Source: Tepidiforma sp. (lineage in GTDB: Bacteria > Chloroflexota > Dehalococcoidia > Tepidiformales > Tepidiformaceae). From it: 64,000 nt of DNA. Positions 1 to 64,000 of this stretch are shown in pieces (position 1 is the first letter of the stretch; every line of letters starts with the position of its first letter). Location: the NCBI RefSeq assembly GCF_026003995.1, contig NZ_BPIG01000003.1, positions 62,001 to 126,000 on the forward strand. The letters run 5' to 3'. Under the pieces are notes generated by a model, which saw only the letters and a program-made list of their open reading frames with translations, did no database searches and was not told the DNA's origin. A program made the position numbers and the translations under genes.

Positions 1-37
1 AGACGTCGTCGGAGATGCCGATGCGGAGGAGCTTCAC
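1..37 (-). CDS. 5' end of a gene leaving the left edge
   Basis: Only about 12 codons are visible, beginning with a GTG (complement of 35-37) and reading V-K-L-L-R-I-G-I-S-D-D-V. The hydrophobic beta-strand-like start resembles the N-terminus of a nucleotide-binding or Rossmann protein, but the product cannot be named. Support for a real start comes from a TAGAGT hexamer at 45-50, exactly 7 nt upstream of the GTG. The same arrangement precedes many other genes of this window. It would be the next gene downstream of the methyltransferase on the same strand, with its own promoter. Confidence 0.4.
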   Translation of the reverse strand, partial: MKLLRIGISDDV

Positions 38-74
38 CGCCGAGACTCTACCGGGGCGGCAGGAACGGACAACG

Positions 75-767
75 TCAGGCGCGGCGGAAGACGAAGAGCG
101 CGTGGCCCTGTTCGCCGCGCTCGTAGGCCTGGACGAGGTAGGCGACGAGGTCGAGCTGGCGGAGGTAGGTGCGGGTGCCGTAGCGCTGTTCGAAGTAGGG
201 GCGGCGGCGGACGAGTTCGGCTTCGGCGGTGCGCCAGGTGTGGGCGGCCTCTGCGGAGAGCGGGCGGTGGGCGGCGAGCTGCCAGCCGGCCCGCTCCCAG
301 TCTTCGATGAAGGCATCGAGGCCGCCGCGGGCGTCGGAGGGGGCTTCGCAGCAGAGGCAGAGGGTGGCGCCGGGGGCCGCGATGCGGTTGAACTCGTGGT
401 AGGCGACCTCGGTGTCGAGCGCCCAGATGCTGTCGATGGCGGCGTCGCGGAAGGGGAGGCGGCGGCTGTCGGCGGCGACCCACTGGACGGCGCGGCCGCC
501 GGGGAGTTCGCGGCCGGCGGCGAGGAACTCGGGGTTCAGGTCGGCGGCGACGGCGCGGCAGCCGGTCTCGGCGGCGGCGAGGCGGGCGGCGGCGCCGACG
601 AACGCGCCGGCATCGAGCATGACTTTGCCGGGCCCGAGCCCGGCGCGCTGGAGGAGCCAGCGGGTGGTTTCGAGGCCGCCGACGTGATTGTGCTCGCCGA
701 GGAGGTCGATCCACCAGGCGGCGTACGCATCGGCGAGGCGCTGGAGGGCGGGATGGGGGACGGGCAC
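75..767 (-). CDS. Class I SAM-dependent methyltransferase
   Basis: This 230-residue protein has the Rossmann-type methyltransferase order. Motif I is V-M-L-D-A-G-A-F-V-G at about residues 49-58, the acidic residue closing strand 2 is D76, and an ADSRRLPF segment at 99-106 precedes a motif IV-like strand. Motif I keeps the DxG start but has Phe where the second glycine of DxGxGxG is usual. The substrate is not evident; the length fits small-molecule or ubiquinone-type methyltransferases. I chose the GTG at 767 because the upstream part of the open frame is low-complexity and antisense to the next gene, and because TATCCT (complement of 774-779) lies 6 nt before it, predicting a leaderless transcript. 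It is divergent from the gene at 834. Confidence 0.75.
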   Translation of the reverse strand: MPVPHPALQRLADAYAAWWIDLLGEHNHVGGLETTRWLLQRAGLGPGKVMLDAGAFVGAAARLAAAETGCRAVAADLNPEFLAAGRELPGGRAVQWVAADSRRLPFRDAAIDSIWALDTEVAYHEFNRIAAPGATLCLCCEAPSDARGGLDAFIEDWERAGWQLAAHRPLSAEAAHTWRTAEAELVRRRPYFEQRYGTRTYLRQLDLVAYLVQAYERGEQGHALFVFRRA

Positions 768-833
768 GGTTCGAGGATATCGGAGGGCCCGGCTGGAGGG
801 GAGGGAAGGCGGGCGATGGTGTAGGCTGGAGGC

Positions 834-1205
834 ATGGCCGAGCAGTACGCAGCGCGGGATACGCGGACGGGGCTCGAGGTGGCGGTGACGGGCGAGTTCC
901 CGCCCCACCCGGACGACCGGATCCGGATTGCGCGGACGACGACGCTGTTCACGCGGCTGATGTCGACGATTCTCTCGACGCCGAACGAGACGGAGCGGCG
1001 GGAGCGGTTCGTGGCGATCGAGACGCAGCTGGAGCTGGCCGATGCGCTCATTCGGCAGGACATGGAGGAAGTGCAGCGGCTGATGCGGCAGACGCTGGAG
1101 CGGATGGGCATCACGCCGGAGCAGATGGACGAGATGGCGCGGAAGATCCTCGAGCAGCTGCGCGAGCGGGGCGATTTCGATTTCCCGCCGCAGCTCGATT
1201 CGTAG
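834..1205 (+). CDS. Conserved-looking hypothetical protein, helical
   Basis: A 123-residue acidic protein I do not recognise. The first 35 residues look beta/loop-like. Residues 38-115 form Met- and charge-rich amphipathic helices (LFTRLM, ETQLELADALIRQDMEEVQRLM, ITPEQMDEMARKIL in outline), which suggests a helical bundle or a dimerising protein. There is no signal peptide or membrane segment. The start is an ATG with a TAGGCT hexamer at 822-827, six nt upstream, so the mRNA is probably leaderless; the GGAGG between them is too close to act as a ribosome site. It is divergent from the methyltransferase and convergent with the acetyltransferase, only 11 bp from it. Confidence 0.7.
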   Translation: MAEQYAARDTRTGLEVAVTGEFPPHPDDRIRIARTTTLFTRLMSTILSTPNETERRERFVAIETQLELADALIRQDMEEVQRLMRQTLERMGITPEQMDEMARKILEQLRERGDFDFPPQLDS

Positions 1206-1216
1206 GCGGCGCCGGC

Positions 1217-1909
1217 TCAGGGGCGGACGGCGGGGTCGTCCCAGCCGGGCGGGGCATCGGGCGTCCAGCTGATGCCGAGGAGGGAATCGCCGCGGGTGCG
1301 GTCGACGGGCCGGAAGAGCTCCCATTCTTCCGGGGCGGCTTCGATGTCGATGATGGGCCAGCCGATGGGCGCGCCGGTGCCGCGGCAGACGAACGTTTCG
1401 GGGTCGAATTCGCGCGTGCCGTAGGCGGCGGCGATGGCGGCGCCGACGGCCTGCTGCCACGGGGTGGGGCGCATGCCGCGGCGGGGCACGACGGTCGGGT
1501 TGGCGGACATGGTGCGGAAGCTGGCGGGGTGGGCCATGCGGCCGGCGGAGAGCCAGCGGGGGGCGGCCGGGAGCTCGCGGGCGGAGAGGACGGCGTGCTC
1601 GAGGCGCCGGAAGAGGCCCTGGCGGCGGAAGGCGGGGTCGACGCAGCAGAGCCCGGCGAGCCGGACGGGCTGGGCGGGCAGCCGGGGGAGGTCGATGACG
1701 CGGGGCTCGCCGAGGGCGAAGCCGGCGGGGCGCCCCTCCGGGTCGCGGGCGATGGCGGCGAAGGCGAGCACGTGGAGGGACTTCTCGAGATAGGCGGCAT
1801 TGGCCTCGCGGTAGTTCTGGCGGAAGAGCGCGAGGATGGCGTCGCGGTCGCCCGGGGAGAGGTCCGCGGTCGGGGTAACGGCGATGGAGAGGTCGGCGGG
1901 GGCAGTCAT
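1217..1909 (-). CDS. GNAT-family N-acetyltransferase
   Basis: The 230-residue product begins with a strand-helix typical of GNAT folds (DRDAILALFRQNY near 21-33). It contains a motif A at about 86-108, L-C-C-V-D-P-A-F-R-R-Q-G-L-F-R-R-L, where the R-R-Q-G-L-F turn would bind the pyrophosphate of acetyl-CoA. The substrate is unknown. The C-terminal 80 residues are Trp- and Pro-rich and probably specific to the subfamily. A TACGCT hexamer (complement of 1919-1924) sits 9 nt before the ATG, so the leader would be 2-3 nt at most. It is convergent with the gene at 834 and divergent from the crotonase at 1993. Confidence 0.7.
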   Translation of the reverse strand: MTAPADLSIAVTPTADLSPGDRDAILALFRQNYREANAAYLEKSLHVLAFAAIARDPEGRPAGFALGEPRVIDLPRLPAQPVRLAGLCCVDPAFRRQGLFRRLEHAVLSARELPAAPRWLSAGRMAHPASFRTMSANPTVVPRRGMRPTPWQQAVGAAIAAAYGTREFDPETFVCRGTGAPIGWPIIDIEAAPEEWELFRPVDRTRGDSLLGISWTPDAPPGWDDPAVRP

Positions 1910-1992
1910 CGCGGCGGGAGCGTAGAGCGGGGGCCGGGGCTCCGCAAGGCCGCGGCCGGGGAGTAGGATCGGCGGCCGGAGGTGCTGGAACG

Positions 1993-2778
1993 ATGACCGT
2001 GCGCTACGAAACCGAGGGGCCCCTCGCCATCGTGACCATCGACCGGCCGGAGGTGCGGAACGCGGTCGACCGCGCGACGGCGGCGGAGCTGGCCGCGGCC
2101 TTCCGCCGGTTCGAGGCCGACGAGGCGCTGGCCGTTGCGGTGCTGACCGGTGCAGGGGGCACGTTTTGCGCCGGGGCGGACCTGAAGGCCGTGGCGTCAG
2201 GGCAGGGCAACGTGGTGCGCGAAGAGGGCGACGGGCCGATGGGACCGACGCGGATGCGGCTTTCGAAGCCGGTCATCGCGGCGGTTGAGGGGCACGCTGT
2301 GGCGGGCGGGCTCGAGCTGGCGCTGTGGTGTGACCTGCGGGTGGCGGCGCGGGATGCGGTGTTCGGGGTGTACTGCCGGCGCTGGGGCGTGCCGCTCATC
2401 GACGGGGGCACGGTGCGGCTGCCGCGGCTCATCGGGGAGAGCCACGCCATGGACCTCATCCTCACGGGGCGCGGGGTGAGCGGGGAGGAGGCGCGGATGA
2501 TGGGGCTGGCGAACCGGCTGACGGAGCCGGGGGAGGCGCTCGCGGCGGCGAAGGAGCTGGCGCGGCAGCTGGCGGCCTTCCCCCAGCGCTGCCTGCGGAG
2601 CGACCGGCAATCGGCGCGGGAGCAATGGGATCTGCCGTTCGAGGAGGCGATGCGGAACGAGACGCGGCTGGGGATGGCCGTCATCGCCTCCGGGGAGACG
2701 CAGGCCGGTGCCGCCCGGTTCGCGGGGGGCGCCGGGCGGCACGGCTCGTTCGCGGAGTTCGGCGGGCAGAACGGCTGA
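1993..2778 (+). CDS. Crotonase / enoyl-CoA hydratase family protein
   Basis: A 261-residue crotonase-fold enzyme acting on acyl-CoA thioesters. The CoA and oxyanion-hole signature C-A-G-A-D-L-K is at 59-65, and the second oxyanion strand E-G-H-A-V-A-G-G-L-E-L-A-L is near 97-109. The segment after it reads F-G-V-Y-C-R-R-W-G-V-P-L-I-D-G-G-T, so the first catalytic Glu of classic hydratases (in FGxPE) is missing. Hydratase activity is therefore not assured; isomerase or other crotonase chemistry is possible. A TAGGAT hexamer at 1964-1969 and GGAGGT at 1978-1983 give a short leader with a good ribosome site before the ATG. Confidence 0.85.
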   Translation: MTVRYETEGPLAIVTIDRPEVRNAVDRATAAELAAAFRRFEADEALAVAVLTGAGGTFCAGADLKAVASGQGNVVREEGDGPMGPTRMRLSKPVIAAVEGHAVAGGLELALWCDLRVAARDAVFGVYCRRWGVPLIDGGTVRLPRLIGESHAMDLILTGRGVSGEEARMMGLANRLTEPGEALAAAKELARQLAAFPQRCLRSDRQSAREQWDLPFEEAMRNETRLGMAVIASGETQAGAARFAGGAGRHGSFAEFGGQNG

Positions 2779-2788
2779 GGCGCGGGCC

Positions 2789-3334
2789 TCAGTCCTGCTT
2801 CACGAGCTCGAAGTCGGCGCTGATGCGGACCTCGTCGCCGACGAGCCAGCCGCCCGCCTCGAGGGGCGCGTTCCACGTGAGGCCGAAGTCCTTCCGGTTG
2901 ATCTTGCCGGAGGCGCTGACGGCGACGACCGTCTTGCCGAACGGGTTCTTCGCGGGGCCGTGGACCTCGGCGTCGAAGGTCACCGGGCGGACCGTGCCGC
3001 GGATGGCGAGGTCGCCGGTGATGCGGAAGGCGCCGCGGCCGGCGGGTTCGATGGCGGTCGTGGTGAAGGTGATGTGGGGGTAGTTCTCGGCGTCGAAGAA
3101 GTCGGCCGAGCGGAGGTGGTTGTCGCGGTCGGGCTGGCGGGTTTCGACGCTGGCGGCCTCGATGCGCACGGTGGCGCGGGAGCGGGCGAGGTCGGCCTCG
3201 TCGATCTCGAGGTCGGCGTCGAAGCGGGTGAAGGTGCCGCGCACGGTGGCGATGACCATGTGCTTGACGGCGAACTCGATGGAGGAGTGGGCGGGGTCGA
3301 TGGTCCAGGTAGCAGTTGCGGGTGCGGAGGACAC
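2789..3334 (-). CDS. YceI family lipocalin-like protein
   Basis: A 181-residue YceI-domain protein. The family has a lipocalin-like beta barrel that binds polyisoprenoids or other amphiphiles. Typical segments are visible: the W-T-I-D-P-A-H-S-S-I-E-F start, H-M-V-I-A-T-V-R-G-T-F, S-V-E-T-R-Q-P-D-R-D-N-H-L-R-S-A-D-F-F-D, and F-G-K-T near the end. No signal peptide is present, so this is a cytoplasmic version. I start at the GTG at 3334 because AAGGAG lies 7 nt upstream; the open frame extends 38 codons further but that part is promoter. The gene has a promoter and a palindrome immediately upstream. Confidence 0.85.
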   Translation of the reverse strand: MSSAPATATWTIDPAHSSIEFAVKHMVIATVRGTFTRFDADLEIDEADLARSRATVRIEAASVETRQPDRDNHLRSADFFDAENYPHITFTTTAIEPAGRGAFRITGDLAIRGTVRPVTFDAEVHGPAKNPFGKTVVAVSASGKINRKDFGLTWNAPLEAGGWLVGDEVRISADFELVKQD

Positions 3335-3360
3335 TGGCGGCTCCTTGTTCGTCGATGTGA

Positions 3361-3406
3361 TTGCGATCGCAACTATCAGCCTAGCGCACGGAATGCCAGC
3401 CGGCAA
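3361..3406 (-). promoter_or_regulatory. yceI promoter with overlapping palindrome
   Basis: On the minus strand TTGCCG (complement of 3401-3406) and TAGGCT (complement of 3378-3383) are separated by 17 bp, a good sigma-70 type promoter. The perfect 12-bp palindrome TTGCGATCGCAA at 3361-3372 lies five bases past the -10, over the expected start of transcription. That is where a dimeric repressor would block initiation. No regulator gene is adjacent. Confidence 0.5.
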
Positions 3407-3456
3407 CCATTCGTAAGGTATGCGCACGGGGAGGCCCGGATGCCACAATGGGAGCG

Positions 3457-3807
3457 ATGACGAGCTATCCGCCCCCGGGAGACCTTCGCCGCGGCCGCTG
3501 GCCGTACGGTTACCTGGCGGAGGAGTGCGACATCCACCTCGTGCCGATCACGAGCGCGGCGGGCTGCGGGTACTGCCTGCGGTTCCTCGCGGAGGCGCCG
3601 CCGGGGCATGCGCTGCCGGAGGGGGTGCGGCTGGAGGAGCTGGAGCAGTGGCTGACGGCGCGGCAGTCGGTGCCCGAGGAGCTGCTCTACCGGCGGATCG
3701 AGGAGCTGGTGGGCCGGCGGGTCAGCCTCTTCGAGCTCGAGCACCCGGACGAGCTGCTGCAGGAGGCGCGGGGGCCGCGCCGGGGCCGGGCCTGGGACGA
3801 CTGGTAG
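3457..3807 (+). CDS. Hypothetical protein with a CGYC motif
   Basis: A 116-residue protein that I do not recognise. It has an N-terminal R-R-G-R-W-P-Y-G-Y-L-A-E-E-C segment, then C-G-Y-C (about residues 36-39), and ends in charged helices with an R-R-G-R tail. The cysteines could bind metal, but only three are present, so this is a guess. There is no signal peptide. The first in-frame ATG is nine bases upstream at 3448. I prefer 3457 because a CACAAT hexamer at 3444-3449 lies exactly 7 nt before it, as in other genes here. It is divergent from yceI. Confidence 0.6.
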   Translation: MTSYPPPGDLRRGRWPYGYLAEECDIHLVPITSAAGCGYCLRFLAEAPPGHALPEGVRLEELEQWLTARQSVPEELLYRRIEELVGRRVSLFELEHPDELLQEARGPRRGRAWDDW

Positions 3808-3897
3808 GCGGCAGCACGCGGCCCGGCCGCTGCGCGGGGGGCGAACCGCCGCGGGGCGGGCCGGGCCGGGGGAGGGGGCTGCCGGGCAGCCGGACAG

Positions 3898-5364
3898 CTA
3901 CTTCTGGTTCTGGATGCGCTCTTCGCTGATCCAGGCGCCGTGGAAGCCGTAGGGCACGCGCTGGGGCAGCGGCACGCGCGCCACGGGCGGGGCTTCGACA
4001 TCCTGCGCGTTGATGATGACGAACTCGGAGCCGCCGGTGTTCCGGTCGTAGACGTAGGTGACGACGTAGCCGTCGTCCTCGGCGGTCGCGCCAGGCCGGG
4101 GGACGAAGACGCCTTCGCCGCCGTAGCGGCCCTTGCCGTGGTAGTGGACCCAGTGGCGGCCGGTGTGGAGGTCGTACTTGATGATGGCGTCGGATTCGGG
4201 CATGCCGTTGCCGGCTTCGAAGCGGGCGGTGTAGCCGTAGCGCGCCTGGTAGGCGACGAGCGCGTCGTTGACGCGGGGGAAGTCGCTGACCTGGTCGTCG
4301 AGGGGCTCTTCCTTGACGGCGCCGGTCTTCAGGTTGAAGCGCCAGCGGTAGAGAACCTGGTTGGCGTCCTCGCGGATGAGGCGGCGGTCCTCCGGGGTGG
4401 GCGCGACGGAGGAATCGAGCGAGCCGAGGTCGACGTCCTCCATGCGGCAGGCATCGAGGACGATGTCGTCGCCCTCTTCGAAGGCGTTGAGGGTGTGGAA
4501 GACGTAGCAGGGCGGGGTTTCGAACCAGCGGATCTGGTCGCCGCCCGCGTGGCGGGGAAGGATGCCGAAGCGGGCGGGCAGGTCTTTGTTGAAGTAGAGG
4601 GGCGATTCGCCGGACATCGCCCGCTGCATGTCGAAGACGAGCGGGAGGTCCATGAAGATGGAGTAGTGCTCCGAGACGGCGAAGTCGTGCATCATGACGC
4701 CGCGCGGGAGGTCGATGGGGGTGGTGAGGACGATTTCGCCTTCGGGGCTGACGACGGAGTACTGGAGGTAGGGCACCCTGGCGCCCTGCTTCGCCATATC
4801 GAAGCCCATCATGTTGTAGCCGAAGAAGAGCATTTCGCCGGTCTTCTCATCGACCTTGGGATGGGCGGTGAAGGCGTGGAGGAGGCGGCCGTTGTAGGTG
4901 TAGGTGCCGAGAGTTTCGAGGCCGGGGAGCTTGATGTGGTGGGGGTCGCCGGCTTCCCAGAGGGCGAAGAGGCGGCCGTCGTGCCAGACGAGGGCGGTGT
5001 TGCCGGTGTTGCCGCGGGAGGGGCCGTTGGGGTTATCGAATTCGGGCTGGCCGAGGCCGCTGCCCCAGAGCGCGCGGCCGGCGGCTTTTTCGCGCCGGTA
5101 GGCTTCGGTCTGGACGTAGCGGTTGCGGTAGGAGACGCGGCCGTCCTTGATGCGGACGCCGTGGAGCATGCCGTCGCCGCCGAACCAGTGGTAGTTCTTG
5201 ATGACGTCGAACTGGGGGTTGGGGCCGTTGCGGACGAACATGCCCTCGAGGCCTTCGGGGAGTTCGCCGATGACGGGGAGGTTCTCGGCGGTGACTTCTT
5301 CGCGGACGGGGGCGAAGTTGCCTTCGAGGAAGGGGCTGGTGACGCGTTCTTCGGCCATGACCAT
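3898..5364 (-). CDS. Carotenoid oxygenase (RPE65/CCD family)
   Basis: A 488-residue enzyme of the retinal pigment epithelial membrane protein family, which uses non-heme iron to cleave double bonds of carotenoids, stilbenes or related phenylpropanoids. The four iron-binding histidines expected for the seven-bladed propeller are at about H168 (T-A-H-P-K), H226 (M-M-H-D-F), H290 (Y-V-F-H-T) and H475 (G-F-H-G-A-W). The length is usual for the family. The ATG at 5364 is preceded by GAGGTG at 8 nt; a second ATG is two codons inside. Apocarotenoid or lignostilbene-type substrates are both possible. No carotenoid biosynthesis gene is near. Confidence 0.9.
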   Translation of the reverse strand: MVMAEERVTSPFLEGNFAPVREEVTAENLPVIGELPEGLEGMFVRNGPNPQFDVIKNYHWFGGDGMLHGVRIKDGRVSYRNRYVQTEAYRREKAAGRALWGSGLGQPEFDNPNGPSRGNTGNTALVWHDGRLFALWEAGDPHHIKLPGLETLGTYTYNGRLLHAFTAHPKVDEKTGEMLFFGYNMMGFDMAKQGARVPYLQYSVVSPEGEIVLTTPIDLPRGVMMHDFAVSEHYSIFMDLPLVFDMQRAMSGESPLYFNKDLPARFGILPRHAGGDQIRWFETPPCYVFHTLNAFEEGDDIVLDACRMEDVDLGSLDSSVAPTPEDRRLIREDANQVLYRWRFNLKTGAVKEEPLDDQVSDFPRVNDALVAYQARYGYTARFEAGNGMPESDAIIKYDLHTGRHWVHYHGKGRYGGEGVFVPRPGATAEDDGYVVTYVYDRNTGGSEFVIINAQDVEAPPVARVPLPQRVPYGFHGAWISEERIQNQK

Positions 5365-5397
5365 GGGGTGAGCACCTCGCTGCCGGGCGGAATCCTA

Positions 5398-5447
5398 TTC
5401 AAAAGTTTGAACAGGCTGGCCGGAGTATACGGCACGGTGTCAAGGGG
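5398..5447 (-). promoter_or_regulatory. Operator-like inverted repeat and TATACT element
   Basis: Between the carotenoid oxygenase and the divergent SDR gene lies a perfect inverted repeat, TTCAAAAGTTTGAA (5398-5411; half-sites TTCAAA and TTTGAA around two bases). It is a likely operator for a dimeric repressor. Just upstream on the minus strand is CCCCTTG-N11-TATACT (complement of 5424-5447), an arrangement repeated before two other minus-strand genes in the window. The repeat would lie downstream of the TATACT in the leader of the oxygenase mRNA. Confidence 0.45.
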
Positions 5448-5519
5448 CCGGGAAAAGCGCTGAGCGCAGGGTGTCCGTAGAATCGGCGGCACATTCGACG
5501 ACGGACAGGAGTTTCCGAC

Positions 5520-6299
5520 ATGGGACTGGAAGGACGGGTTGCGCTCGTGACGGGCGGCGGCCGGGGCATCGGCCGGGCGATTTCGCTGGCGCTGGCTGCC
5601 GATGGCGCGGCGGTGGCGGTGAACTACCGGCGGGATGAGGAGGCGGCGCGGGAGACGGTGGCGGAGATCGAGCGGATGGGCGGCCGGGCGAAGATGTACA
5701 TGGCCTCGGTGGACGATTTCGAGCAGGACCGGGCGATGGTGGAGCAGGTCATCGCCGATTTCGGGTACATCGACATCCTCGTGAACAACGCGGGCATCGC
5801 GAGCCGGGGGCTGAGCGTGGCGGATACGGACCCGGCGGAGATGGAGCGGGTGGTGCGGACGCACGCGTTCGGGCCGCACTACCTCTCGAAGCTGGTGCTG
5901 CCGAGCATGCGGACGCGGCCGCGGGGCGACATCATCATGATTTCGAGCGTGGCGGCGCGGATGCTGGGCCCGAACGGCGCGCCCCACAACATGGGCAAGG
6001 CGGCGATGGAGGCGCTCGCGATGACGCTCTACAAGGAGGAGCGGCGGTACAACATCCGGGTGAACATCGTCGCGCCGGGGCTGACGGAGACGGAGATGGG
6101 CAGCCGGCTGGCGCGGGCGACGCAGGGGGTGCAGAACCTGCGCGAGATCGACCAGCGCTCGCCATTCGGCCGGGTGTGCCAGCCGGAGGACGTGGCGAAG
6201 GTCGTGCGCTTCCTCGTCAGCGACGACGCCTTCTACCTGACGGGTCAGCGGATCGAGGTGGACGGCGGGGGCACGGCGGCGCTGCCGAACCTGTTCTGA
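5520..6299 (+). CDS. SDR family oxidoreductase, atypical active site
   Basis: A 259-residue short-chain dehydrogenase/reductase. The NAD(P) motif T-G-G-G-R-G-I-G is at 11-18, N-N-A-G at 89-92, and the catalytic Ser region I-S-S-V at 141-144. The C-terminal G-Q-R-I-E-V-D-G-G motif is also present. The usual Y-x-x-x-K is here P-H-N-M-G-K, with His156 where the catalytic tyrosine should be and Lys160 retained. The tetrad asparagine position also appears to be His (T-H-A-F-G). The DNA reads CAC clearly. A TAGAAT at 5478-5483 and AGGAG 8 nt before the ATG give a leadered mRNA. It forms an operon with the aldolase 13 bp downstream. Confidence 0.85.
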   Translation: MGLEGRVALVTGGGRGIGRAISLALAADGAAVAVNYRRDEEAARETVAEIERMGGRAKMYMASVDDFEQDRAMVEQVIADFGYIDILVNNAGIASRGLSVADTDPAEMERVVRTHAFGPHYLSKLVLPSMRTRPRGDIIMISSVAARMLGPNGAPHNMGKAAMEALAMTLYKEERRYNIRVNIVAPGLTETEMGSRLARATQGVQNLREIDQRSPFGRVCQPEDVAKVVRFLVSDDAFYLTGQRIEVDGGGTAALPNLF

Positions 6300-6312
6300 C
6301 GGGGGCGGGGCG

Positions 6313-6861
6313 ATGGCGGGCGTACCGGAGAAGGTGCTCGCGACGATGCAGGAGGTGGGGGAGGACCTCTACCGCCTCGGGCTGGTCTCGAGTCACGGCG
6401 GCAACCTGAGCATCCGCGACGGGGCCGGGATGTGGATCACGGGGACGGGCACGATGCTCGGCCGGCTGCGCGAGCGGCACATCGCGTTCGTGCGGGCGGA
6501 CGGCACGCACACGGGGCCGCCGCCTTCGAGCGATACGGTGCTCCACTCGACCATCTACGCGATGACGGGGGCGGGGGCGGCGGCCCACGCCCACCCGCGC
6601 TACGCGGTGGCGCTGAGCTTCGAGACGGACCGCTTCGTGCCGATCGATTTCGAAGGGCAGCACTTCCTGAAGGCGGTGCCGGTGATTCCGCAGGGGCCGG
6701 GCCAGATCGCGCAGCTGGCGGCGGCGCTGCAGGAGGCGGTGGTGGTGCTGCTGCGCGGGCACGGCGCGTATGCGCGCGGGGCGACGCTCTGGGAGGCGCT
6801 GCACTGGCTGACGGCGCTGGAGGAGAGCGCGCAGGTGGCGTGGCTGGCGGGGCGGCGGTAG
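6313..6861 (+). CDS. Class II aldolase/adducin family protein
   Basis: A 182-residue zinc-dependent aldolase/adducin-fold protein, close to L-fuculose-phosphate aldolases and ribulose-5-phosphate epimerases. It has the S-S-H-G-G-N-L-S phosphate loop at about 27-34 and the zinc ligands H-A-H-P near 94-97. A third ligand lies in L-R-G-H-G-A-Y near 151-157. The active-site Glu that normally follows P-S-S is Asp here (P-S-S-D-T). The natural substrate cannot be deduced. It follows the SDR gene by 13 bp, so the two may act on successive steps of one sugar or hydroxy-acid pathway. Confidence 0.8.
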   Translation: MAGVPEKVLATMQEVGEDLYRLGLVSSHGGNLSIRDGAGMWITGTGTMLGRLRERHIAFVRADGTHTGPPPSSDTVLHSTIYAMTGAGAAAHAHPRYAVALSFETDRFVPIDFEGQHFLKAVPVIPQGPGQIAQLAAALQEAVVVLLRGHGAYARGATLWEALHWLTALEESAQVAWLAGRR

Positions 6862-7683
6862 GGGGTGGCGCGGCTGGCGCCGCGGTGGATGGCTGGCCGG
6901 CTTCGCCGGCGGCGCCGCGGGATGCCGGCGCTCCGCGCCGGCGGTGGGGGCGGGAGGCAGGAAGCGGGAGGCGGGAAGCGGGAGGCGGGAAGCGGGAGGC
7001 GGGAAGGGGGAAGGGGAGCGGGTGAGGCGGGAGGCGGGAAGCGGGAGACGGGAGGCGGGAGGACAACCTCCAACCTTCAACCTTCAACCTCCAGCGGTAG
7101 GCGCGGGGCTCCGTCCCCGCGGGGCGCCATGCGCCCAACGGATGGTCCGCGAACCGGGAACGGGGAACCGGGAGGCGGCGCAATCGAACGCGGGCGAAAT
7201 CGAACGGCGGGGTGGGCCTCGCCGGCCCTCCGCGGGGACGGAGCCCCGCGCCTACGGAGTTGGGAGTTGGGAGTTGGGAGTTGGGAGTTGGGAGTTGGGG
7301 GAGAGGGTGCGTCTGCGCGAGCGCCGGTCAACCTCCAACCTCTAACCTTCAACCTCCAACCTCCACCGGTAGTTGCGGGGCTCCGTCCCCGCGGGGCGCC
7401 ATGCGCCCAACGGATGGTCCGGGAACCGGGAACGGGGAACCGGGAGGCGGCGCAATCGAACGCAGGTGAAATCGAACGGCGGGGTGGGCCTCGCCGGCCC
7501 TCCGCGGGGACGGAGCCCCGCGGCTACGGAGTTGGGAGTTGGGACGCAGCCGGGAACGGGGAACCGGGAGGCGGGAACCGGGAGGCGGGCGAGGCATCAA
7601 CCTTCAACCTCCAACCTCCAACCTTCAACCGCGGGCGCGGAGCGCCCGCATCCCGCGGCGAAGCGGCGGGGCCGCCGCCCCGC
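6862..7683. repeat. Repeat island 1: two composite A-B units with terminal inverted modules
   Basis: No gene is supported here. The left end (6867-6948) is a GC-rich palindromic module C containing GCGGGATGCCGGCGCTCCGC. The right end (7627-7683) carries the inverted version, so the island has imperfect terminal inverted repeats. Inside are a GGGARGC heptad array (about 6950-7062) and two tandem copies of the composite element: module A at 7101-7147 and 7370-7420, and module B at 7211-7259 and 7482-7529. Module A contains GCGGGGCTCCGTCCCCGC followed by GGGCGCCATGCGCCC. Module B contains the inverse of the first part. Each A is preceded by CCTCCAA/CCTTCAA heptads and each B is followed by GTTGGGA heptads. 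Confidence 0.9.
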
Positions 7684-8517
7684 CTACTGGCGCCGGACGG
7701 CCCCCGGGATGCCGTTGGGGTCGATGCGCATGCCGTAGAGCTCCTGGTTGTGGCTGTGGGCGAGCTGGTGGAGGTTGAAGACGGCGAGCATCGCCTGCCA
7801 CTGGCCCTGCGCTTCGAGGGTCTGGTTGACGGCTTCCTTGGCGAGCTTGAGCGCGAACGATGGCTTTTCGGCAATCTTCTTCGCGAGTTCGAGGGTGAAG
7901 GTTTCGAGTTCCTCGCGGGGGACGACGTGGTTCACCATGCCGAGGCGGTGGGCATCCTGCGCGGTCACCCAGTCGGCGGTGAAGAGCATCTCCTTCGCTT
8001 TGCGGGCGCCGAGCTCCCAGGGGTGGGCGAAGTATTCGACGCCGCAGACGCCCATCTGGACGACGGGGTCGGAGAACATGGCGTCGTCGCTGGCGACGAT
8101 GAGGTCGCAGACCCAGGCGAGCATGAGGCCGCCGGCGATGCACTTGCCCTGGACCTGGGCGATGGTGGGCTTGGGGATGTTCCGCCAGCGGCGGCACATG
8201 CCGAGGTAGATTTCTTCTTCGACCGCCATGTAGCCCTCGGCGCCCTTTTTGCCGAATTCGCGCCAGGTGCCGACGGTGGGGTAGCTGGCGAGGGGCGGGC
8301 CGCCGCCGCGGAGGTCGTGGCCGGCGGAGAAATGGGGGCCGGCGCCGGCGAGGATGATGACCTTCACGGACTCGTCGGCGGCGGCGGTATCGAAGGCGGC
8401 GTTGAGGTCGTAGGTGAGCTGGTAGTTCTGGGCGTTGCGCGCTTCGGGGCGGTTCTGAGTGATGCGGGCGACGCCGGGCGCCGGGAGTTCGTAGAGGACG
8501 GTTTCGAAGTCGGGCAC
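7684..8517 (-). CDS. Enoyl-CoA hydratase/isomerase family protein
   Basis: A 277-residue crotonase. The oxyanion signature is F-S-A-G-H-D-L-R-G (about 57-65) and the second strand is Q-G-K-C-I-A-G-G-L-M-L-A-W near 118-130. As in the other crotonase of the window, the FGxPE glutamate is absent (F-S-D-P-V-V-Q-M-G-V). It belongs to a long-loop group with extra residues after the HDL motif. The start is a GTG at 8517 with GGAGG 6 nt upstream. A TACAAT (complement of 8550-8555) lies about 33 nt further, with TGACCG 17 bp before it. The stop codon lies right at the border of repeat island 1. Confidence 0.85.
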   Translation of the reverse strand: MPDFETVLYELPAPGVARITQNRPEARNAQNYQLTYDLNAAFDTAAADESVKVIILAGAGPHFSAGHDLRGGGPPLASYPTVGTWREFGKKGAEGYMAVEEEIYLGMCRRWRNIPKPTIAQVQGKCIAGGLMLAWVCDLIVASDDAMFSDPVVQMGVCGVEYFAHPWELGARKAKEMLFTADWVTAQDAHRLGMVNHVVPREELETFTLELAKKIAEKPSFALKLAKEAVNQTLEAQGQWQAMLAVFNLHQLAHSHNQELYGMRIDPNGIPGAVRRQ

Positions 8518-8575
8518 GGGCTGCCTCCGGGCGAGGAGAGATGGCCCGGATTGTACCGGCCGTACAGGAATTCGG

Positions 8576-8854
8576 TCAGGCGACCGAGGCCCAGGCCTGG
8601 AGCTTCTCGGCGAGGAGGCGGCGGACCTCGCCGGCGGCCTCGCCGGTGAAGGGGGCGAGTTCGGCGAGGCGGGCGTCGGCGTAGGCGAGGGCGGCTTCGA
8701 TGCTGGTGACGTCGTCGCTCTCGGCGGCTTCGATGAAGAGGGCGGAGGCGAGGATGCCGGGGTCGGCAGCGACGGCCTGCCGGGCGGCATCCTCGGTCTC
8801 GAGGGGCCGCTGGTAGATGCGCGAGAGCTGGCGGAGGCGGGGGTCAGCGAGCAT
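8576..8854 (-). CDS. Small hypothetical helical protein
   Basis: A 92-residue, Ala- and Glu-rich, mostly helical protein that I do not recognise. There is no signal peptide, cysteine or known motif. It lies between the crotonase and the zinc-ribbon gene, all on the minus strand, so it may be the middle gene of a short operon. A weak GAGG ribosome site is 9 nt before the ATG. The 33-bp gap to the zinc-ribbon gene contains a perfect CGCCCCGGGGCG palindrome at 8867-8878. Confidence 0.6.
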   Translation of the reverse strand: MLADPRLRQLSRIYQRPLETEDAARQAVAADPGILASALFIEAAESDDVTSIEAALAYADARLAELAPFTGEAAGEVRRLLAEKLQAWASVA

Positions 8855-8887
8855 GGGGCCGGGCCTCGCCCCGGGGCGCTTCGGCCG

Positions 8888-9247
8888 CTACTGGCGGGCG
8901 ACTTCTTCGCGCGGGGGCTTCAGTTTGCTGTAGCAGTTCGAGCAGTAGACGGGGCGCTCGCCGCGGGGGACGAAGGGGACCTCCGTCATCTGGCCGCACT
9001 CGGCGCAGGAGGCGGGGTGCATCTGCCGCGGGGTCTTGCCGCCGAAGCTGGCGAAGTTCCCGTAGCGGACGTAGCCGTCGGCCTGCTCGAGGGAGCTCTG
9101 GCTGGAGCGGCGGGCCGAGCGGCAGGAGGGGCAGCGGGTGGGCTCGTTCATGAGCCCTTTGTTGGCGTAGAACTCCTGCTCGCCGGCGGTGAAGACGAAG
9201 ATGTTGCCGCAATCGCGGCAGCTGATCTGCTTATCGGCAAACGCCAA
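8888..9247 (-). CDS. Zinc-ribbon domain protein (multiple CxxC)
   Basis: A 119-residue protein with four CxxC knuckles: C-R-D-C near 10-13, C-P-S-C near 39-42, C-A-E-C near 79-82 and C-S-N-C near 102-105. They would bind two zinc ions. The opening A-D-K-Q-I-S-C-R-D-C-G followed by F-V-F-T-A-G-E-Q-E-F-Y is the hallmark of a widespread bacterial zinc-ribbon family of unknown function, often tied to nucleic-acid binding. I use a TTG start at 9247 because AGGAG lies 6 nt upstream; the longer frame upstream is repeat DNA. It is probably the first gene of the group running left. Confidence 0.8.
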   Translation of the reverse strand: MAFADKQISCRDCGNIFVFTAGEQEFYANKGLMNEPTRCPSCRSARRSSQSSLEQADGYVRYGNFASFGGKTPRQMHPASCAECGQMTEVPFVPRGERPVYCSNCYSKLKPPREEVARQ

Positions 9248-9299
9248 GATGGACTCCTGGATTCCGCGCCATGCGGGTCTCGGATTCCATGGTAGCAGG

Positions 9300-9904
9300 T
9301 TGGCGAACGGGAGATGGATGCCGCGGCTGGCGCCGCGGCGGTGGATGGCTCGCCTTCGGCATCGCCGCGGGAGGCGGGAGGCGGGAAGCGGGAGGCGGGA
9401 AGCGGGAACGGGGAGGCGGGAGGCGGGAACCGGGAGGCGGGAGGCGGGAAGCGGGAGACGGGAGGCGGGAAGCGGGAACCGGGAGGCGGGAGGCGGGAAG
9501 CGGGAGACGGGAGGCGGGAAGCGGGAGAGGGGAAGCGGGAACGGGGAGAGAGGATGGCCTCCAACCTCCAACCGTAGTCGCGGGGCTCCGTCCCCGCGGA
9601 GCGCCATGCGCCCAACGGATGGTCCGGGAACCCGGAGGCGGGAAGCGGGAAGCGGCGGACCGCGCCGCGGTGAAAACGAACGGCAGGGTGGGCCTCGCCG
9701 GCCCTCCGCGGGCACGGAGGCCCGCGACTACGGAGTTGGGAGTTGGGAGTTGGGAGTTGGGAGTGAGTCGCACTCCGGCCGCGTCAACCTCCAACCTCCA
9801 ACCTTCCAGCGCGGGCGCGAAGCGCCGGCATCCCGCGGCGATGCCGCCGGCAGGCGGCGAGCCATCCGCCGCCGCGGGCGGCGAGCCCGCGGCATCCCGC
9901 GCGG
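9300..9904. repeat. Repeat island 2: composite A-B unit with terminal inverted modules
   Basis: Non-coding. Module C (9311-9370) opens the island and an inverted, extended C (9806-9904) closes it. Between them lie an almost pure GGGAGGC/GGGAAGC/GGGAACC heptad array of about 185 bp (9366-9552) and a short CCTCCAA tract. Module A follows at 9573-9622 and module B at 9687-9732, then a GTTGGGA tract of four repeats (9733-9763) and another CCTCCAA tract. The spacer between A and B differs from the spacers of island 1. The order and orientation on the plus strand are the same as in all other copies. Confidence 0.9.
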
Positions 9905-10321
9905 CTAGCCGCGGCCGGTGACGCCGGAGACGCGCTGGGGGTGGACGCGGATGATGACGCGGCCGTCGGCGCGGAGGCGCTCGTCGAAGCCGGGCGGCGC
10001 CTCCCAGGCGGGGTCGCGGCGCATCGCTCGGTTGATGAGGACGTGGCCGGGCACGAGGTTCTCGCGTTCGATCTCGGCGCGGCCTTCGACGGTGACGAAG
10101 CGGTGGGGCGCGCCTTCATCGAGCGCGGTGAGCGCGATACGGGGGTCGCGCGCGAGGGTGCGCGCTTTCAGGCGGTCGGCGGTGGTGCTGAAGATGAGGG
10201 TGTCGCCATCGGCGGCGTAGAAGACGACGGAAGAGGCGGGCGAACCGTCGGCGCGCAGGGTGGTGACGACGGCCCAGCGCCACTGGCGGAGGAGGGCATC
10301 CTGTTCGGGCGTTCCGATCAC
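9905..10321 (-). CDS. PPOX-class (F420- or FMN-dependent) flavoenzyme
   Basis: A 138-residue split-barrel protein of the pyridoxamine-phosphate-oxidase superfamily. The A-V-V-T-T-L-R-A-D-G-S-P-A-S-S-V-V-F-Y segment (17-35), the Thr-Ala-Asp-R-L-K-A-R motif (47-54) and the L-A-R-D-P-R-I-A-L-T strand are typical of the F420-dependent PPOX group. That assignment is by pattern, not proof. The GTG start has AAAGGAG 8 nt upstream. It may be cotranscribed with the upstream hydrolase (29-bp gap). The stop lies on the border of repeat island 2. Confidence 0.75.
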   Translation of the reverse strand: MIGTPEQDALLRQWRWAVVTTLRADGSPASSVVFYAADGDTLIFSTTADRLKARTLARDPRIALTALDEGAPHRFVTVEGRAEIERENLVPGHVLINRAMRRDPAWEAPPGFDERLRADGRVIIRVHPQRVSGVTGRG

Positions 10322-10350
10322 GGCGGGGCTCCTTTCGGGGGCGGCGGCGG

Positions 10351-11148
10351 TCAGCCGGCGCGCGCGAGGAAGTCGAGGACGAGGCGGTTGAAGGCGTCGG
10401 CCCGTTCGAAATAGACCGAATGGCCGGCGGCGGGGACGAGGGCGAACTCGCCGCGGGGGAGCGCCCGGGCGAGCGCTTCGACCGCCGGGGGCGGGATGAC
10501 GATGTCGTCGTCGCCGGCGAGGCAGAGGACGGGCACCTCGAGGGCGGCGACGTCGGCGGGGGTGATGGTCCAGAGCTCGCCGAGCTGGCGGCGGAGGGCG
10601 TCCTTGTCGAGGCCGGCCGCGAGGGCGTCGATACCGCGGTAGAGGAAGTGGAGGGCGGGCTGTTCGCGCGCCATCCGCTCACCGGCGGCCGGGTGAATGC
10701 CGCGGGCGAAGAGGCTGGCTTCGATGCCAGGCGGTTTCGCGGCCCAGGCGGCGGCCGTGGCGTCGGACCAGAAGCCGCCGTGGGTGTCGCACATGACGAG
10801 GGCGCGGACGCGGCCGGGGTTGGCGAGCGTGAAGGCGAGGCAGGTCCAGCCGCCCATCGACTGGGCGACGAGGCGGACGGGCTCGCCGGGCGCGGCGGCA
10901 TCGAGGAGGGCGGCGAGGTCGGCGGCGAAGGCGCGGGCGCCGGGTTCGGGCGCCTCCTGGGTCGAGGGGGCGAAGCCGCGGTGGGCGAAGGTGAGGCATC
11001 GGTAGCCGGCTGCGAGGAAGGCGGGGACCTGCTGCCACCAGGAGAGGTGGTTGCCGCCGAGGCCGTGGGCGAAGACGACGAGCGGGGCATCGGCGGGGCC
11101 GTGGAGTTCGTAGGAGATGCGGGCGCCGGGACGTTCGAGCCAGGGCAT
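10351..11148 (-). CDS. Alpha/beta hydrolase
   Basis: A 265-residue alpha/beta-hydrolase. The oxyanion H-G-L-G-G is at about 29-33, the nucleophile elbow A-Q-S-M-G-G near 94-99, the acid in A-G-D-D-D near 212-216, and the catalytic His in A-A-G-H-S near 239-243. The substrate is unknown. The ATG at 11148 is preceded by TAGAAT (complement of 11156-11161) with a 7-nt gap, predicting a leaderless transcript. It is divergent from the next hydrolase at 11235. Confidence 0.8.
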   Translation of the reverse strand: MPWLERPGARISYELHGPADAPLVVFAHGLGGNHLSWWQQVPAFLAAGYRCLTFAHRGFAPSTQEAPEPGARAFAADLAALLDAAAPGEPVRLVAQSMGGWTCLAFTLANPGRVRALVMCDTHGGFWSDATAAAWAAKPPGIEASLFARGIHPAAGERMAREQPALHFLYRGIDALAAGLDKDALRRQLGELWTITPADVAALEVPVLCLAGDDDIVIPPPAVEALARALPRGEFALVPAAGHSVYFERADAFNRLVLDFLARAG

Positions 11149-11234
11149 GGCGCGGATTCTACGCCGGAAGGCGCATTGGGACGGCAGGTCCTATGATGCT
11201 GCCGAAGTTCCCTGCGCCCGAGGTTGAGCCGCGT

Positions 11235-12038
11235 ATGCCGTACGTTCCCACGCGCGACATCATCACGTATTACGAGGAGGCGGGCTCCGGCGAGCCGCTG
11301 GTGCTCATCCGGGGGCTGGGGAGCGACCTGCAGGCGTGGGCGCCGCAGCTGCCGCTGCTGGCGAAGCACTTCCGGGTCATCGTCTACGACAACCGGGGCG
11401 CGGGGCGGACGGGCGCGCCGGACAAGCCGTACAGCATCGCCGGGATGGCGGACGACCTCGCGGCGCTGCTGGACGAGCTGAAGGTGGAGAAGGCGCACGT
11501 CCTCGGCTATTCGATGGGCGGGATGATCGCGCAGGAGTTCGCGCTGCGGCACCCGGGGCGGCTGGAGAAGCTCATCCTGCTGGCGACCACGGCGAAGCCG
11601 GACGGCTACGTGCGGGCCGTGCTGCAGTCGTTCATCACCATTCGGCGGACGAACATCTCGCGCGAGGGGTTCGTGCGGGCGCTGGCGCCGTTCCTGTACA
11701 CGGCGGGGCTGTTCGACGACGAGGACCGGTACGAGCGGGCGATCCTGGCGAGCGTGCAGAACCCGTACGCGCAGCAGGACCACGCCTTCATCCGGCAGGC
11801 GCAGGCGATCCTCGCGCACGATGCGAGCGGGCGGGTCAGCGGCATCAAGGCGGCGACGCTGGTGGTGACGAACCCGGGCGACATCCTCATCCCGCCGCGG
11901 CACGGGGAGGCGCTGGCGAAGGCGATCCCCGGGGCGCAGCTGAAGTCGCTGGACGGCGGCCATGCGGGCGTGACGGAGTACCCGGTGGAGCACTGCCAGG
12001 CGTTCCTCGAATTCCTCGGGGCGGCGGTCACGGCCTGA
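11235..12038 (+). CDS. Alpha/beta hydrolase
   Basis: A 267-residue alpha/beta-hydrolase with oxyanion strand L-I-R-G-L-G-S-D, nucleophile elbow G-Y-S-M-G-G-M (about 96-102), acid in N-P-G-D-I-L and His in G-G-H-A-G-V near the C-terminus. The first strand has R-G-L-G rather than H-G-x-G, as in many 3-oxoadipate enol-lactonase-like proteins; the actual substrate is unknown. Upstream in-frame ATGs at 11193 and 11196 exist. I chose 11235 because M-P-Y-V-P-T begins the conserved domain and a GAGGT lies upstream. It runs in the same direction as the LLM gene 83 bp downstream. Confidence 0.75.
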   Translation: MPYVPTRDIITYYEEAGSGEPLVLIRGLGSDLQAWAPQLPLLAKHFRVIVYDNRGAGRTGAPDKPYSIAGMADDLAALLDELKVEKAHVLGYSMGGMIAQEFALRHPGRLEKLILLATTAKPDGYVRAVLQSFITIRRTNISREGFVRALAPFLYTAGLFDDEDRYERAILASVQNPYAQQDHAFIRQAQAILAHDASGRVSGIKAATLVVTNPGDILIPPRHGEALAKAIPGAQLKSLDGGHAGVTEYPVEHCQAFLEFLGAAVTA

Positions 12039-12121
12039 CGGGTGACGCGGAGCGGGGCCGGCGCGCGGCCGGTAGAATGCGGGGCACGAATCGTTCGCAC
12101 GAGAGAAAGTGAGCCCCTGCC

Positions 12122-13330
12122 ATGGTGTACCGCCCGCGCCGGATGAAGTTCGGCATCTTCCTCGCGCCCTTCCACCGGGTCGGTGAGAACCCGACGCTGG
12201 CGCTGAAGCGCGACCTCCAGCTGATCGAGCACCTCGACTTCCTCGGCTTCGACGAGGCGTGGATCGGCGAGCACCATTCGTACGCGCGGGAGCTCATCGC
12301 GGACCCGATGATCTTCATCGCGGCGGCGGCGCAGCGGACGCGGCGGATCAGGCTGGGGACGGGGGTCACCTCGCTGCCGTACCACCACCCGTTCCTCGTG
12401 GCGGACCGGATGCTCCAGCTGGACCACATGACGGAAGGGCGGGCGATGCTGGGCTGCGGGCCCGGCGTGCTGACGAGCGACGCCTACATGATGGGGATCG
12501 ACCCGCTCGTTCAGCGGCGGCGGATGGACGAGGCGCTGGGCGCGATCATGCAGCTGCTGCGGACGCGGGAGCCGGTGACGATGCAGACGGACTGGTTCAC
12601 GCTGCGGGATGCGCGGCTGCAGATGGCGAACTTCAGCGACCCGCACCTGCACGTGGCGGTAGCGGCGAGCTTTACGCCGGCGGGGCCGACGGCGGCCGGG
12701 AAGTACGGCACGGGGCTGCTTTCGGTGGCCGGCGTGAGCCACGAGGCGTTCGAGCGGACGTGGGGTTGGGCGGAGGAGGCGGCGGCCGAATCGGGCCAGA
12801 AGATTTCGCGGGACGACTGGAAGGTGGTCATCCCGGTCCACCTTTCGGATTCGAAGCAGCAGGCGATCGAGGACGTGCGGGAGGGATACCGGCGGCAGGC
12901 GTACGTCGGCGACCGGCTGAACAACGACAGCCCCTCGGCGGCGCCGCCGTTCGCGGGCGGGGCGCCGGATATCGAAGGGGCGATGGCGCGGGACGGCGTG
13001 ATCGTGGGGACGCCGGACGATGCGATCGCGGCCATCGAGCGGATCCAGGAGCGCTCGGGCGGCATCGGCGGGCTGCTCATCCTCGCGCACGAGTGGACGA
13101 CGACGGAGAAAACGTTCCACAGCTACGAGCTGTTCGCGCGGTACGTCGCGCCGCGGTTCCAGGGCCAGCTGGAGGTGCTGGAGGAGAACCGGAACTGGAT
13201 CGAGACGAACATGGGCGAAGTCTTCAAGGGGACGGCGAAGGCGCAGGTGCAGGCGTTCGCCGAGGCCGGCAAGGAGCTGCCGGAGGAGATGCGGCGGGCG
13301 ATGGAGCAGATGCGCCGGGCGCGGGAGTAG
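12122..13330 (+). CDS. LLM class flavin-dependent oxidoreductase
   Basis: A 402-residue bacterial-luciferase-like monooxygenase with a TIM-barrel fold. It starts with K-F-G-I-F-L-A-P-F-H and has the family features D-E-A-W-I-G-E-H-H near 42-50, T-R-R-I-R-L-G-T-G-V near 74-83, H-P-F-L-V-A-D-R and G-R-A-M-L-G-C-G-P-G. Such enzymes use FMNH2 or F420 to oxidise alkanes, terpenes or sulfonates; the substrate here is not evident. TAGAAT at 12073-12078 is a plausible -10 with a leader of roughly 37 nt. Confidence 0.85.
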   Translation: MVYRPRRMKFGIFLAPFHRVGENPTLALKRDLQLIEHLDFLGFDEAWIGEHHSYARELIADPMIFIAAAAQRTRRIRLGTGVTSLPYHHPFLVADRMLQLDHMTEGRAMLGCGPGVLTSDAYMMGIDPLVQRRRMDEALGAIMQLLRTREPVTMQTDWFTLRDARLQMANFSDPHLHVAVAASFTPAGPTAAGKYGTGLLSVAGVSHEAFERTWGWAEEAAAESGQKISRDDWKVVIPVHLSDSKQQAIEDVREGYRRQAYVGDRLNNDSPSAAPPFAGGAPDIEGAMARDGVIVGTPDDAIAAIERIQERSGGIGGLLILAHEWTTTEKTFHSYELFARYVAPRFQGQLEVLEENRNWIETNMGEVFKGTAKAQVQAFAEAGKELPEEMRRAMEQMRRARE

Positions 13331-13552
13331 GCATCGGGGGCGCCCGCGGGGCGCGTGTGTTGCAAGGTCGCGCGGAGTCGTCGTATCGTGAGGGTGCTGG
13401 AAGGGACGGCGCCACGCCGGGTGGCGTATTCCAGCTCCCCACACGTCCAGGCTTCAGCACGAGCCCACAGCGGAAGTCCAGCGACAGCCACCGCAGCGTC
13501 AGCCCACCACCTCGTTCCTCGGGCGCCATCAGACACGCACACGGGAAGACCC
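13331..13552 (+). promoter_or_regulatory. rho promoter and long 5' leader
   Basis: The 222 bp before rho holds no gene I can support. TTGCAA at 13360-13365 and TATCGT at 13384-13389, 18 bp apart, form a plausible promoter, giving a leader of about 155 nt. The leader is C-rich and G-poor for this genome, with many CCAC and CAGC runs (13435-13510). That is the kind of unstructured C-rich RNA to which Rho loads, consistent with the autogenous attenuation known for rho in other bacteria. The autoregulation is inference. Confidence 0.4.
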
Positions 13553-15508
13553 TTGCAAGAGACCGAAGCCAACGACCTGATCCCCACGACCGACACCCAT
13601 GCCAGCGAGAACGGGCATGCGCCGGAAGCGCCGGCGACGCGGCGCCGGGCGGCGCGCACGCGCAAGGCCGACCCGCCGCCGGAGGTGCTGGAGCAGGCCA
13701 TCGACGTGGCCGCAGCGGCCGGCGACGGCGCGGGTTCGACCCGGGCGGAGAGCGCGGGCGAGCCGGCGGAGGGGCCCTCCCCGCGGCGGCGGGTGCGAAG
13801 CCGGGCGAGCGCGGCGACGGCGGAGGAGCAGGGGGCCGGCGAGACGCGCGCGCAGGACGCCAAGGACAGCAGTGAGGCCGTCCCTGCCGCGAGCCCGGCA
13901 GCACCGGCGGCCGAAGAACGGGCCGCGAGGGCGGACGGGGCCGCAGAGGCACCCGCAGAACCGCAGCGCACGCGCATCTTCCGGCGGGAGGCTGCGCCTG
14001 AGCGGCCGGCGGCGCCGGAGATCATCGCGCGGCGGGAGCCGCCCCAGCCGCAGCCCCAGAGCCGGCAGGAGCGGGAGGCCGCGGCCCGGCGGGAGCGGCG
14101 CTGGCGCGACCGGGAGAACCGGAACGATCGCGGCTGGCGCGACCGGGAGTTCCGCGAGCGGGACTTCGCGCGGGAGCGGCTGGAGCGCGAGATCGAGCGC
14201 GAGATCGCGCGGGAGGAGCGGGCGCAGGGCGGCGCGCCGCCGCTGAACATCGCCGAGCTGGAGCAGAAGAGCCGCGAAGAGCTCATCGCCATCGCGCAGG
14301 AGATGGGCCTGGAGGACGTCTACGCGCTCCGGAAGAACGACCTGATCTTCCGGCTGCTGCAGGCGCAGGCGGAGGCGCGCGGGAACGTCTTCAGCGGCGG
14401 CTTCCTCGAGGTGAGCGACGACGGGAACTACGGCTTCCTCCGGGGGCCGTCGATGCTGCCGGGGCCGAACGACATCTACGTGTCGCAGTCGCAGCTGCGG
14501 CGGTTCGCGCTGCGGCCGGGCGATTATGTCACCGGGCAGGTGCGGCACCCGAAGGACAACGAGAAGTACTACGGGCTGCTGAAGGTGGAGGCCGTGAACG
14601 GGATGGACCCGGAGACGGCGAAGCGGCGGCCGCACTTCGAGAACCTGACGGCGATCTTCCCGTATCAGCAGCTGAAGCTGGAGACGACGCCGGACAACCT
14701 GACGCACCGGATCATCGACCTGATCGCGCCGATCGGGCGGGGGCAGCGCGGGCTCATCGTCTCGCCGCCGAAAGCCGGCAAGACGATGCTGCTGAAGAAC
14801 ATCGCGAACGGGATTTCGACGAACTACCCGGACGTGCACCTGATGGTGCTGCTCATCGGCGAGCGGCCGGAAGAAGTGACCGACATGCAGCGGAGCGTGC
14901 GCGGCGAGGTGGTGAGCTCGACGTTCGACGAGCCGGTGGAGGACCACACCCGGGTGGCCGAGATGGCGCTCGAGCGGGCGAAGCGGCTCGTCGAGGGCGG
15001 GAAGGACGTCGTCATCCTGCTCGATTCGATTACGCGGCTGACTCGGGCGTACAACCTCGCGCTGCCGCCGAGCGGCCGGACGCTCTCGGGCGGCGTGGAC
15101 CCGATCGCGCTCTACCCGCCGAAGCGGCTGTTCGGCGCGGCGCGGAAGTGCGAAGAGGGCGGTTCGCTGACGATCCTGGCGACGTGCCTCGTGGACACCG
15201 GGTCGCGGATGGACGAGGTGGTGTTCGAGGAGTTCAAGGGCACGGGCAACATGGAGCTGCGGCTGGACCGGCGGCTCGCGGAGCGGCGGTACTACCCGGC
15301 GATCGACATCCAGGCCTCGAGCACGCGGCGCGAAGAGCTGCTGCTGGATGAAAAAACGTTAAAGGGCGTCTGGCTCGTGCGCCGGATGACGGCTATGATT
15401 TCGCAGAACTCGCCGAACCAGCTCGAGGCGACCGAGAGGCTGCTCGAGCGGCTCGCGCGGACGAACAACAACGAGGAGTTTCTCGCCAGCCTGAAATCGG
15501 ACCTGTAG
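13553..15508 (+). CDS. rho: Transcription termination factor Rho
   Basis: Hexameric RNA helicase that ends transcription at C-rich sites. From a TTG at 13553 the protein is about 651 residues, much longer than the 420 typical of E. coli. It has roughly 230 residues of N-terminal low-complexity Ala/Glu/Arg-rich extension (with repeated R-D-R-E and R-E-R units), then the Rho N-helix domain ([10 protein letters not shown]) and the cold-shock-like RNA-binding domain (G-Y-G-F-L-R, D-I-Y-V-S). The ATPase follows: Walker A S-P-P-K-A-G-K-T near 404-411, Walker B V-V-I-L-L-D-S, and the Q/R loops around [11 protein letters not shown]. The exact start is uncertain because the frame is open to 13355. Confidence 0.92.
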
Positions 15509-15644
15509 GGGAAACCCGTAGGGGTCCCGCTCCCCGGCATTCAGAGGCCGCCGGGATAGCCAGGAAAGGAGGAGAGGAGCAGGCTTCGGCTGTGCTCAGC
15601 CCGCGCCGGCGGTTCGCTCCCGCGGCGCGCCAGCACAACTGCTT
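15509..15644 (+). promoter_or_regulatory. Leader/terminator region between rho and the M23 gene
   Basis: These 136 bp contain an initial GGGG...CCCC fold (about 15509-15538) that could help end rho transcription. A GAGCA...TGCTC stem around a TTCG loop follows (about 15577-15597), then a purine-rich GGAAAGGAGGAGAGGAG stretch. Cell-wall hydrolase genes in other phyla often carry c-di-AMP riboswitches here, but I cannot match the conserved ydaO-type blocks. Confidence 0.3.
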
Positions 15645-16865
15645 ATGGGAATCGAAGGAACCCGCGCGCGTTCCCACGCGCACGCCAGGCGCCACGGGCG
15701 ACTTACAGTCCACGGAGTGATCGTGGTGCTGGCGCTGCTCGCTGTCGTTTCTGCGGCACGATTCCCGACCCGCTCCTCGGCATCGGCACAGGCTCCCGTT
15801 CCACAGTTCAGCTTCTCCGGCGTCGCGACGGCGGCGCAGCGGCCCGGGCAGGCGGTCTTCCGGCCGGCGGCGACGACGCAGACGCTCGGCTCGGTGGTGG
15901 CGGTAGCATCGCGGACCGAGACGCTCTCGACGCGGGCGGTCGGCGGGATTTCGCCCGTGAATTCGCTCTCGGCGGGCGTGACGGCGGCGGCAGCGACCTC
16001 GGGCGAAGTGGGCGCCGGCATCAAGCCGCTGGCGGACATCATCGACCCGCGCAGCCCGATCGTGGAGTATGAGACGCAGGCGGGCGATACGGTCTCCGGC
16101 GTGGCGGCGAAGTTCGGGATCTCGATGCAGACGCTGCTCGACAACAACCCGACGGTACGGAACCCGAACCTGCTGCCGAAGGGGCTCATCCTCATCGTCC
16201 CGCGGAAGGACGGCATCCTCCACAAGGTGGCGTACGGCGAGACGGTCGATGCGATCGTGAAGCAGTACGACAACATCACGGCGTCGACCGTAATCGAGTA
16301 CAAGCCGAACAACATCACGGACCCGAACAACCTCGAGGCGGGCAAGGTGCTGCTGCTGGTGGGCGCGAAGATCAAGCCGCCGCCTCCGCCGCCTCCGCCG
16401 CCGCAGCGGCCTTCGACCCCGTCGACGCCTTCGGGGCCGTCGGCCGGCGGTTCGCCGGCGCCGAGCTCGGGCGGGATCTTCAAGAACTTCCCGCTCGCGG
16501 CCTGGCGGGGCGTGAGCGACCCGTTCGGGACGCCGCGCGGCGGCTCGTCGTACCACACGGGCATCGACCTCGACCTGTACGGCTTCGGCCCGTCGCCGCT
16601 GTTCGCGGTGTGCGACGGCGTGGTGAGCCGGACGGAGTACCTGACCTACAGCTACGGCTACTACGTGGTCATCGACTGCGGCGGCGGCTGGACGGTGCTG
16701 TACGCGCACATGAGCCAGATCGACGTGGTGCCGGGGCAGGCGGTGAGCGCAGGCCAGACGATCGGCCTGACGGGCCTGACGGGCTTCACGACGGGCCACC
16801 ACCTGCACTTCGAAATCCGGTACAACGGCGGCTTCGTCGACCCGGCGCTCTACCTGAACTTCTAA
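15645..16865 (+). CDS. LysM and M23 (LytM) murein hydrolase
   Basis: A 406-residue exported cell-wall endopeptidase. A basic N-terminus precedes one membrane segment or uncleaved signal (about 23-40, G-V-I-V-V-L-A-L-L-A-V-V). Next come a low-complexity stretch, one clear LysM domain (about 139-190, Y-E-T-Q-A-G-D-T-V) and a second degenerate LysM (about 193-245). A polyproline linker follows (about 245-270). The C-terminal LytM peptidase has zinc ligands in Y-H-T-G-I-D-L-D and H-H-L-H-F-E-I. It probably cleaves peptide cross-bridges of peptidoglycan outside the membrane. It is downstream of rho in the same direction. Confidence 0.88.
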   Translation: MGIEGTRARSHAHARRHGRLTVHGVIVVLALLAVVSAARFPTRSSASAQAPVPQFSFSGVATAAQRPGQAVFRPAATTQTLGSVVAVASRTETLSTRAVGGISPVNSLSAGVTAAAATSGEVGAGIKPLADIIDPRSPIVEYETQAGDTVSGVAAKFGISMQTLLDNNPTVRNPNLLPKGLILIVPRKDGILHKVAYGETVDAIVKQYDNITASTVIEYKPNNITDPNNLEAGKVLLLVGAKIKPPPPPPPPPQRPSTPSTPSGPSAGGSPAPSSGGIFKNFPLAAWRGVSDPFGTPRGGSSYHTGIDLDLYGFGPSPLFAVCDGVVSRTEYLTYSYGYYVVIDCGGGWTVLYAHMSQIDVVPGQAVSAGQTIGLTGLTGFTTGHHLHFEIRYNGGFVDPALYLNF

Positions 16866-16924
16866 GGCGCCAGCTGCTGCGCGGCTGACCTGACCGCGCG
16901 GGCGCGGTGCGGTAGGCTCAGGGC

Positions 16925-17407
16925 ATGCCTGCGTATCAGCCCGAGGACCTGGATCCGATCGAACGCGCGCTGCTGGGGGTGCTCTCCGTGGGGCTGCCGC
17001 CCTCGCGCGCGGCGGGGAGCGACACCTTCCGGGTGGACCACGTGACGGCGGTGGTGGTGAGCCTCGCGGCGACGGGAGAGCGGGGGGCGCACCTGGCGGA
17101 AGATGGCGTGCGGGTCACCGCCGAGTTCCGGGCGCGGCTGCGGGCGGCGGTCGAGTCGCTGGCGGAGAAGGGGCTGGTGGTGCAGCAGGCGGCGGGGATG
17201 CCGGCGGCGGCGGGCGGCTACGAATCGGGGCTGCAGCTGGACCTCGTGGACCCGGACGAGCACCCGGTGGTGCTGGACCGCTACCTTTCGCAGCTGTGCA
17301 TGGAGCACCTGTTCAACATCCCGGCGGTGTACCCGTACCTGATGGAGCGGTACTCGGCGAGCGGGGAGGTGTGGCGGCGCCTCCGCGCCGGCGGGTATGG
17401 GGAGTAG
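16925..17407 (+). CDS. Hypothetical protein
   Basis: A 160-residue protein that I do not recognise. It starts with a helix D-P-I-E-R-A-L-L-G-V-L-S and has a region resembling a winged-helix or ligand-binding fold (L-R-A-A-V-E-S-L-A-E-K-G-L-V-V near 79-93). The end is Tyr- and Leu-rich (N-I-P-A-V-Y-P-Y-L-M-E-R-Y). There is no signal peptide. TAGGCT at 16913-16918 lies 6 nt before the ATG, predicting a leaderless mRNA. The stop codon is immediately followed by repeat island 3. Confidence 0.65.
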   Translation: MPAYQPEDLDPIERALLGVLSVGLPPSRAAGSDTFRVDHVTAVVVSLAATGERGAHLAEDGVRVTAEFRARLRAAVESLAEKGLVVQQAAGMPAAAGGYESGLQLDLVDPDEHPVVLDRYLSQLCMEHLFNIPAVYPYLMERYSASGEVWRRLRAGGYGE

Positions 17408-17931
17408 GGATCCGGGAAACGGGAGACGGGAAACGGAACGATAGCCGCCAACCTCCAACCTCCAACCGTAGTCGCGGGGCTCGGTCCCTGCGGGGCGCGG
17501 TGCGCCCAAACGGACGTTCCGGGAACCGGGAGACGGGAGGCGGGAGCGGGCGAATTCGGGCGTGGGGGTGGGCCTCGCCGGCCCTCCGCGGGCACGGAGG
17601 CCCGCGACTACGGAGTTGGGAGTTGGGAGTTGGGAGTTGGGAGAGAGCGTGCGCCTGGCCGGGCGGCCGTCAACCTCCAACCTCCAACCTTCAACCTCCA
17701 ACCTTCAACCTCCAACCTTCAACCTCCAACCTTCAACCTCCAACCTTCAACCTCCAACCTTCAACCTCCAACCTCCAACCTTCAACCTCCAACCTCCAAC
17801 CTCCAACCTCCAACCTCCAACCTTCAACCTCCAACCTCCAACCTCCAAACTCCCCGGGCGCGGACGGGCCGCGGGGTGGGTTCCCCCGCGGCCCGTCGCT
17901 GGTGTGCGGTTGATGTGCCGGCGCGGCGCGG
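17408..17931. repeat. Repeat island 3: A-B unit plus long CCTCCAA/CCTTCAA array
   Basis: Non-coding. After a short GGGAGAC tract, module A is at 17467-17520 (slightly diverged, GGCTCGGTCCCTGCGGGG), module B at 17566-17612, and a GTTGGGA tract at 17613-17642. From about 17669 to 17848 comes the longest pyrimidine array of the window: alternating CCTCCAA and CCTTCAA heptads, many as 14-bp CCTCCAACCTTCAA units. The complementary strand is a run of GG dinucleotides (GGTTGGAGGTTGG) able to form two-quartet G-quadruplexes. The array lies at the 3' end of the aldehyde:ferredoxin oxidoreductase gene. Confidence 0.9.
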
Positions 17932-19746
17932 CTAGACGACCTGGAGTTCGCGCAGCTTTTCGTCGGTGACGACGCCGTTCTTCCAGCCGCGGACGCGGTA
18001 GTACTCCTCGAGCATCTTGTCGAGCTCGCAGACCTGGCCCATGGAGCCCTTCGAATTGGAGGGTTCTTCGAGGAAGCGCTTCGGGAGGGTGTCGGAGCCT
18101 TCGCGGAAGCCGGCGAGGTTGTTGTAGTAGCGCTCCAGGTTGTAGATGCGCTCGCCGGTGCGGAGGACGTCTTCGGGGCCGAAGCTGTCGAGGCCGGTCA
18201 TGACGCGGTACTGCTCGGCGTACTCGTCCGGGCCTTCGGCGAAGGCGCTGAACTTACAGAGGTCGAGCGAGTCGCTGAAGGCGTGGATGTCCTGGAGGAG
18301 CTTGAGGAGCTCGCCCTTGCCCTGCCAGGCGAGGGGGTCGGCCTTGAGCGGGATGACGCCGAGCTCGGCAGCGGGGGAGTAGCCGCGGAGGTGACAGGCG
18401 CCGCGGTTGGAGGTCGCGTAGCCGAGGCCCATGCCCTTGAGGCCGCGGGGGTCGTAGGCGGGCGTGGCCTGGCCTTTGACGGTCATGGCGAGTTCGGGGT
18501 GGCCGATGGAGCGGGCGAACGGTTCGATGCCGTCGGCGAGGCGCGCGCCGATGCCCTGCCGGAAGGCGACCTGGCGCATGACCTCGATCATCCGGTCGCG
18601 GTCGCCCCAGGCGATGCCTTCGCCGGCGGGGATGTACTCGCGCTGGGTGGCCTCCATGAGGCAGGAGAGCGCCTGGCCGATTTCGATGGCGTCGTAGCCC
18701 CAGTCGTTGGCGCGGTCGATCATGTAGGCGACGGAGGCGACGTCGTCGTTGCCGCAGTTGGCGCCGAGGGACCAGGCGGGTTCGTACTCGACGGACTCCA
18801 TCTTGACCTTGTAGGGGCCTTCGGTGACTTCGACTTCCTTCTTGCAGGCGACGGGGCAGGCGTGGCAGGTGGGGTCGTCGATGAGGTAGTGCTCTTTGAC
18901 GTATTCGCCGGAGAGCTTTTCGGCGCCGTCGAAGTGGGTTTCCTGGCTGTTGCGGGCGCCGAGGGCGCCGATGGTGTTGGTGACGTTCATGAGCACGTTG
19001 GTGCCGTAGACGGAGAGGCCGCCCTTGCGGGGCGAGGTGATGTTCGCCTCGTCCATGATCTTCTTGAGGGCGTTGCTGTGGGCGGTGCGCCAGGCCTCGC
19101 GGTCGGCCGCGCGGGGGTAGTTGCGGGCGGCTTTGATGACGACGGCCTTGAGCTTCTTGGCGCCGCCGACGCAGCCGGTGCCGCCGCGGCCGGAGGCGCG
19201 GTCGTGCTCGTTGATCCAGCTGGCGAAGCGGACGGTGTTTTCGCCGGCCTGGCCGATGGCGATGACGCTGAGGTCGTCTTCGCCGTGGCGGTCCTTGAGG
19301 AGCTGGATGGTCTCGTGGACGCCCTTGCCCCAGAGGTCGGAGGCATCGCGGAGTTCGACCGTGCCGTCGTGGACGTAGGCGTAGACGGGGCGGGGCGAGA
19401 TGCCTTTGAAGACAAGGCCATCGAAGCCGGCCCAGCGGAGGCGAGCGGCGCTCCAGCCGCCCTGGTGGCTATCGGTGACGGTGCCGGTGAGGGGGCTCTT
19501 GGTGACGATGGCGAGGCGGCCGCTCATGGAGGCTTCGGTGCCGGTGAGGGGGCCGTTCATGAAGCAGAGCACGTTGTCGGGGCCGAGCGGGTCGACGGTG
19601 GGGCCGGCTTCGAAGACGTAGCGGACGCCGAGCCCGCGGCCGCCGATGTACTTCCGGGCCCAGTCCTCGGGGATGGGCGCGTAGCTGACGGTGCCCGCGG
19701 TGAGGTCGACGGTGCCGACGCGGCCGGCGTAGCCTCCGAGTGCCAT
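17932..19746 (-). CDS. Aldehyde:ferredoxin oxidoreductase family protein
   Basis: A 604-residue tungsten- or molybdenum-pterin enzyme of the AOR family, oxidising aldehydes to carboxylates with ferredoxin as acceptor. The N-terminal domain has Y-I-G-G-R-G-L-G near 33-40 and G-P-L-T-G-T near 65-70. The Fe-S cysteines are C294, C297 and C301 (C-H-A-C-P-V-A-C), with the fourth near 504 (L-D-L-C-K-F). Length is usual. The ATG at 19746 has AGGAGG 9 nt upstream. The open frame continues a further 330 codons into repeat DNA, which I exclude. No AOR chaperone or cofactor gene is nearby. Confidence 0.92.
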   Translation of the reverse strand: MALGGYAGRVGTVDLTAGTVSYAPIPEDWARKYIGGRGLGVRYVFEAGPTVDPLGPDNVLCFMNGPLTGTEASMSGRLAIVTKSPLTGTVTDSHQGGWSAARLRWAGFDGLVFKGISPRPVYAYVHDGTVELRDASDLWGKGVHETIQLLKDRHGEDDLSVIAIGQAGENTVRFASWINEHDRASGRGGTGCVGGAKKLKAVVIKAARNYPRAADREAWRTAHSNALKKIMDEANITSPRKGGLSVYGTNVLMNVTNTIGALGARNSQETHFDGAEKLSGEYVKEHYLIDDPTCHACPVACKKEVEVTEGPYKVKMESVEYEPAWSLGANCGNDDVASVAYMIDRANDWGYDAIEIGQALSCLMEATQREYIPAGEGIAWGDRDRMIEVMRQVAFRQGIGARLADGIEPFARSIGHPELAMTVKGQATPAYDPRGLKGMGLGYATSNRGACHLRGYSPAAELGVIPLKADPLAWQGKGELLKLLQDIHAFSDSLDLCKFSAFAEGPDEYAEQYRVMTGLDSFGPEDVLRTGERIYNLERYYNNLAGFREGSDTLPKRFLEEPSNSKGSMGQVCELDKMLEEYYRVRGWKNGVVTDEKLRELQVV

Positions 19747-19785
19747 GGATAAACGCCTCCTATTGCTGCGATTCAGGCTGGGGGA

Positions 19786-19809
19786 AGTATAGATCTCCGG
19801 CGCAAGGGG
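19786..19809 (-). promoter_or_regulatory. CCCCTTG-N11-TATACT element before the AOR gene
   Basis: On the minus strand CCCCTTG is followed 11 bases later by TATACT and then TCC, 40 bp upstream of the AOR start. The TATACT is a good -10. The TTG-to-TATACT distance is too short for a standard -35 but identical to that before the genes ending at 5364 and 40586. Confidence 0.45.
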
Positions 19810-19896
19810 TCCGGTGAGCGGGGCAGGGGCCTTTACCGGGGCGTTCCGGGAGCGGCCGGGTGGCGCGGCGGGAGCGCGGGCGGCAGACTGGCGGGC

Positions 19897-20355
19897 ATGG
19901 ACTGGAAACGGCTCCTGGGGCGCAAGGAGGGCGACGCATGGCAGCGGCCGCCGCCGCCGGCCGAGGTGACGCTGCGGGCGGTCGGCTACGTGCGGAGCCC
20001 GGTGACGAAGCCGCGGCCGCACGGCTGGGCGAACGTGGAGAGCGCGGTCGTGTTCGAACCGGGCCACGAACGGCGGCTGGAGGGGCTGGAGCGGTTCAGC
20101 CACCTCATCGTGGTGTTCTACCTCGATGTGGCGGCGGATGCGCCGGAGAAGCCGGAGCAGCTGGAGCTGGCGGGCGGGCGGCGGGCGGGGATTTTCGCGA
20201 CGCGGAGCCAGCTCCGGCCGAACCATCTCGGGGTATCGGTGGTGGAGCTGCTGGGCCGGGAGGGGCTGGAGGTGCGGGTCCGGGGGCTCGATGCGATCGA
20301 CGGGACGCCGGTTCTCGACGTGAAGCCGTACCTCCCGGAGTACGACCGGAGGTAG
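19897..20355 (+). CDS. trmO: TrmO/TsaA-type tRNA methyltransferase
   Basis: A 152-residue TrmO-family protein. In E. coli TrmO methylates N6 of threonylcarbamoyladenosine at position 37 of tRNA-Thr using SAM. Family landmarks are V-G-Y-V-R-S-P-V (29-36), the F-S-H-L-I-V-V-F-Y segment (68-76), R-A-G-I-F-A-T-R-S-Q-L-R-P-N-H-L-G-V near 94-111 and L-D-A-I-D-G-T-P-V-L-D-V-K-P-Y near 129-143. It lacks the C-terminal domain of the E. coli enzyme. The gene is divergent from the AOR gene and its stop is followed directly by a GGGARGC repeat array. Confidence 0.8.
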   Translation: MDWKRLLGRKEGDAWQRPPPPAEVTLRAVGYVRSPVTKPRPHGWANVESAVVFEPGHERRLEGLERFSHLIVVFYLDVAADAPEKPEQLELAGGRRAGIFATRSQLRPNHLGVSVVELLGREGLEVRVRGLDAIDGTPVLDVKPYLPEYDRR

Positions 20356-20767
20356 GCGGGGGCGGGAGACGGGAACCGGGAGGCGGGAGGCGGGAGGCGG
20401 GAGGCGGGAACCGGGAAGCGGGAGGCGGGAGGCGGGAACCGGGAGGCGGGAAGCGGGAGGCGGGAGGCGGGAACCGGGAGGTGGGAAGCGGGAGGCGGAA
20501 GCGGGAAGCGGGAGCGGGAAGCGGGAGGCGGGAAGCGGGAGGCGGGAGGCGGGAGGCGGGAAGCGGGAGGCGGGAGGCGGGAGGCGGGAAGCGGGAGGCG
20601 GGAGGCGGGAAGCGGGTGAAATCGAACGTCGGGGTGGGCCTCCCGGCCCTCCGCGGGGACGGAGCCCCGCGGCTACGGAGTTGGGAGCGGGGGAGGCGGG
20701 AAGCGGGAGGCGGGAGGAAGGCCGACCTCCAACCTCCAACCTTCAACCTCCAACCTCCGGGGCGGGA
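20356..20767. repeat. Repeat island 4: long GGGARGC array and a lone B module
   Basis: Non-coding. From about 20362 to 20618 there is an almost uninterrupted purine-rich array of heptads GGGAGGC, GGGAAGC and GGGAACC (about 36 units), the longest of this type here. A lone module B follows at 20631-20687, without a partner A, then a shorter GGGARGC tract (20686-20722) and CCTCCAA/CCTTCAA heptads (20727-20757). The G-runs of three are spaced 4 bases apart, giving many possible three-quartet G-quadruplexes on the plus strand. Confidence 0.9.
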
Positions 20768-21151
20768 TCACGGGGTGGGGGTTGGGGTTGGCGTGGCGGC
20801 GCCGGGCTGGGGGATGCGGAGCTCCTGGCCGGGAAAGATGAGGTCGGGGTCGGCGAGGGCGTTGGCGGCGGCGAGCGCTTCGATGGTGACGCCGAAGCGC
20901 TCGGCGATGGCGCCGAGGGTGTCGCCTTCCTGGACGGTGTAGGTGCCGGGGTTCGGCGTCGGCGAGGGCGAGGCGGCCGGGCTCGGGGACGGGGCCGGCT
21001 GCTGGCCGGCGGGCGCCGTCCCGGCCGGGGCGGTGGCGGTGCCGGCCGACGCCTGACCGCCGTCGAAGGGGTTGCCGCCGGGGCCGCCGCCTCCGCCGCA
21101 GGCGGCCGCGAGGAGCGCGGCCAGGACGATGCCGGCGAGCGACGTGCGCAT
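20768..21151 (-). CDS. LysM-domain lipoprotein
   Basis: A 127-residue exported lipoprotein. The signal peptide ends in L-A-A-A-C (lipobox, Cys about residue 18), followed by a Gly-rich and Pro/Ser/Ala-rich linker. One C-terminal LysM domain (Y-T-V-Q-E-G-D-T-L-G-A-I-A-E-R-F to L-R-I-P, about 71-115) would bind peptidoglycan. A TP repeat tail follows. The ATG at 21151 has GGAGGG 4 nt upstream and is preferred over the ATG at 21163. Confidence 0.8.
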   Translation of the reverse strand: MRTSLAGIVLAALLAAACGGGGGPGGNPFDGGQASAGTATAPAGTAPAGQQPAPSPSPAASPSPTPNPGTYTVQEGDTLGAIAERFGVTIEALAAANALADPDLIFPGQELRIPQPGAATPTPTPTP

Positions 21152-21180
21152 CGAACCCTCCATCAGGGCCCCCGCGGCGA

Positions 21181-21210
21181 AGCCTAGGCGATGATGTGAT
21201 GGGCTGTAAA
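21181..21210 (-). promoter_or_regulatory. Promoter of the LysM lipoprotein gene
   Basis: TTTACA (complement of 21205-21210) and TAGGCT (complement of 21181-21186) are 18 bp apart on the minus strand, giving a leader of about 24 nt with a ribosome site. The -35 region lies in GGGCTGTAAAC (plus strand), a sequence that recurs at 45991-46000. Confidence 0.45.
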
Positions 21211-21226
21211 CAGGGCGCGGCGCGCG

Positions 21227-21598
21227 TCAGTCCATGCGCTCGCCGGGCAGCTCGCCGCCGGGGTGTTCGCCCCAGCGGGCGGTCCACGCATCGATGGCGG
21301 CGACGATCCGTTCGAGCTCGCGGCCTTTTTCGGTGAGGCGGTATTCGATGCGGACGGGGTGGTCGGGGTAGACGGTGCGGCTGACGATGCCCTCGGCCTC
21401 GAGTTCGCGGAGGCGTTCGGCGAGGAGGCGGTCGGAGAGGCCGGGGACGGCGGCGAGGATGGCGGAGAAGCGGCTGGAGCCGGCCAGGAGGGAGCGGATG
21501 ATGGCGCCGGTCCAGCGCCGGCCGATGAGTTCGACGGTGTGCTGGAAGGCGGGGCAGTAGGCGCTGACGTCGGCGGCGCCGCGGGTGTCGGTGCTCAC
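21227..21598 (-). CDS. HxlR family transcriptional regulator
   Basis: A 123-residue winged-helix repressor or activator of the HxlR/MarR-like group. Cys15 in the Y-C-P-A-F segment occupies the usual redox-sensitive position. It is followed by I-G-R-R-W-T-G-A-I-I-R-S-L-L (25-38), the recognition region L-S-D-R-L-L-A-E-R-L-R-E-L-E-A-E-G-I-V (54-72) and the wing R-I-E-Y-R-L-T-E-K-G-R-E-L. The GTG start has TATCCT (complement of 21605-21610) exactly 6 nt upstream, so the mRNA is probably leaderless. Its target is unknown. Confidence 0.85.
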   Translation of the reverse strand: MSTDTRGAADVSAYCPAFQHTVELIGRRWTGAIIRSLLAGSSRFSAILAAVPGLSDRLLAERLRELEAEGIVSRTVYPDHPVRIEYRLTEKGRELERIVAAIDAWTARWGEHPGGELPGERMD

Positions 21599-21640
21599 GT
21601 GTTCAGGATAGCACTGCCGGCGGGGGCGCTGGCCGCCTGC

Positions 21641-22009
21641 TCAGGTCGCGGCGAGCTCTGCGACGAGGTCGCGGAGCGCCTGGAGGTCGAACGGCTTGGC
21701 GAGGAAGCGGCGGCCCTCCCGGGCGAGGTCGTCGCGGGGGTAGCCGCTCATGATGGCGACGGGCGTGCCGGGGGCGAGGCGGTCGAGTTCGCGGAGGGTG
21801 CCTTCGCCGCCGATGCCGGGCATGGTGAGGTCGAGCAGGATGCAGGCGAACCGCTCGCCGGCTTCGAGGAGGCGGATGGCCGCTTCGCCCGAGGGGACGG
21901 CTACGGTTTCGTACTTCCAGAGCGCGAGGGCGCGCGCGAGCATGCTGCGGACGGCGTCTTCGTCGTCGATGACGAGGATGCGCGGCGCGGGGGTGTGATC
22001 GGGCGGCAT
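21641..22009 (-). CDS. Single-domain response regulator (REC only)
   Basis: A 122-residue CheY-like receiver with no output domain. Acidic pair I-D-D-E-D near 15-19, phospho-acceptor Asp in L-L-D-L-T-M-P-G (about 59-66), switch residue in M-S-G-Y-P and the conserved Lys in L-A-K-P-F (about 101-105). It would act through protein-protein contacts with a histidine kinase; none is adjacent. I start at the second ATG (22009), with CATACT 9 nt upstream; the preceding CCCTTG resembles the element described for other minus-strand genes. Confidence 0.85.
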   Translation of the reverse strand: MPPDHTPAPRILVIDDEDAVRSMLARALALWKYETVAVPSGEAAIRLLEAGERFACILLDLTMPGIGGEGTLRELDRLAPGTPVAIMSGYPRDDLAREGRRFLAKPFDLQALRDLVAELAAT

Positions 22010-22072
22010 GACATTTCGAGTATGCCGCAATCGTCAAGGGTTGGCGACTGTCGAACGGCCGTTCCTTCGCGG

Positions 22073-22651
22073 TCAGGAGGTCATGCCGCCGAGGCCGACG
22101 AGGGCGCGGCCGTGTTCGACTTCGCCCATATGGCGGAGGCCGTGCTGGTAAACGAAGCATTCGAGCACGTCGAGGCGGCGGAGGGGCGCGCCGGGGCCGA
22201 TGACGAGCGCGCAGAAGATCTGCTGCATGTTGGGAGGGAGCTGCGGGAGGACGACCTCGGCGAGGCGGTCGGCGGTGAGGGTCTCGAGGACGCGGGCGGT
22301 GCGGGCGATGACCTCGGCCTGGTACGCCTTCCATGCGTCGAGGTCGGCGATGCGCTGGTGCTCCATCTGTTCGACCGTTTCTTCACGGCCGAGGGCATCG
22401 ACGGCGACGCCGGTTTTGGCGGCCCAGCTGCCCTGCTGCCAGAGCGGGGGTTCGCCGAGGAAGATGGCGCTGATGGACTGGTCCTGGGAGAGGAGGTAGT
22501 GGGTGAAGCTGAAGGCGATGGGGAGCACGCCGGGGCGCTCGTGGTGGTTGAGCTGCTCGAGGGTCATATCGCTGATGGCGCGCTCCCAGAGGAGGTTCAT
22601 GGCGCGGATGCGGTTGCGGAGGGAGGCGACGAACATCTCTTCGTGGCTCAC
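22073..22651 (-). CDS. DinB-like four-helix protein
   Basis: A 192-residue DinB/YfiT-type helical bundle, a fold of metal-dependent thiol-transferases and DNA-damage-inducible proteins of mostly unknown activity. Candidate metal ligands are H in F-S-F-T-H-Y-L-L near 46-54 and two His in V-Y-Q-H-G-L-R-H-M near 170-178. The GTG start overlaps the stop of the metallo-beta-lactamase gene by four bases (GTGA), so the two are translationally coupled. Confidence 0.7.
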   Translation of the reverse strand: MSHEEMFVASLRNRIRAMNLLWERAISDMTLEQLNHHERPGVLPIAFSFTHYLLSQDQSISAIFLGEPPLWQQGSWAAKTGVAVDALGREETVEQMEHQRIADLDAWKAYQAEVIARTARVLETLTADRLAEVVLPQLPPNMQQIFCALVIGPGAPLRRLDVLECFVYQHGLRHMGEVEHGRALVGLGGMTS

Positions 22652-23548
22652 GGGGCGGCTCCGGCGACGGGGATGCGTTCGGTATCGCGGGCGACGCGGA
22701 TGGGCCCGCGGAAATGGTCGGCCATGCCGGAAATGAAGCGGTCGAGTTCGGGGCCGGCGTTCGGCACGGGCGGGATGAGGTGGTCGAGGACGAGCTGGCG
22801 GACGCCCGCGCGGGCGGCGAGGCGGGCCACGTCGGCGACGTCGATGTGGTAGCTGGGGATGTCCTCGAAGAGGGAGGCCTGGAGGCCGCGGCCCATGGCG
22901 CGGAGGGCGCGGATGCGCTCTTCGAGCAGGCGGGTGTTGAGCGCTTCGCAGACGAGCATGTCGGCGCCCTCGGCGGCGTGGAGGAGGGCGTCGCAGAAGG
23001 CGGTATCGCCGGAGAGGACGGCGGTGCGGCCGTCGAAGCGCGCGCGGTAGCCGAGCGCGGGGGACGACGGGGAAGTGGTCGACTTCGAACCGTTCGAGGA
23101 CGAGGCCGGCGCGGTCGAAGAAGGGTGCCGGCCGGCCGGTGGCGCTGATTTCGGTGACTTCGACGAGGATGCCGTAGGGGTGGAGCTTGTCGCCGTGGTG
23201 GGCGATGCGGAAGCCGATGTCGCGGCGGAGGGCGTGGAGGAAGCCTTCGACCATGTCGCCGGTGCCTTCGGGGCCGTAGACGCGGAGGGGGGTGCGCGCG
23301 CCGGAGGTCCACCGGAGGAAGAGGAAATCGGGGAAGTCGGTGATGTGGTCGGAGTGCATGTGGGTGAAGATGGCGGTGTCGATGGCGGCGGGCATGACGC
23401 CGGCGGCGAGGATTTTGCGGGCGGCGCCCCAGCCGCAATCGACGAGGACGTGCTGGTCCCCGGCGACGAGCACGTGGCCGGCGCCGCAGCGGTCGGGGCT
23501 GGGGAGGGGGCTGCCGGTGCCGAGGAAGACGATGTCGAATTGTTGCAC
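22648..23548 (-). pseudogene. MBL-fold hydrolase, frame broken by one extra C
   Basis: A metallo-beta-lactamase-fold hydrolase of the arylsulfatase/RNase Z-like type. The N-terminal part reads from a GTG at 23548: F-L-G-T-G-S-P, then T-H-M-H-S-D-H with the metal ligands. The C-terminal part (G-Y-R-A-R-F-D-G-R-T, L-S-G-D-T, and the His in V-L-D-H-L-I-P) is in the next frame. The break is at a run of five C (complement of 23059-23063); deleting one gives a continuous protein of 299 residues with conserved sequence across the joint. This may be a sequencing error, a real mutation or +1 slippage at CCC-C. It heads an operon with the DinB gene; GGAG lies 10 nt before the GTG. Confidence 0.75.
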
Positions 23549-23635
23549 TGTCTCGAATCTCCTTCGGATTCGTGGCACTGTAGCAGATATTCGGAAGGGG
23601 CGTCCATTAGCGGCCGCGCGGGTAGGATCGGCGGC

Positions 23636-24274
23636 ATGAGCAGCAGATACCGGGCAGCGATTTTCGATATCGGCGGGGTGCTGACCCATTCGCCGGTGAC
23701 GCGCATCAAGGAGTTTTGCCGGGAGTACGGCATCCCGGACGAGGTGCGGGTGGCGATTTTTGCGCCGGAGGATGGGCCGTGGTCGCGGTTCGAGCGGAGC
23801 GAGATTCCGCCGGAGGGGTTCGCGGACCTGTTCGACCGGCACATCGCGGGGCTGGAGACGCCGGCGAACGGGCGGCAGTTCCTCGATTGGTTCTTCCAGG
23901 GCTTCGGCGAGCGGCCGGAGATGGTGGCGGTGGTGCGCCACCTGCGCGGCCGGGTGAAGCTGGGCAGCATCACGAACAACGTGGCGCGCGACGAGCCGGC
24001 GCAGCGGCGGACGAGCGGCATCGATGTGCACAGCCTGTTCGACGTCGTGGTGGAGTCGGCAATCGTGGGGGTGCGGAAGCCGGAGCCGCGGATTTACCAG
24101 ATCGCCTGCGAGCAGCTGGGCATCGAACCGCCGGAAGCGGTGTTCCTCGACGACCTCGGGGCGAACCTGAAGGGGGCGAAGGCGCTCGGGATGCACACGA
24201 TCAAGGTGGACGAGACGACACGGGCGATCGACGAGCTGGAGGAGGCGCTGGGCATCCCGCTGCCGCGGCTCTGA
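23636..24274 (+). CDS. HAD-superfamily hydrolase
   Basis: A 212-residue HAD-like hydrolase similar to the N-terminal phosphatase domain of epoxide hydrolases. Motif I is I-F-D-I-G-G-V-L (about 9-16), with Gly instead of the second Asp of DxD, so phosphatase activity is doubtful. Motif II is S-I-T-N-N (about 113-117), the Lys is in V-R-K-P-E-P, and motif IV is F-L-D-D-L-G-A-N. TAGGAT at 23623-23628 is 7 nt before the ATG, so a leaderless mRNA is expected. It is followed 36 bp downstream by the alpha/beta hydrolase gene. Confidence 0.82.
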   Translation: MSSRYRAAIFDIGGVLTHSPVTRIKEFCREYGIPDEVRVAIFAPEDGPWSRFERSEIPPEGFADLFDRHIAGLETPANGRQFLDWFFQGFGERPEMVAVVRHLRGRVKLGSITNNVARDEPAQRRTSGIDVHSLFDVVVESAIVGVRKPEPRIYQIACEQLGIEPPEAVFLDDLGANLKGAKALGMHTIKVDETTRAIDELEEALGIPLPRL

Positions 24275-24310
24275 GGACGGGGACCGGCGCGGCGCGTACG
24301 ATTGCGGGGC

Positions 24311-25165
24311 ATGGAGCCCGCATCGCGCTGGTACACCTCGCAGCGGCTGAGGCTGCACTACCTCGTCTGGGGCGACGAGGCGAACCCGCCGCTCATCCTC
24401 ATCCACGGGACGCGCGACCACGCGCGGTCGTGGGACCGGGTCGCGCGGGCGCTGGCGGACCGGTACTGCGTCTACGCGCCGGACTTGCGTGGCCACGGCG
24501 ATTCGGACTGGGCGATCGGGGGCAACTACTCGATCATCGATTACGCGCTCGATATCCACGCGCTGGGGGAAGCGATCGGCCGGGCGCCGTACGTGATCAT
24601 CGGCCACAGCCTCGGCGGCGGGGTGGCGCTGCAGTATGCGGGCGCCTTCCCGGAGAAGGTGACGCAGCTGGTCACGATCGAGGGGCTGGGCGGGCTCGGC
24701 TGGCAGCGGGAGCGGCGGCCGGCCCACAAGCGGATGCGGCACTGGGTCGAGAGCATGCGGGAGCTGGAGCGGCGCCAGCTGCGCACGTACCCGACGATCG
24801 ACGACGCAACGCGCCGGATGATGGAGGCGAACCGCCACCTGTCGCCGGAGCTGGCGCGGCACCTGACGGAGCACGGGGTGCGGCCCGCGGAATCGGGCTA
24901 CACGTGGAAATTCGACAACTACACCCACGCGGGGTCGCCGTACGAGTTCAACATGGAGGACGCGCGGGACCTCTGGAACCAGATCCGCTGCCCGATGCTG
25001 ATCATCTGGGGACGGGAGAGCTGGGGGACGCGGCCGGGCGCCCCGCCGGACCTCTCAGCGTTCCACGAGTACCGGGCGGTGGAGGTGGAGGGCGCGGGGC
25101 ACTGGGTGCACCACGACCAGTTCGAGACCTTCATGGAGCAGGTGAATGCGTTCCTGGATGCGTAG
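24311..25165 (+). CDS. Alpha/beta hydrolase
   Basis: A 284-residue alpha/beta-hydrolase. Oxyanion H-G-T-R-D-H (about 24-29), nucleophile elbow I-G-H-S-L-G-G-G near 97-104, and catalytic His in G-A-G-H-W-V-H near 263-269. It resembles fluoroacetate dehalogenase or epoxide-hydrolase relatives in the first strand but uses Ser as nucleophile; the substrate is unknown. TACGAT (24297-24302) lies 8 nt before the ATG. It overlaps the next gene by 20 bp, so the two are cotranscribed. Confidence 0.8.
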   Translation: MEPASRWYTSQRLRLHYLVWGDEANPPLILIHGTRDHARSWDRVARALADRYCVYAPDLRGHGDSDWAIGGNYSIIDYALDIHALGEAIGRAPYVIIGHSLGGGVALQYAGAFPEKVTQLVTIEGLGGLGWQRERRPAHKRMRHWVESMRELERRQLRTYPTIDDATRRMMEANRHLSPELARHLTEHGVRPAESGYTWKFDNYTHAGSPYEFNMEDARDLWNQIRCPMLIIWGRESWGTRPGAPPDLSAFHEYRAVEVEGAGHWVHHDQFETFMEQVNAFLDA

Positions 25166-25862
25166 CGCCGCGCTCGGCGCGGGGGCGGCGGTGCTGGCTG
25201 CCGGGCTGGCCGCGGGGTGCGGCGGCGATGGCGATGCGCCCGGCGGGGGCGGCGGGGCCACCCCGACGGCCACGGCGCCGGCCGACCCGGCTGCCGCCCT
25301 GGAGGCGCGCGCGGTGCCGGCAGGGCTCGCGGACGGCGTGCGGCTGGGCCGCGCCGATGCGCCGCTGGTCATCGAGATGTACGCCGATTTCGGCTGTCCG
25401 CACTGCCTCGAGTTCACCGTGAACGTCGAGCCGCGGCTGGTGGAGGAGTACGTGGTGACGGGGAAGGCGGCGCTGGTCTACCGCTTCCTGCCGCTGCGGG
25501 ATTTGACCGCCGGGCCGGCGATCGCCGCGTGGTGCGCGGCGCAGCAAAACCGCTTCTGGGAGTACCACAACCTGCTCTTCGCGGCGCAGGCGCGGGCGGC
25601 GAACGGCGGCCGGCCGTCGCTCGGGGAGTCGTTCGTCTACGACGGGCTGCGGGCGATGGCGGAGCGCGCCGGGCTGGAGATGGACGCATGGGAGGCGTGC
25701 ATCGGCACCTCGGCGCCGGTCGACGCCATCGTGGCGGACATGACGGAGGCGTCGAAGCTGGGCATCAACGGGACACCGACGTTCGTCATCGATGGGACGG
25801 TGTACCAGAACCCGGGCACGTGGGCGGAATGGCAGAAGGTGCTCGCACAGGCGGGAAGGTAG
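25146..25862 (+). CDS. DsbA-like thioredoxin-fold lipoprotein
   Basis: A 238-residue extracytoplasmic thiol:disulfide oxidoreductase. The signal peptide ends in a lipobox L-A-A-G-C (Cys25), followed by a Gly/Thr/Pro linker. The thioredoxin/DsbA domain has C-P-H-C at 84-87 and the cis-proline in G-T-P-T-F near 202-206. It resembles the DsbA/BdbD group with a helical insert. The start codon lies inside the preceding hydrolase gene; a second ATG four codons in (25158) is an alternative. A short repeat tract follows the stop. Confidence 0.82.
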   Translation: MRSWMRSAALGAGAAVLAAGLAAGCGGDGDAPGGGGGATPTATAPADPAAALEARAVPAGLADGVRLGRADAPLVIEMYADFGCPHCLEFTVNVEPRLVEEYVVTGKAALVYRFLPLRDLTAGPAIAAWCAAQQNRFWEYHNLLFAAQARAANGGRPSLGESFVYDGLRAMAERAGLEMDAWEACIGTSAPVDAIVADMTEASKLGINGTPTFVIDGTVYQNPGTWAEWQKVLAQAGR

Positions 25863-25961
25863 GGGAGTTGGGGGTTCGGAGTAGGGAGTTCGGAGTTGGG
25901 AGGAGGGAGGAGGGAGGAGCAACCTCCAACCTTCGACCTCCAATCGGGGGCGGGCGGCGGC
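25863..25961. repeat. Short degenerate repeat tract
   Basis: A 100-bp remnant of the composite repeat. Diverged GTTGGGA heptads (25865-25900) run into GGAGGGAG triplets and then CCTCCAA/CCTTCGA heptads (25920-25942). Modules A and B are absent. It sits between two genes that converge. Confidence 0.75.
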
Positions 25962-26204
25962 CTACTCGCCGGGGGCGGCGGGGCGGACAATGATGGCGCG
26001 GCCGCGGAGGAGGCTGCCGTTGAGGGCAGTGACGGCGGCCTCGGCGGCCGCCGGGTCGTCGAAGGGGACGATGGCGTAGCCGCGGAAGATGCCGGCCGCG
26101 TCGAGCGCGAGCTGCGGGGGTGCGGCGGGGCCGTAGGGCGCGAACAGGTCGCGCAGCTCGACTGCGGTGGTGAGGTAGCTGAGGTTGCCGATGTAGAGGT
26201 CCAC
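25962..26204 (-). CDS. Small RRM-type RNA-binding protein
   Basis: An 80-residue protein consisting of a single RNA recognition motif. RNP2 is L-Y-I-G-N-L (3-8) and the RNP1 region is R-G-Y-A-I-V-P-F (about 41-48), which lacks the second aromatic of the consensus. The order beta-alpha-beta-beta-alpha-beta is intact (V-T-A-L-N-G-S-L-L-R-G-R at the end). Bacterial single-RRM proteins of this kind are usually cold-inducible RNA chaperones. The GTG at 26204 is the natural start because M-D-L-Y-I-G-N-L-S begins the family; an AAGGAAGG lies 13 nt or more upstream. Confidence 0.75.
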   Translation of the reverse strand: MDLYIGNLSYLTTAVELRDLFAPYGPAAPPQLALDAAGIFRGYAIVPFDDPAAAEAAVTALNGSLLRGRAIIVRPAAPGE

Positions 26205-26365
26205 GGGTGCGCGCCGCCTTCCTTGCTGGCCGGCGCCGCGGGCGCGCCGCTGATGGTTCGCCGGTGACGAACGATTGTGCGGTCCGACCGTACCACGGGC
26301 GGGGCAGATGCACACCGGAAGCGCGGGGGACGTTACCGGGGCTGCGCCGGGCGGCCTCCCGCGGC

Positions 26366-26929
26366 TCACACCTCGGCGTTGACGACCTCGGGCTCGGGCT
26401 CTTCGGGGAGCGGCGGGAGCTCCTTCGGGCTGCTGATGCCGAAGTGCTCGAGGAAGCGGATGGTGGTGCGGTAGAGCTTCGGGCGGCCGGGGCCGTCGCC
26501 GATGCCGGCCTGCTCGATGAGGCCGCGCTGCTCCAGGATGGCGACGTGGCGGTCGCTGTTGACGCCGCGGATGGCTTCGACTTCGGCGCGGGAGCAGGGC
26601 TGGCGGTAGGCGATGATGGTGAGGGTTTCGAGCGCGGCGCGGCTGAGCCGCTGGCCGGGGCCGGCGCCGAGCAGGGCTTCGATGTAGGGCGCGTACTCGG
26701 GGGCGGCGCCGAGGCGGTACTTCTGCCCGTCTTCGATGAGCCGGAGGCCGCGCGCCTGGTAGTCGGCGGCGAGCTGGGCGAGGGCTTTGCGGGCCGCCGC
26801 TTCGCTGACGCCGGCGGCGCGGGCGAGGGCGCCGAGCGGCTGCGGCTCTTCGGCGACGAAGAGGAGTGCTTCGAGCACCCAGGGGAGTTCGTTGGCGGAC
26901 GGCGCGCGGTTCGGCTGGCGGTCAGGCAT
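26366..26929 (-). CDS. scpB: Segregation and condensation protein B
   Basis: A 187-residue ScpB, the winged-helix kleisin partner in the SMC-ScpAB condensin that compacts and separates chromosomes. Family landmarks are the start L-P-W-V-L-E-A-L-L-F-V-A-E-E-P near 14-28 and the middle L-S-R-A-A-L-E-T-L-T-I-I-A-Y-R-Q-P near 94-110. The second winged helix G-R-P-K-L-Y-R-T-T-I-R-F-L-E-H-F-G follows. It overlaps the upstream amaP-like gene by 8 bp. No scpA is seen next to it, although scpA usually is. Confidence 0.92.
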   Translation of the reverse strand: MPDRQPNRAPSANELPWVLEALLFVAEEPQPLGALARAAGVSEAAARKALAQLAADYQARGLRLIEDGQKYRLGAAPEYAPYIEALLGAGPGQRLSRAALETLTIIAYRQPCSRAEVEAIRGVNSDRHVAILEQRGLIEQAGIGDGPGRPKLYRTTIRFLEHFGISSPKELPPLPEEPEPEVVNAEV

Positions 26930-27638
26930 CGGGCCGCCGCTCCGGGTCGGGCGATTCGGGCGGCTCGACGCCGCGCGCGGCGGGGAAGATGGGCGCGGGC
27001 GGTGCCGCCTGGCCGCCGCCCGCCGGCGGGGGCGGGGGACCGGGCGCGAAGGCGGGCCGCGCGGGCGGCATGCCGGCCGGGCGGGCGGCGAGCTCGTCGT
27101 ACGTGATGCGGATGGCCGGACGGCGGACGCTGGTGACGCCGACCTGCTCGCGAAGGACGGCGTGGACGGTATCGACCATGACCTTCGTGGCCATGGCGAT
27201 GCTGACGCTGGGCTCGATGGTGGCGTCGATGTGGCTTTCGACGGCGCCGGAGCGGACGTCGACGCGGGGTTCGGCGCGGCGCACTTCGGGCAGGGCCTGG
27301 AGGGCGTCGCGGAGGATGGCTTCGAGCGTGGCGGCGGAGATTTCGACCGTGCCGCCGTCCTCCTGCCGGAGGGCGAGCACGCCGCGGGAGCGGGGCGCGC
27401 CGCTGCGCCAGACGGCCGCGAGGAGGGAGAGGAAGGCGACGACGGCGACGGCGGCGAGGACGAGGCCGAAGACGAGGCGGGCGCCGTCGCTCGAGATGAC
27501 GAAGGCCTGGAGGTTGAAGTCGCCGACCTGGATGTCGAGCTTCTTATCCTGGTTCCAGGCGAGGGCGAAGAGGCCGCCGCAGGCGGCGAGGAGGAGGATG
27601 CTGTAGGCGGCGAGCAGGAGCCTTCGGACGGCGTTCAT
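26922..27638 (-). CDS. AmaP-like membrane protein (Asp23 anchor type)
   Basis: A 238-residue protein with two N-terminal membrane segments (about 7-27 and 55-78). A domain resembling the Asp23/Gls24-AmaP region follows (about 88-165, with G-T-V-E-I-S-A-A-T-L-E-A-I), then a long Pro/Ala-rich cytoplasmic tail. In Firmicutes AmaP anchors the alkaline-shock protein Asp23 to the membrane; no Asp23 gene is visible here. It overlaps mtaB by four bases (ATGA) and scpB by eight, so all three are one operon. Confidence 0.65.
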   Translation of the reverse strand: MNAVRRLLLAAYSILLLAACGGLFALAWNQDKKLDIQVGDFNLQAFVISSDGARLVFGLVLAAVAVVAFLSLLAAVWRSGAPRSRGVLALRQEDGGTVEISAATLEAILRDALQALPEVRRAEPRVDVRSGAVESHIDATIEPSVSIAMATKVMVDTVHAVLREQVGVTSVRRPAIRITYDELAARPAGMPPARPAFAPGPPPPPAGGGQAAPPAPIFPAARGVEPPESPDPERRPDA

Positions 27639-28918
27639 GGTGCCTCCGTGGGGAGGGTTCCCCGCACGCCGTCATGGTACACCTCGCCGAGTTCAACGGG
27701 CGTCACGCGGTTGCGGAGGTTCGCGCCGGGGGCGTAGACGGGGATGTAGTTGTCGGTGTGGCCGAACCACTCGCCCGACTTCTCTTCCTCCCAGAGGACG
27801 GGGCGGGTGGTGCCCCGGTGGACCCGGCGGAAGGCGAGGGAGAGCTCCTCGCCGAGGGCGAGCAGGCGGGCCATCCGCTCCTTCTTCACTTCTGGCGGGA
27901 GCTGGCCGGGCATCCGGGCGGCCGCGGTGCGGCTCCGCTGCGAGTAGGGGAAGGCGTGGATGCGGGCGAAGCCGACCTCGCGGCAGAGGGCAAGGGTCGC
28001 CTCGAAATCGGCCCCGGTTTCACCGGGAAAGCCGGCGATGACGTCGGTGGTGATGGCGGCGGCCGGCACGGCGGCGCGGATGCGCTCGGCCGCGAGGAGG
28101 AAGTCGCGCGCGGTGTAGCGGCGGCGCATGGCGGCGAGGATGGTTTCGCTGCCGGACTGGAGGGCGAGGTGGAAGTGGGGCATCAGGCGCGGGTCCTGCC
28201 AGAGGGCGAGCAGCTCCGGCGTGATGTCCTGCGGCTGGAGGGAGCTGAAGCGGAGGCGCAGCACCTCGGTGCGCTCGAGGACGCCGGAGATGAGGTGGTG
28301 GGGGCGGAGGGGCGGGTCGAGGTCGCGGCCCCACGCGCCGAGCTGCGTGCCGGTGATGACGACTTCGCGCGCGCCGGCATCGACGGCCCGCTGGACTTCG
28401 GCGGCGACGGCGTCGATGGCGCGGCTCTCTTCGCGGCCGCGCGTGCGGGGAACGATGCAGAAGGCGCACACGTCGTTGCAGCCTTCCTGCGCTTTGACGA
28501 AGGCGCGGGTGAGACCCGGCACGAGCGGCGCCGGTTCGAACGCGGGTGCGGCGGGAGCAGGCGGCGGCGCATCGGCGGCGAGGAAGGCGACGAGCGCGGC
28601 CTTGTCGGCATCGCGGGTGCCGGCGACGAAGTCGGCGCCGAGGTCGCGGACGGCATCGAAGCCGGCGGACTGGGGGTAGCAGCCGGTGACGGCGACGCGG
28701 GCGGCGGGCGCGAGGCGGCGCATCGAGCGGATGAGCTTGCGGGACTTGGCGTCGGCGACGTGGGTGACGGAGCAGGTGTTGATGACGTAGGCGTCGGCTT
28801 CGCAGACGTGGTCGACGACGTCGTAGCCGGCGCGGCGGAGGCCGGCGGCGATTTCGCCGGAATCGGCGAGGTTGAGTTTGCAGCCGAGGGTGAGGACGGC
28901 GGCGAGCGGGCGGCCCAT
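27635..28918 (-). CDS. mtaB: tRNA t6A37 methylthiotransferase MtaB
   Basis: A 427-residue radical-SAM methylthiotransferase that inserts a methylthio group on modified A37 of ANN-decoding tRNAs. The N-terminal UPF0004 domain begins T-L-G-C-K-L-N (the MtaB form, not the MiaB T-Y-G-C-Q-M-N) with further cluster cysteines in N-T-C-S-V and V-T-G-C-Y. The radical SAM motif C-N-D-V-C-A-F-C is near 147-154, and a TRAM domain ends the protein. TACCCT (complement of 28926-28931) lies 7 nt before the ATG. Along with trmO in this window, it serves position 37 of tRNA. Confidence 0.9.
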   Translation of the reverse strand: MGRPLAAVLTLGCKLNLADSGEIAAGLRRAGYDVVDHVCEADAYVINTCSVTHVADAKSRKLIRSMRRLAPAARVAVTGCYPQSAGFDAVRDLGADFVAGTRDADKAALVAFLAADAPPPAPAAPAFEPAPLVPGLTRAFVKAQEGCNDVCAFCIVPRTRGREESRAIDAVAAEVQRAVDAGAREVVITGTQLGAWGRDLDPPLRPHHLISGVLERTEVLRLRFSSLQPQDITPELLALWQDPRLMPHFHLALQSGSETILAAMRRRYTARDFLLAAERIRAAVPAAAITTDVIAGFPGETGADFEATLALCREVGFARIHAFPYSQRSRTAAARMPGQLPPEVKKERMARLLALGEELSLAFRRVHRGTTRPVLWEEEKSGEWFGHTDNYIPVYAPGANLRNRVTPVELGEVYHDGVRGTLPTEAP

Positions 28919-28983
28919 GTGCTTCAGGGTACGGCATGGATGCGGCGGCGCGCCTCAGGCCGGGGCGTGCGAAACTCGGGGGG

Positions 28984-29763
28984 ATGGCCCGCCTGCGCCC
29001 GAAGCCGAACAGCACGCCGGACGACATCGCCTACGGGGTGAACGCGGTGGCGATGGCGCTGGAGACGGGGCACGCGAAATCGCTGCTGTACTACCGGGAG
29101 ACGGCGAACGAGCGGGTGCTGGCGCTGGCCGAGCGGGCGCGGGAGGCCGGGCTGCGGGTGGAGGGGGTCGACGCCCGGCGGCTGGACGAGCTGAGCGGCG
29201 ACGGCGTGCACCAGGGCGTGCTGGCCCGGGTGCGGCCGGTGGAGCCGGTGGACCTGAAGGCGGTGGCGAAGGCGGCCGGGCGGCAGTCGCTCGTGCTGCT
29301 GCTGGACCGGGTGACGGACCCGCAGAACGTGGGGGCGATCCTGCGGACGGCGGTCGCGGTGGGGGCGGATGCGATCGTGCTGCCGCTGCGGCGGGGGGCG
29401 CTCATCACGCCGGGGGTGCACCGCGCGAGCGCGGGACTCAGCTTCATCGCGCCGGTGGCGGCGCCGCAGAACCTCGCGCAGGCGGTGCGGACGCTGAAGG
29501 AGGCGGACTACTGGGTGGCGGCGGCGGATGCGGGGGAGGGCAGCGAACCGGCGACGGCGTTCGACTGGCCGGGGCGGACGGCGCTCATCGTGGGGAGCGA
29601 AGGCGAAGGCGTGGGCCAGCTGCTGCTGCGGGAAAGCGACTTCCGGGTGGCGCTGCCGATGGACCCGCGGGTGGAATCGCTCAACGTGGCGGTGGCGACG
29701 GGTGCGCTGGCGTACCTGTGGCGGCGGCAGCACCCGTTCCCGGCGCCGGCGCCCGGGGGCTGA
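28984..29763 (+). CDS. rlmB: 23S rRNA (guanosine-2'-O)-methyltransferase RlmB
   Basis: A 259-residue SPOUT (TrmH-type) methyltransferase. The N-terminal substrate-binding domain starts Y-G-V-N-A-V-A-M-A-L and is followed by the knotted catalytic domain: V-T-D-P-Q-N-V-G-A-I-L-R-T-A near 106-119, V-G-S-E-G-E-G-V near 202-209 and L-P-M-D-P-R-V-E-S-L-N-V-A-V-A near 225-239. E. coli RlmB methylates G2251 of 23S rRNA. A weak GAAACT hexamer is 7 nt upstream of the ATG. Its last 83 bp overlap the end of the convergent MFS gene. Confidence 0.9.
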   Translation: MARLRPKPNSTPDDIAYGVNAVAMALETGHAKSLLYYRETANERVLALAERAREAGLRVEGVDARRLDELSGDGVHQGVLARVRPVEPVDLKAVAKAAGRQSLVLLLDRVTDPQNVGAILRTAVAVGADAIVLPLRRGALITPGVHRASAGLSFIAPVAAPQNLAQAVRTLKEADYWVAAADAGEGSEPATAFDWPGRTALIVGSEGEGVGQLLLRESDFRVALPMDPRVESLNVAVATGALAYLWRRQHPFPAPAPGG

Positions 29764-30967
29764 AGGCGGGCGGCCGGGCGAGGAGGAAGAGGCCGAGCGC
29801 GGCCGTTGAGGCTGCCGCCATGCCGCCGGCGAGCGTGGCCGGGCCGGGCTGGACGGCAGCGGAGAACGCGATGCTGGCGGCGGAGGCGAGCGCCATCTGG
29901 GTGAAGCCCACGACGGCGGAAGCGAGGCCGGCCATCTCCGGGAAGTCGGCGAGCGCGGTGGCCGTCGCGGCCGGCCGGGCCATGCCGTTCCCGGCGAGGA
30001 TGACGAAGGCCGGGAGAACCGTCGCGGGGAGGGCTTCGATGCCGACGAGGGCAAGCGCTGTCATCACGGCGGCCGCTGTCCAGCCCATCGCGGCCGCGAG
30101 GAGGACGATCCGGCCGGGCGGCCAGCGGCTCGAGAGCCGGCGGCAGACGGTCGCGCCGGCCATGATGCCGAAGGAGACGAAGCCGAAGCTGAGGCCGAAG
30201 ACGAGCGGGCTCGCGCCGAGGTCGTCGACGAGAACGAAGGAGCTGGTGGAGATGAAGATGAGCTGCCCGGCGAACAGGAGGCCCAGGAGCAGGGCGGCGG
30301 TGACGAAAGTGCGGGAGCGGAAGAGGCGGCGGTAGTTCGCGGCCTGGCGGGAGAGCGCGAGAGCGGACGGGTCGGGGGAGCGGTTCGTTTCGGGGACGAG
30401 GGCGAGGAAGGCGGCGGCGAGGATGAGCCCGACGGCGGCCTGGAGGACAAAGACCACGCGCCAGGCGGCGTACTCCTGGATGAGGCCGCCGAAGACGGGC
30501 GCGATCATCGGGGCGAGCGCGATGGAGAGGGTGATGAGGGCGAGGATGCCGATGGCGCGCTCGCGGCGGTAGGTGTCGATGACGACGGCGTTGGCGATGG
30601 CGGGGCCGGCGCCGCCGCCGAGGCCCTGGAGCACCCGGCCGGCGAGCAGGACGGGGATGCTCGGCGCAGCGAGGCAGAGGAGGCTGCCGGCGATGAAAAG
30701 CGCGAGCCCGGCGAGGAGGGCGGGCCGCCGGCCGGCGCGGTCGGAGAGCGGCCCCCAGAAGAGCTGGGCGCCGGCGAAGGCGAAGATGAAGAGCGTGACG
30801 GCGAGGGAGAGCGTGCCCGTGCTCGTGTCGAATTCGCGGGCCATCGCGGGCATCGAGGGGAGGAAGACGTCGACGGCGATGGGGGCGAGGGCGGCGATGC
30901 CGACGAGGACCGCGGTGGCGGCCGGGCGTTCGACCCGGGAAAGCGGCGGAGCAGGGGGCCGGGCCAT
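29681..30967 (-). CDS. MFS drug-resistance transporter (Bcr/CflA type)
   Basis: A 428-residue major-facilitator proton antiporter with about 12 hydrophobic segments. The Bcr/CflA signature is seen in helix 1, D-V-F-L-P-S-M-P, and the loop 2-3 motif is G-P-L-S-D-R-A-G-R-R-P. The C-terminal 30 residues are Pro/Ala-rich and are encoded antisense to the last 83 bp of rlmB; there is no earlier stop. Substrate is unknown. I choose the ATG at 30967 rather than 30976, because TACGAT (complement of 30975-30980) is then 7 nt upstream, as in other leaderless genes here. Confidence 0.85.
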   Translation of the reverse strand: MARPPAPPLSRVERPAATAVLVGIAALAPIAVDVFLPSMPAMAREFDTSTGTLSLAVTLFIFAFAGAQLFWGPLSDRAGRRPALLAGLALFIAGSLLCLAAPSIPVLLAGRVLQGLGGGAGPAIANAVVIDTYRRERAIGILALITLSIALAPMIAPVFGGLIQEYAAWRVVFVLQAAVGLILAAAFLALVPETNRSPDPSALALSRQAANYRRLFRSRTFVTAALLLGLLFAGQLIFISTSSFVLVDDLGASPLVFGLSFGFVSFGIMAGATVCRRLSSRWPPGRIVLLAAAMGWTAAAVMTALALVGIEALPATVLPAFVILAGNGMARPAATATALADFPEMAGLASAVVGFTQMALASAASIAFSAAVQPGPATLAGGMAAASTAALGLFLLARPPAFSPRAPAPGTGAAAATGTPAHPSPPPR

Positions 30968-31071
30968 GCGGGGCATCGTACGGGCGGGGCGCGGCTCGCG
31001 ACAGGCCGGGGGAACCTTTGGGGCGCACGGGGCGTTTTCGGCAGGGGGAGATGTCCCCCCGGGAGGCAGCG

Positions 31072-32286
31072 ATGCGGCGGTTGATGCTGGCAGCGGCTGG
31101 CGCGATTGCGGTCGCGGCGGCGGCCGCCTGCAGCGGGGGCGAGAGCGAGCGGCCCGCGGAGCCGGGCGGGACGGCGGCAGCGACGGAGACGCCCTCCGCG
31201 GCGCGGCCGCTGGCCGTCGTGGTGGTGCAGTCGGGGAGCGAGGACACGCCGGGGCGAAGCTACCCGCTGCTGGAGGTGGTGAGCTTCGACGCGGCGACGG
31301 GAGACGAGGCGGCGCGGTTCCAGGCCGGCGGCAGGGACGATCTCCTCACGCCGGGGATGGTCTTCCTCGCCGGGCGGGAGGTGGTGACCGTGGGAGAGAA
31401 GCGGGTCGTGCGCCGGGCGCTCGATGGGCGGGAGCTCGGCGTGCTCATGGACTGGCGGGAGGACCAGCGGGCGACGACGGCGGCGCTCTCGCACGATGGG
31501 CGGCTGCTCGCCGTCGGCTGGGAGGACGCCGGGCTGCGGGACCGGGAGAACGGCGGGCTCATCGTGGTCGAGGTGGCGACCGGGCGGGTCGTCCGGGAGT
31601 GGGGCATGGACGTCTTCGGGCCGGCGGTCGGCGCGTGGCCGGCGCCGGAGGGCTGGCACGCGGACGACCTGGGGCTGGAGGTGTTCGGCTTTGCGCACCG
31701 CGACGGGCCGGGGGTGTTCGCCTCGGTGCGGCTGGACGGGAGCGTGGCGCGGCGGGGGCCGATCGTGGCGGGCATCGAGCCCGGCGGGCGGCTCATCGCG
31801 ACGGCACCGGGCGGCTGGACGTGGGCGTGCATGGGCATCGCCATCGCGGCGCGGGAGCTGGTCTTCGCCGACCCGGTGAACGGGCGCGAGGCGGGCCGGG
31901 CGGCGCTCGACGGCTTCGCGCTCTGGCCGATGCGCTTCGCGCCCGGCGCCGACGCTGTGCTGCTGGAGGCGTACCCGGTCCGACCGGCGCCGACGGGCGG
32001 CGAGTGCTACGCGTGGCAGGCTGGCGCCGAGGTGTACCTGTTCACGTTCGCCAGCGGGAAGCTGGAACGGGTGCCGAACCCGGGAGCGATCGCGGCGGGG
32101 TGGAATGACCCGGCTCTGCCCTCCATCGTATGCGCCAGCAACGCCGTTGATGCGGGGCCGTGGGCGGAGGTGCGGGACCCGCGCTGGGCGGTCTTCTGCG
32201 AGGGAGGCGCGGAGGTGCGCCTCGGCGGGAAGGTCGTGCTGCGCACGGAGCAGCTGCAGGTGCTGGGCCTCGCCCCCGGGGACTGA
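31072..32286 (+). CDS. Lipoprotein with propeller-like repeats
   Basis: A 404-residue exported lipoprotein. A signal peptide ends in A-A-A-A-C-S-G-G (Cys about 20). The mature part has repeated strand-rich units with R-x-x-D-G motifs (R-A-L-D-G-R-E, L-S-H-D-G-R-L-L-A-V-G, V-R-L-D-G-S-V), suggesting a beta-propeller of WD40 or TolB type. I do not recognise the family. The ATG at 31072 has GGGAGG 5 nt upstream and begins a proper signal peptide. The stop is followed at once by repeat island 5. Confidence 0.7.
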   Translation: MRRLMLAAAGAIAVAAAAACSGGESERPAEPGGTAAATETPSAARPLAVVVVQSGSEDTPGRSYPLLEVVSFDAATGDEAARFQAGGRDDLLTPGMVFLAGREVVTVGEKRVVRRALDGRELGVLMDWREDQRATTAALSHDGRLLAVGWEDAGLRDRENGGLIVVEVATGRVVREWGMDVFGPAVGAWPAPEGWHADDLGLEVFGFAHRDGPGVFASVRLDGSVARRGPIVAGIEPGGRLIATAPGGWTWACMGIAIAARELVFADPVNGREAGRAALDGFALWPMRFAPGADAVLLEAYPVRPAPTGGECYAWQAGAEVYLFTFASGKLERVPNPGAIAAGWNDPALPSIVCASNAVDAGPWAEVRDPRWAVFCEGGAEVRLGGKVVLRTEQLQVLGLAPGD

Positions 32287-32780
32287 GGCGGGAGGCGGGA
32301 AGCGGGAGACGGGAAGCGGGAGGCGGGAGGCGGGTGGCTTCGGGCATACGGGTGGGCCTCGCCGGCCCTCCGCGGGGACGGAGCCCCGCGGCTACGGAGT
32401 TGGGAGTTGGGAGTTGGGAGTTGGGAGTTGGGAGGGAGCGTAACGGCGGCTCGCGGACTCGCGGACTCGCAACCTCCAACCTCCAACCTCCAACCTCCAA
32501 CTTCCAACCCGGGGTGAAGGGAGCAGGCGGGGTCGTGGTCGCGGGGCTCCGTCCCCGCGGGGCGCCATGCGCCCAACGGACGTTCCGGGAACCGGGAGGC
32601 GGGAACCGGGAGGCGGGAGGGGGGAAGCGGGAGGGGGTGACTTCGGGCATACGGGTGGGCCTCGCCGGCCCTCCGCGGGGACGGAGCCCCGCGTCGACGG
32701 AGTTGGGAGTTGGGAGTTGGGAGGGAACTGAGGGCCGTTCGGCCGTGGCGGACGTTCGGCGGCGGGCGGAGAATGCCGCC
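32287..32780. repeat. Repeat island 5
   Basis: Non-coding. Starts with a GGGARGC tract (32285-32334). A lone B module with its GTTGGGA tract follows (32351-32434), then direct repeats CGGCTCGCGGACTCGCGGACTCGC-like (about 32444-32470), CCTCCAA heptads (32471-32507), a full A module (32533-32587), a GGGARGC spacer and a full B module with GTTGGGA tract (32654-32724). The final 55 bp before the ABC gene are unique and contain GAGAAT six bases before the ATG. Confidence 0.9.
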
Positions 32781-33683
32781 ATGGCGGAGCCGGCAGCGAT
32801 CGCAACGCACGACCTGACGCGGACGTTCGGCGAGACGGTCGCGCTCGAGGGGCTCGACCTGCGCGTGGAGCGGGGCGAGATCTTCGGCTTCCTCGGGGCG
32901 AACGGCGCCGGGAAGACGACGACGATCCGGCTGCTGCTCGACCTCATCCGGCCGACGCGCGGCGAAGCGCGGGTGCTGGGGTTCGATTGCCAGCGGGATT
33001 CGCTGGAGGTGCGGCGGCGAATCGGCTACCTGCCGGGCGAGCTGCGGCTCTACCCGGGACTGACCGGCGAGCAGACGGCGGCGTACTTCGCGGCGCTCCG
33101 GGACGGGGCGGTGGACCGCGCGTACATGGACGAGCTGGCGCGGAGGCTGGAGCTGGACCTTTCGCAAAAGGCGGGCTCGCTTTCGAAGGGGACGCGGCAG
33201 AAGCTCGGGCTCCTGCTCGCGCTGATGGCGCAGCCGCCGGTGCTGCTGCTCGACGAGCCGACGAGCGGGCTCGACCCGATCGTGCAGCACACGGCCTGGG
33301 AGCTATTGCGGGAGGCCGCCGCGCGCGGGACGACGGTGTTCTTTTCGTCGCACGTCCTGAGCGAAGTGGAGCAGGTCTGCGAGCGCGTGGCCGTGCTGAA
33401 GCGGGGGCGGCTGGTCGCGCTCGATACGGTCGCCGGGCTCAAGGAGCGGGCGGTGCGGCACTGCGAAGTGACGTTCGCGGACGACGCGCCGCCGCCGGGC
33501 GCGGTCGCCGGGCCGGGGGTGCGGGAGATTCGCCGGGAGCGGCGGGTCATCGAGTTCGAAGTAACGGGAGAGTTCGACCCGCTGCTGAAGGCGCTGGCGG
33601 CGTTCCGCGTGGCCGACCTGCGCACCTCGGCGCCGACGCTGGAGGAGATCGTGCGGGAGTACTACGAGGAGGGCGGGCCGTGA
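32781..33683 (+). CDS. ABC transporter ATP-binding protein
   Basis: A 300-residue ABC ATPase of the drug/bacteriocin exporter (DrrA/CcmA-like) type. Walker A is G-A-N-G-A-G-K-T-T-T (about 40-49), the signature is degenerate, S-L-S-K-G-T-R-Q-K-L-G (about 135-145, Thr/Arg in place of G-Q), Walker B is L-L-L-D-E-P-T-S-G-L-D (about 155-165) and the H-loop is S-S-H-V. A C-terminal domain of about 90 residues is typical for the group. It overlaps the permease gene by one base (TGATG) and forms an exporter with it. Confidence 0.88.
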   Translation: MAEPAAIATHDLTRTFGETVALEGLDLRVERGEIFGFLGANGAGKTTTIRLLLDLIRPTRGEARVLGFDCQRDSLEVRRRIGYLPGELRLYPGLTGEQTAAYFAALRDGAVDRAYMDELARRLELDLSQKAGSLSKGTRQKLGLLLALMAQPPVLLLDEPTSGLDPIVQHTAWELLREAAARGTTVFFSSHVLSEVEQVCERVAVLKRGRLVALDTVAGLKERAVRHCEVTFADDAPPPGAVAGPGVREIRRERRVIEFEVTGEFDPLLKALAAFRVADLRTSAPTLEEIVREYYEEGGP

Positions 33684-34492
33684 TGCGGCGGTTCCCGGTG
33701 GCGTGGAAGGCGTTCCGCGATGCGCGGGTGACGGCCTTCGGGGGCGGGGGGCTCGCCTTCGGGCTCGGGCTGCTCTACGTGGCGCTCTTCCCGTCGATCC
33801 AGGAGACGCTGGCGGGGGCGCAGCTGCCCGAATGGTGGCAATCGTTCGGCGGCGAAGCGGGCTACACGACGCCGGCGGGCTACCTCTCGGGCGAATTCTT
33901 CATGGCGGTGCCGATCATCCTCGTCATCTTCGCGGTGGTGAACGGGACGGGCGCGACGGCGGGCGAGGAGTCGGCCGGGACGCTGGAGCTGTTGCTGGCG
34001 CAGCCGGTGCGGCGGCGGCGGGTGGTGGTGGAGAAGGCGGCGGGGCTCGGCGCAGCGCTGGCGGTGGCGATGCTGCTCGGCGGGCTGGGCGTGTACGCGG
34101 GGCAGGCGCTGGTGGAGTTCGAGCTGAGCCCGCTGCGGGTCGCGGCGGCGCTGGTGCTCACGGTGCCGGTGCTGTGGTTCTTCCTCGCGCTCGCGCTGCT
34201 GGCGGGGGCGGCGCTGCCGGGGCGGGCGGCAGCGGCGGCGGTGTCGACGCTGCTCGCCGTGGCGGCCTACGTGCTGAACACGATTGCGAACCTCGTCGAC
34301 TGGCTGCGGCCGTGGCGGAAGGCGCAGCCGTTCTGGTGGTCGGACGTCTCGGGGGTGCTGAGCGGCGATTGGGGCGATGCGTGGCAGCCGCTGGTCCTGC
34401 TGGCGGCTGCTGCCGTGCTGTTCGCGGGGGCCGTGGTGATGTTCGAACGGCGGGACATCGGCGTGGGCGGCGGGCGGAGGAGGAGGAAGTAG
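33683..34492 (+). CDS. ABC transporter permease (ABC-2 type)
   Basis: A 269-residue integral membrane protein with six hydrophobic segments. The first loop is long (about 45-65), and a G-E-E-S-A-G-T-L-E-L-L-L-A-Q-P-V coupling region near 94-109 is characteristic of ABC-2 permeases that cooperate with DrrA/NodI-like ATPases. Direction is presumably export. The exported compound is unknown. A GTG three bases earlier is an alternative start. The Arg/Lys-rich tail (R-R-R-R-K) ends at the edge of repeat island 6. Confidence 0.85.
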   Translation: MRRFPVAWKAFRDARVTAFGGGGLAFGLGLLYVALFPSIQETLAGAQLPEWWQSFGGEAGYTTPAGYLSGEFFMAVPIILVIFAVVNGTGATAGEESAGTLELLLAQPVRRRRVVVEKAAGLGAALAVAMLLGGLGVYAGQALVEFELSPLRVAAALVLTVPVLWFFLALALLAGAALPGRAAAAAVSTLLAVAAYVLNTIANLVDWLRPWRKAQPFWWSDVSGVLSGDWGDAWQPLVLLAAAAVLFAGAVVMFERRDIGVGGGRRRRK

Positions 34493-35096
34493 CGGGAACC
34501 GGGAGGCGGGAAGCGGGAACCGGGAGACGGGAGCCGGGAAGCGGGAGCCGGGAGGCGGGAGACGGGAAGCGGGAGGCGGGAAGCGGGAGGCGGGAGACGG
34601 GAAGCGGGAGGCGGGAGACGGGGCACGGGAGCCGGGAGTCGGAGGTCCGGGTGGGCCTCACCGGCCCTCCGCGGGGACGGAGCCCCGCGGCTACGGAGGC
34701 GGGAGGTGGGAGGTGGGGGAGCGTGCGACGGACCCCGGATTCGTCAACCTCGAACCTTCAACCCCCAACACGGGGCGGTGCGGCAGGCGAGGTCGTAGTC
34801 GCGGGGCTCCGTCCCCGCGGGGCGCCATGCGCCCAACGGATGCTCCGGGAACGGGGAGTGGGAAACGGGAGGCGGGAGGCGGTAGCTTGAATTCGGACGC
34901 CCGGGTGGGCCTCACCGGCCCTCCGCGGGGACGGAGCCCCGCGACTACGGAGTTGGGAGGTGGGAGTGTGGTGACGGGAGGGGAACGGGGAACGGGGAAC
35001 GGGGAACGGGGAACGGGGAACGGGGAACGGGGAGAGAGGATAACCTCCAACCTCCAACCTCCAACCTCCAACCTCAGCACCGCGTATGATGCGCGC
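34493..35096. repeat. Repeat island 6
   Basis: Non-coding. GGGARGC/GGGAGCC heptads (34494-34640), a lone B module (34650-34697), and a segment of about 75 bp (34728-34800) that recurs nearly unchanged at 35590-35660. Then come a full A module (34793-34847), GGGARGC spacer, a full B module (34902-34950), an octa-like GGGGAAC array (about 34980-35030) and CCTCCAA heptads (35043-35075). The TATGAT hexamer at 35085-35090 belongs to the next gene. Confidence 0.9.
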
Positions 35097-35480
35097 ATGA
35101 CGCAGCCGGGGGCTTCGCCATTTCCGGGTCCGGAGGAGCTGCTGAAGCAGTTCCAGCAGCTGAACGAGCAGTTTCTCTCGGCGTGGGGGAAGACGTACGA
35201 GAGCTTCATGGCCTCGGCGGCGGGCCAGGAAGCCTCGAAGGAGACGCAGCAGGCGTACGTGGCGACGCGGGCGGCGCTGGCGCGGGCGGCGCGGGAGGCG
35301 TGGGGGCCGCTGATCGAGGCGGCGGGCGCGGTGCCGCTTTCGGAGTTCCAGCGGCTGGCGGACCAGGTGCAGCTCATCCTCGAGCGGCTCGACGCCATCG
35401 ATGACCGGCTGGATGAGCTGGCGGGGATGCTGCGCGAAGCGGGGAAGGGCAAGGGGAAAGGGAAGAAGGCGCAAGGGTAG
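35097..35480 (+). CDS. Small helical PhaE/phasin-like protein
   Basis: A 127-residue, mostly helical protein. It begins P-E-E-L-L-K-Q-F-Q-Q-L-N-E-Q-F-L-S-A-W-G-K-T-Y-E-S-F, has W-G-P-L-I near 68-72, a helix L-I-L-E-R-L-D-A-I-D-D-R-L-D-E-L near 93-108, and ends G-K-G-K-G-K-K. This pattern resembles PhaE/PhaR subunits of polyhydroxyalkanoate synthase or phasins. A PhaC-like gene lies 4 kb away, which supports but does not prove the assignment. TATGAT at 35085-35090 is 6 nt before the ATG. The gene is an island between two dense repeat regions with duplicated flanks. Confidence 0.6.
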   Translation: MTQPGASPFPGPEELLKQFQQLNEQFLSAWGKTYESFMASAAGQEASKETQQAYVATRAALARAAREAWGPLIEAAGAVPLSEFQRLADQVQLILERLDAIDDRLDELAGMLREAGKGKGKGKKAQG

Positions 35481-35955
35481 GGGATGCCGCGGGCTCGCCG
35501 CCCGCGGCGGGGGATGGCTGGCCGCCTTCGGCGGCGGCGCCGGATGGGAGTTGGGAGTTGGGAGTTGGGAGTTGGGAGGGAGCGTATGGCCGGACCCGGA
35601 TTCGTCAACCTCGAACCTTCAACCCCCAACACGAGGCGGTGCGGCAGGTGAGGCCGTCGTCGCGGGGCTCCGTCCCCGCGGGGCGCCATGCGCCCAACGG
35701 ATGGTGCGGGAACCGGGAAGCGGGAGGCGGGAGGGGGTGGATTCGAGCGTCCGGGTGGGCCTCGCCGGCCCTCCGCGGGGACGGAGCTCCGCGGCTACGG
35801 GAACCGGGAAGCGGGAACCGGGAAGCGGGAGGCGGGAAGCGGGACCGGGAAAGGCGAGGGCCAACGTCCGGGTGGGCCTCGCCGGCCCTCCGCGGGGACG
35901 GAGCCCCGCGACTACGGGGTCGGGAGGTGGGAGTTGGGAGCTCGGAGAGGCAGGA
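35481..35955. repeat. Repeat island 7
   Basis: Non-coding. A C module (35483-35545) opens the island, followed by GTTGGGA heptads (35547-35577) and the second copy of the 75-bp segment also found at 34728-34800. An A module lies at 35656-35710, a B module at 35750-35800 (one base changed, GGAGCTCCGCGG), GGGARGC/GGGAACC heptads, and a further B module (35870-35920). The island passes straight into the CTCCCTTT array. Confidence 0.9.
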
Positions 35956-36237
35956 CCTTTCTCCCTTTCTCCCTTTCTCCCTTTCTCCCTTTCTCCCTTT
36001 CTCCTTTCTCCCTTTCTCCCTTTCTCCCTTTCTCCCTTTCTCCCTTTCTCCCTTTCTCCCTTTCTCCCTTTCTCCCTTTCTCCCTTTCTCCCTTTCTCCC
36101 TTTCTCCCTTTCTCCCTTTCTCCCTTTCTCCCTTTCTCCCTTTCTCCCTTTCTCCCTTTCTCCCTTTCTCCCTTTCTCCCTTTCTCCCTTTCTCCCTTTC
36201 TCCCTTTCTCCCTTTCTCCCTTTCTCCCTTTCTCCCT
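35956..36237. repeat. CTCCCTTT tandem octanucleotide array
   Basis: About 35 head-to-tail copies of the octamer CTCCCTTT over roughly 280 bp, perfect except for one CTCCTTT unit near 36001-36007 and the degenerate right end. All pyrimidines are on one strand, so the array is a mirror-repeat-rich homopurine-homopyrimidine tract that could form triplex (H-DNA). It lies at the 3' end of the DinB-like gene on the minus strand. All three forward frames are open through it, but the peptide would be a Ser-Pro-Phe-Leu repeat with no sign of being a gene. Confidence 0.97.
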
Positions 36238-36249
36238 CCTCGGTCCTCC

Positions 36250-36780
36250 CTACTCCCTCCTCCCCTCTCCTTCCTTCGCCCATTTGAAGTGCATGCGGCC
36301 GTGGTCGGCGTTGGCGGCGAGGATGCCGCCGATGGTGCCGTCGGCCCAGGGGGCGCCGGGGATCGTCTGCTGGAGCTGGTCGTCGGTGAGGTCGGCGAGG
36401 AGGGCGAAGGTCTCGGCGCGGGCCGCGAGGCCGATGCGGGCGAGTTCGTCGAACGGCTTGCCGCGGTGCTCTTCGGCCCAGGCCTCGGTCCATTCGTGGA
36501 TGCCGGCCATGACTTCCTCGCGGGATTGCGGGGCGCCGTCGGGCCGGAGGCGGCGGGGGAGGGCGGGTTCGCCGCGGAGGTGGCGCCGGATCATGTCGTT
36601 CCAGTTCCGTTCGATGAGGGTGGTGTGGATGAAGTGGTCGGCGTAGGACCACCACTTCTCCGGGTCGTGCTCGGAGCGGGTGCGCGGGGCGTGGAGCTCG
36701 TCGGGGCTCATGGCGGAGAGGGTTTCGAGGAGCCAGGCGCGGTCGCGGCTGAGCTTGAGTTCGATTTCGATGCGGTTCAC
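36250..36780 (-). CDS. DinB-like protein
   Basis: A 176-residue helical protein of the DinB/mycothiol-dependent maleylpyruvate isomerase fold. Candidate metal ligands are His in Y-A-D-H-F-I-H (about 49-55) and in A-N-A-D-H-G-R-M-H near the C-terminus. The GTG at 36780 has GGAGG 4 nt upstream. The last residues (K-E-G-E-G-R-R-E) and the stop codon are encoded by the purine-rich edge of the octanucleotide array, so the C-terminus has probably been altered by repeat growth. The function is unknown. Confidence 0.7.
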   Translation of the reverse strand: MNRIEIELKLSRDRAWLLETLSAMSPDELHAPRTRSEHDPEKWWSYADHFIHTTLIERNWNDMIRRHLRGEPALPRRLRPDGAPQSREEVMAGIHEWTEAWAEEHRGKPFDELARIGLAARAETFALLADLTDDQLQQTIPGAPWADGTIGGILAANADHGRMHFKWAKEGEGRRE

Positions 36781-36803
36781 GGGGCCTCCGGCGGTGTGGT
36801 CGG

Positions 36804-38043
<1,240 letters not shown>

Positions 38044-38105
38044 GGCGGGCTCCGAACCGGGTGGGCTGGGGCGGAGTCTACCTGCCGGCCGGCGGGGATG
38101 CAGGG

Positions 38106-39335
38106 TCAGGCGGGGTCGGCGTCGGCCTTTTCGAGTTCGAAGGCGGCGTGGAGGGCGCGGACGGCGTCGTGGACGCGGTCGGCGGCGATGATGCAGGTGA
38201 GCCGGATTTCGCTGGTGGAGATGAGTTCGATGTTGATCCCGGCATCGTAGAGAGCGCGGAACATGCGGGCGGCGTAGCCGGGCGCGGTCTGGATGCCGAC
38301 GCCGACGATGGAGACCTTGCCGAGGTTGGCGTTGGAGGTCCATTCGGGGGCGCCGACGCGGGCGCAGATCTCGGGCATGAGCTGCTCGGCGCGGCGGAGG
38401 TCGGAGCGGGAGACGGTGAAGGAGAGGTCGGTGAGGTTGGCCTCGGAGGCGTTCTGGACGATGGTGTCGACGCTGATGCCGGCCTCGGCGAGGGGTTCGA
38501 AGATGTTGGCGGCGATGCCGGGCCGGTCGGGGACGCGGCGGACGGTGATCTTGGCGACGTCGAGGTCGTGGGCGATGCCGCGGACGCGGTTGCGTTCTTC
38601 CAATTCTGCCTCCCCCCGGATGAGGGTGCCGGGTGCTTCGACCATGCTGGAGGTGACGAGGATGGGGACGTTGTAGACGGATGCGAGCTCGACGGCGCGG
38701 TTGTGCATGACCTGCGAGCCCTGGGTGGCGAGCTCGAGCATCTCTTCGTAGGCGATGTCTCTGAGCTTGCGGGCGGTGGGGACGATGCGGGGGTCGGCGG
38801 TGTAGATGCCTTCGACGTCTTTGCAGTTTTCGCAGCGGTCGGCGCCGAGGGCGATGGCGAGCGCGACGGCGGTGGTATCGCTGGCACCGCGGCCGAGGGT
38901 GAAGATCTCCTGGTGTTCGTTGACGCCCCAGTAGCCGGCGACGACGGGGACGCGGCCGGCGGCGAGCTCGGCGCGGACGCGGTCGGCTTCGACGCGGGAG
39001 ATGCGGCCCTGGTAGTGGCGGCCCTGCGCGATGATGCCGGCCTGCTGGCCGGTGAGGCCGACGGCTTCCTGGCCGAGGGATTTGAGGGCCATGGCGAGGA
39101 GGGCGACGCTGACCTGCTCGCCGGTGGAGAGGAGCATGTCGAGCTCGCGCGGGTCGGGGTCGGGCGCGACCTGGAGCGCGAGGTCGATGAGGTCGTCGGT
39201 GGCGGAGCCCATGGCGGAGACGACGGCGACGACCTGGTCGCCCTGGCGGACCCTGCGGATGATGCGGCCAGCGACGTGGCGGATCCGCTCCGCGTCGGCG
39301 ACGGAGGTTCCGCCGTACTTTTGAACGACGAGCAC
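38106..39335 (-). CDS. lysC: Aspartate kinase
   Basis: A 409-residue aspartokinase, first step of lysine, threonine and methionine synthesis. The catalytic domain starts V-Q-K-Y-G-G-T-S-V (4-12) and has S-A-M-G (45-48), L-S-T-G-E-Q-V (about 69-75) and G-R-G-A-S-D-T-T near 148-155. Two C-terminal ACT domains follow (I-T-V-R-R-V-P-D-R-P-G near 265-275; V-S-I-V-G-V-G-I near 343-350) for feedback inhibition. The start is a GTG with TACGCT (complement of 39342-39347) exactly 6 nt upstream; there is no ribosome site, so translation is probably leaderless. Confidence 0.95.
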   Translation of the reverse strand: MLVVQKYGGTSVADAERIRHVAGRIIRRVRQGDQVVAVVSAMGSATDDLIDLALQVAPDPDPRELDMLLSTGEQVSVALLAMALKSLGQEAVGLTGQQAGIIAQGRHYQGRISRVEADRVRAELAAGRVPVVAGYWGVNEHQEIFTLGRGASDTTAVALAIALGADRCENCKDVEGIYTADPRIVPTARKLRDIAYEEMLELATQGSQVMHNRAVELASVYNVPILVTSSMVEAPGTLIRGEAELEERNRVRGIAHDLDVAKITVRRVPDRPGIAANIFEPLAEAGISVDTIVQNASEANLTDLSFTVSRSDLRRAEQLMPEICARVGAPEWTSNANLGKVSIVGVGIQTAPGYAARMFRALYDAGINIELISTSEIRLTCIIAADRVHDAVRALHAAFELEKADADPA

Positions 39336-39539
39336 GGAGGTAGCGTAGGGCGGGAGGCGGGAACGGGGAAGCGGGCGGGGAGGGAGAAGGGAGGAGGGAG
39401 GAGGGAGGAGGGAGAAGGGAGATCGGGAATGGGGAGCGGGGAGCGGCGAACGGGAGGCGGGCAGCGGAGAGCTGGAGGCGATCGGGAGAGCTGGAGCCTG
39501 GCTCCTCCCTCCTCTCTCTCCTCCCTTCTCCCTCCTCCC
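39336..39539. repeat. Repeat island 8: purine-pyrimidine inverted tracts
   Basis: Non-coding. GGGARGC-like units and GGAGGGA repeats (39352-39420) on the left face an inverse TCCCTCC tract (39499-39539) on the right, so the tracts could pair into a long imperfect hairpin between the convergent-looking ends of lysC and phaC. Modules A and B are absent. The TACGCT at the left border is the lysC promoter. Confidence 0.8.
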
Positions 39540-40586
39540 TCAATCGTGGGCGCGGAGCCAGTCGGCGAGGGCGGGCCAGACCTGTGTGCGGGCGCGGCGG
39601 CCGGCGATGACGCTGATGTGGCCGCCTTCGAGCTCGAGGAACTGTTTGTCGGCGCTGCCGACGGCATCGATGAGGGCGCAGGCGCTGGCGGCGGGCACGA
39701 TGTCGTCCTTCGTGGCGCCGATGCAGAGGACGGGGGCAGTGATGCGGCGGAGGTCGATGGGCTGGCCCATGATGCGGAGTTCGCCGCGGATGAGTTCGTT
39801 GCGCTGGTAGAAGTGGCGGACCCAGTGGCGGAAAAACTGCTTGGGGAGCGGGATCCACTCGCTGGCCCAGCGATTCATCGCTTTGTAGCCTTCGAGCCAC
39901 TGGGGGTTGCCGGCGTTTTCGAGGAGGGCCTTCGCCTGCTGGAGGTCGCCGAGGGGGTTGAGCATCTTGAAGCCGCTGCGGATGAACTCGGCGGGCATGA
40001 GGTCGAAGGTTTCGATGACGGCGTCGACGTCGAAGCGGTCTTCATCGGTGATGCGGGGGAATTCGCCGATGGAGAAGTCGATGGGACCGACCATGGCGAG
40101 GTAGTTCTTCGCCGGGAGGGAGGGGTCGAAGGCGAGGGCGGAGGCGGTCATCGGGACGCCCATGCAGTAGCCGAAGACGGTGGCGGCTTCGGCGCGGGCG
40201 TGGCGGAGCGCCTGCCGGAGGAGGGAGGGAATCATGTCGGCGACGATGTCATCGAGGCCGAGGTCGCGGTCTTCGGGGCCGAAGATGCCCCAGTCGACGA
40301 GGTAGAAGGGGACGCCCTCGGCGGCGAGGAATTCGGCGAAGGATTCGCCGGGGCGGAGGTCGAAGATGTAGGGCCGGGAGATGCCGAGGTAGGGGAAGAG
40401 GACGAGCGGCGTGCGGAGGCGGGGGCCGCCGAGGGGCGGGTAGTAGAAGAGGCGCGCTTTGCCGCGGAAGCCGACGAGGACGCGGCGCGACTGGGCGACG
40501 GGCGCGGGGGCGCCGAGGGCGCTGCGGAGGCCCTGCGCGAGCCGGAGGAGCTCGTTATCGGATTCGAAGACCGGTGCCTGCGCCAT
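39540..40586 (-). CDS. phaC: PhaC-like poly(3-hydroxyalkanoate) synthase, class III type
   Basis: A 349-residue alpha/beta-hydrolase-fold polymerase. The lipase-like box is G-Y-C-M-G-V with Cys141 as nucleophile, instead of the Ser of lipases. The acid is in G-A-T-K-D-D-I-V-P near 291-299 and the His in E-G-G-H-I-S-V. Trp and Asp in L-V-D-W-G (about 96-100) match PhaC. The length fits class III or IV synthases, which need a PhaE or PhaR partner; the small helical gene at 35097 is a candidate. The ATG at 40586 lies 7 nt after TATACT; an upstream ATG at 40613 overlaps the promoter. Confidence 0.8.
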   Translation of the reverse strand: MAQAPVFESDNELLRLAQGLRSALGAPAPVAQSRRVLVGFRGKARLFYYPPLGGPRLRTPLVLFPYLGISRPYIFDLRPGESFAEFLAAEGVPFYLVDWGIFGPEDRDLGLDDIVADMIPSLLRQALRHARAEAATVFGYCMGVPMTASALAFDPSLPAKNYLAMVGPIDFSIGEFPRITDEDRFDVDAVIETFDLMPAEFIRSGFKMLNPLGDLQQAKALLENAGNPQWLEGYKAMNRWASEWIPLPKQFFRHWVRHFYQRNELIRGELRIMGQPIDLRRITAPVLCIGATKDDIVPAASACALIDAVGSADKQFLELEGGHISVIAGRRARTQVWPALADWLRAHD

Positions 40587-40593
40587 GCGCGGG

Positions 40594-40617
40594 AGTATAC
40601 GCCTCCCGCGCAAGGGG
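40594..40617 (-). promoter_or_regulatory. CCCCTTG-N11-TATACT element, leaderless phaC promoter
   Basis: On the minus strand CCCCTTG, 11 bases, TATACT, then CCC and the ATG 7 nt after the hexamer. Spacing and flanks match the elements before the carotenoid oxygenase and AOR genes. Here the TATACT position itself implies transcription starting at the start codon. Confidence 0.5.
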
Positions 40618-40628
40618 CATGACAGGGG

Positions 40629-41666
40629 TCAGAACTGGCACTCGGGGAGCGTCTGGAAGAGCTCGTCGAGGCCTTCGGGGTCGTACTGCTGGAGCTCGTC
40701 GAAGGTGGAAGCGGCGTCGCTGAAGAGACGGTCGATCAGGGTGATGAGGCGGTCGGACTCGAGCTGGGCCTGCTCGACGGAGGTGAAGTTGACGGACCGG
40801 GCTTCGCGGGTGAGGCGCTCCATGGCGGCGACGAGCTCGTCGGAAGCGGTGACGAAGACCTGGTGGATGGCCTGGCCGTCCTTGACGGGCGGCGGGTTGA
40901 GCTGGCCGATGCTGCGCTTGAGCGCGCGGGTGTCGGTGAGGGCTTCTTCGAAGAAGTCGACGAGGATGCGCTCGACCTCGGCGACGGTCACGGCGCGGGC
41001 GACGTCGCGGTCGAGGCGGTCGGCGCCGTCGGTGAGGGCCTGGACCCAGGTGCCGAGGGCAGTGCAGACGCCGCTGACCCAGGCTTCGCTTTCGGGCTCT
41101 GCGGCGGCGTCGATGTTGAAGAGCGTGCGGGCGCAGGGGCGGTCGGCTTCGATGGCGGCGATGAGGTCGTTGACCTTCGGGTGGTCTTTGGCGACGGCTT
41201 CGAGCTTCGGCCGGAAGTCGGGTTCGCCGATGTCGTCGGCGATTTTCAGGAACTCGGTGAGGAAGTCGGCCCGGTCGGGGATGGCGGCGACGCGCTTTTC
41301 GACGTCGTCGGTGCGCTTCGTGTTCTCGTCGAACTGCTGCTCGAAGGCGTCGACGACCTGCTTGCCGCCGTCGATGTCGGGCTGGCCGAGGTCGGCGAAG
41401 GCGGTGCGGAAGGCCTTCTGGGCGTCGCGCTGCTTCGCGAGGGACTCGGCGAAGGCGGCCTTGGCGGCCTTCGTATCGGCGAGGTCGGCATCGATGAAGG
41501 CTTCGCCGGCGGCTTCGGCGGCTTTGTCGTAGTCGGAGACGGCGTTGCAGAGGCCGTCGACCCACTGGTCGAGGGCGACTTTCTTCGTCGAATCGCCGCA
41601 GGCGGCGGCCACGAGGGCGAGGGGGAGGAGCAGCAGGGCGAGGGCTGGGGCGAGGGAGCGGGACAC
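40629..41666 (-). CDS. Helical lipoprotein with internal duplication
   Basis: A 345-residue exported lipoprotein. The signal peptide ends L-V-A-A-A-C-G-D (Cys about 23). The mature protein is almost entirely helical and charged. Two halves begin alike, W-V-D-G-L-C-N-A-V-S near 35-44 and W-V-S-G-V-C-T-A-L-G near 196-205, each with one Cys, suggesting an ancient duplication of a helical-bundle domain. It ends P-E-C-Q-F. I do not recognise the family. It lies 42 bp upstream of phaC on the same strand, but phaC has its own promoter. Confidence 0.65.
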   Translation of the reverse strand: MSRSLAPALALLLLPLALVAAACGDSTKKVALDQWVDGLCNAVSDYDKAAEAAGEAFIDADLADTKAAKAAFAESLAKQRDAQKAFRTAFADLGQPDIDGGKQVVDAFEQQFDENTKRTDDVEKRVAAIPDRADFLTEFLKIADDIGEPDFRPKLEAVAKDHPKVNDLIAAIEADRPCARTLFNIDAAAEPESEAWVSGVCTALGTWVQALTDGADRLDRDVARAVTVAEVERILVDFFEEALTDTRALKRSIGQLNPPPVKDGQAIHQVFVTASDELVAAMERLTREARSVNFTSVEQAQLESDRLITLIDRLFSDAASTFDELQQYDPEGLDELFQTLPECQF

Positions 41667-41727
41667 GAAGCCTCCGGCGGCCGAACGGGGCCGTGGAGGT
41701 CATTGTTCGGCGGGATGGGGCTACCGC

Positions 41728-42883
41728 TCAAGCGGTCGCGCGGAGGATGTCGCGCAAATTCTCACAGACGAAATCGACGTCGGCGTCGGTCATCGCGGGG
41801 GAACATGGGCAGGCTGATGGCGCCGTCGAAGATGCGCTCGGAGACGGGGAAATCGCCGGGCTGGTAGCCGAGCCTGCGGTAGGCAGTGTGGTAGTGGAGG
41901 GGGATGAAGTGGACGGAGGTGCCGATGCCGCGCTCGGCGAGGCGGCGGATGACGTCGTCGCGCTGGACCGGGGAGCGCTGGTTGTCGACGCGGACCATGA
42001 AGAGGTGCCAGGCGTGGCGGTTCGCCTCATCGAAGGCGGGGAGGGTGAGCAGGGGCTCATCGCGGAGGTTGGCGAGGTAGCGCATGGCGATGCGGGTGCG
42101 GGCTTCGGTGAGGCGGTCGAGTTTGGCCAGCTGCCGGCGGCCGAGGGCGGCGGCGAGGTCGGTGAGGTTGTCCTTGAAGCCGAATTCGACGATGTCGTAG
42201 CGCCAGCTGCCGCCGGCGTCGTAGCGGTTCCAGGCGTCCTTCGTCATGCCGTGGAGGGTGAGGACGCGGACGCGGTCGGAGAGGGCCTGGTCGGCGGTGG
42301 CGAGGGCGCCGCCTTCGCCGGTGGTGATGTTCTTGGTCGCGTAGAAGCTGAACGCGGTGGCGTCGCCGATGCTGCCGATCGGCCGGCCGCGGTAGGCGGC
42401 GCCGATGGCGTGGGCGGCGTCTTCGAGGACGCGGATGCCGCGCGGGCGGGCGATGGCGAGGATCGCATCCATGTCGCACGGTTCGCCGGCGAAATGGACG
42501 GGGATGACGGCCTTCGTGCGGGGGGTGATGGCGCGTTCGAAGGCTTCCGGGTCGAGGTTGGCGTCGCGTTCGCGGACGTCGACGAGGACGGGCCGGGCGC
42601 CGGTGTGGACGACGACGGTGGCGGTGGCGGAGAAGGTGTAGGCGGGGACGATGACCTCATCGCCGGGGCCGATGTCCCATGCGCGGAGGCAGAGGTGGAG
42701 GGCGGCGGTGCAGGAGTTGACGGCGTTGACGAAGGGGGCGCCGCAGGCGGCGGCGAGTTCGCGCTCGAATTCGCGGACGTTGGGGCCGGAGGTGAGCCAG
42801 CCGCTGCGCAGGGTCTCGGCGACGGCGGCGATGTCGTCGTCGTCGATGGCGGGGCGGAAGAACGGGATGCGCAGTTCGGCCAT
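41728..42883 (-). pseudogene. DegT/DnrJ/EryC1 aminotransferase, frame broken by one extra C
   Basis: A PLP-dependent sugar aminotransferase of the DegT family, which makes amino-sugars for surface glycans. PLP contacts are visible: S-C-T-A-A-L-H near 57-63, L-E-D-A-A-H-A-I-G near 153-161 and the lysine K184 in F-Y-A-T-K-N-I. The frame is intact to P-M-F-P about 25 residues from the end, where a run of five C (complement of 41797-41801) shifts it. Removing one C gives the expected tail A-M-T-D-A-D-V-D-F-V and a stop at 41728. TACACT (complement of 42890-42895) is 6 nt before the ATG. Confidence 0.82.
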
Positions 42884-42931
42884 GGGGGCAGTGTAGGATA
42901 CGGGCCGGTAGCTACCAGCAGGGGGGCGCGC
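42884..42931. promoter_or_regulatory. Overlapping divergent -10 elements
   Basis: The minus-strand TACACT (complement of 42890-42895) for the aminotransferase and a plus-strand TAGGAT (42894-42899) for the epoxide hydrolase share two bases. One polymerase would exclude the other. The plus-strand leader would be about 26 nt, the minus one leaderless. Confidence 0.45.
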
Positions 42932-43894
42932 GTGGCCGAAATCCGGCACCGGTTCATCGCAACGAACGGCATCCGCATGCACGTGGCGGAGGCGGGGGAG
43001 GGGTTCCCGGTGGTGTTCTGCCACGGGTTCCCGGAGCTGTGGTATTCGTGGCGGCACCAGCTGCACGCGCTGGCGGAGGCCGGCTACCGGGCGATCGCGC
43101 CGGACATGCGGGGCTACGGGGAGACGGATGCGCCGGCGGACCCGGCGCAGTACACGATGAAGGTGCTCTGCGCGGATATGGCGGGGCTGCTCGATGCGCT
43201 GGGGCTCGAGCGGGCGGTGTTCGTCGGGCACGACTGGGGCGGCGCGGTGGTGTGGCAGATGGGCCTGCGCTACCCGGAGCGGGTGGCCGCCATCGTGGGG
43301 CTGAACACGCCGTATGCGCCGCCTTCGAACCGGAGGACGACGGAGGCGCTGCGCGACTACCACGGGCTGACGGATGCGACGTTCTACATGCGCTACTTCC
43401 TGCAGCCGGGCATCGCCGAGGCGGAGCTGGAGGCGGACATCGAGCGGACGTTCCACAAGGTGTTCATGGACTGGACGAGGGCGGAGGACTTCACGACGTT
43501 CATGAAGGTGGGCGGTGACGGCAGCGGGGTGCTGGCGCGCATCCCGGATGACCGGCGGTCGTTCCTCTCGGAGGAGGAGATCGGCGTCTACGTGGCGGCG
43601 TACCGGAAGACGGGCTTCCGGGGCGGGCTGAACTGGTATCGCGGGGCGGACCTGAACGCGGACGAGGCGGATGCGCCGAAAGGGCCGCAGCTCCACGTGC
43701 CGGCGATGATGATCACCGCGGCCAACGACACGATTTTGAAGCCGGAGATGGCGGCGGCGATGCCGGCGCTCATCCCGGGCATCCGGATGGAGCACCTCGA
43801 GCGGTGCGGGCACTGGACGCAGCAGGAGCGGCCGGCGGAAGTGAACCGGCTGCTGCTGGATTTCCTCGGCTCGCTCGGGCTGCTGCGGGGCTGA
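42932..43894 (+). CDS. Epoxide hydrolase-like alpha/beta hydrolase
   Basis: A 320-residue soluble epoxide hydrolase-type enzyme. The oxyanion motif H-G-F-P is at 31-34, the nucleophile is Asp101 in G-H-D-W-G-G, and the catalytic His is in C-G-H-W-T-Q-Q-E near 293-300. A cap domain with two or more Tyr candidates (about 140-230, for example F-Y-M-R-Y-F) could polarise the epoxide. Haloalkane dehalogenase or fluoroacetate dehalogenase activity is an alternative, since they share the Asp nucleophile. The GTG start is chosen from the protein alignment pattern (I-R-H-R-F-I-A-T-N-G-I-R-M-H). Confidence 0.85.
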   Translation: MAEIRHRFIATNGIRMHVAEAGEGFPVVFCHGFPELWYSWRHQLHALAEAGYRAIAPDMRGYGETDAPADPAQYTMKVLCADMAGLLDALGLERAVFVGHDWGGAVVWQMGLRYPERVAAIVGLNTPYAPPSNRRTTEALRDYHGLTDATFYMRYFLQPGIAEAELEADIERTFHKVFMDWTRAEDFTTFMKVGGDGSGVLARIPDDRRSFLSEEEIGVYVAAYRKTGFRGGLNWYRGADLNADEADAPKGPQLHVPAMMITAANDTILKPEMAAAMPALIPGIRMEHLERCGHWTQQERPAEVNRLLLDFLGSLGLLRG

Positions 43895-44069
43895 CGGTCA
43901 GAGGCGGGGCCCGGCGAACGGCCGGCGGCGAAAGCGCCGGCGGCGGCGCCACCGCCGGAAGGGCCAGAGGAACCGGAACACGGGGGAACCACCTCGCGCG
44001 AGAAGGCTTCGCCGTTCCCATGGCGCGGGGGCGGGGAAAGGTGACGCGGCGCGCCCGCGCGGGCGCACG

Positions 44070-44408
44070 TCAGGGGCAGCAGTCGGAGGCGCCGGGCGCG
44101 GCCGGTCTGTCGGGCGGGCAGCAGAGGCCGTAGCAGAACGCCGCCAGCCAGCGGATGACCTCCGGGTCGAGGCAGTAGCAGGCGCCGGGGCCTTCGACCT
44201 CGCCGCGGACGATGCCGGCCTCCTTCAGCACTTTCAGGTGCTGGGAGACGGTGGACTGGGCGAGGGGGAGGGCGGCGACGAGATCGCTGACGCAGGCGGC
44301 GCGGCGGGCGAGTTCGCTGATGATGGCGACCCGGGCAGGGTTGCCGAGGGCGCGGAAGATGGCAGCGGCGCGCTCTTCATCGGTGGTGAGGGTGGGGATC
44401 GGCTTCAT
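44070..44408 (-). CDS. ArsR/SmtB-family repressor with Cys-rich tail
   Basis: A 112-residue winged-helix regulator. It has A-L-G-N-P-A-R-V-A-I-I near 20-30, C-V-S-D-L-V near 39-44, the recognition helix Q-S-T-V-S-Q-H-L-K-V-L near 51-61, and G-I-V-R-G-E. Eight cysteines (39, 77, 79, 92, 96, 97, 110, 111) include C-Y-C and two C-C pairs in the C-terminal 36 residues, pointing to sensing of a soft metal or metalloid such as As, Cd, Pb or Cu. No efflux or reductase gene is adjacent, so the target is unknown. The 175 bp to its left hold GC-rich hairpins and no gene. Confidence 0.88.
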   Translation of the reverse strand: MKPIPTLTTDEERAAAIFRALGNPARVAIISELARRAACVSDLVAALPLAQSTVSQHLKVLKEAGIVRGEVEGPGACYCLDPEVIRWLAAFCYGLCCPPDRPAAPGASDCCP

Positions 44409-44446
44409 GGCGCGGGGATATCGTACCGCGGGGCCGGGGCTGGCGG

Positions 44447-45382
44447 TCAGCGCGGGAGGAGGAGCCGGAGCCGCTCGTCGATCTCGCGGAGGGGCGCGCC
44501 GCCGCCGAACCGCTCGAGGACGCGGCGGCGGCCGTCGAGGTTGAGGCCGAGCGCGCCGGCCGCGTGGCGTTCGAGCAGGCGGCGGAGGGCGTCGCTGACG
44601 GCCTCGAAGCCGCTGGCCTGGATGGCCCCCGGCATCGGGTGGGTCCAGATGACGTAGCGGCCGCGGGCGAGCGCCTCGGCGGCCATGAACGACTGGCCGT
44701 CGTGGGTGGTGAGGCGGACGAGGACGGTGATTTCGCGGTAGAGGGCGTCCATGTCGTCGACCCAGCCGCGGGCTTCGAGGTTGGGCGGGAGCGGCCCGGG
44801 CAGCGTCTCCGGCGGCGAGGGGATGAGGAGGAAACGGACGCCGGGGAAGGCGCCGGGCAGGCGCGCCATCGTCTCCCAGTCGAAGACTTCGCGGTCGAAG
44901 GCGTCGACGGGATAGTAGAGAAGGACGGTGAAGCGAGGCGGGAGGGGCGGGGGTTCGGCTTCGGGGACGGGGATCGGGAGGGGGACCTCCTCGGCGCGGA
45001 TGCCGGCCGCGCGGAGCTCTTCGGCGAGCCAGGGCGCATCGCACCAGTGGATGGCGCGCTCGGCGAGGCGGGCATCGGCGTTGCGGCGGCGGTGTTCGTC
45101 GAGAGCGATCTGGACATCGGTGCCGACCCAGTGGATGACGATGGGACGGCGGCGGACCCGGGCGAGGCGGGCCTGGGGCGACCCGCGGTCGAGCCGGCTG
45201 CCGATGAGGTAGACGATATCGGCGCGGGCGACGGCGGCGGCGACGCGGCCCCAGGCGGGGAGGCTGCGGCCGGGGTGGGGGAGGTACTCGGCCCGCCAGC
45301 CGAGCGAGCTGAGGTCGGCGGCGAGGCGGCGGCCGAAGTAGGGGAGGCCGAGGATGAGGACACGGCCGCGGCGGTCGCTCAC
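44447..45382 (-). CDS. Glycosyltransferase, GT-B type
   Basis: A 311-residue protein with a GT-B glycosyltransferase layout. The N-terminal Rossmann-like half starts V-L-I-L-G-L-P-Y-F-G-R near 8-18 and has I-V-I-H-W-V-G-T-D near 85-93. The C-terminal half has R-G-W-V-D-D-M and the donor-binding S-F-M-A-A-E-A-L-A-R-G near 238-248. Sugar and acceptor are unknown. The GTG start overlaps the stop of the acyltransferase gene by four bases (GTGA), so the two are translationally coupled and probably modify the same surface glycan. Confidence 0.72.
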   Translation of the reverse strand: MSDRRGRVLILGLPYFGRRLAADLSSLGWRAEYLPHPGRSLPAWGRVAAAVARADIVYLIGSRLDRGSPQARLARVRRRPIVIHWVGTDVQIALDEHRRRNADARLAERAIHWCDAPWLAEELRAAGIRAEEVPLPIPVPEAEPPPLPPRFTVLLYYPVDAFDREVFDWETMARLPGAFPGVRFLLIPSPPETLPGPLPPNLEARGWVDDMDALYREITVLVRLTTHDGQSFMAAEALARGRYVIWTHPMPGAIQASGFEAVSDALRRLLERHAAGALGLNLDGRRRVLERFGGGAPLREIDERLRLLLPR

Positions 45383-45972
45383 GCGGGGGCTTCCCCGGCG
45401 CGGCGGGCGCGCGGCGCGAGGACGGTCGCGCCGGCGGGCACATCGCGGTCGACGAGGGCGTGGGCGCCGATGGTGGCGCATTCGCCGATGGTGACGCCGT
45501 GCAGGACGGTGGCGCCGATGCCGAGGTAGGCACCGCGGCCGATGCGGACGGGCGCCTGCTGGCGGGGCCGGCGCTCGCGGAGGGGGCCAAGGCCGACGTC
45601 GAGGTGGGTGATGATGCTGGCGCGCATGGAGAGGGTGGCCTCGTCTTCGATGGTGACGGCATCGGCGAGGTCGATGAGGACATCGGTGCCGAGGTGGACG
45701 CGGGAGCCGATGCGGAGGTTCGAGAAATCGCGGCCGGCGTTGACGATGTGGATGGGGCCGTGGATGGAGACCCCGCGGCCGACGCTGGCGCCGAAGAGGC
45801 GGAGCAGCTCCTCGTGGTGGGCGACGGTGGTGCGGAGCTCCATGGCGATGCCTTCGATGCCGTCGCGGAGGTAGCGGGCGCGCCAGCGGGCGCGGCGGAG
45901 GGGTGCGAGGCCGGCGCGGAGGGGGCGGCCGAGGGGGCGGAGGGCATCGCGGAGGGCGGGGAAGGCCGGCAT
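45379..45972 (-). CDS. Left-handed beta-helix acyltransferase
   Basis: A 197-residue hexapeptide-repeat protein. Residues from about 63 to 185 show repeating I-G-x-x-V-x or I-G-x-G-A turns (I-G-S-R-V-H-L-G-T-D, I-G-R-G-A-Y-L-G-I-G-A-T-V, I-G-E-C-A-T-I-G-A-H-A-L-V), building an LbH coil as in serine, maltose or colanic-acid O-acetyltransferases. The likely catalytic His is in I-I-T-H-L-D-V. It probably acetylates a sugar that the coupled glycosyltransferase handles. It begins 23 bp from GTTTAC repeats in the upstream region. Confidence 0.78.
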   Translation of the reverse strand: MPAFPALRDALRPLGRPLRAGLAPLRRARWRARYLRDGIEGIAMELRTTVAHHEELLRLFGASVGRGVSIHGPIHIVNAGRDFSNLRIGSRVHLGTDVLIDLADAVTIEDEATLSMRASIITHLDVGLGPLRERRPRQQAPVRIGRGAYLGIGATVLHGVTIGECATIGAHALVDRDVPAGATVLAPRARRAGEAPA

Positions 45973-46115
45973 TGGAGGGCCTCGCGGGCGGGCTGTAAAC
46001 TGTCCGTAAACAGTTCGGCGGCCCCCCGAAGGGCGGGGGGATTTGGCTTGCCTGCATAATCTTCGCCGCCTACGCTGCTAGCTGCGAGCGTATTCCCGCT
46101 CCCCAGTGAGGCGAC
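45973..46115. promoter_or_regulatory. Divergent region with GTAAAC repeats
   Basis: Two GTAAAC direct repeats (45995-46000 and 46006-46011) are 11 bp apart, one helical turn. The same bases also form an inverted repeat AACTGT-N6-ACAGTT (45998-46015), a typical regulator-binding layout. A CATAAT follows near 46055 as a possible -10 for the secreted protein gene, with a leader of about 50 nt. Confidence 0.4.
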
Positions 46116-46556
46116 ATGAAACGAGCGATTCTCCCTGCGATTGGCGCTGTCGCGGTTGCGATGGCTGCGATTCCCGCGCTGGTGGCGGCCCAGGGCGCGC
46201 CGCCTTCGCCGCCCGCGACGTACTACGGCTCCGTTCCTTCGGGTGTCGGGCCGGGGCAGGCGGTCCTGGCCATCGTGACGAGCGGCGGCAGCTCGCAGAC
46301 CTGCGGCGTCGGGCAGACGATCGCCGACGGCTCGGGCGTGGTGTACGTGGTGGACGTGATCGCGGACAGCCAGCTCGCCGGCTGCGGCGCCGCGGGGCGG
46401 ACGGTGCAGTTCTACTTCGTGGGCAACCGGCAGATGGCGACGGACACGGCGACCTGGGGCGGGCCGGGGCCGGCGCAGCGGAACCTGACGGGGCTGGGGC
46501 CGCAGCTGACGCCCCGGAACATCGGCCCGCAGGTGGCGAAGGACGGCACGAACTAG
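46116..46556 (+). CDS. Secreted hypothetical protein, paralogue 1
   Basis: A 146-residue exported protein. The signal peptide is about residues 1-25 (hydrophobic A-V-A-V-A-M-A-A-I-P-A-L-V, cleavage after A-A-Q or nearby). The mature part has T-C-G-V-G-Q-T-I-A-D-G-S near 66-77, V-V-Y-V-V-D-V-I-A-D-S near 80-90 and A-G-C-G-A-A-G near 93-99, and ends G-P-Q-V-A-K-D-G-T-N. The two Cys probably form a disulfide. The family is unknown. It is the first of two tandem paralogues. Confidence 0.7.
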   Translation: MKRAILPAIGAVAVAMAAIPALVAAQGAPPSPPATYYGSVPSGVGPGQAVLAIVTSGGSSQTCGVGQTIADGSGVVYVVDVIADSQLAGCGAAGRTVQFYFVGNRQMATDTATWGGPGPAQRNLTGLGPQLTPRNIGPQVAKDGTN

Positions 46557-46569
46557 CGATACTCCGGGC

Positions 46570-47067
46570 ATGACCACACTGCGCCGCGGCTGGGCGCGCC
46601 GGCTGATGATCTTCGCCGGGCTGCTCGCCGCGGCGCTGTCGTTCCCGGCGGGCTCGGGCGCGCAGCAGCCGCCGGGGCCACCGGATTTCGCGTGGCCGTA
46701 CGGCATCGTCCAGGCCGATGGCGCGAACCTCGACCCGGCCGTCCAGCCAGTCATCGCGCTGGTGAACGGGAAGGCGTGCGGCGACGGGGTGACGCAGGTG
46801 GCGGCGGCCGGGCCGGGCACGCCGGCCTCGGATGTGGGGAAGACGGTCTACGTGGTGGACGTGCTGGCGGACGGGAGCGGGCCGGGCCAGCGGCCGGGCT
46901 GCGGGGCGCCGGGGCTGCCGATCCGGCTGTGGTTCCCGGTGGCGCGGCGGTTCGCGCTGCAGGAGCCGCTTTTCGCGCCGGGCGGCCAGCGGGCGGACGT
47001 CGACCTGGGGCCAGCGCTGCCGTTCCGGCTGACGGCGCCGCAGGCGGCATCGGACGGGGTGAACTGA
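46570..47067 (+). CDS. Secreted hypothetical protein, paralogue 2
   Basis: A 165-residue exported protein, paralogous to the preceding gene. Signal peptide about residues 1-31. It shares K-A-C-G-D-G-V-T, T-V-Y-V-V-D-V-L-A-D-G-S, P-G-C-G-A-P-G and an L-G-P-x-L segment followed by a similar end (A-A-S-D-G-V-N against A-K-D-G-T-N). The conserved Cys pair and V-Y-V-V-D-V core suggest a compact beta-rich domain. A GATACT hexamer (46558-46563), overlapping the previous stop region, lies 6 nt before the ATG and gives the gene its own leaderless start. Confidence 0.7.
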   Translation: MTTLRRGWARRLMIFAGLLAAALSFPAGSGAQQPPGPPDFAWPYGIVQADGANLDPAVQPVIALVNGKACGDGVTQVAAAGPGTPASDVGKTVYVVDVLADGSGPGQRPGCGAPGLPIRLWFPVARRFALQEPLFAPGGQRADVDLGPALPFRLTAPQAASDGVN

Positions 47068-47073
47068 GCGGGA

Positions 47074-48015
47074 CTACGCTTCGCCGGTGAGGAAGCGGCG
47101 CGGGACGTCGCGGAGCATGGCGTCGATCGTCTCCTGCGGGACGCCGTCGCGGAGGAGGGCGGGCACGGCAACGGTGGAGACGAAGAGGTAGCGGGTCGGG
47201 CCCTGCGGCGGTGGCGGCTGCTGGCCTTTGACGATCGGCATGGGGGCGTAATCGTGGCCGAGCATGAGGCGGCCGGCCCAGCCTCGGTCGATGAGGGCTT
47301 TGACGGTGGCGTTGCGCTGCTCCCACGTGGGGCGGCCGGGCGCGCCGGGGTAGCGGTCCATGGAGAGGAACACCCCGCGCTGGAGGAGGCGCTCGAGGTA
47401 GTCGACGTCGGTGGTGTCGGCGCTGTGGCCGATGGCGACGCGGTCCATCTGAACGCCTTCGTCTTCGAAGATTTGGACCTGCTGCCAGCCGACCTCTTCG
47501 GGCGCCCACTGGTGGGTGCTGATGGGGATGCCGGTGCGTTTGCAGGCGCGGGCGGCGCCGCGGAGGATGCGCTCGCCCTCGGGGGTGACGCCGCCCATGT
47601 CGTTGGCGACCTTGATGACGCCGGCGCGGATATCGGTGGTGCCGATGCCGGTTTCGATCTCGTGCACGAAGATATCGGCGATTTCGTCGGGGTCGCGGGT
47701 CCAGAAGGAGCGGGGGATATCGCGCCAGATGCCGGTAGCGACGACGACGTTGATGCCGGCTTCGCGGGCGACATCGCGGACGAATGCGACGTCGCGGCCG
47801 AGGTCGGGCGTGGTGAGGTCGATGATGGTGCCGATGCCGCCTTCGCGGGCTTCGCGGAGCTCGCGGATGGTGTTGGCGCGGGTGGCTTCCCAGTCGAAGC
47901 GCCACGGGTAGTGGTGGTTGTCTTCGCCCATGCCGACGAGAACGTGCTCGTGGCTGAGGGTGACGCCGAGCGAGCCGGCATCGACGGGGCCGAGGACGGT
48001 CTGGACGGTCGCCAT
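47074..48015 (-). CDS. Phosphotriesterase-family metal-dependent hydrolase
   Basis: A 313-residue amidohydrolase-superfamily TIM barrel of the phosphotriesterase family. The metal ligands are H22 and H24 (S-H-E-H), the carbamylated Lys K135 (V-I-K-V-A), H168 (S-T-H-Q), H197 (I-G-H-S) and D255 (G-H-D-Y). Natural members are mostly lactonases or carboxylesterases; the substrate here is not evident. CACAAT (complement of 48023-48028) is 7 nt before the ATG, predicting a leaderless mRNA. The stop is only 6 bp from the stop of the convergent secreted protein gene. Confidence 0.88.
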   Translation of the reverse strand: MATVQTVLGPVDAGSLGVTLSHEHVLVGMGEDNHHYPWRFDWEATRANTIRELREAREGGIGTIIDLTTPDLGRDVAFVRDVAREAGINVVVATGIWRDIPRSFWTRDPDEIADIFVHEIETGIGTTDIRAGVIKVANDMGGVTPEGERILRGAARACKRTGIPISTHQWAPEEVGWQQVQIFEDEGVQMDRVAIGHSADTTDVDYLERLLQRGVFLSMDRYPGAPGRPTWEQRNATVKALIDRGWAGRLMLGHDYAPMPIVKGQQPPPPQGPTRYLFVSTVAVPALLRDGVPQETIDAMLRDVPRRFLTGEA

Positions 48016-48150
48016 GGCGGGGATTGTGCCGCGGCGGGCGGCGGCTGTCGACGGGGGCGGCCTGACAGGCGGGGTGGAACCGGCTACACTCCCGGCCACA
48101 CCGGGATGGCGCCGGCCGGCGCCATGTGCCCTGCCCCTGGAGGTGACGCG

Positions 48151-48585
48151 ATGCCTGAGTTTCCTTCGGTCGAGTGGTTCCGCGCGGCGGCCGACCTGCT
48201 GAACGCCTCGGACAGCTTCAAGCGGCTGGGGACGTGCGATGCGGAGATGGGCGTGCAGGTGGGCGACCGCTACTTCGAAATCGATTTCGAGGCGTTCGAA
48301 GTGAAGGACGTGAAGGAGATCGACGCGAAGCGGGCGGAGGAGCTGGATTTCGTGCTCGTGCAATCGCCGGAGGCGTGGCGGGCGATGATCGAGGACATCC
48401 AGCGGAACGGGCGGGCGACGCACGAGTACACGCTGAATTCGCTGGACCTTCGGAGCGCGGAGGAGTTCGCGCGCGGGAAGGACTACCACCGGCGGGACTC
48501 GTTCTACCGCTTCAATCAGACGTTCCAGGAGTACTTCGACATGGCGGCGAAGATCCCGACGACGTTCCCGGCGGGGGTCGCGTAG
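48151..48585 (+). CDS. Small conserved protein, SCP2-like in pattern
   Basis: A 144-residue soluble protein. It has a perfect ribosome site, GGAGGTGA 4 nt from the ATG, and a TACACT about 65 bp upstream. The sequence order (helix W-F-R-A-A-A-D-L-L-N, strand G-V-Q-V-G-D-R-Y-F-E-I-D-F, F-V-L-V-Q-S-P-E-A-W, and Y-R-F-N-Q-T-F-Q-E-Y-F-D at the end) recalls SCP2 sterol-carrier-like lipid-binding domains, but the match is by pattern only. No signal peptide. It runs in the same direction as the DinB gene 26 bp downstream. Confidence 0.6.
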   Translation: MPEFPSVEWFRAAADLLNASDSFKRLGTCDAEMGVQVGDRYFEIDFEAFEVKDVKEIDAKRAEELDFVLVQSPEAWRAMIEDIQRNGRATHEYTLNSLDLRSAEEFARGKDYHRRDSFYRFNQTFQEYFDMAAKIPTTFPAGVA

Positions 48586-48611
48586 GCGGCGGAGTGTGCG
48601 ATGATGGCGGG

Positions 48612-49127
48612 GTGGACGGCCCGGTTTCGCTCGAACTGATCCGCTTTACGGCGGAGTTCCACGACTGGGCGAACGACCGCATCCTGCGGGCAGCGGAGGC
48701 GGCGGGCGAGGAGGCGGCGGGGGCGCGCATCCCGGGGAGCTACGGGGACGGTTCGCTGCATGCGCTGCTGGCGCACCTCGTGGCCGCGGAGCGGCACTGG
48801 CTGCGGCGGTGGCTGGGCGACAGCGAGGCGAAGCTGGACGGCCCGGCGACGTGGCCGACGACCGCGGCGGTGCGGGAGGCGTGGGAACTGCACCGGCCGG
48901 AACGGGCGCGGTTCTTCGCGGAGCTGGATGAGGCGCGGCTGCTCTCGGTGTGCCGCTACCGGCGGAACCAGCCGCCGCTGCCGGACGAGCGGCCGCTCTG
49001 GCAGCTCATCCTGCACGTGTTCAACCATTCGACCCACCACCGGGCGGAGGCGGCGGCGATCCTGACGACGATCGGCCGCCCGCCGGAGAGCGTGGACATG
49101 ATCGACTACATCCGGCGGGACGGCTGA
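48612..49127 (+). CDS. DinB family protein
   Basis: A 171-residue four-helix DinB protein. The metal-binding pattern is clear: His in H-L-V-A-A-E-R-H near 55-62, and H-V-F-N-H-S-T-H-H-R near 137-146, the family signature. Some members are bacillithiol or mycothiol S-transferases. The GTG start has GATGAT 6 nt upstream (48600-48605). It is convergent with the BNR gene, 10 bp away. This is the third DinB-fold gene of the window. Confidence 0.85.
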   Translation: MDGPVSLELIRFTAEFHDWANDRILRAAEAAGEEAAGARIPGSYGDGSLHALLAHLVAAERHWLRRWLGDSEAKLDGPATWPTTAAVREAWELHRPERARFFAELDEARLLSVCRYRRNQPPLPDERPLWQLILHVFNHSTHHRAEAAAILTTIGRPPESVDMIDYIRRDG

Positions 49128-49137
49128 GGGCTTCGCG

Positions 49138-50307
49138 TCAGAGCAGGTCGTTCGGGATGGCGGTGACGGAGAGGATGGGGGGCAGGGTGCCGGGGAGGCG
49201 GACCCAGGATTCGCCCCATTCGCGGCCGTACCAGACTTCGCCGTTGGTGGTGCCGAGGAAGACGCCTTCGGGGTCGATGCCGTCGGTGTCCATGGCATCG
49301 CGGTAGACGCTCTGGTAGTCGTGCGGGCCGGGGAGGCCGCGGGTGAGGCGCTCCCACGTGGCGCCGGCGTCGGCGGTGCGGTAGACGGCGAACTGGCCGT
49401 TGACGACGCGGAAGTTGTCGGCCTCCATCTCGAGCGGGACGACGAAGACGGCGTCGCGGCCCTGCTTCGTGACGGCGAGGGGGAAGCCGTGGAAGGAGGG
49501 GAGGCCCTTCGTGACGTCGTGCCACTGGCGGCCGCCGTTGTCGGAGCGGAAGACGCCGACGTGGGCCTGGCCCCAGAGGCGGTCGGGGTTCTTCGGGTCG
49601 AGGCGGAGGCGGTGGAACTCGTTGGCGGCGAGGGGGTCGACGCCCTCGGGGGCGGGGAACTGTTCCGCCATCTCGGGGAACATCTCGGCGACTTTTTCGA
49701 ACATCTCGCGGACTTCGGGCGTCGTGGCGATGGCGGTGTGCCAGCGCGGCTCCCAGGTCTTGCCGCCGTCTTCGGAGCAGTAGCAGCCGCCGGTGGCGAT
49801 GTTGATGTAGAGGCGGTTCGGCTCGCGCGGGTCGAGTTCGATGGCGGTGAGGGCCGACTGGCCGCCGCCGGTCATGTGCCAGAACTTGCGGTCGGGGAGA
49901 CGGTTCAGGTCATCGACGGGCTGCCAGGATTCGCCCCAGTCGTCGGAGCGGAAGAGGCCGGCGGGCTGGGTGCCGGCCCAGACGACGCCGGGCTGGGCCG
50001 GGTGGCCGGGGGTGATGCCCCAGACGTTGTCGATGGTGATGCCCATGTCCTGGGGGAAGCCGAGGCCGGGTGAGCGCTGCTCCCAGGTCTGGCCGCCGTC
50101 GTCGCTGCGGGCGACAGAGCGGCCCCAGGCCCAGTGGTTGGCGGCGAGGAGGATGCGGGCCGGGCGGCGGCGGGTATCGACGGCAGACTGGTAGACGGAG
50201 GTGCCCTTCAGCATCGGAGGCGAGAGTTCCCAGCGTTCGCGGGCGGGGTCGGAGCGGTAGATGAAGAACGCTTTGCGGGTGCCGATGAGGAGCGTGGTGC
50301 CGGGCAT
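49138..50307 (-). CDS. BNR/Asp-box beta-propeller protein
   Basis: A 389-residue sialidase-like propeller of the VPS10/WD40-YVTN type. Asp-boxes recur: S-D-D-G-G-Q-T-W near 67-74, S-D-D-W-G-E-S-W near 121-128, S-E-D-G-G-K-T-W, S-D-N-G-G-R-Q-W and T-A-D-A-G-A-T-W. There is no signal peptide, so it seems cytoplasmic, and the arginine triad of true sialidases is not evident. It begins L-L-I-G-T-R-K-A-F-F, as in a common family of exo-alpha-sialidase-annotated proteins with unknown activity. An AGGAAG lies 6 nt before the ATG. Confidence 0.82.
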   Translation of the reverse strand: MPGTTLLIGTRKAFFIYRSDPARERWELSPPMLKGTSVYQSAVDTRRRPARILLAANHWAWGRSVARSDDGGQTWEQRSPGLGFPQDMGITIDNVWGITPGHPAQPGVVWAGTQPAGLFRSDDWGESWQPVDDLNRLPDRKFWHMTGGGQSALTAIELDPREPNRLYINIATGGCYCSEDGGKTWEPRWHTAIATTPEVREMFEKVAEMFPEMAEQFPAPEGVDPLAANEFHRLRLDPKNPDRLWGQAHVGVFRSDNGGRQWHDVTKGLPSFHGFPLAVTKQGRDAVFVVPLEMEADNFRVVNGQFAVYRTADAGATWERLTRGLPGPHDYQSVYRDAMDTDGIDPEGVFLGTTNGEVWYGREWGESWVRLPGTLPPILSVTAIPNDLL

Positions 50308-50368
50308 GTGGTGCTTCCTTTCTGCCCCCGGCGGGGGCGCGGCTGGCGCAGTGGACGGGGGCGGCGGG

Positions 50369-50869
50369 TCAGGCCGCGGGTGAAACCTGGCCGCGGGCGG
50401 CGGCTTCGAGGGCGGCGATGTCGATTTTGACCATGCCGAGGACGGCGCCGAAGACGCGTTCGCGGACGGCCGGGTCGGGGTCGGTGAGCCAGTGGTCCAT
50501 GGGGCAGGCGACCTGCCAGGAGACGCCGAAGCGGTCGGTCAGCCAGCCGCAGGCCTGGGGCTGGCCGCCTTCGAGGAGGGCGTTCCAGTAGCGGTCGATC
50601 TCCTCCTGGGTTTCGAATTCGAGGAGGAAGGAGAAAGCCTCATCGAGGCGGAAGCCGGGGCCGCCATTGAGGAGCATGACGGGGTTGCCGTCGAGCTCGA
50701 TGGTGACGGTGAGGACGGTGCCGGGCTCCTGGCCGTGGACCTCCCGGCCGACGTCCGGGTAGCGGGTGACGGAGGTGATGCGGGAGTTGGGGAAGATGCT
50801 GGTGTAGAAGGCGGCAGCCTCCTCGGCGCCGGATTCGAGCCAGAGGTGGGGGATGAAGCGGATGGGCAT
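50369..50869 (-). CDS. VOC/PhnB-like glyoxalase-fold protein
   Basis: A 166-residue vicinal-oxygen-chelate protein of the PhnB/3-demethylubiquinone-methyltransferase-like group. It starts P-H-L-W-L-E-S-G-A-E-E-A-A-A-F-Y (about 5-20), has N-P-V-M-L-L-N-G-G near 65-73 and a single metal-ligand-like pattern. W-G-x-x-x-D-R-F-G-V-S-W-Q in the form L-T-D-R-F-G-V-S-W-Q lies near 116-125. These proteins are widespread and mostly uncharacterised. The ATG at 50869 has GAGGGG upstream; an ATG 14 codons earlier lies in the promoter region. Confidence 0.82.
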   Translation of the reverse strand: MPIRFIPHLWLESGAEEAAAFYTSIFPNSRITSVTRYPDVGREVHGQEPGTVLTVTIELDGNPVMLLNGGPGFRLDEAFSFLLEFETQEEIDRYWNALLEGGQPQACGWLTDRFGVSWQVACPMDHWLTDPDPAVRERVFGAVLGMVKIDIAALEAAARGQVSPAA

Positions 50870-50889
50870 GGGCGCCCCCTCTCGTGGGT

Positions 50890-50943
50890 TGGAGGAAAAG
50901 TATAGCTGCACTTTTTTGCCGTCAAGCCCCCAGAACGTATACT
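50890..50943. promoter_or_regulatory. Divergent promoters with overlapping -35 boxes
   Basis: On the plus strand TTGCCG (50916-50921) and TATACT (50938-50943) are 16 bp apart, and the hexamer lies 6 nt before the GTG of the LigD polymerase gene. On the minus strand TTGACG (complement of 50920-50925) and TATACT (complement of 50899-50904) are 15 bp apart, reading to the VOC gene. The two -35 boxes share bases 50920-50921, so the promoters compete. Confidence 0.55.
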
Positions 50944-50949
50944 GCCGCC

Positions 50950-51984
50950 GTGGCCGAGCAGGCAGCGCTCGTGACGGCAGGCGGCATCGAGGTGCCGGTG
51001 ACGAACCCGGGCAAGGTGTACTTCCCGGCGATCGGGCTGACGAAGCTGGAGCTGGTGCAGTACTACCTGGCCGTCGGGGAGGGGGCGCTGCGGGGGGTGG
51101 CGAACCGGCCGATGGTGCTGAAGCGGTTCGTCGACGGCATCGGGGCGCCGCCGTTCTTCCAGAAGCGGGCGCCGCCGAAGCTGCCGCCCTACGTGCGGAC
51201 GGCGCGGGTGACCTTCCCGAGCGGGCGGTGGGCGAACCTGCCGGTCATCGACAGCCTGGCCGGGCTGGCCTGGGCGGTGAACCTCGGCTGCATCGACCTG
51301 AACCCGTGGCCGGTGCGCGCCGACGATGTGGAGCACCCGGACGAGCTGCGGTTCGACCTCGACCCGACGCCGGAGGCGGACTTCGGGCAGGTGAAGGAGG
51401 CGGCGCTGCTGGTGGGCGAGCTCCTGCGGGCGTACGGGATGGAGGGCTACCCGAAGACGTCCGGGAGCCGGGGCATCCACATCTACGTGCGCATCCTGCC
51501 GCGGTGGGAGTTCACGGCGGTGCGGCGGGGAGCGCTCGCGCTCGGGCGGGAGGCGGAGCGGCGGGCGCCGGGGCTCGTGACCACGGCCTGGTGGAAGGAG
51601 GAGCGGCACGGGGTGTTCATCGACTACAACCAGAACGCGCGCGACCGGACGGTGGCCTCGGCGTATTCGGTGCGGCCGACGCCGAACGCGCAGGTCTCGA
51701 TGCCGCTGACGTGGGCGGAGCTGCCGGGGGCGGAGCTGGCGGCGTTCACGGTGGCGACGGTGCCGGCGCGGTTCGCGGAGCGCGGGGACGCGATGGCGGC
51801 GATCGACGGCCGCGCGTATTCGCTGGAGCCGCTGCTGGCGCTCTCGCGGGAGCAGGAGCGGGCCGGGCTGGGCGATGCGCCCTATCCGCCGCACTTCCCG
51901 AAGGCGCCGGGCGAGCCGAAGCGGGTGCAGCCCTCACGAGCGCGGAAGGACGGCGACGGCGGGGGACGGCGGCGGAAGGCCTAG
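50950..51984 (+). CDS. LigD-type DNA polymerase/primase domain protein
   Basis: A 344-residue stand-alone polymerase of the archaeo-eukaryotic primase superfamily, equivalent to the LigD POL domain that fills gaps during bacterial end joining. Catalytic motifs are F-D-L-D-P-T (metal-binding D136 and D138), S-G-S-R-G-I-H (171-177) and D225 in F-I-D-Y-N-Q-N. The tail is basic and Gly-rich. The start is a GTG; TATACT is 6 nt upstream and TTGCCG 16 bp further, an exceptionally clear leaderless promoter. A separate ATP-dependent ligase is encoded 0.9 kb downstream on the other strand. Confidence 0.9.
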   Translation: MAEQAALVTAGGIEVPVTNPGKVYFPAIGLTKLELVQYYLAVGEGALRGVANRPMVLKRFVDGIGAPPFFQKRAPPKLPPYVRTARVTFPSGRWANLPVIDSLAGLAWAVNLGCIDLNPWPVRADDVEHPDELRFDLDPTPEADFGQVKEAALLVGELLRAYGMEGYPKTSGSRGIHIYVRILPRWEFTAVRRGALALGREAERRAPGLVTTAWWKEERHGVFIDYNQNARDRTVASAYSVRPTPNAQVSMPLTWAELPGAELAAFTVATVPARFAERGDAMAAIDGRAYSLEPLLALSREQERAGLGDAPYPPHFPKAPGEPKRVQPSRARKDGDGGGRRRKA

Positions 51985-52250
51985 GCGCCGATGACGACGT
52001 GCCAGGGCTCGATGCGGTGGGCGGTGACGAGGCCGTTGAGCACGTAGGGGTCGCGGAGGACGAACTCGGCCGCGGCGTCCGGGTCGGTGAACACGATGAG
52101 CGCGCCGCGGACCGGTTCGCCGATGGCCCCGGCGAGGCGGAGGCGGCCGGCTTCGAAGTATTCGCGAATGAGCGCGAGGTGGGCAGGCCGGAAGGGTTCG
52201 CGCCGCTCGAGGACATCGGGGACGTAGTCGTAGCTGAGGACGTGGAGCAT
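51981..52250 (-). CDS. YciI-like protein
   Basis: An 89-residue protein of the YciI superfamily (dimeric alpha-beta fold related to ferredoxin-like barrels). It has the R-E-P-F-R-P-A-H-L-A-L-I near 17-28 with the conserved His, G-A-L-I-V-F near 48-53 and D-P-Y-V-L-N-G-L-V near 67-75. Functions are unknown except that some act in dehalogenation or peptide maturation. TAGCAT lies 9 nt before the ATG. Its stop overlaps the stop region of the convergent polymerase gene by four bases. Confidence 0.82.
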   Translation of the reverse strand: MLHVLSYDYVPDVLERREPFRPAHLALIREYFEAGRLRLAGAIGEPVRGALIVFTDPDAAAEFVLRDPYVLNGLVTAHRIEPWHVVIGA

Positions 52251-52285
52251 CGCGGGCGCATGCTACCGCGCGGGGCGGCGGCCAG

Positions 52286-52828
52286 CTACGGGGCGGCGCT
52301 CCAGGGGTCGAGGCCTTCGGCTTCGGTCTGCCACATCTTGCGGCCGTCGTAGCTCCGGATGCGGTCGATGTCGACCCGCATGACGGCGCGCTCGGGGCTG
52401 TCGAAGCGGGCGAATTCGCGCCCGTAGACATCGGGGGCGACGGCGCGCCGGCCGCCGGCGGTGATCAGCTCGTGGATGAAGCGGCGGACCGACTCGCGGT
52501 CGTCGAAGAAGGTGACGCGGCCGCGGATGGTGACCTGCTTGAACCAGTCGGCCGGGTCGTGGATGGAGAGCGAGATGGCCGGGTTGCGCTCGAGGGCGCG
52601 GTACTTGTCGCGGTTCGGGGTGGAGGTGAGCCAGATGTGGCCGTCGTACCAGCAGTAGGACATCTGGGCGACGACGGGCTCGCAGGATTTCGTGACCCAG
52701 GCGACGGCGGCGCGGGTGGATTCGCGGACGATGCGCCAGAGCTCATCGTCGTCGAGGGTGAAGGGTTCGATGTACTGGCGGCTCCACCAGGCGGGGCGGG
52801 CGGCGCCGGCTCCGGGGTCGGCAGACAT
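52286..52828 (-). CDS. Pyridoxamine-5'-phosphate oxidase-like flavoprotein
   Basis: A 180-residue split-barrel flavin-binding protein. The core has V-A-W-V-T-K-S-C-E-P-V-V-A-Q-M-S-Y-C-W-Y near 42-61, I-W-L-T-S-T near 65-70, N-R-D-K-Y-R-A-L-E-R-N-P near 72-83 and V-T-I-R-G-R-V-T-F near 98-106, as in PNPOx-like or general stress protein 26 families. FMN or F420 could be the cofactor. The second ATG (52828) has GAGG 6 nt upstream and is preferred over 52852. Confidence 0.78.
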   Translation of the reverse strand: MSADPGAGAARPAWWSRQYIEPFTLDDDELWRIVRESTRAAVAWVTKSCEPVVAQMSYCWYDGHIWLTSTPNRDKYRALERNPAISLSIHDPADWFKQVTIRGRVTFFDDRESVRRFIHELITAGGRRAVAPDVYGREFARFDSPERAVMRVDIDRIRSYDGRKMWQTEAEGLDPWSAAP

Positions 52829-52898
52829 GGGCGGCCTCGCGGTTTTGGCCATCCGGCCAAGATGCTGGCCGGGATGGTGAAGCGCGGGCCGGGGCGTG

Positions 52899-53942
52899 TC
52901 AAGCGCGAGGTTCGAAGACGGCGCGGAGCTCGGCGGGGACGGGGGCTTCGAGCTGGTCGAAGGTGCAGGAGCGCGGGTCGCGGTCGGGGCGCCAGCGCTG
53001 GAAGGTGGCGGCGTGGCGGAAGCGCGGCCCCTGCATGTGGTCGAAGGTGACTTCGCAGACGAGGACCGGGCGGAGCCGTTCCCAGGCGAGGTCTTTGCCG
53101 GCGGTCCAGCGGCTTTCGGCGCCGGGCGTGCGGCCCTGGCCGAACCCTTCGGCGGGGTCGTCCGTGCGGTAGGGCGCGAGGAGGCCGGCGAGGTCGCGCC
53201 GCTGCGGGGCGGTGAAGCTGGAGGTGTGGCCGACGAAGTGGAGGATGCCGGCGCCGTCGTAGAGGCCGAGGAGGAGGGAGCCGACGGAGCGGCCTTCTTC
53301 GCCGCGGTTCCAGCGGAAGCCGCCGACGACGCAGTCGGCGGTGCGGAGGTGCTTGATTTTCAGCATCGCGCGCTTGCCGGGCTGGTAGGGGGCATCGAGG
53401 GGCTTGGCGATGACGCCGTCGAAGCCGGCGCCTTCGAACCGTTCGAACCAGTCGCGCGCGACGGCGGCGTCGCGGGTGGCAGGGGTGAGGTAGGCGGGGG
53501 GCCGGGCGCTGCCGAGGAGCCGCTCGAGCCGCTCGCGGCGGGCGCCGAAGGGCGCGGCCATGAGCGACTCGCCGTCCTCGGCGAGGAGGTCGAAGGCAAC
53601 GAAGGCGGCCGGCGTCTCGGCGGCGAGGCGGGCGATGCGGGAGGCGGCGGGATGGATGCGCTGCTGGAGGGCGTCGAAGTCGAGGCCGCGCGGGGTCATG
53701 ATGACGATTTCGCCGTCGAGGACGGCGGGACCGGGGAGGACGCGGCCGAGGCCGTCGACGAGTTCGGGGAAGTAGCGGTCCAGCGGCTTCCGGTCGCGGG
53801 ACTGGAGGGCGAGGGCGGCGCCGTCGTAGAAGAGGATGCAGCGGAAGCCGTCCCACTTCGGCTCGAAGAGCCAGCCGGGGCCGGCCGGGATCTCGGGGGC
53901 GGCTTTGGCGAGCATCGGGTCGATGGGGCCGGGCGGGAGCAT
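52899..53942 (-). CDS. ATP-dependent DNA ligase (LigC/LigD ligase type)
   Basis: A 347-residue DNA ligase. The nucleotidyl-transferase motif I is E-P-K-W-D-G-F-R with Lys29 as the adenylated residue. Motif III is A-F-V-A-F-D-L-L, motif IV is F-D-G-V-I-A-K-P, and motif V is L-K-I-K-H. An OB-fold domain completes it. The size matches the stand-alone LigC or the ligase domain of LigD. CACAAT (complement of 53950-53955) lies 7 nt before the ATG. Together with the polymerase at 50950 it could seal double-strand breaks, but Ku and the phosphoesterase domain are not visible. Confidence 0.9.
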   Translation of the reverse strand: MLPPGPIDPMLAKAAPEIPAGPGWLFEPKWDGFRCILFYDGAALALQSRDRKPLDRYFPELVDGLGRVLPGPAVLDGEIVIMTPRGLDFDALQQRIHPAASRIARLAAETPAAFVAFDLLAEDGESLMAAPFGARRERLERLLGSARPPAYLTPATRDAAVARDWFERFEGAGFDGVIAKPLDAPYQPGKRAMLKIKHLRTADCVVGGFRWNRGEEGRSVGSLLLGLYDGAGILHFVGHTSSFTAPQRRDLAGLLAPYRTDDPAEGFGQGRTPGAESRWTAGKDLAWERLRPVLVCEVTFDHMQGPRFRHAATFQRWRPDRDPRSCTFDQLEAPVPAELRAVFEPRA

Positions 53943-54083
53943 GGGGCGGATTGTGCGCCGGGGAAGCGGGGCCCGTCGAGCGCCTGCGCGGCGGGGGCTT
54001 ACCGCGCGGTTCGCCCGGGGTGGCAGGTTCCGGTAGAATCGGCGGCCACAAGGGTGTCCCTACGTTTTTTCCATGGAGTCTGA

Positions 54084-55673
54084 ATGAACACGATCGAGTT
54101 CCTGCAGATCACGTCGTCGGTCGTCCCGGACCGGGAGGCGCTGGTGGATTTCGACGGGAACGGCGGCGGCAAGCGGCTCACCTACGCCGAGATGTACCGG
54201 CAGGTGTGCAAGCTGGCGAACGCGTTCCAGGGCCTCGGGGTGGAGAAGGGCGACCACGTCGCCATCATGGCGGTGAACAGCGCGGACTTCGTCATCAGCT
54301 ACTACGCGACGGCGATGGTGGGCGCGACCTTCGTGCCGCTGAACTACCGGGCGAAGGATGAAGAGCTCACCTACATGGTGAACGTGAGCGAGACGAAGGT
54401 GCTGCTGGTTTCGGACCGCTACCGGGACCTCGTGGAGCGGATCCGGCCGACGCTGACGACGGTGCAGCACTACGTGAGCCTCGGCGGAGCGGCGGACGGC
54501 TACCTGCGCTACGAGGAGCTGATGGAGAGCGGGGCCGAGGACGAGATCTGGACCGAGATCGACGACAAGGACGCGACGATCATCATCTTCACCTCCGGCA
54601 CGACGGCACAGCCGAAGGGCGTGCAGCTGACGTTCCTCGATATGACGGCGTACGTGACGAACCAGCCGCCGGCGGACCCGGAGACGCACGAGAAGCTGCT
54701 GGTCTCGGCGCCGTTCTTCCACGTCGCGGGCGCGACGGCGATGATGCTCGGCGTCTGGATGGGGCGCACGCTGGTCATCCTGCCGCAGTTCCAGCCGGAG
54801 CTGTGGCTGCAGGCGGTACAGCAGGAGCGGATCACGCACGCCTTCGTGGTGCCGACGATGCTGAAGCGGATCATGGAGGTGCCGGACTTCGACAAGTACG
54901 ACATCTCGTCGCTGAAGCAGATCACCTACGGCGCGGCGCCGATGCCGTACGAAGTGGTGCGGAAGGCGTGCGACATCTTCCCGCCGAAGGGCATCGGGCT
55001 GATCAACGCGTACGGCCAGACGGAATCGACGGCGACGCTGACGTTCCTCGGGCCGGAGGACCACGACCTGAGCACGGACACGGAGATCAAGGAGCAGCGG
55101 CTCCGGTCGGTGGGCAAGCCGATGCCGGACGTGGAGCTGGCGATCATGGACGAGCGGAACCGGCCGCTGCCGCCCGGCGAAGAGGGCGAAATCTGCGTCC
55201 GCTCGGACCGCGTGATGAAGGGCTACTACAAGCAGGAGGACGCCACGAGCGCGGCGATCATCGACGGCTGGCTGCACACGGGCGACGTGGGCAAGCTGGA
55301 CGAGGGCGGCTACCTGTACATCACGGGCCGGAAGAAGGACCTGATCATCCGCGGCGGCGAGAACATCTCGCCCGGCGAAATCGAAAACGTGCTCGAGGAG
55401 CACCCTGCCATCGACGAAGCGGCCGTCATCGGCGTGCCGGACGTGGAGTGGGGCGAAGTGGTGAAGGCGATCGTCGTGCTCAAGCCGGGCGCGACGATTA
55501 CGCCGGAGGAGATCACCGCGTACGCGAAGTCGCGGCTGGCCTCGTTCAAGGCGCCGCAGTACGTGGCGGTGGTCGATGAGCTGCCGCGGAACGTGATGGG
55601 CAAGGTGCTGAAGACCGACCTGCGGAAGCTCTACGGGACGCCGACGAACGACATCCCGGCGGGCAAGGCGTAG
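54084..55673 (+). CDS. AMP-binding acyl-CoA synthetase
   Basis: A 529-residue adenylate-forming enzyme that activates a fatty or aromatic acid to its CoA thioester. The ATP loop is T-S-G-T-T-A-Q-P-K-G (170-179). A-Y-G-Q-T-E-S near 312-318, W-L-H-T-G-D-V near 395-401, D-L-I-I-R-G-G-E-N-I-S-P near 417-428 and the catalytic Lys in G-K-V-L-K near 510-514 complete the family motifs. TAGAAT about 40 bp upstream and GGAG 5 nt before the ATG give a leadered transcript. A strong hairpin terminator follows. Confidence 0.92.
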   Translation: MNTIEFLQITSSVVPDREALVDFDGNGGGKRLTYAEMYRQVCKLANAFQGLGVEKGDHVAIMAVNSADFVISYYATAMVGATFVPLNYRAKDEELTYMVNVSETKVLLVSDRYRDLVERIRPTLTTVQHYVSLGGAADGYLRYEELMESGAEDEIWTEIDDKDATIIIFTSGTTAQPKGVQLTFLDMTAYVTNQPPADPETHEKLLVSAPFFHVAGATAMMLGVWMGRTLVILPQFQPELWLQAVQQERITHAFVVPTMLKRIMEVPDFDKYDISSLKQITYGAAPMPYEVVRKACDIFPPKGIGLINAYGQTESTATLTFLGPEDHDLSTDTEIKEQRLRSVGKPMPDVELAIMDERNRPLPPGEEGEICVRSDRVMKGYYKQEDATSAAIIDGWLHTGDVGKLDEGGYLYITGRKKDLIIRGGENISPGEIENVLEEHPAIDEAAVIGVPDVEWGEVVKAIVVLKPGATITPEEITAYAKSRLASFKAPQYVAVVDELPRNVMGKVLKTDLRKLYGTPTNDIPAGKA

Positions 55674-55701
55674 GCCGCGTCGCCGCTGGCGACGATGACG
55701 G

Positions 55702-55735
55702 GCGCCCCGGCCGGTTGGCCGGGGCGCTTCGTTCG
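55702..55735 (+). terminator. Hairpin terminator after the acyl-CoA synthetase
   Basis: A perfect 11-bp stem, GCGCCCCGGCC (55702-55712) and its inverse (55717-55727), closes a GGTT loop and is followed by TTCGTTCG. The T tract is interrupted, as expected for very high GC. The same TTCGTT tail follows the next terminator at 58165. Confidence 0.8.
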
Positions 55736-55885
55736 CGCGCGAAAGACCGGTGCCGCGCAGATCCCCTGTCGCGGCGGCGAACGGGGTTCGCGCCGAAGGG
55801 GAGGCTCGGGTAGGATGCGGCTACACTGTGCGGGCCGGGGCACCGCCGGCGCGCACCTTCGAAACCTGGTACGGGAACGCGTGGT

Positions 55886-58135
55886 ATGACGAACAGTTCG
55901 ATGACCGGCAGTGGGGGAGCAGGCCGGAAGGGCACGCGGCTGCGCGGGAGCTGGGGCGGCATCGTCGTCCCGGTGGCGATCCTCGCGGCGATCTCGGCGA
56001 TCGAGACGGCCCGGACGACGGACGCCTCGCGCGAGGTGTTCTTCAACATCAAGACGCCCTGGCTGATGTATTTCGTGTTCACCGTCTCGATGGCGGTGAT
56101 TTTCGGGGCGCTGCTGCAGCGAATGCGCGTGTGGCGGCTCGGCAAGCCGCACCGGGTGAACCAGAGCCTGAGCGGCCGGATCACCAACATGCTGACGCTC
56201 GGCGCCGGGACGAGCCGGGTGAAGAACGACCGCTACGCGGGCGTGATGCACGGCTTCATCTACTCGAGCTTCCTCGTGCTCACGATCGTGACCATCCTGC
56301 TGGCGATCGACGACTACGCGCCGATCATCCTCGGGATGGACAAGGAGCACCTGTTCCTGACGGGCGGGACGTACCTCGTGTACTCGCTCGTGGGCGACGT
56401 GTTCGGCGTCATCGGGCTGATCGGCATCGGGATGGCCGTCTACCGGCGGTACATTTCGCCGCCGGCGAAGCTGAACTGGGACCGCCGCGGGACGGAGGAC
56501 GCGATCATCGTGGGCCTGCTGGGCGTGGTGCTGTTCAGCGGCATCATCGTGGAAGGCCTCCGGCTCGGCGGCGACGAAATCCCGGCGGGGAACGAGTCGT
56601 GGTCGAAATGGTCGCCGGCGGGCTACGTGGTGGCGAAGCTGCTGGGCGGGGTTTCGCCGCAGACGCTGCTGGACTTCCACGTGGCGTGGTGGTGGTTCCA
56701 CGTGGTGGCGGCCTTCGCGCTGCTGACGCTGATGGCGCTGACGAAGTTCCGGCACATCGCGCTGGCGCCGGTGAACGCGTTCTTCAAGCGGCCGACGACG
56801 CCGCTCTACCTGGAGCCGATGGGCGACATCGAGAAGCTCATCGAGGAGGGAGCCGGGCTGGGCGCCGGCCGGCTGCAGGATTTCACGTGGAAGACGCTGT
56901 TCGATGCGGACACCTGCGTGCGCTGCGGCCGCTGCACCGAGGTGTGCCCGGCGTATACGGCGGGCCAGCCGCTTTCGCCGATGGCGCTCATCCAGGACAT
57001 CAAGACGTACATGAACCACGCGGGCCCGCTCATCATCAAAGGGAAGAACCCGGAGGAGGAGCTGGAGCCGCTGGTGGGCGGCTACATCAAGGATGAGACG
57101 CTCTGGGCCTGCCGGACGTGCGGCGCCTGCATGCAGGAGTGCCCGGTGCTGGTGGAGCACGTGCCGCCGATCGTGGAGATGCGGCGCTACCTCGTGATGG
57201 AGCAGGCGCGGGTGCCGGCGACGGCGCAGGCGGCGCTTCAGAACCTCGAGCAGCGCGGCCACCCGTGGCGCGGCACGCAGCTGACGCGCGAGACGTGGAT
57301 CGAGCAGCTGCGGGCGCAGGGCATCGACGTGCCGGTGTACGACGGCTCGCAGGACTATCTCTACTGGGTCGGCTGCTCGGGCGCGCTGGTGGAGCGGAAC
57401 ATCCCGATTACGCAGGCGGTGACGAAGCTGCTGCTCGAAGCGGGCGTGAGCTTCGGCGTGCTGGGGCAGGCGGAGACCTGCAACGGCGACCCGGCGCGGC
57501 GGCTCGGCAACGAGTTCCTCTTCGCGACGATGGCGCAGGCGAACGCCGATGCGCTGAACGAGATGGGCGTGAAGCGGGTGATCACGAGCTGCCCGCACTG
57601 CTTCAACACCTTCCGCAACGAGTACCCGGACTTCGGCGGCAAGTGGGAAGTGACGCACCACGCGGACTTCCTCCAGTTCCTGCTGGCGAAGGGCGACCTG
57701 AAGCCGAAGGAGGGCAACGGCGCGACCATCACGGTGCACGACAGCTGCTACCTCGGCCGCGGGAACGGCATCTACGACACGCCGCGGCAGGTCATCGAGG
57801 CGATCCCCGGGGCGAAGCTGGTGGAGATGCCGCGCTCACGGGAGCGGGGCCTCTGCTGCGGCGCCGGCGGCGGCAACATGTGGCAGGAAGAGGCGGGCAC
57901 GCGCGTCAACCACCTCCGCGCGGCGGAGGCGGCGAACACGGGCGCGAGCATCGTGGCGACGGCCTGCCCGTTCTGCATCCAGATGTTCGAAGACGGCATC
58001 CCTGCGGTGCAGCCGGACGAGGAGAAGCGCACGATCAAGGCGTTCGACATCGCGGAGCTGCTCGAAGTGAGCGTCCGGCCGACGGCCCGGCCGCTGCGCG
58101 ACGGGGACGTGGAGGTGCCGCCGGGCGTCGTCTGA
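55886..58135 (+). CDS. EtfD-like membrane Fe-S oxidoreductase (heterodisulfide-reductase related)
   Basis: A 749-residue integral membrane electron-transfer protein. The first 300 residues have about six membrane segments with His residues, like the cytochrome b-type NarI domain. Two 4Fe-4S motifs follow, C-V-R-C-G-R-C-T-E-V-C-P near 343 and C-R-T-C-G-A-C-M-Q-E-C-P near 409. Two CCG domains then follow, as in HdrB/HdrD and GlpC (C-C-G-A-G-G-G and neighbouring C-P-H-C, C-P-F-C). This order is that of EtfD/FadF-type electron-transfer-flavoprotein:menaquinone oxidoreductases. Next to an acyl-CoA synthetase it probably drains beta-oxidation electrons; no etfAB is in the window. Confidence 0.85.
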   Translation: MTNSSMTGSGGAGRKGTRLRGSWGGIVVPVAILAAISAIETARTTDASREVFFNIKTPWLMYFVFTVSMAVIFGALLQRMRVWRLGKPHRVNQSLSGRITNMLTLGAGTSRVKNDRYAGVMHGFIYSSFLVLTIVTILLAIDDYAPIILGMDKEHLFLTGGTYLVYSLVGDVFGVIGLIGIGMAVYRRYISPPAKLNWDRRGTEDAIIVGLLGVVLFSGIIVEGLRLGGDEIPAGNESWSKWSPAGYVVAKLLGGVSPQTLLDFHVAWWWFHVVAAFALLTLMALTKFRHIALAPVNAFFKRPTTPLYLEPMGDIEKLIEEGAGLGAGRLQDFTWKTLFDADTCVRCGRCTEVCPAYTAGQPLSPMALIQDIKTYMNHAGPLIIKGKNPEEELEPLVGGYIKDETLWACRTCGACMQECPVLVEHVPPIVEMRRYLVMEQARVPATAQAALQNLEQRGHPWRGTQLTRETWIEQLRAQGIDVPVYDGSQDYLYWVGCSGALVERNIPITQAVTKLLLEAGVSFGVLGQAETCNGDPARRLGNEFLFATMAQANADALNEMGVKRVITSCPHCFNTFRNEYPDFGGKWEVTHHADFLQFLLAKGDLKPKEGNGATITVHDSCYLGRGNGIYDTPRQVIEAIPGAKLVEMPRSRERGLCCGAGGGNMWQEEAGTRVNHLRAAEAANTGASIVATACPFCIQMFEDGIPAVQPDEEKRTIKAFDIAELLEVSVRPTARPLRDGDVEVPPGVV

Positions 58136-58164
58136 GGCGGCGCGGCGGCTTCGCGAGCGTTCAG

Positions 58165-58199
58165 CGGCCCCGGGGAGTTTCCCCGGGGCCGTTCGTTTC
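58165..58199 (+). terminator. Hairpin terminator after the EtfD-like gene
   Basis: A perfect 12-bp stem, CGGCCCCGGGGA (58165-58176) and its inverse (58180-58191) around a GTT loop, then TTCGTTT. It stands between the plus-strand oxidoreductase gene and the convergent fabF-like gene and could act on both strands. Confidence 0.8.
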
Positions 58200-58230
58200 G
58201 GGCAGGCGGCCGGGGGGGGCCGAGCGCAGT

Positions 58231-59490
58231 CTACGGTTCGTAGCGGACGATGGCGAGGGAGCTGTTCTGGCCGCCGAAGCCGAAGCTGTTCTTGAGCGCG
58301 GCGCGGACGGGCGCTTCGCGCGCGACGTTGGGGACGTAGTCGAGGTCGCAGTCCGGGTCGGGGTGGTGGAGGTTGATGGTGGGGTGGATGACGCCGGTTT
58401 CGATGGTCTTGATGGTGGCGACGGTCTCCATGCCGCCGGAGGCGCCGAGGCCGTGGCCGATGAGCGACTTGGTGGCGCTGATGGCGACGCGGTAGGCGCC
58501 TTCGCCGAAGACGCGCTTGATGGCGCGGGTCTCGGCGGTATCGCCGAGCGGCGTGCTGGTGGCGTGGGCGTTGATGTAGTCGATCTCGCCGGGCTGGAGG
58601 CCGGCGTCGCGGAGGGCTTCGGCCATGGCGCGGGCGGCACCCTCGCCGTCATCGGGAGGGGCGGCGACGTGGAAGGCGTCGTTCGTGCAGCCGAAGCCGG
58701 CGATCTCGGCGTAGATGCGGGCGCCGCGGGCGCGGGCGTGGGCCTCGGATTCGAGGATGAGCGCACCGGCGCCTTCGCAGGGTACGAAGCCGTCGCGGAG
58801 GGCGTCGAACGGGCGGCTGGCCTCTTCGGGAGGGCCGTCGTAGCTGGTGAGGGCGCGCATGACGGAGAAGCCGGCGAGGCCGAGTTCGGAGATGCCGGCT
58901 TCGCAGCCGCCGGTGACGACGACTTCGGCGCGGCCGGAGCGGATGAGCATGGCGGCTTCGCCGATGGCCTGCGTGCCGGCGGCGCAGGCGGTGACGATGG
59001 TGCCGTTGTAGCCGCGGAGGCCGAACTGGAGGGAGACCTGGGCGGCCGCCATGTTGCCGAGGGAGCGGGCGAGGTAGAGGGGGTCGATGCGCATGCCGCC
59101 GCGCTCGAAGAGGGTGCGGGCGGCCTCCTGGATATCGGGGTAGCCGCCGCCGCCGTTGCCGATGAGGACGGCGAGGCGGTCGCGGTCCTCGGCATCGAGG
59201 TCGAGGCGGGCGTCCTCGATGGCCTGGGCGGCGGCGGCGACCATGAACTGGCTGAAGCGGGCCATGCGGCGGGCGGCCTTGCGCTCGATGTAGCGGGTCG
59301 GGTCCCAGTCTTTGATTTCGCCCGCGAACTTGCAGGGGTAGCCGGCGGGGTCGACCATCGTGAGGTGGCCGATGCCGGAGCGGCCGGCGACGAGGTTCTG
59401 CCAAAATTCTTCGACGGTCTGGCCGGCGGGGGTGATGGCGCCCAGGCCGGTGACGACGACGCGGGTTCGCGAGCGCAAGGTTTCGTTCAT
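58231..59490 (-). CDS. fabF: Beta-ketoacyl-ACP synthase II
   Basis: A 419-residue thiolase-fold condensing enzyme for chain elongation in fatty acid synthesis. The active-site Cys169 is in V-T-A-C-A-A-G-T. The two His are in I-N-A-H-A-T-S-T-P-L-G-D near 308-319 and G-H-G-L-G-A-S-G-G near 346-354. The supporting Lys is in A-T-K-S-L-I-G-H. FabF-type rather than FabB-type by length and pattern; a polyketide-type ketosynthase is possible because no acyl carrier protein gene is adjacent. TACCAT (complement of 59498-59503) is 7 nt before the ATG. Confidence 0.9.
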   Translation of the reverse strand: MNETLRSRTRVVVTGLGAITPAGQTVEEFWQNLVAGRSGIGHLTMVDPAGYPCKFAGEIKDWDPTRYIERKAARRMARFSQFMVAAAAQAIEDARLDLDAEDRDRLAVLIGNGGGGYPDIQEAARTLFERGGMRIDPLYLARSLGNMAAAQVSLQFGLRGYNGTIVTACAAGTQAIGEAAMLIRSGRAEVVVTGGCEAGISELGLAGFSVMRALTSYDGPPEEASRPFDALRDGFVPCEGAGALILESEAHARARGARIYAEIAGFGCTNDAFHVAAPPDDGEGAARAMAEALRDAGLQPGEIDYINAHATSTPLGDTAETRAIKRVFGEGAYRVAISATKSLIGHGLGASGGMETVATIKTIETGVIHPTINLHHPDPDCDLDYVPNVAREAPVRAALKNSFGFGGQNSSLAIVRYEP

Positions 59491-59686
59491 GGTGCGTATG
59501 GTACCGCGCCGGCGCGGGGAGGCACGGGCCGGGGGAATATCCCGGGATTCCCCGAAAAAGTCGTTGCGTGGTGAATGTTCGGGAACTCCCCAATACCGCA
59601 TCGGAAATCGCTTTACGTACGATGCGGGGGCCTGCCGAGGGCGTTCCCGCCGGGGCGGTACACCGCTGCGGCGCCGGGGGATATCC
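59491..59686. promoter_or_regulatory. Divergent region fabF / sensor kinase
   Basis: No gene. Contains an inverted repeat GGGAAT-N8-ATTCCC (about 59533-59552) that could be an operator. A short AT-richer stretch ends in TACGAT (59618-59623), a candidate -10 for the kinase gene with a leader of about 60 nt. No strong ribosome site is seen before the ATG at 59687. Confidence 0.35.
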
Positions 59687-62600
59687 ATGGGGGAGACAGC
59701 GCCGGCCGGCTCGCCGGGAGAGGGCGGGCGGCCGGCTGACAGTTCGCTGCGGGCCTGGCGCGCCGGGGCCGCTGATGCCGGTTCGATCGAGGAGGAGCTG
59801 ACCCGCTTCGCGGAGGCTGCCGCGCGGGCGCTGGGCGGCGAGTGCGGGTATGTCGCGCTTTCGCGGCGCGGGCGGCGCGCGTTCTGGTGGCCGCTCGAGG
59901 GCGAGCATTCGCCGGGGCGGTGGCCGTTCGACCACCGGCAGAGCGATGCCGCCTTCAGCCGGCTGCTCGCCGACGAAGGCGGGGCCGTATTCGAGGACAC
60001 GCTGGCGATCCCACGGCCGACGCCGGGCCAGCGGGCTGCCATCGCGGCTGGGGTTCGCTCCACCGTGCGCCTGCCGCTGACGGACGAGCGGGGCCAGGCG
60101 ATGGGCTTCGTGCTGGTCGGCTCGGTCGAACCGGGCCGGTTTTCGCGGGAATCGCTGGGGAAGCTGTGGGAGGTGACGCAGGCCGCGATGCAGACGCTCC
60201 GGCCGCGGCTGCTGCTGGAGCGGATGGAGTTCGAACGCGCGATCCGGGCGGCGGAGGCGGACCTGCTCGCCGCGGTGGCCGCGGCGGAGGACGAAGCGGC
60301 GCTGCTGGAGGCAGCGGCGGAGGGGGTCCGCGCGGCGGTGGGCGCGGACGCGGCGATCGTGATGGTCGAAGGCGGGCCGGGCGGCGAGTGGACGTTCCGC
60401 TCGGCGCCGACGGGGCTCCTGACGCCGGCGCTCTGGGAGGAGGCGCGACGGGCGGCGCTCGACCCCGGCAACCGGCCGATGGGCGAGCGGGACGGCAGCC
60501 TGCCGTGGGTGCGCGAGTCGCTGGAATCGGCCGATGGGCTGCTGCCGGCGGAGCGGTTCGCGCGGGAACGGCTGGGGATGGGCTCGCTGGCTGCGGCGGT
60601 GCGGACCCACCGCTGGGGTGCGGGCCTGCGGCTGGCCCTGGTCGCGCTACGGAAGGAGCCCTCGGCCTGGGCAGGCGAGGAGCGGGCCTTCGTCGGCCGG
60701 GTGGCGCGGGTGCTCGAGATCGGGGTCGAACGGGTGCGGCGGGGCGAGCTCGCCGTCGCGCACGCGCTCACGCTCGAGCGGCAGGCCGAGCTGCTGAGCG
60801 TCGGCGCGGAGCTGCTGGAGACGCTCTGGCAGGCGCGGGAGCTGGCGCCGGCCTGCCAGGCGATTGCGGAGCGGCTGCGGGCCTACTTCGAGGCGGACCA
60901 CGTGGCGCTCGGGACGGTCGACCTCGAGCGGCGGGTGCGCGAGGTGCTGGGGATGAGCTCCGCGGTGATGCAGGCGGCGGACCTGCCGCCCGGGCTGACC
61001 GAGGAGGACGTGACGGTCTACCGGGCGGCGCTGGCAGGGCAGGGCGGCCCGGCGGGCGACATCTTCGCAAGGCCGGCACCGAACCCGGGGACGCTGCTCG
61101 GGTACGAGCGCGGGCTGCGCTCCGGGATGCGGGTGCCGTTCGCGCTCTCCGATGGGACGGTCGGGCTGGTGACCATCGGCAGCCGGGAGCCGGGCCGGTA
61201 CACCCGGGCGGACGAGGAGCGGCTGATGGAGCTGGCGCGGCCGATGGCGATCGCGATCGACCGGGTGCGGCTGCTGGCGCAGATGGCGGAAGCCTCGGAG
61301 CTGCTGGAGGCGAAGACGCGGATGCTGCTGGCGCTGACCCCGGGGGCCTCGATGCGGCAGGCAGGCGACGTGTTCGTGCGCGAGGTCCGGCGGCTGTTCG
61401 GGGCGAGCCATGCGGTGGTCGTGACGACCGCGCCGGGCGACATCGCGACGCTGACCTCGTCGACCGCGCACTTCCGGGACGAGGAGCTGGAGCGGGTCGC
61501 ATCGCTGCTGCGGCAGCATCCGGTGGGCTGGCGGCGGCTGGTGGAAAGCGGTCCGGTGCTGATCACCGACGCGGCGGAGGCCGCGGACGAGCCGACGGCC
61601 TTCCTCGCGGCGCACGGACTGCGGAGCGTGATGCGGGCGCCGATCCGGGATGGAGACGGCGTGGCGCGGGGCATCGCAACGGTGGCGGCGCCGGCCCCGG
61701 GCCGCTGGGACGCGGCCGACCTTGCGCAGTTCGCCGACCTCGCGGCCACGCTGGGCACCGTGCTCGAGCGCGCCTTCCTGATGGAGTCGGCGCGGGAGCA
61801 GGCGCGGCGGGCGCGCGCGATGCTGGAGGTGCTGAGCGCGCTCGGGTCGCACGAGCGGCTGGAGGAGCTGGCGGCGCACGCGGCAGCGGCGCTCCGGCAG
61901 CTCTACGGGGCGGACCACTGTGCGATCGGCGTGGTCGAACGGGCGGCGGTGCGGCTGGCCGGGATCGATTCGCCGGTTGGCGCATGGTCGCCGGGGGCCG
62001 AACTCCCGGCCGAGCAGGTGTTCGACGCCTGGCCGCCGGCGGGGCCGGTCGTGCACGTCATCGAGGACCTGCAGGAGGCGCCGCGGCTGACCGCGACCTC
62101 CGAAGCGGCGCGGGCGGCGGGGATTCGGTCGAGCATGCGGGTGGCGATCGTCTGCGGTGACGGGGTGTGCGGGGTGGTGACGCTTGGGGCGCGCGAGCCC
62201 GGCCGGTTCGGGCGGTTCGACGCCGAACAGCTGGCGGAGGCGGTGCAGCCGCTGGGCCTCGCGATTCGCTACTTCCGCAGCCGGGAGGAGCAGGCGCGGC
62301 GCACGGCCCGGCTGGAGGCAACGACGCGCATCCTCGCGCGGCTGAACGCCGGCGGGACGGCGGAGCGGGTGGCGCAGCGGTTCCTCGCGGACTGCCGCGC
62401 GCTCTTCGGGGCGGAGTTCGGCATCGTGTTCGCGTTCGAACCGGGGCAGCCGGCCGCGCGCCGGCTCGCGCTCGACAGTTCGCGGCCGCTGCCGATGGAC
62501 GCGTTCGCGGAGGAGGTGCCCGTCGGCCGGCTGCGCGGGGCCGCGCTGCAGCACGCGCCGGCGCCCCAGGTGGTCCCCGATGCGCGGGAAGAGACGCCGC

Positions 62601-64000
62601 TCCACCCGGGACACCGTGCGCTGCTGGAGGCGGGCTTGCTCTCGGTCATCCGGGTGCCGCTGGTGGTGCACGAATCGGTGCGCGGGTCGGTGGCGCTCTG
62701 GGCGGAGGGGACCGACCGGTTCACGGCAGAGGATGCGGAGCTGCTGGGGACGCTCGCGCGGCCGCTGGCGCTCGCGCTCGAGAAGGCGTCGGCGCTCGAA
62801 TCGCTGGCCGAGAGCGAGCTGAAGTACCGGTCGCTGGTGGCGCAGGCGGAGGAGATGATCCTGACGGTGGATGCGGAGAGCCGGCGCATCCTCGATGCGA
62901 ACCCGTTCGCGGCGCGGGTGCTCGGCTACGCGCAGCGCGAGCTGCACGGGCTGCGGCTCGACGACATTTCGATGGCCGACGAGGCGGAGCTGGCCTCGTT
63001 CATGGCGCGCATCCACGCCGACGGCGAAGTGCACCTCGCGGACGTGCGCTACCGGAAGCGGGACGGTTCGCCGCTGGACGTCGAGGTGGTCGCCTCGCTG
63101 GTGGCGTACGGCGGGCGCGAGGCGGTGCTCGTGCTGGCGCGCGACGTCTCGGAGCGGAAGGCGCTCATGGCCCAGCTGATGCAGAGCCAGAAGATGGAGT
63201 CGCTCGGGACGATGGCAGGCGCCGTCGCGCACGACTTCAACAACCTGCTGACGACGATCCTCGGGTTCGCGGGCCTGCTGAAGCGGTCGCGCAACCTCGA
63301 CTGCCGACGAGCGCGAGAACGTCGCGCTCATCGAAGAAGCGGCGCGCAAGGCGGCGGACCTGACCGGGCGGCTGCTGGCGTTCGCGCGGGGCGGGCTCGT
63401 GCGGTTCGGGCAGGTCGATTTGCGGACGGTGGTCGAAGACACGCTGCAGCTGCTGGCGCCGGCGCTCCATTCGCGCATCGCGGTGACGGTGTCGCTGCCG
63501 GACGAGCCGCTCTACGTCGAAGGCGACGCCGGCCAGCTGCAGCAGGCGCTCACGAACATCGTGCTGAACGCGCGCGACGTGATGCCCGAGGGCGGCCGCA
63601 TCGCCATCCGGGCGGGCGCGACGGGGCCGCTGGCGTGGGTGGAGGTGGCGGACACCGGCCCGGGGATGACGGACGACGTGCGGATGCGGATTTTCGAGCC
63701 GTTCTACACGACGAAGCCGCCCGGCTCGGGCACCGGCCTCGGCATGGCGATTACGTACGGCATCGTGCAGGGGCACCACGGCGACATCACGGTCGACAGC
63801 GAACCTGGCCGCGGCACGACGTTCACGCTCAGCTTCCCGCTGCGGCCCGCGGCCGGCGACGGCCGGCACGACGCCTTCAGCGCGGGCGAGGGGAACCTCA
63901 TCCTCGTGGTGGACGACGACCCGATGGTGCGCCGGGCGCTGGCGGCGACGCTCGGCGACCTGGGCTACAACGTGGTCGAGGCGCCGGGCGGCGCGACGGC
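59687..64000 (+). pseudogene. Multi-GAF hybrid histidine kinase, frame-broken and truncated by the window
   Basis: A giant sensor kinase, over 1,430 codons and still open at the right edge. The ATG frame from 59687 gives about six tandem GAF-like units of some 150 residues (starting near residues 35, 185, 368, 540, 705 and 880). A PAS domain (about 1043-1155) and the HisKA H-box (A-G-A-V-A-H-D-F-N-N-L-L) follow. Around 63296-63303 one extra base shifts the frame. In the next frame come the rest of HisKA (N-V-A-L-I-E-E-A-A-R-K), the HATPase (N-I-V-L-N-A-R-D, D-T-G-P-G-M, G-S-G-T-G-L-G) and the start of a REC domain (V-V-D-D-D). It lacks transmembrane segments. Either the gene is broken or the sequence has an insertion error. 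Confidence 0.8.

Follow-up and report, generated by a model that had tools for sequence, protein, structure and literature searches.

Intergenic tandem tracts of heptanucleotides are known from filamentous cyanobacteria as STRRs, and sites of the matS/MatP type are short palindromes without polarity that are confined to the terminus. The heptad tracts described here are, like STRRs, intergenic with a 7-bp tandem period, and the A/B repeat that they surround differs from matS in being a polar composite centred on parS. To our knowledge no origin-centred concentration or mirror polarity has been described for STRRs, on which a literature search found nothing, and among repeat families we know of none that is missing outside a parS-centred domain and at the same time has mirrored polarity about parS; the parts of the open-access literature available to us held no description of parS-confined, mirror-polar repeats. 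In REP/BIME elements a GTAG tetranucleotide and a hairpin are arranged in facing pairs (PMC6006769, PMC8266576), and the hairpin has a stem of 7-20 paired nucleotides closed by a 2-5 nt loop, or an added stem (PMC6006769). Most REP families are genome-wide in spread; GTAG repeats have been reported from Chloroflexi, and GTAG-23 of Thermomicrobium roseum (Chloroflexota) is unusually clustered (PMC3733652). AIMS and KOPS are polar relative to replication and regionally concentrated (PMC5993296, PMC2680272, PMC3140498).

We analysed a 64-kb window (the whole stretch of DNA under study) on contig C3 of a Tepidiforma sp. genome, G000, to which contigs C1, C2 and C5 also belong; coordinates of modules and arrays are positions within this window. 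Two modules, A and B, share a layout of GTAG, a 7-bp hairpin and a second hairpin. Hairpin 1 has a 7-nt stem and a 6-nt loop (CTCCGT), and read from outside both modules start CCGTAGTC or similar. The GTAG foot was found in 96 of 114 typed modules in G000 and 71 of 89 in Tepidiforma flava. A core search of the window allowing up to three mismatches gave 19 matches against 1.8 expected from shuffles, and 18 of them are A/B modules; the match at 7666 is a different palindrome and was set aside. The same 7 A modules (all on the plus strand) and 11 B modules (all on the minus strand) that the initial annotation had counted were recovered, confirming the repeat. It had placed them in eight islands; they are indeed spread out in islands, the number of which varies with clustering distance and is six at 1.2 kb. 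All A-B units and heptad arrays in the window have identical polarity. Neither this uniformity nor the GTAG foot was part of the initial annotation.

All heptad arrays given here are on the plus strand. GGGANNN arrays (6966..7063) and a CAACCYY array (7064..7091) lead up to an adjoining A module at 7095..7144, followed by B (7208..7257), a GGAGTTG array (7256..7297), A (7367..7416) and B (7480..7529). A GGGANNN array at 9369..9550 precedes A (9572..9621) and B (9684..9733); this B carries the core variant GCGGGCCTCCGTGCCCGC, a compensatory pair, which recurs identically in the B module at 17564..17613 beside A (17466..17515), and GGAGTTG arrays follow both B modules (9732..9759 and 17612..17639). 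The T. flava sites collinear with the A modules at 9572 and 17466 hold heptads and no A/B. A CAACCYY array occupies 17671..17845, and another (20730..20757) lies past a solitary B module (20629..20678) that is surrounded by GGGANNN arrays (20364..20718). Farther on are B (32348..32397), followed by GGAGTTG heptads (32396..32430), a CAACCYY array (32470..32497), A with the foot GTGG (32533..32582) and B with the foot GTCG (32651..32700). The last group comprises a GGGANNN array (34494..34619), B (34647..34696), the best pair (A 34793..34842, B 34901..34950), a GGGANNN tract fused to a CAACCYY tract with no A/B between them (34981..35075), a GGAGTTG array (35547..35574), A with the foot GTCG (35654..35703) and two B modules (35751..35800 and 35868..35917). 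The CCTCCAA and GTTGGGA heptads reported earlier beside the modules are present, and GGGANNN heptads flank them too. The inverted-repeat pairing proposed for the best pair was also borne out: its two cores (34793-34950) make up an inverted repeat of 33 nt with 94% complementarity; folded as single-stranded DNA, the unit reaches -60.5 kcal/mol (z -6.4).

Much of this resembles REP, REPIN and BIME elements. GTAG (or GTGG) stands 0-2 nt 5' of the hairpin, which is short and GC-rich with alternative complementary residues in its stem, the spacer is variable, the modules are intergenic, and A and B pair in inverted orientation, with 63 facing pairs spanning 110-258 bp in G000 and T. flava together. 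The 7-nt stem is within the REP range, but the 6-nt loop is longer than 2-5 nt, each module has a second hairpin, A and B are asymmetric, and the repeat is confined to the parS region, mirror-polar and set in heptad tracts. The earlier statement that this is not a familiar REP/BIME family needs qualifying: facing GTAG-hairpin pairs are the REP/BIME layout, and it is in some defining features that the repeat departs from it. Insertion sequences and MITEs are recognised by a transposase or by target-site duplications around terminal inverted repeats. Terminal inverted repeats are present here, and target duplications are not readable within the heptads; no transposase was found by a Pfam scan of 10 window proteins, which fits the earlier exclusion of an IS element and of CRISPR.

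Genome-wide, 115 modules in 49 islands were found in G000 and 99 in 41 islands in T. flava; the two related bacteria are heat-loving. T. flava, whose genome is separate and complete, has the modules for the most part at orthologous sites, which excludes the assembly artefact that the initial annotation had considered; since most islands are common to both species, they are not independent samples. A profile search of T. flava, which scored 150 candidates out of 12,362 from a first look, placed 104 of 104 matches inside 736,115-1,734,341 of 2,767,986 bp, and the A/B range reaches 493 kb to the left of the parS cluster and 504 kb to its right. All 114 core matches in G000 (up to two mismatches) lie on C2, C3 and C5, so that the 1.0-Mb C1 has none. 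No A/B modules were found in the relative G003. The orthologous empty sites that had been suggested as a check exist: at ten G000 islands, C3 islands 71580 and 79474 among them, A/B is absent from the matching T. flava site, and heptads are present at 10 of 10 such sites. Three of these ten islands are discordant in polarity and are mutual neighbours. Synteny breakpoints on C3 fall inside islands in 3 of 3 cases, a count that covers C3 and excludes breakpoints on C2 and C5, which were seen from island flanks alone. Module number per island changes, tandem series of B occur, and the dinucleotide after GTAG in A modules is TC in 40 of 48 cases in G000 and CC in 27 of 40 in T. flava, with a weaker contrast in B modules (CC in 26 of 66 vs 39 of 52).

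The polarity of the islands is mirrored about the parS region. Outside the central block, T. flava islands follow the mirror pattern in 19 of 21 cases on the left and 15 of 16 on the right (34/37; Fisher 2e-7); with parS itself as the reference, 35 of 41 do so. The flip falls 95-122 kb left of parS, displaced by a central block, some 130 kb long, that has low skew and uniform polarity. Islands of mixed polarity number 0 of 90 in G000 and T. flava, 67 of which hold more than one module. The strands of genes flanking 85 islands are evenly distributed (20 ++, 21 --, 22 +-, 17 -+ and 5 untyped), and island polarity is independent of them.

The heptad tracts around the modules, GGGANNN and CAACCYY, have the same polarity as the modules. 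Within the T. flava domain 140 of 154 GGGANNN arrays and 52 of 56 CAACCYY arrays read toward parS. Isolated CAACCTC words in that genome read 71 toward parS and 214 away, isolated CCTCCAA words 41 toward and 39 away, and the skew of isolated GGGA words is no greater than that of permuted words; the polarity of the CAACC tracts opposes strand composition. In G003, one restrictive pattern, which skips arrays preceded by G, placed 25 of 25 array starts at 71,683-1,018,198, and 23 of these arrays read toward parS. The tracts do not require A/B, as each of the two clades under study has them. They cluster about parS-oriC, in G003, where no A/B was found, as well as in T. flava, and a few lie farther out: among the matches listed, T. 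flava arrays occur at 438 kb and 2.118 Mb, at distances from parS of some 0.8 and 0.9 Mb. With borders set at 1.12-1.14 Mb and all of C2 treated as one side, 8 of 63 A-B units are discordant, unit orientation matches that of the adjoining heptads in 84 of 90 islands, and of 11 discordant islands 6 have reversed heptads as well, which indicates that units tend to take the orientation of the tract and not that of the fork.

Seven parS-like sites were found at 1,229,470-1,230,162 in T. flava, seven at 300,721-301,418 on C3 of G000, and six at 568,730-569,335 in G003. The genes yidC, jag, parA and parB adjoin the parS cluster, and the skew flips within about 1 kb of it. This seven-site cluster beside yidC-jag-parA-parB probably marks the origin. 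In T. flava, dnaA runs away from 1.23 Mb, as do two groEL genes, secA, gyrB and rpsL-tuf, these latter identified by motif. Coding DNA directed away vs toward this point amounts to 165 vs 126 kb and 115 vs 89 kb on the left and 180 vs 177 kb and 71 vs 60 kb on the right, a slight excess that weakly favours an origin there. Against this call, the leading strand would be C-rich, the opposite of the usual GC skew, 19 of 23 tRNAs, ftsK, tuf2 and atpD would be head-on, and dnaA lies 463 kb from parS. No DnaA box (TTRTCCACA) was found in the T. flava DNA examined.

That GC-skew sign at first favoured taking the switch at 1.23 Mb as the terminus, with the tracts as AIMS/KOPS-type signposts for FtsK, and the tRNA strands would also be usual under such a reading. 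The tracts do resemble AIMS and KOPS in being polar on the replication arms and regionally concentrated, AIMS increase toward the terminus in polar fashion (PMC5993296), and an FtsK gamma domain is encoded in all four genomes tested. AIMS, however, are octamers that become more abundant and more strand-biased as the terminus is approached, whereas the tracts here are long composites around parS that read toward the probable origin. The terminus reading was abandoned because parS and yidC-jag-parA-parB sit at the T. flava polarity switch (parS sits at the G003 switch too), and the directions of dnaA and the motif-identified genes also speak against it; we now regard it as highly improbable. KOPS identity was rejected as well, since isolated short words are not specifically biased beyond composition and the GYNRAAR helix of FtsK gamma has N and R replaced by L and K. 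No convincing dif-like site was present in the DNA examined, the best matches (17/28 in T. flava and 18/28 in G003 samples) not being meaningful. We give still less credence to the units as RNA elements, hairpin pairs that would be transcribed and serve as terminators or as structures at mRNA ends. The structured-RNA option of the initial annotation draws on the strong fold and on one stem pair that changes from G-C to C-G in 8 of the 28 different B sequences, with a covariation score reached by 0 of 500 shuffles. That is 1 of 12 pairs, the numbers of covarying pairs and pair types are not above shuffles, a DNA hairpin would account equally well for the covariation, polarity is unrelated to flanking gene strand, and the window has no Rfam match.

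Fork-directed insertion appears unlikely. An HUH/Y1-type single-strand transposase, since lost, would have worked on the lagging-strand template and inserted A/B there, possibly the heptads too, and orientation would record fork direction. GTAG-hairpin doublets are the substrate of TnpA-REP, and the orientation of IS608 and ISDra2 tracks replication, but a review names termination sites, not origins, as preferred (PMC8266576, PMC5371812). The presence or absence of A/B does differ between species, and at heptad sites this partly supports the non-autonomous mobile element proposed earlier. Yet a PF01797 search for the Y1/RAYT transposase gave no match in G000 or five other genus members (G000-G005, of which G005 is 72% complete), against 5 of 14 control genomes; G003, a relative without A/B, has the same tract polarity, and the reversed heptads of discordant islands do not fit. 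A neutral by-product is, in our judgement, improbable. Slippage would expand heptads in tolerant intergenic DNA, recombination would spread the doublets, and origin-symmetric inversions would keep polarity; the breakpoints in islands, the differing numbers of modules, the series of B in tandem, the species difference in the dinucleotide after GTAG and the tracts outside the domain all agree with this. It leaves unaccounted for the confinement of A/B to about 36% of the chromosome and the CAACC tract polarity contrary to strand composition.

We prefer, tentatively and at nearly an even chance, a composite of two layers. The first, which would be the older, consists of intergenic tracts running mostly 5'-(GGGANNN)n-(CCTCCAA)n-3' toward parS on both arms. 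The second belongs to the clade that comprises T. flava and G000. It is A-spacer-B, facing GTAG-tagged hairpins that lie within the tracts, usually share their polarity and were found no farther than about 0.5 Mb from parS. REP-like doublets may thus have colonised a pre-existing polar tract system. Their spread as passengers would have gone through single strands or recombination, with exchange between islands homogenising them. Islands at similar distances from the origin on opposite arms might recombine, giving origin-symmetric inversions by which polarity would be preserved. The least certain step is that the tracts could act as signposts of direction or distance for the machinery of the origin domain (arm organisation by ParB-SMC, or a process linked to the fork), a role that would keep polarity and confinement in place. 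Among the three options of the initial annotation, a chromosome-organisation site is best supported, because A/B is confined around parS and has mirrored polarity there. The stronger proposition, that about 1 Mb around oriC-parS is marked by mirror-polar tracts read by origin-domain machinery such as SMC leaving parS, with doublets setting the sites of arm-arm exchange and so of origin-symmetric inversions, is possible but on balance doubtful.

These mostly mirror-polar repeats, confined around the probable origin, suggest an unrecognised layer of chromosome organisation with a putative function. If confirmed, they would provide a sequence-level map of the origin domain and tie origin-symmetric inversions to specific repeats; how large-scale polarity arises (selection, replication-linked insertion or arm-arm recombination) could then be studied in a natural system. 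One comparison near dnaA is suggestive only: in G004 the two flanks are separated by about 16 bp, vs about 800 bp with five modules in G000.

The window is part of contig C3 in a 2.84-Mb genome from the same genus as Tepidiforma flava, and both species carry A and B, two hairpin modules that face each other across a spacer in A-B units and cluster in islands. Their core, GCGGGGCTCCGTCCCCGC, matched the window's genome 114 times at up to two mismatches (control, 2), and all 114 matches fell on contigs C2, C3 and C5. Typing of the DNA analysed gave 115 modules in 49 islands for this genome and 99 in 41 islands for T. flava. When 99 related genomes, the window's own among them, were searched with a pattern, these two came up positive, and a scan of a public genome collection, which may not cover the window's genome, found modules in T. 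flava alone. With a covariance model of B, 104 matches were obtained in T. flava, all within 736,115-1,734,341 (the best 150 of 12,362 first-look candidates were scored), and none in four other members of the genus, for each of which 150 candidates were scored.

Within the window the core was matched 19 times at up to three mismatches against 1.8 expected, one of the 19 being another palindrome, and typing by the second hairpin returned the seven plus-strand A and eleven minus-strand B modules that the initial annotation had counted. Viewed from outside, both modules begin with CCGTAGTC, CCGTAGCC or a similar sequence, followed by a first hairpin of seven pairs with a 6-nt loop, downstream of which stands GGGCGCCATGCGCCC in A and GGGCCGGCGAGGCCC in B. 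Of the 28 distinct B sequences, 8 carry a G-C to C-G switch at one of 12 stem column pairs; the remaining pairs in this set showed no covariation. The A-B unit at 34793-34950 folds far better than shuffles of itself, and the 63 facing pairs of both species span 110-258 bp.

Units are polar. Writing ">" for A to the left of an inverted B, 19 of 21 T. flava islands left of 1.107 Mb read ">", as against "<" in 15 of the 16 beyond 1.24 Mb on the right (Fisher 2e-7); in the low-skew central block, 1.134-1.237 Mb, all four read "<", although three of them are left of a parS-like cluster. Relative to the cluster itself 35 of 41 islands agree. The window's genome behaves likewise, with ">" in 19 of 20 islands on C3 and "<" in 23 of 29 on C2 and C5 (Fisher 2e-7). 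Polarity was mixed in none of the 90 islands, 67 of which hold more than one module, and flanking gene strands, called by a simple codon-position score (85 islands, 5 untyped), were evenly divided (++ 20, -- 21, +- 22, -+ 17).

The centre of this pattern is very probably the T. flava origin. GC skew switches sharply at 1.23 Mb, from +0.21 to -0.25 between successive kilobases, and seven parS-like sites (up to two mismatches in 16) lie at 1,229,470-1,230,162, adjoined by yidC, jag, parA and parB; the matching stretch of C3 also has seven, plus a lone site at 286,728. In G003, another member of the genus, six such sites at 568,730-569,335 likewise sit at the skew switch, and the 16S gene points away from them. 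Such clusters and the yidC-jag-parA-parB genes at a skew switch are marks of an origin, and dnaA, two groEL, secA, gyrB and rpsL-tuf (all but dnaA identified by motif in the DNA analysed) are directed away from 1.23 Mb. Against this reading, it would imply an inverted skew sign and a head-on orientation for 19 of 23 tRNAs (with the second switch set at 2.33 Mb, in whose blurred zone seven of the 23 lie), and the opposite strand carries ftsK, a second tuf and atpD. The confinement of A/B and its mirror symmetry do not depend on the origin reading. Were parS at the origin, the Tepidiforma leading strand would be C-rich, with a skew amplitude of up to about 0.2. Seven Pfam-named genes of the window, lying on both strands, agree in the sign of their plus-strand skew. 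In T. flava dnaA is not next to the parS cluster: it sits at 766 kb, some 463 kb away. In the window's genome dnaA is at C5 82 kb.

The 7-bp tandem tracts (heptads) around the modules share this orientation. All window arrays are on the plus strand (22 GGGANNN, 6 CAACCYY and 5 GGAGTTG, the last overlapping GGGANNN arrays), and in the T. flava domain, the region holding A/B, 140 of 154 GGGANNN and 52 of 56 CAACCYY arrays point toward parS (border 1.14 Mb). Isolated CAACCTC words number 71 toward and 214 away, and CCTCCAA words 41 and 39, so strand composition does not explain the CAACCYY polarity. Across whole chromosomes, a pattern marking array starts without a preceding G gave 66 starts in T. 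flava, all within 633,136-1,734,293 (reversed control, 4), and 25 in G003, within 71,683-1,018,198 (control, 10). Confinement of tracts to the domain is not strict: T. flava arrays also occur at least at 438 kb and 2.118 Mb, the unrestricted searches having listed 100 of 600 and 100 of 394 places. Tracts are nonetheless denser inside: the domain has 154 GGGA arrays in about 1.02 Mb, and samples from outside it, 240 kb in all, held 2. One of 20 G003 samples, at 685 kb, held 7-periodic arrays. At 34981-35075 of the window a GGGGAAC tract meets an AACCTCC tract head-on via GAGAGAGGAT with no A/B, possibly a bare form of the composite.

Tracts also occur without units. Ten of the 49 islands in the window's genome have a matching T. 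flava site lacking A/B (one of them in a rearranged place, matched by one flank), and heptad arrays are present at all ten. Flanking heptads match unit polarity in 78 of 79 islands that fit the mirror pattern and in 6 of 11 that break it, which indicates that some discordant islands were reversed whole and that in others units were flipped inside a correct tract. Spacer GGGA is scarcer in the 8 discordant A-B units, some of them near-copies of one another, than in the 55 concordant ones (p 4e-4). Five islands of the window's genome, some sharing one T. flava counterpart, were flagged in the comparison as inverted with respect to their genes, suggesting that inversion took place in situ or through rearrangement.

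Islands also mark rearrangements. At the settings used, C3 and T. flava share four collinear blocks, and all three breakpoints fall inside islands, which with margins make up 3.9% of C3 (chance about 6e-5); breakpoint partners lie at similar distances from parS, e.g., 333/319 kb and 174/178 kb, although 128/84 kb was also seen. The dinucleotide following GTAG differs between the two species, clearly in A and more weakly in B, while most sites are common to both species, a sequence pattern that suggests concerted evolution. Near-identical, reversed A-B units at 802,149-802,258 and 1,597,613-1,597,722 of T. flava, on opposite arms, look like an exchange between arms.

In layout the units resemble REP/BIME elements, and GTAG repeats in Chloroflexi already figure in passages of a published survey (PMC3733652). 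A/B differ from REP in that the loop rule did not hold, no associated transposase was found in the six members of the genus searched for PF01797, and the modules are not spread genome-wide, and for these reasons we do not class them as such. The matching passages of the main paper on Tepidiforma genomes do not mention genomic repeats of this kind.

The best supported reading is that the A-B pairs are REP-like doublets carried as passengers in the tracts, with recombination between islands. The origin domain's system of polar tracts would be the older layer, inter-island recombination would homogenise the doublets and produce origin-symmetric inversions, and selection for an architectural role may maintain confinement and tract polarity; for this upkeep we infer architectural selection ahead of fork-directed insertion, and a neutral by-product last. 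Taken whole, the two-layer account falls a little short of an even chance. It is rather unlikely that the tracts around oriC-parS are read by origin-domain machinery, with doublets at sites of arm-arm exchange giving the origin-symmetric inversions. That tracts and doublets are a neutral by-product with no architectural role is improbable, and the looser confinement of the tracts adds weight to it while taking weight from both the two-layer account and the origin-machinery reading.

Other repeats accompany the islands. A second palindromic family, around GGCATCCCGCGGCG, occurs in the window at 6913-6945, 7628-7660, 9806-9898 and 35481-35527. It too is polar in the T. flava domain (plus strand, 5 left and 15 right; minus strand, 14 left and 3 right), and it extends beyond it: samples from outside, 240 kb in all, held 5 copies, compared with 37 in 1,016 kb of domain, and G003 samples totalling 400 kb held none. 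Next to the last island of the window, at 35956-36237, is a near-perfect array of 35 copies of the octanucleotide CCTTTCTC.
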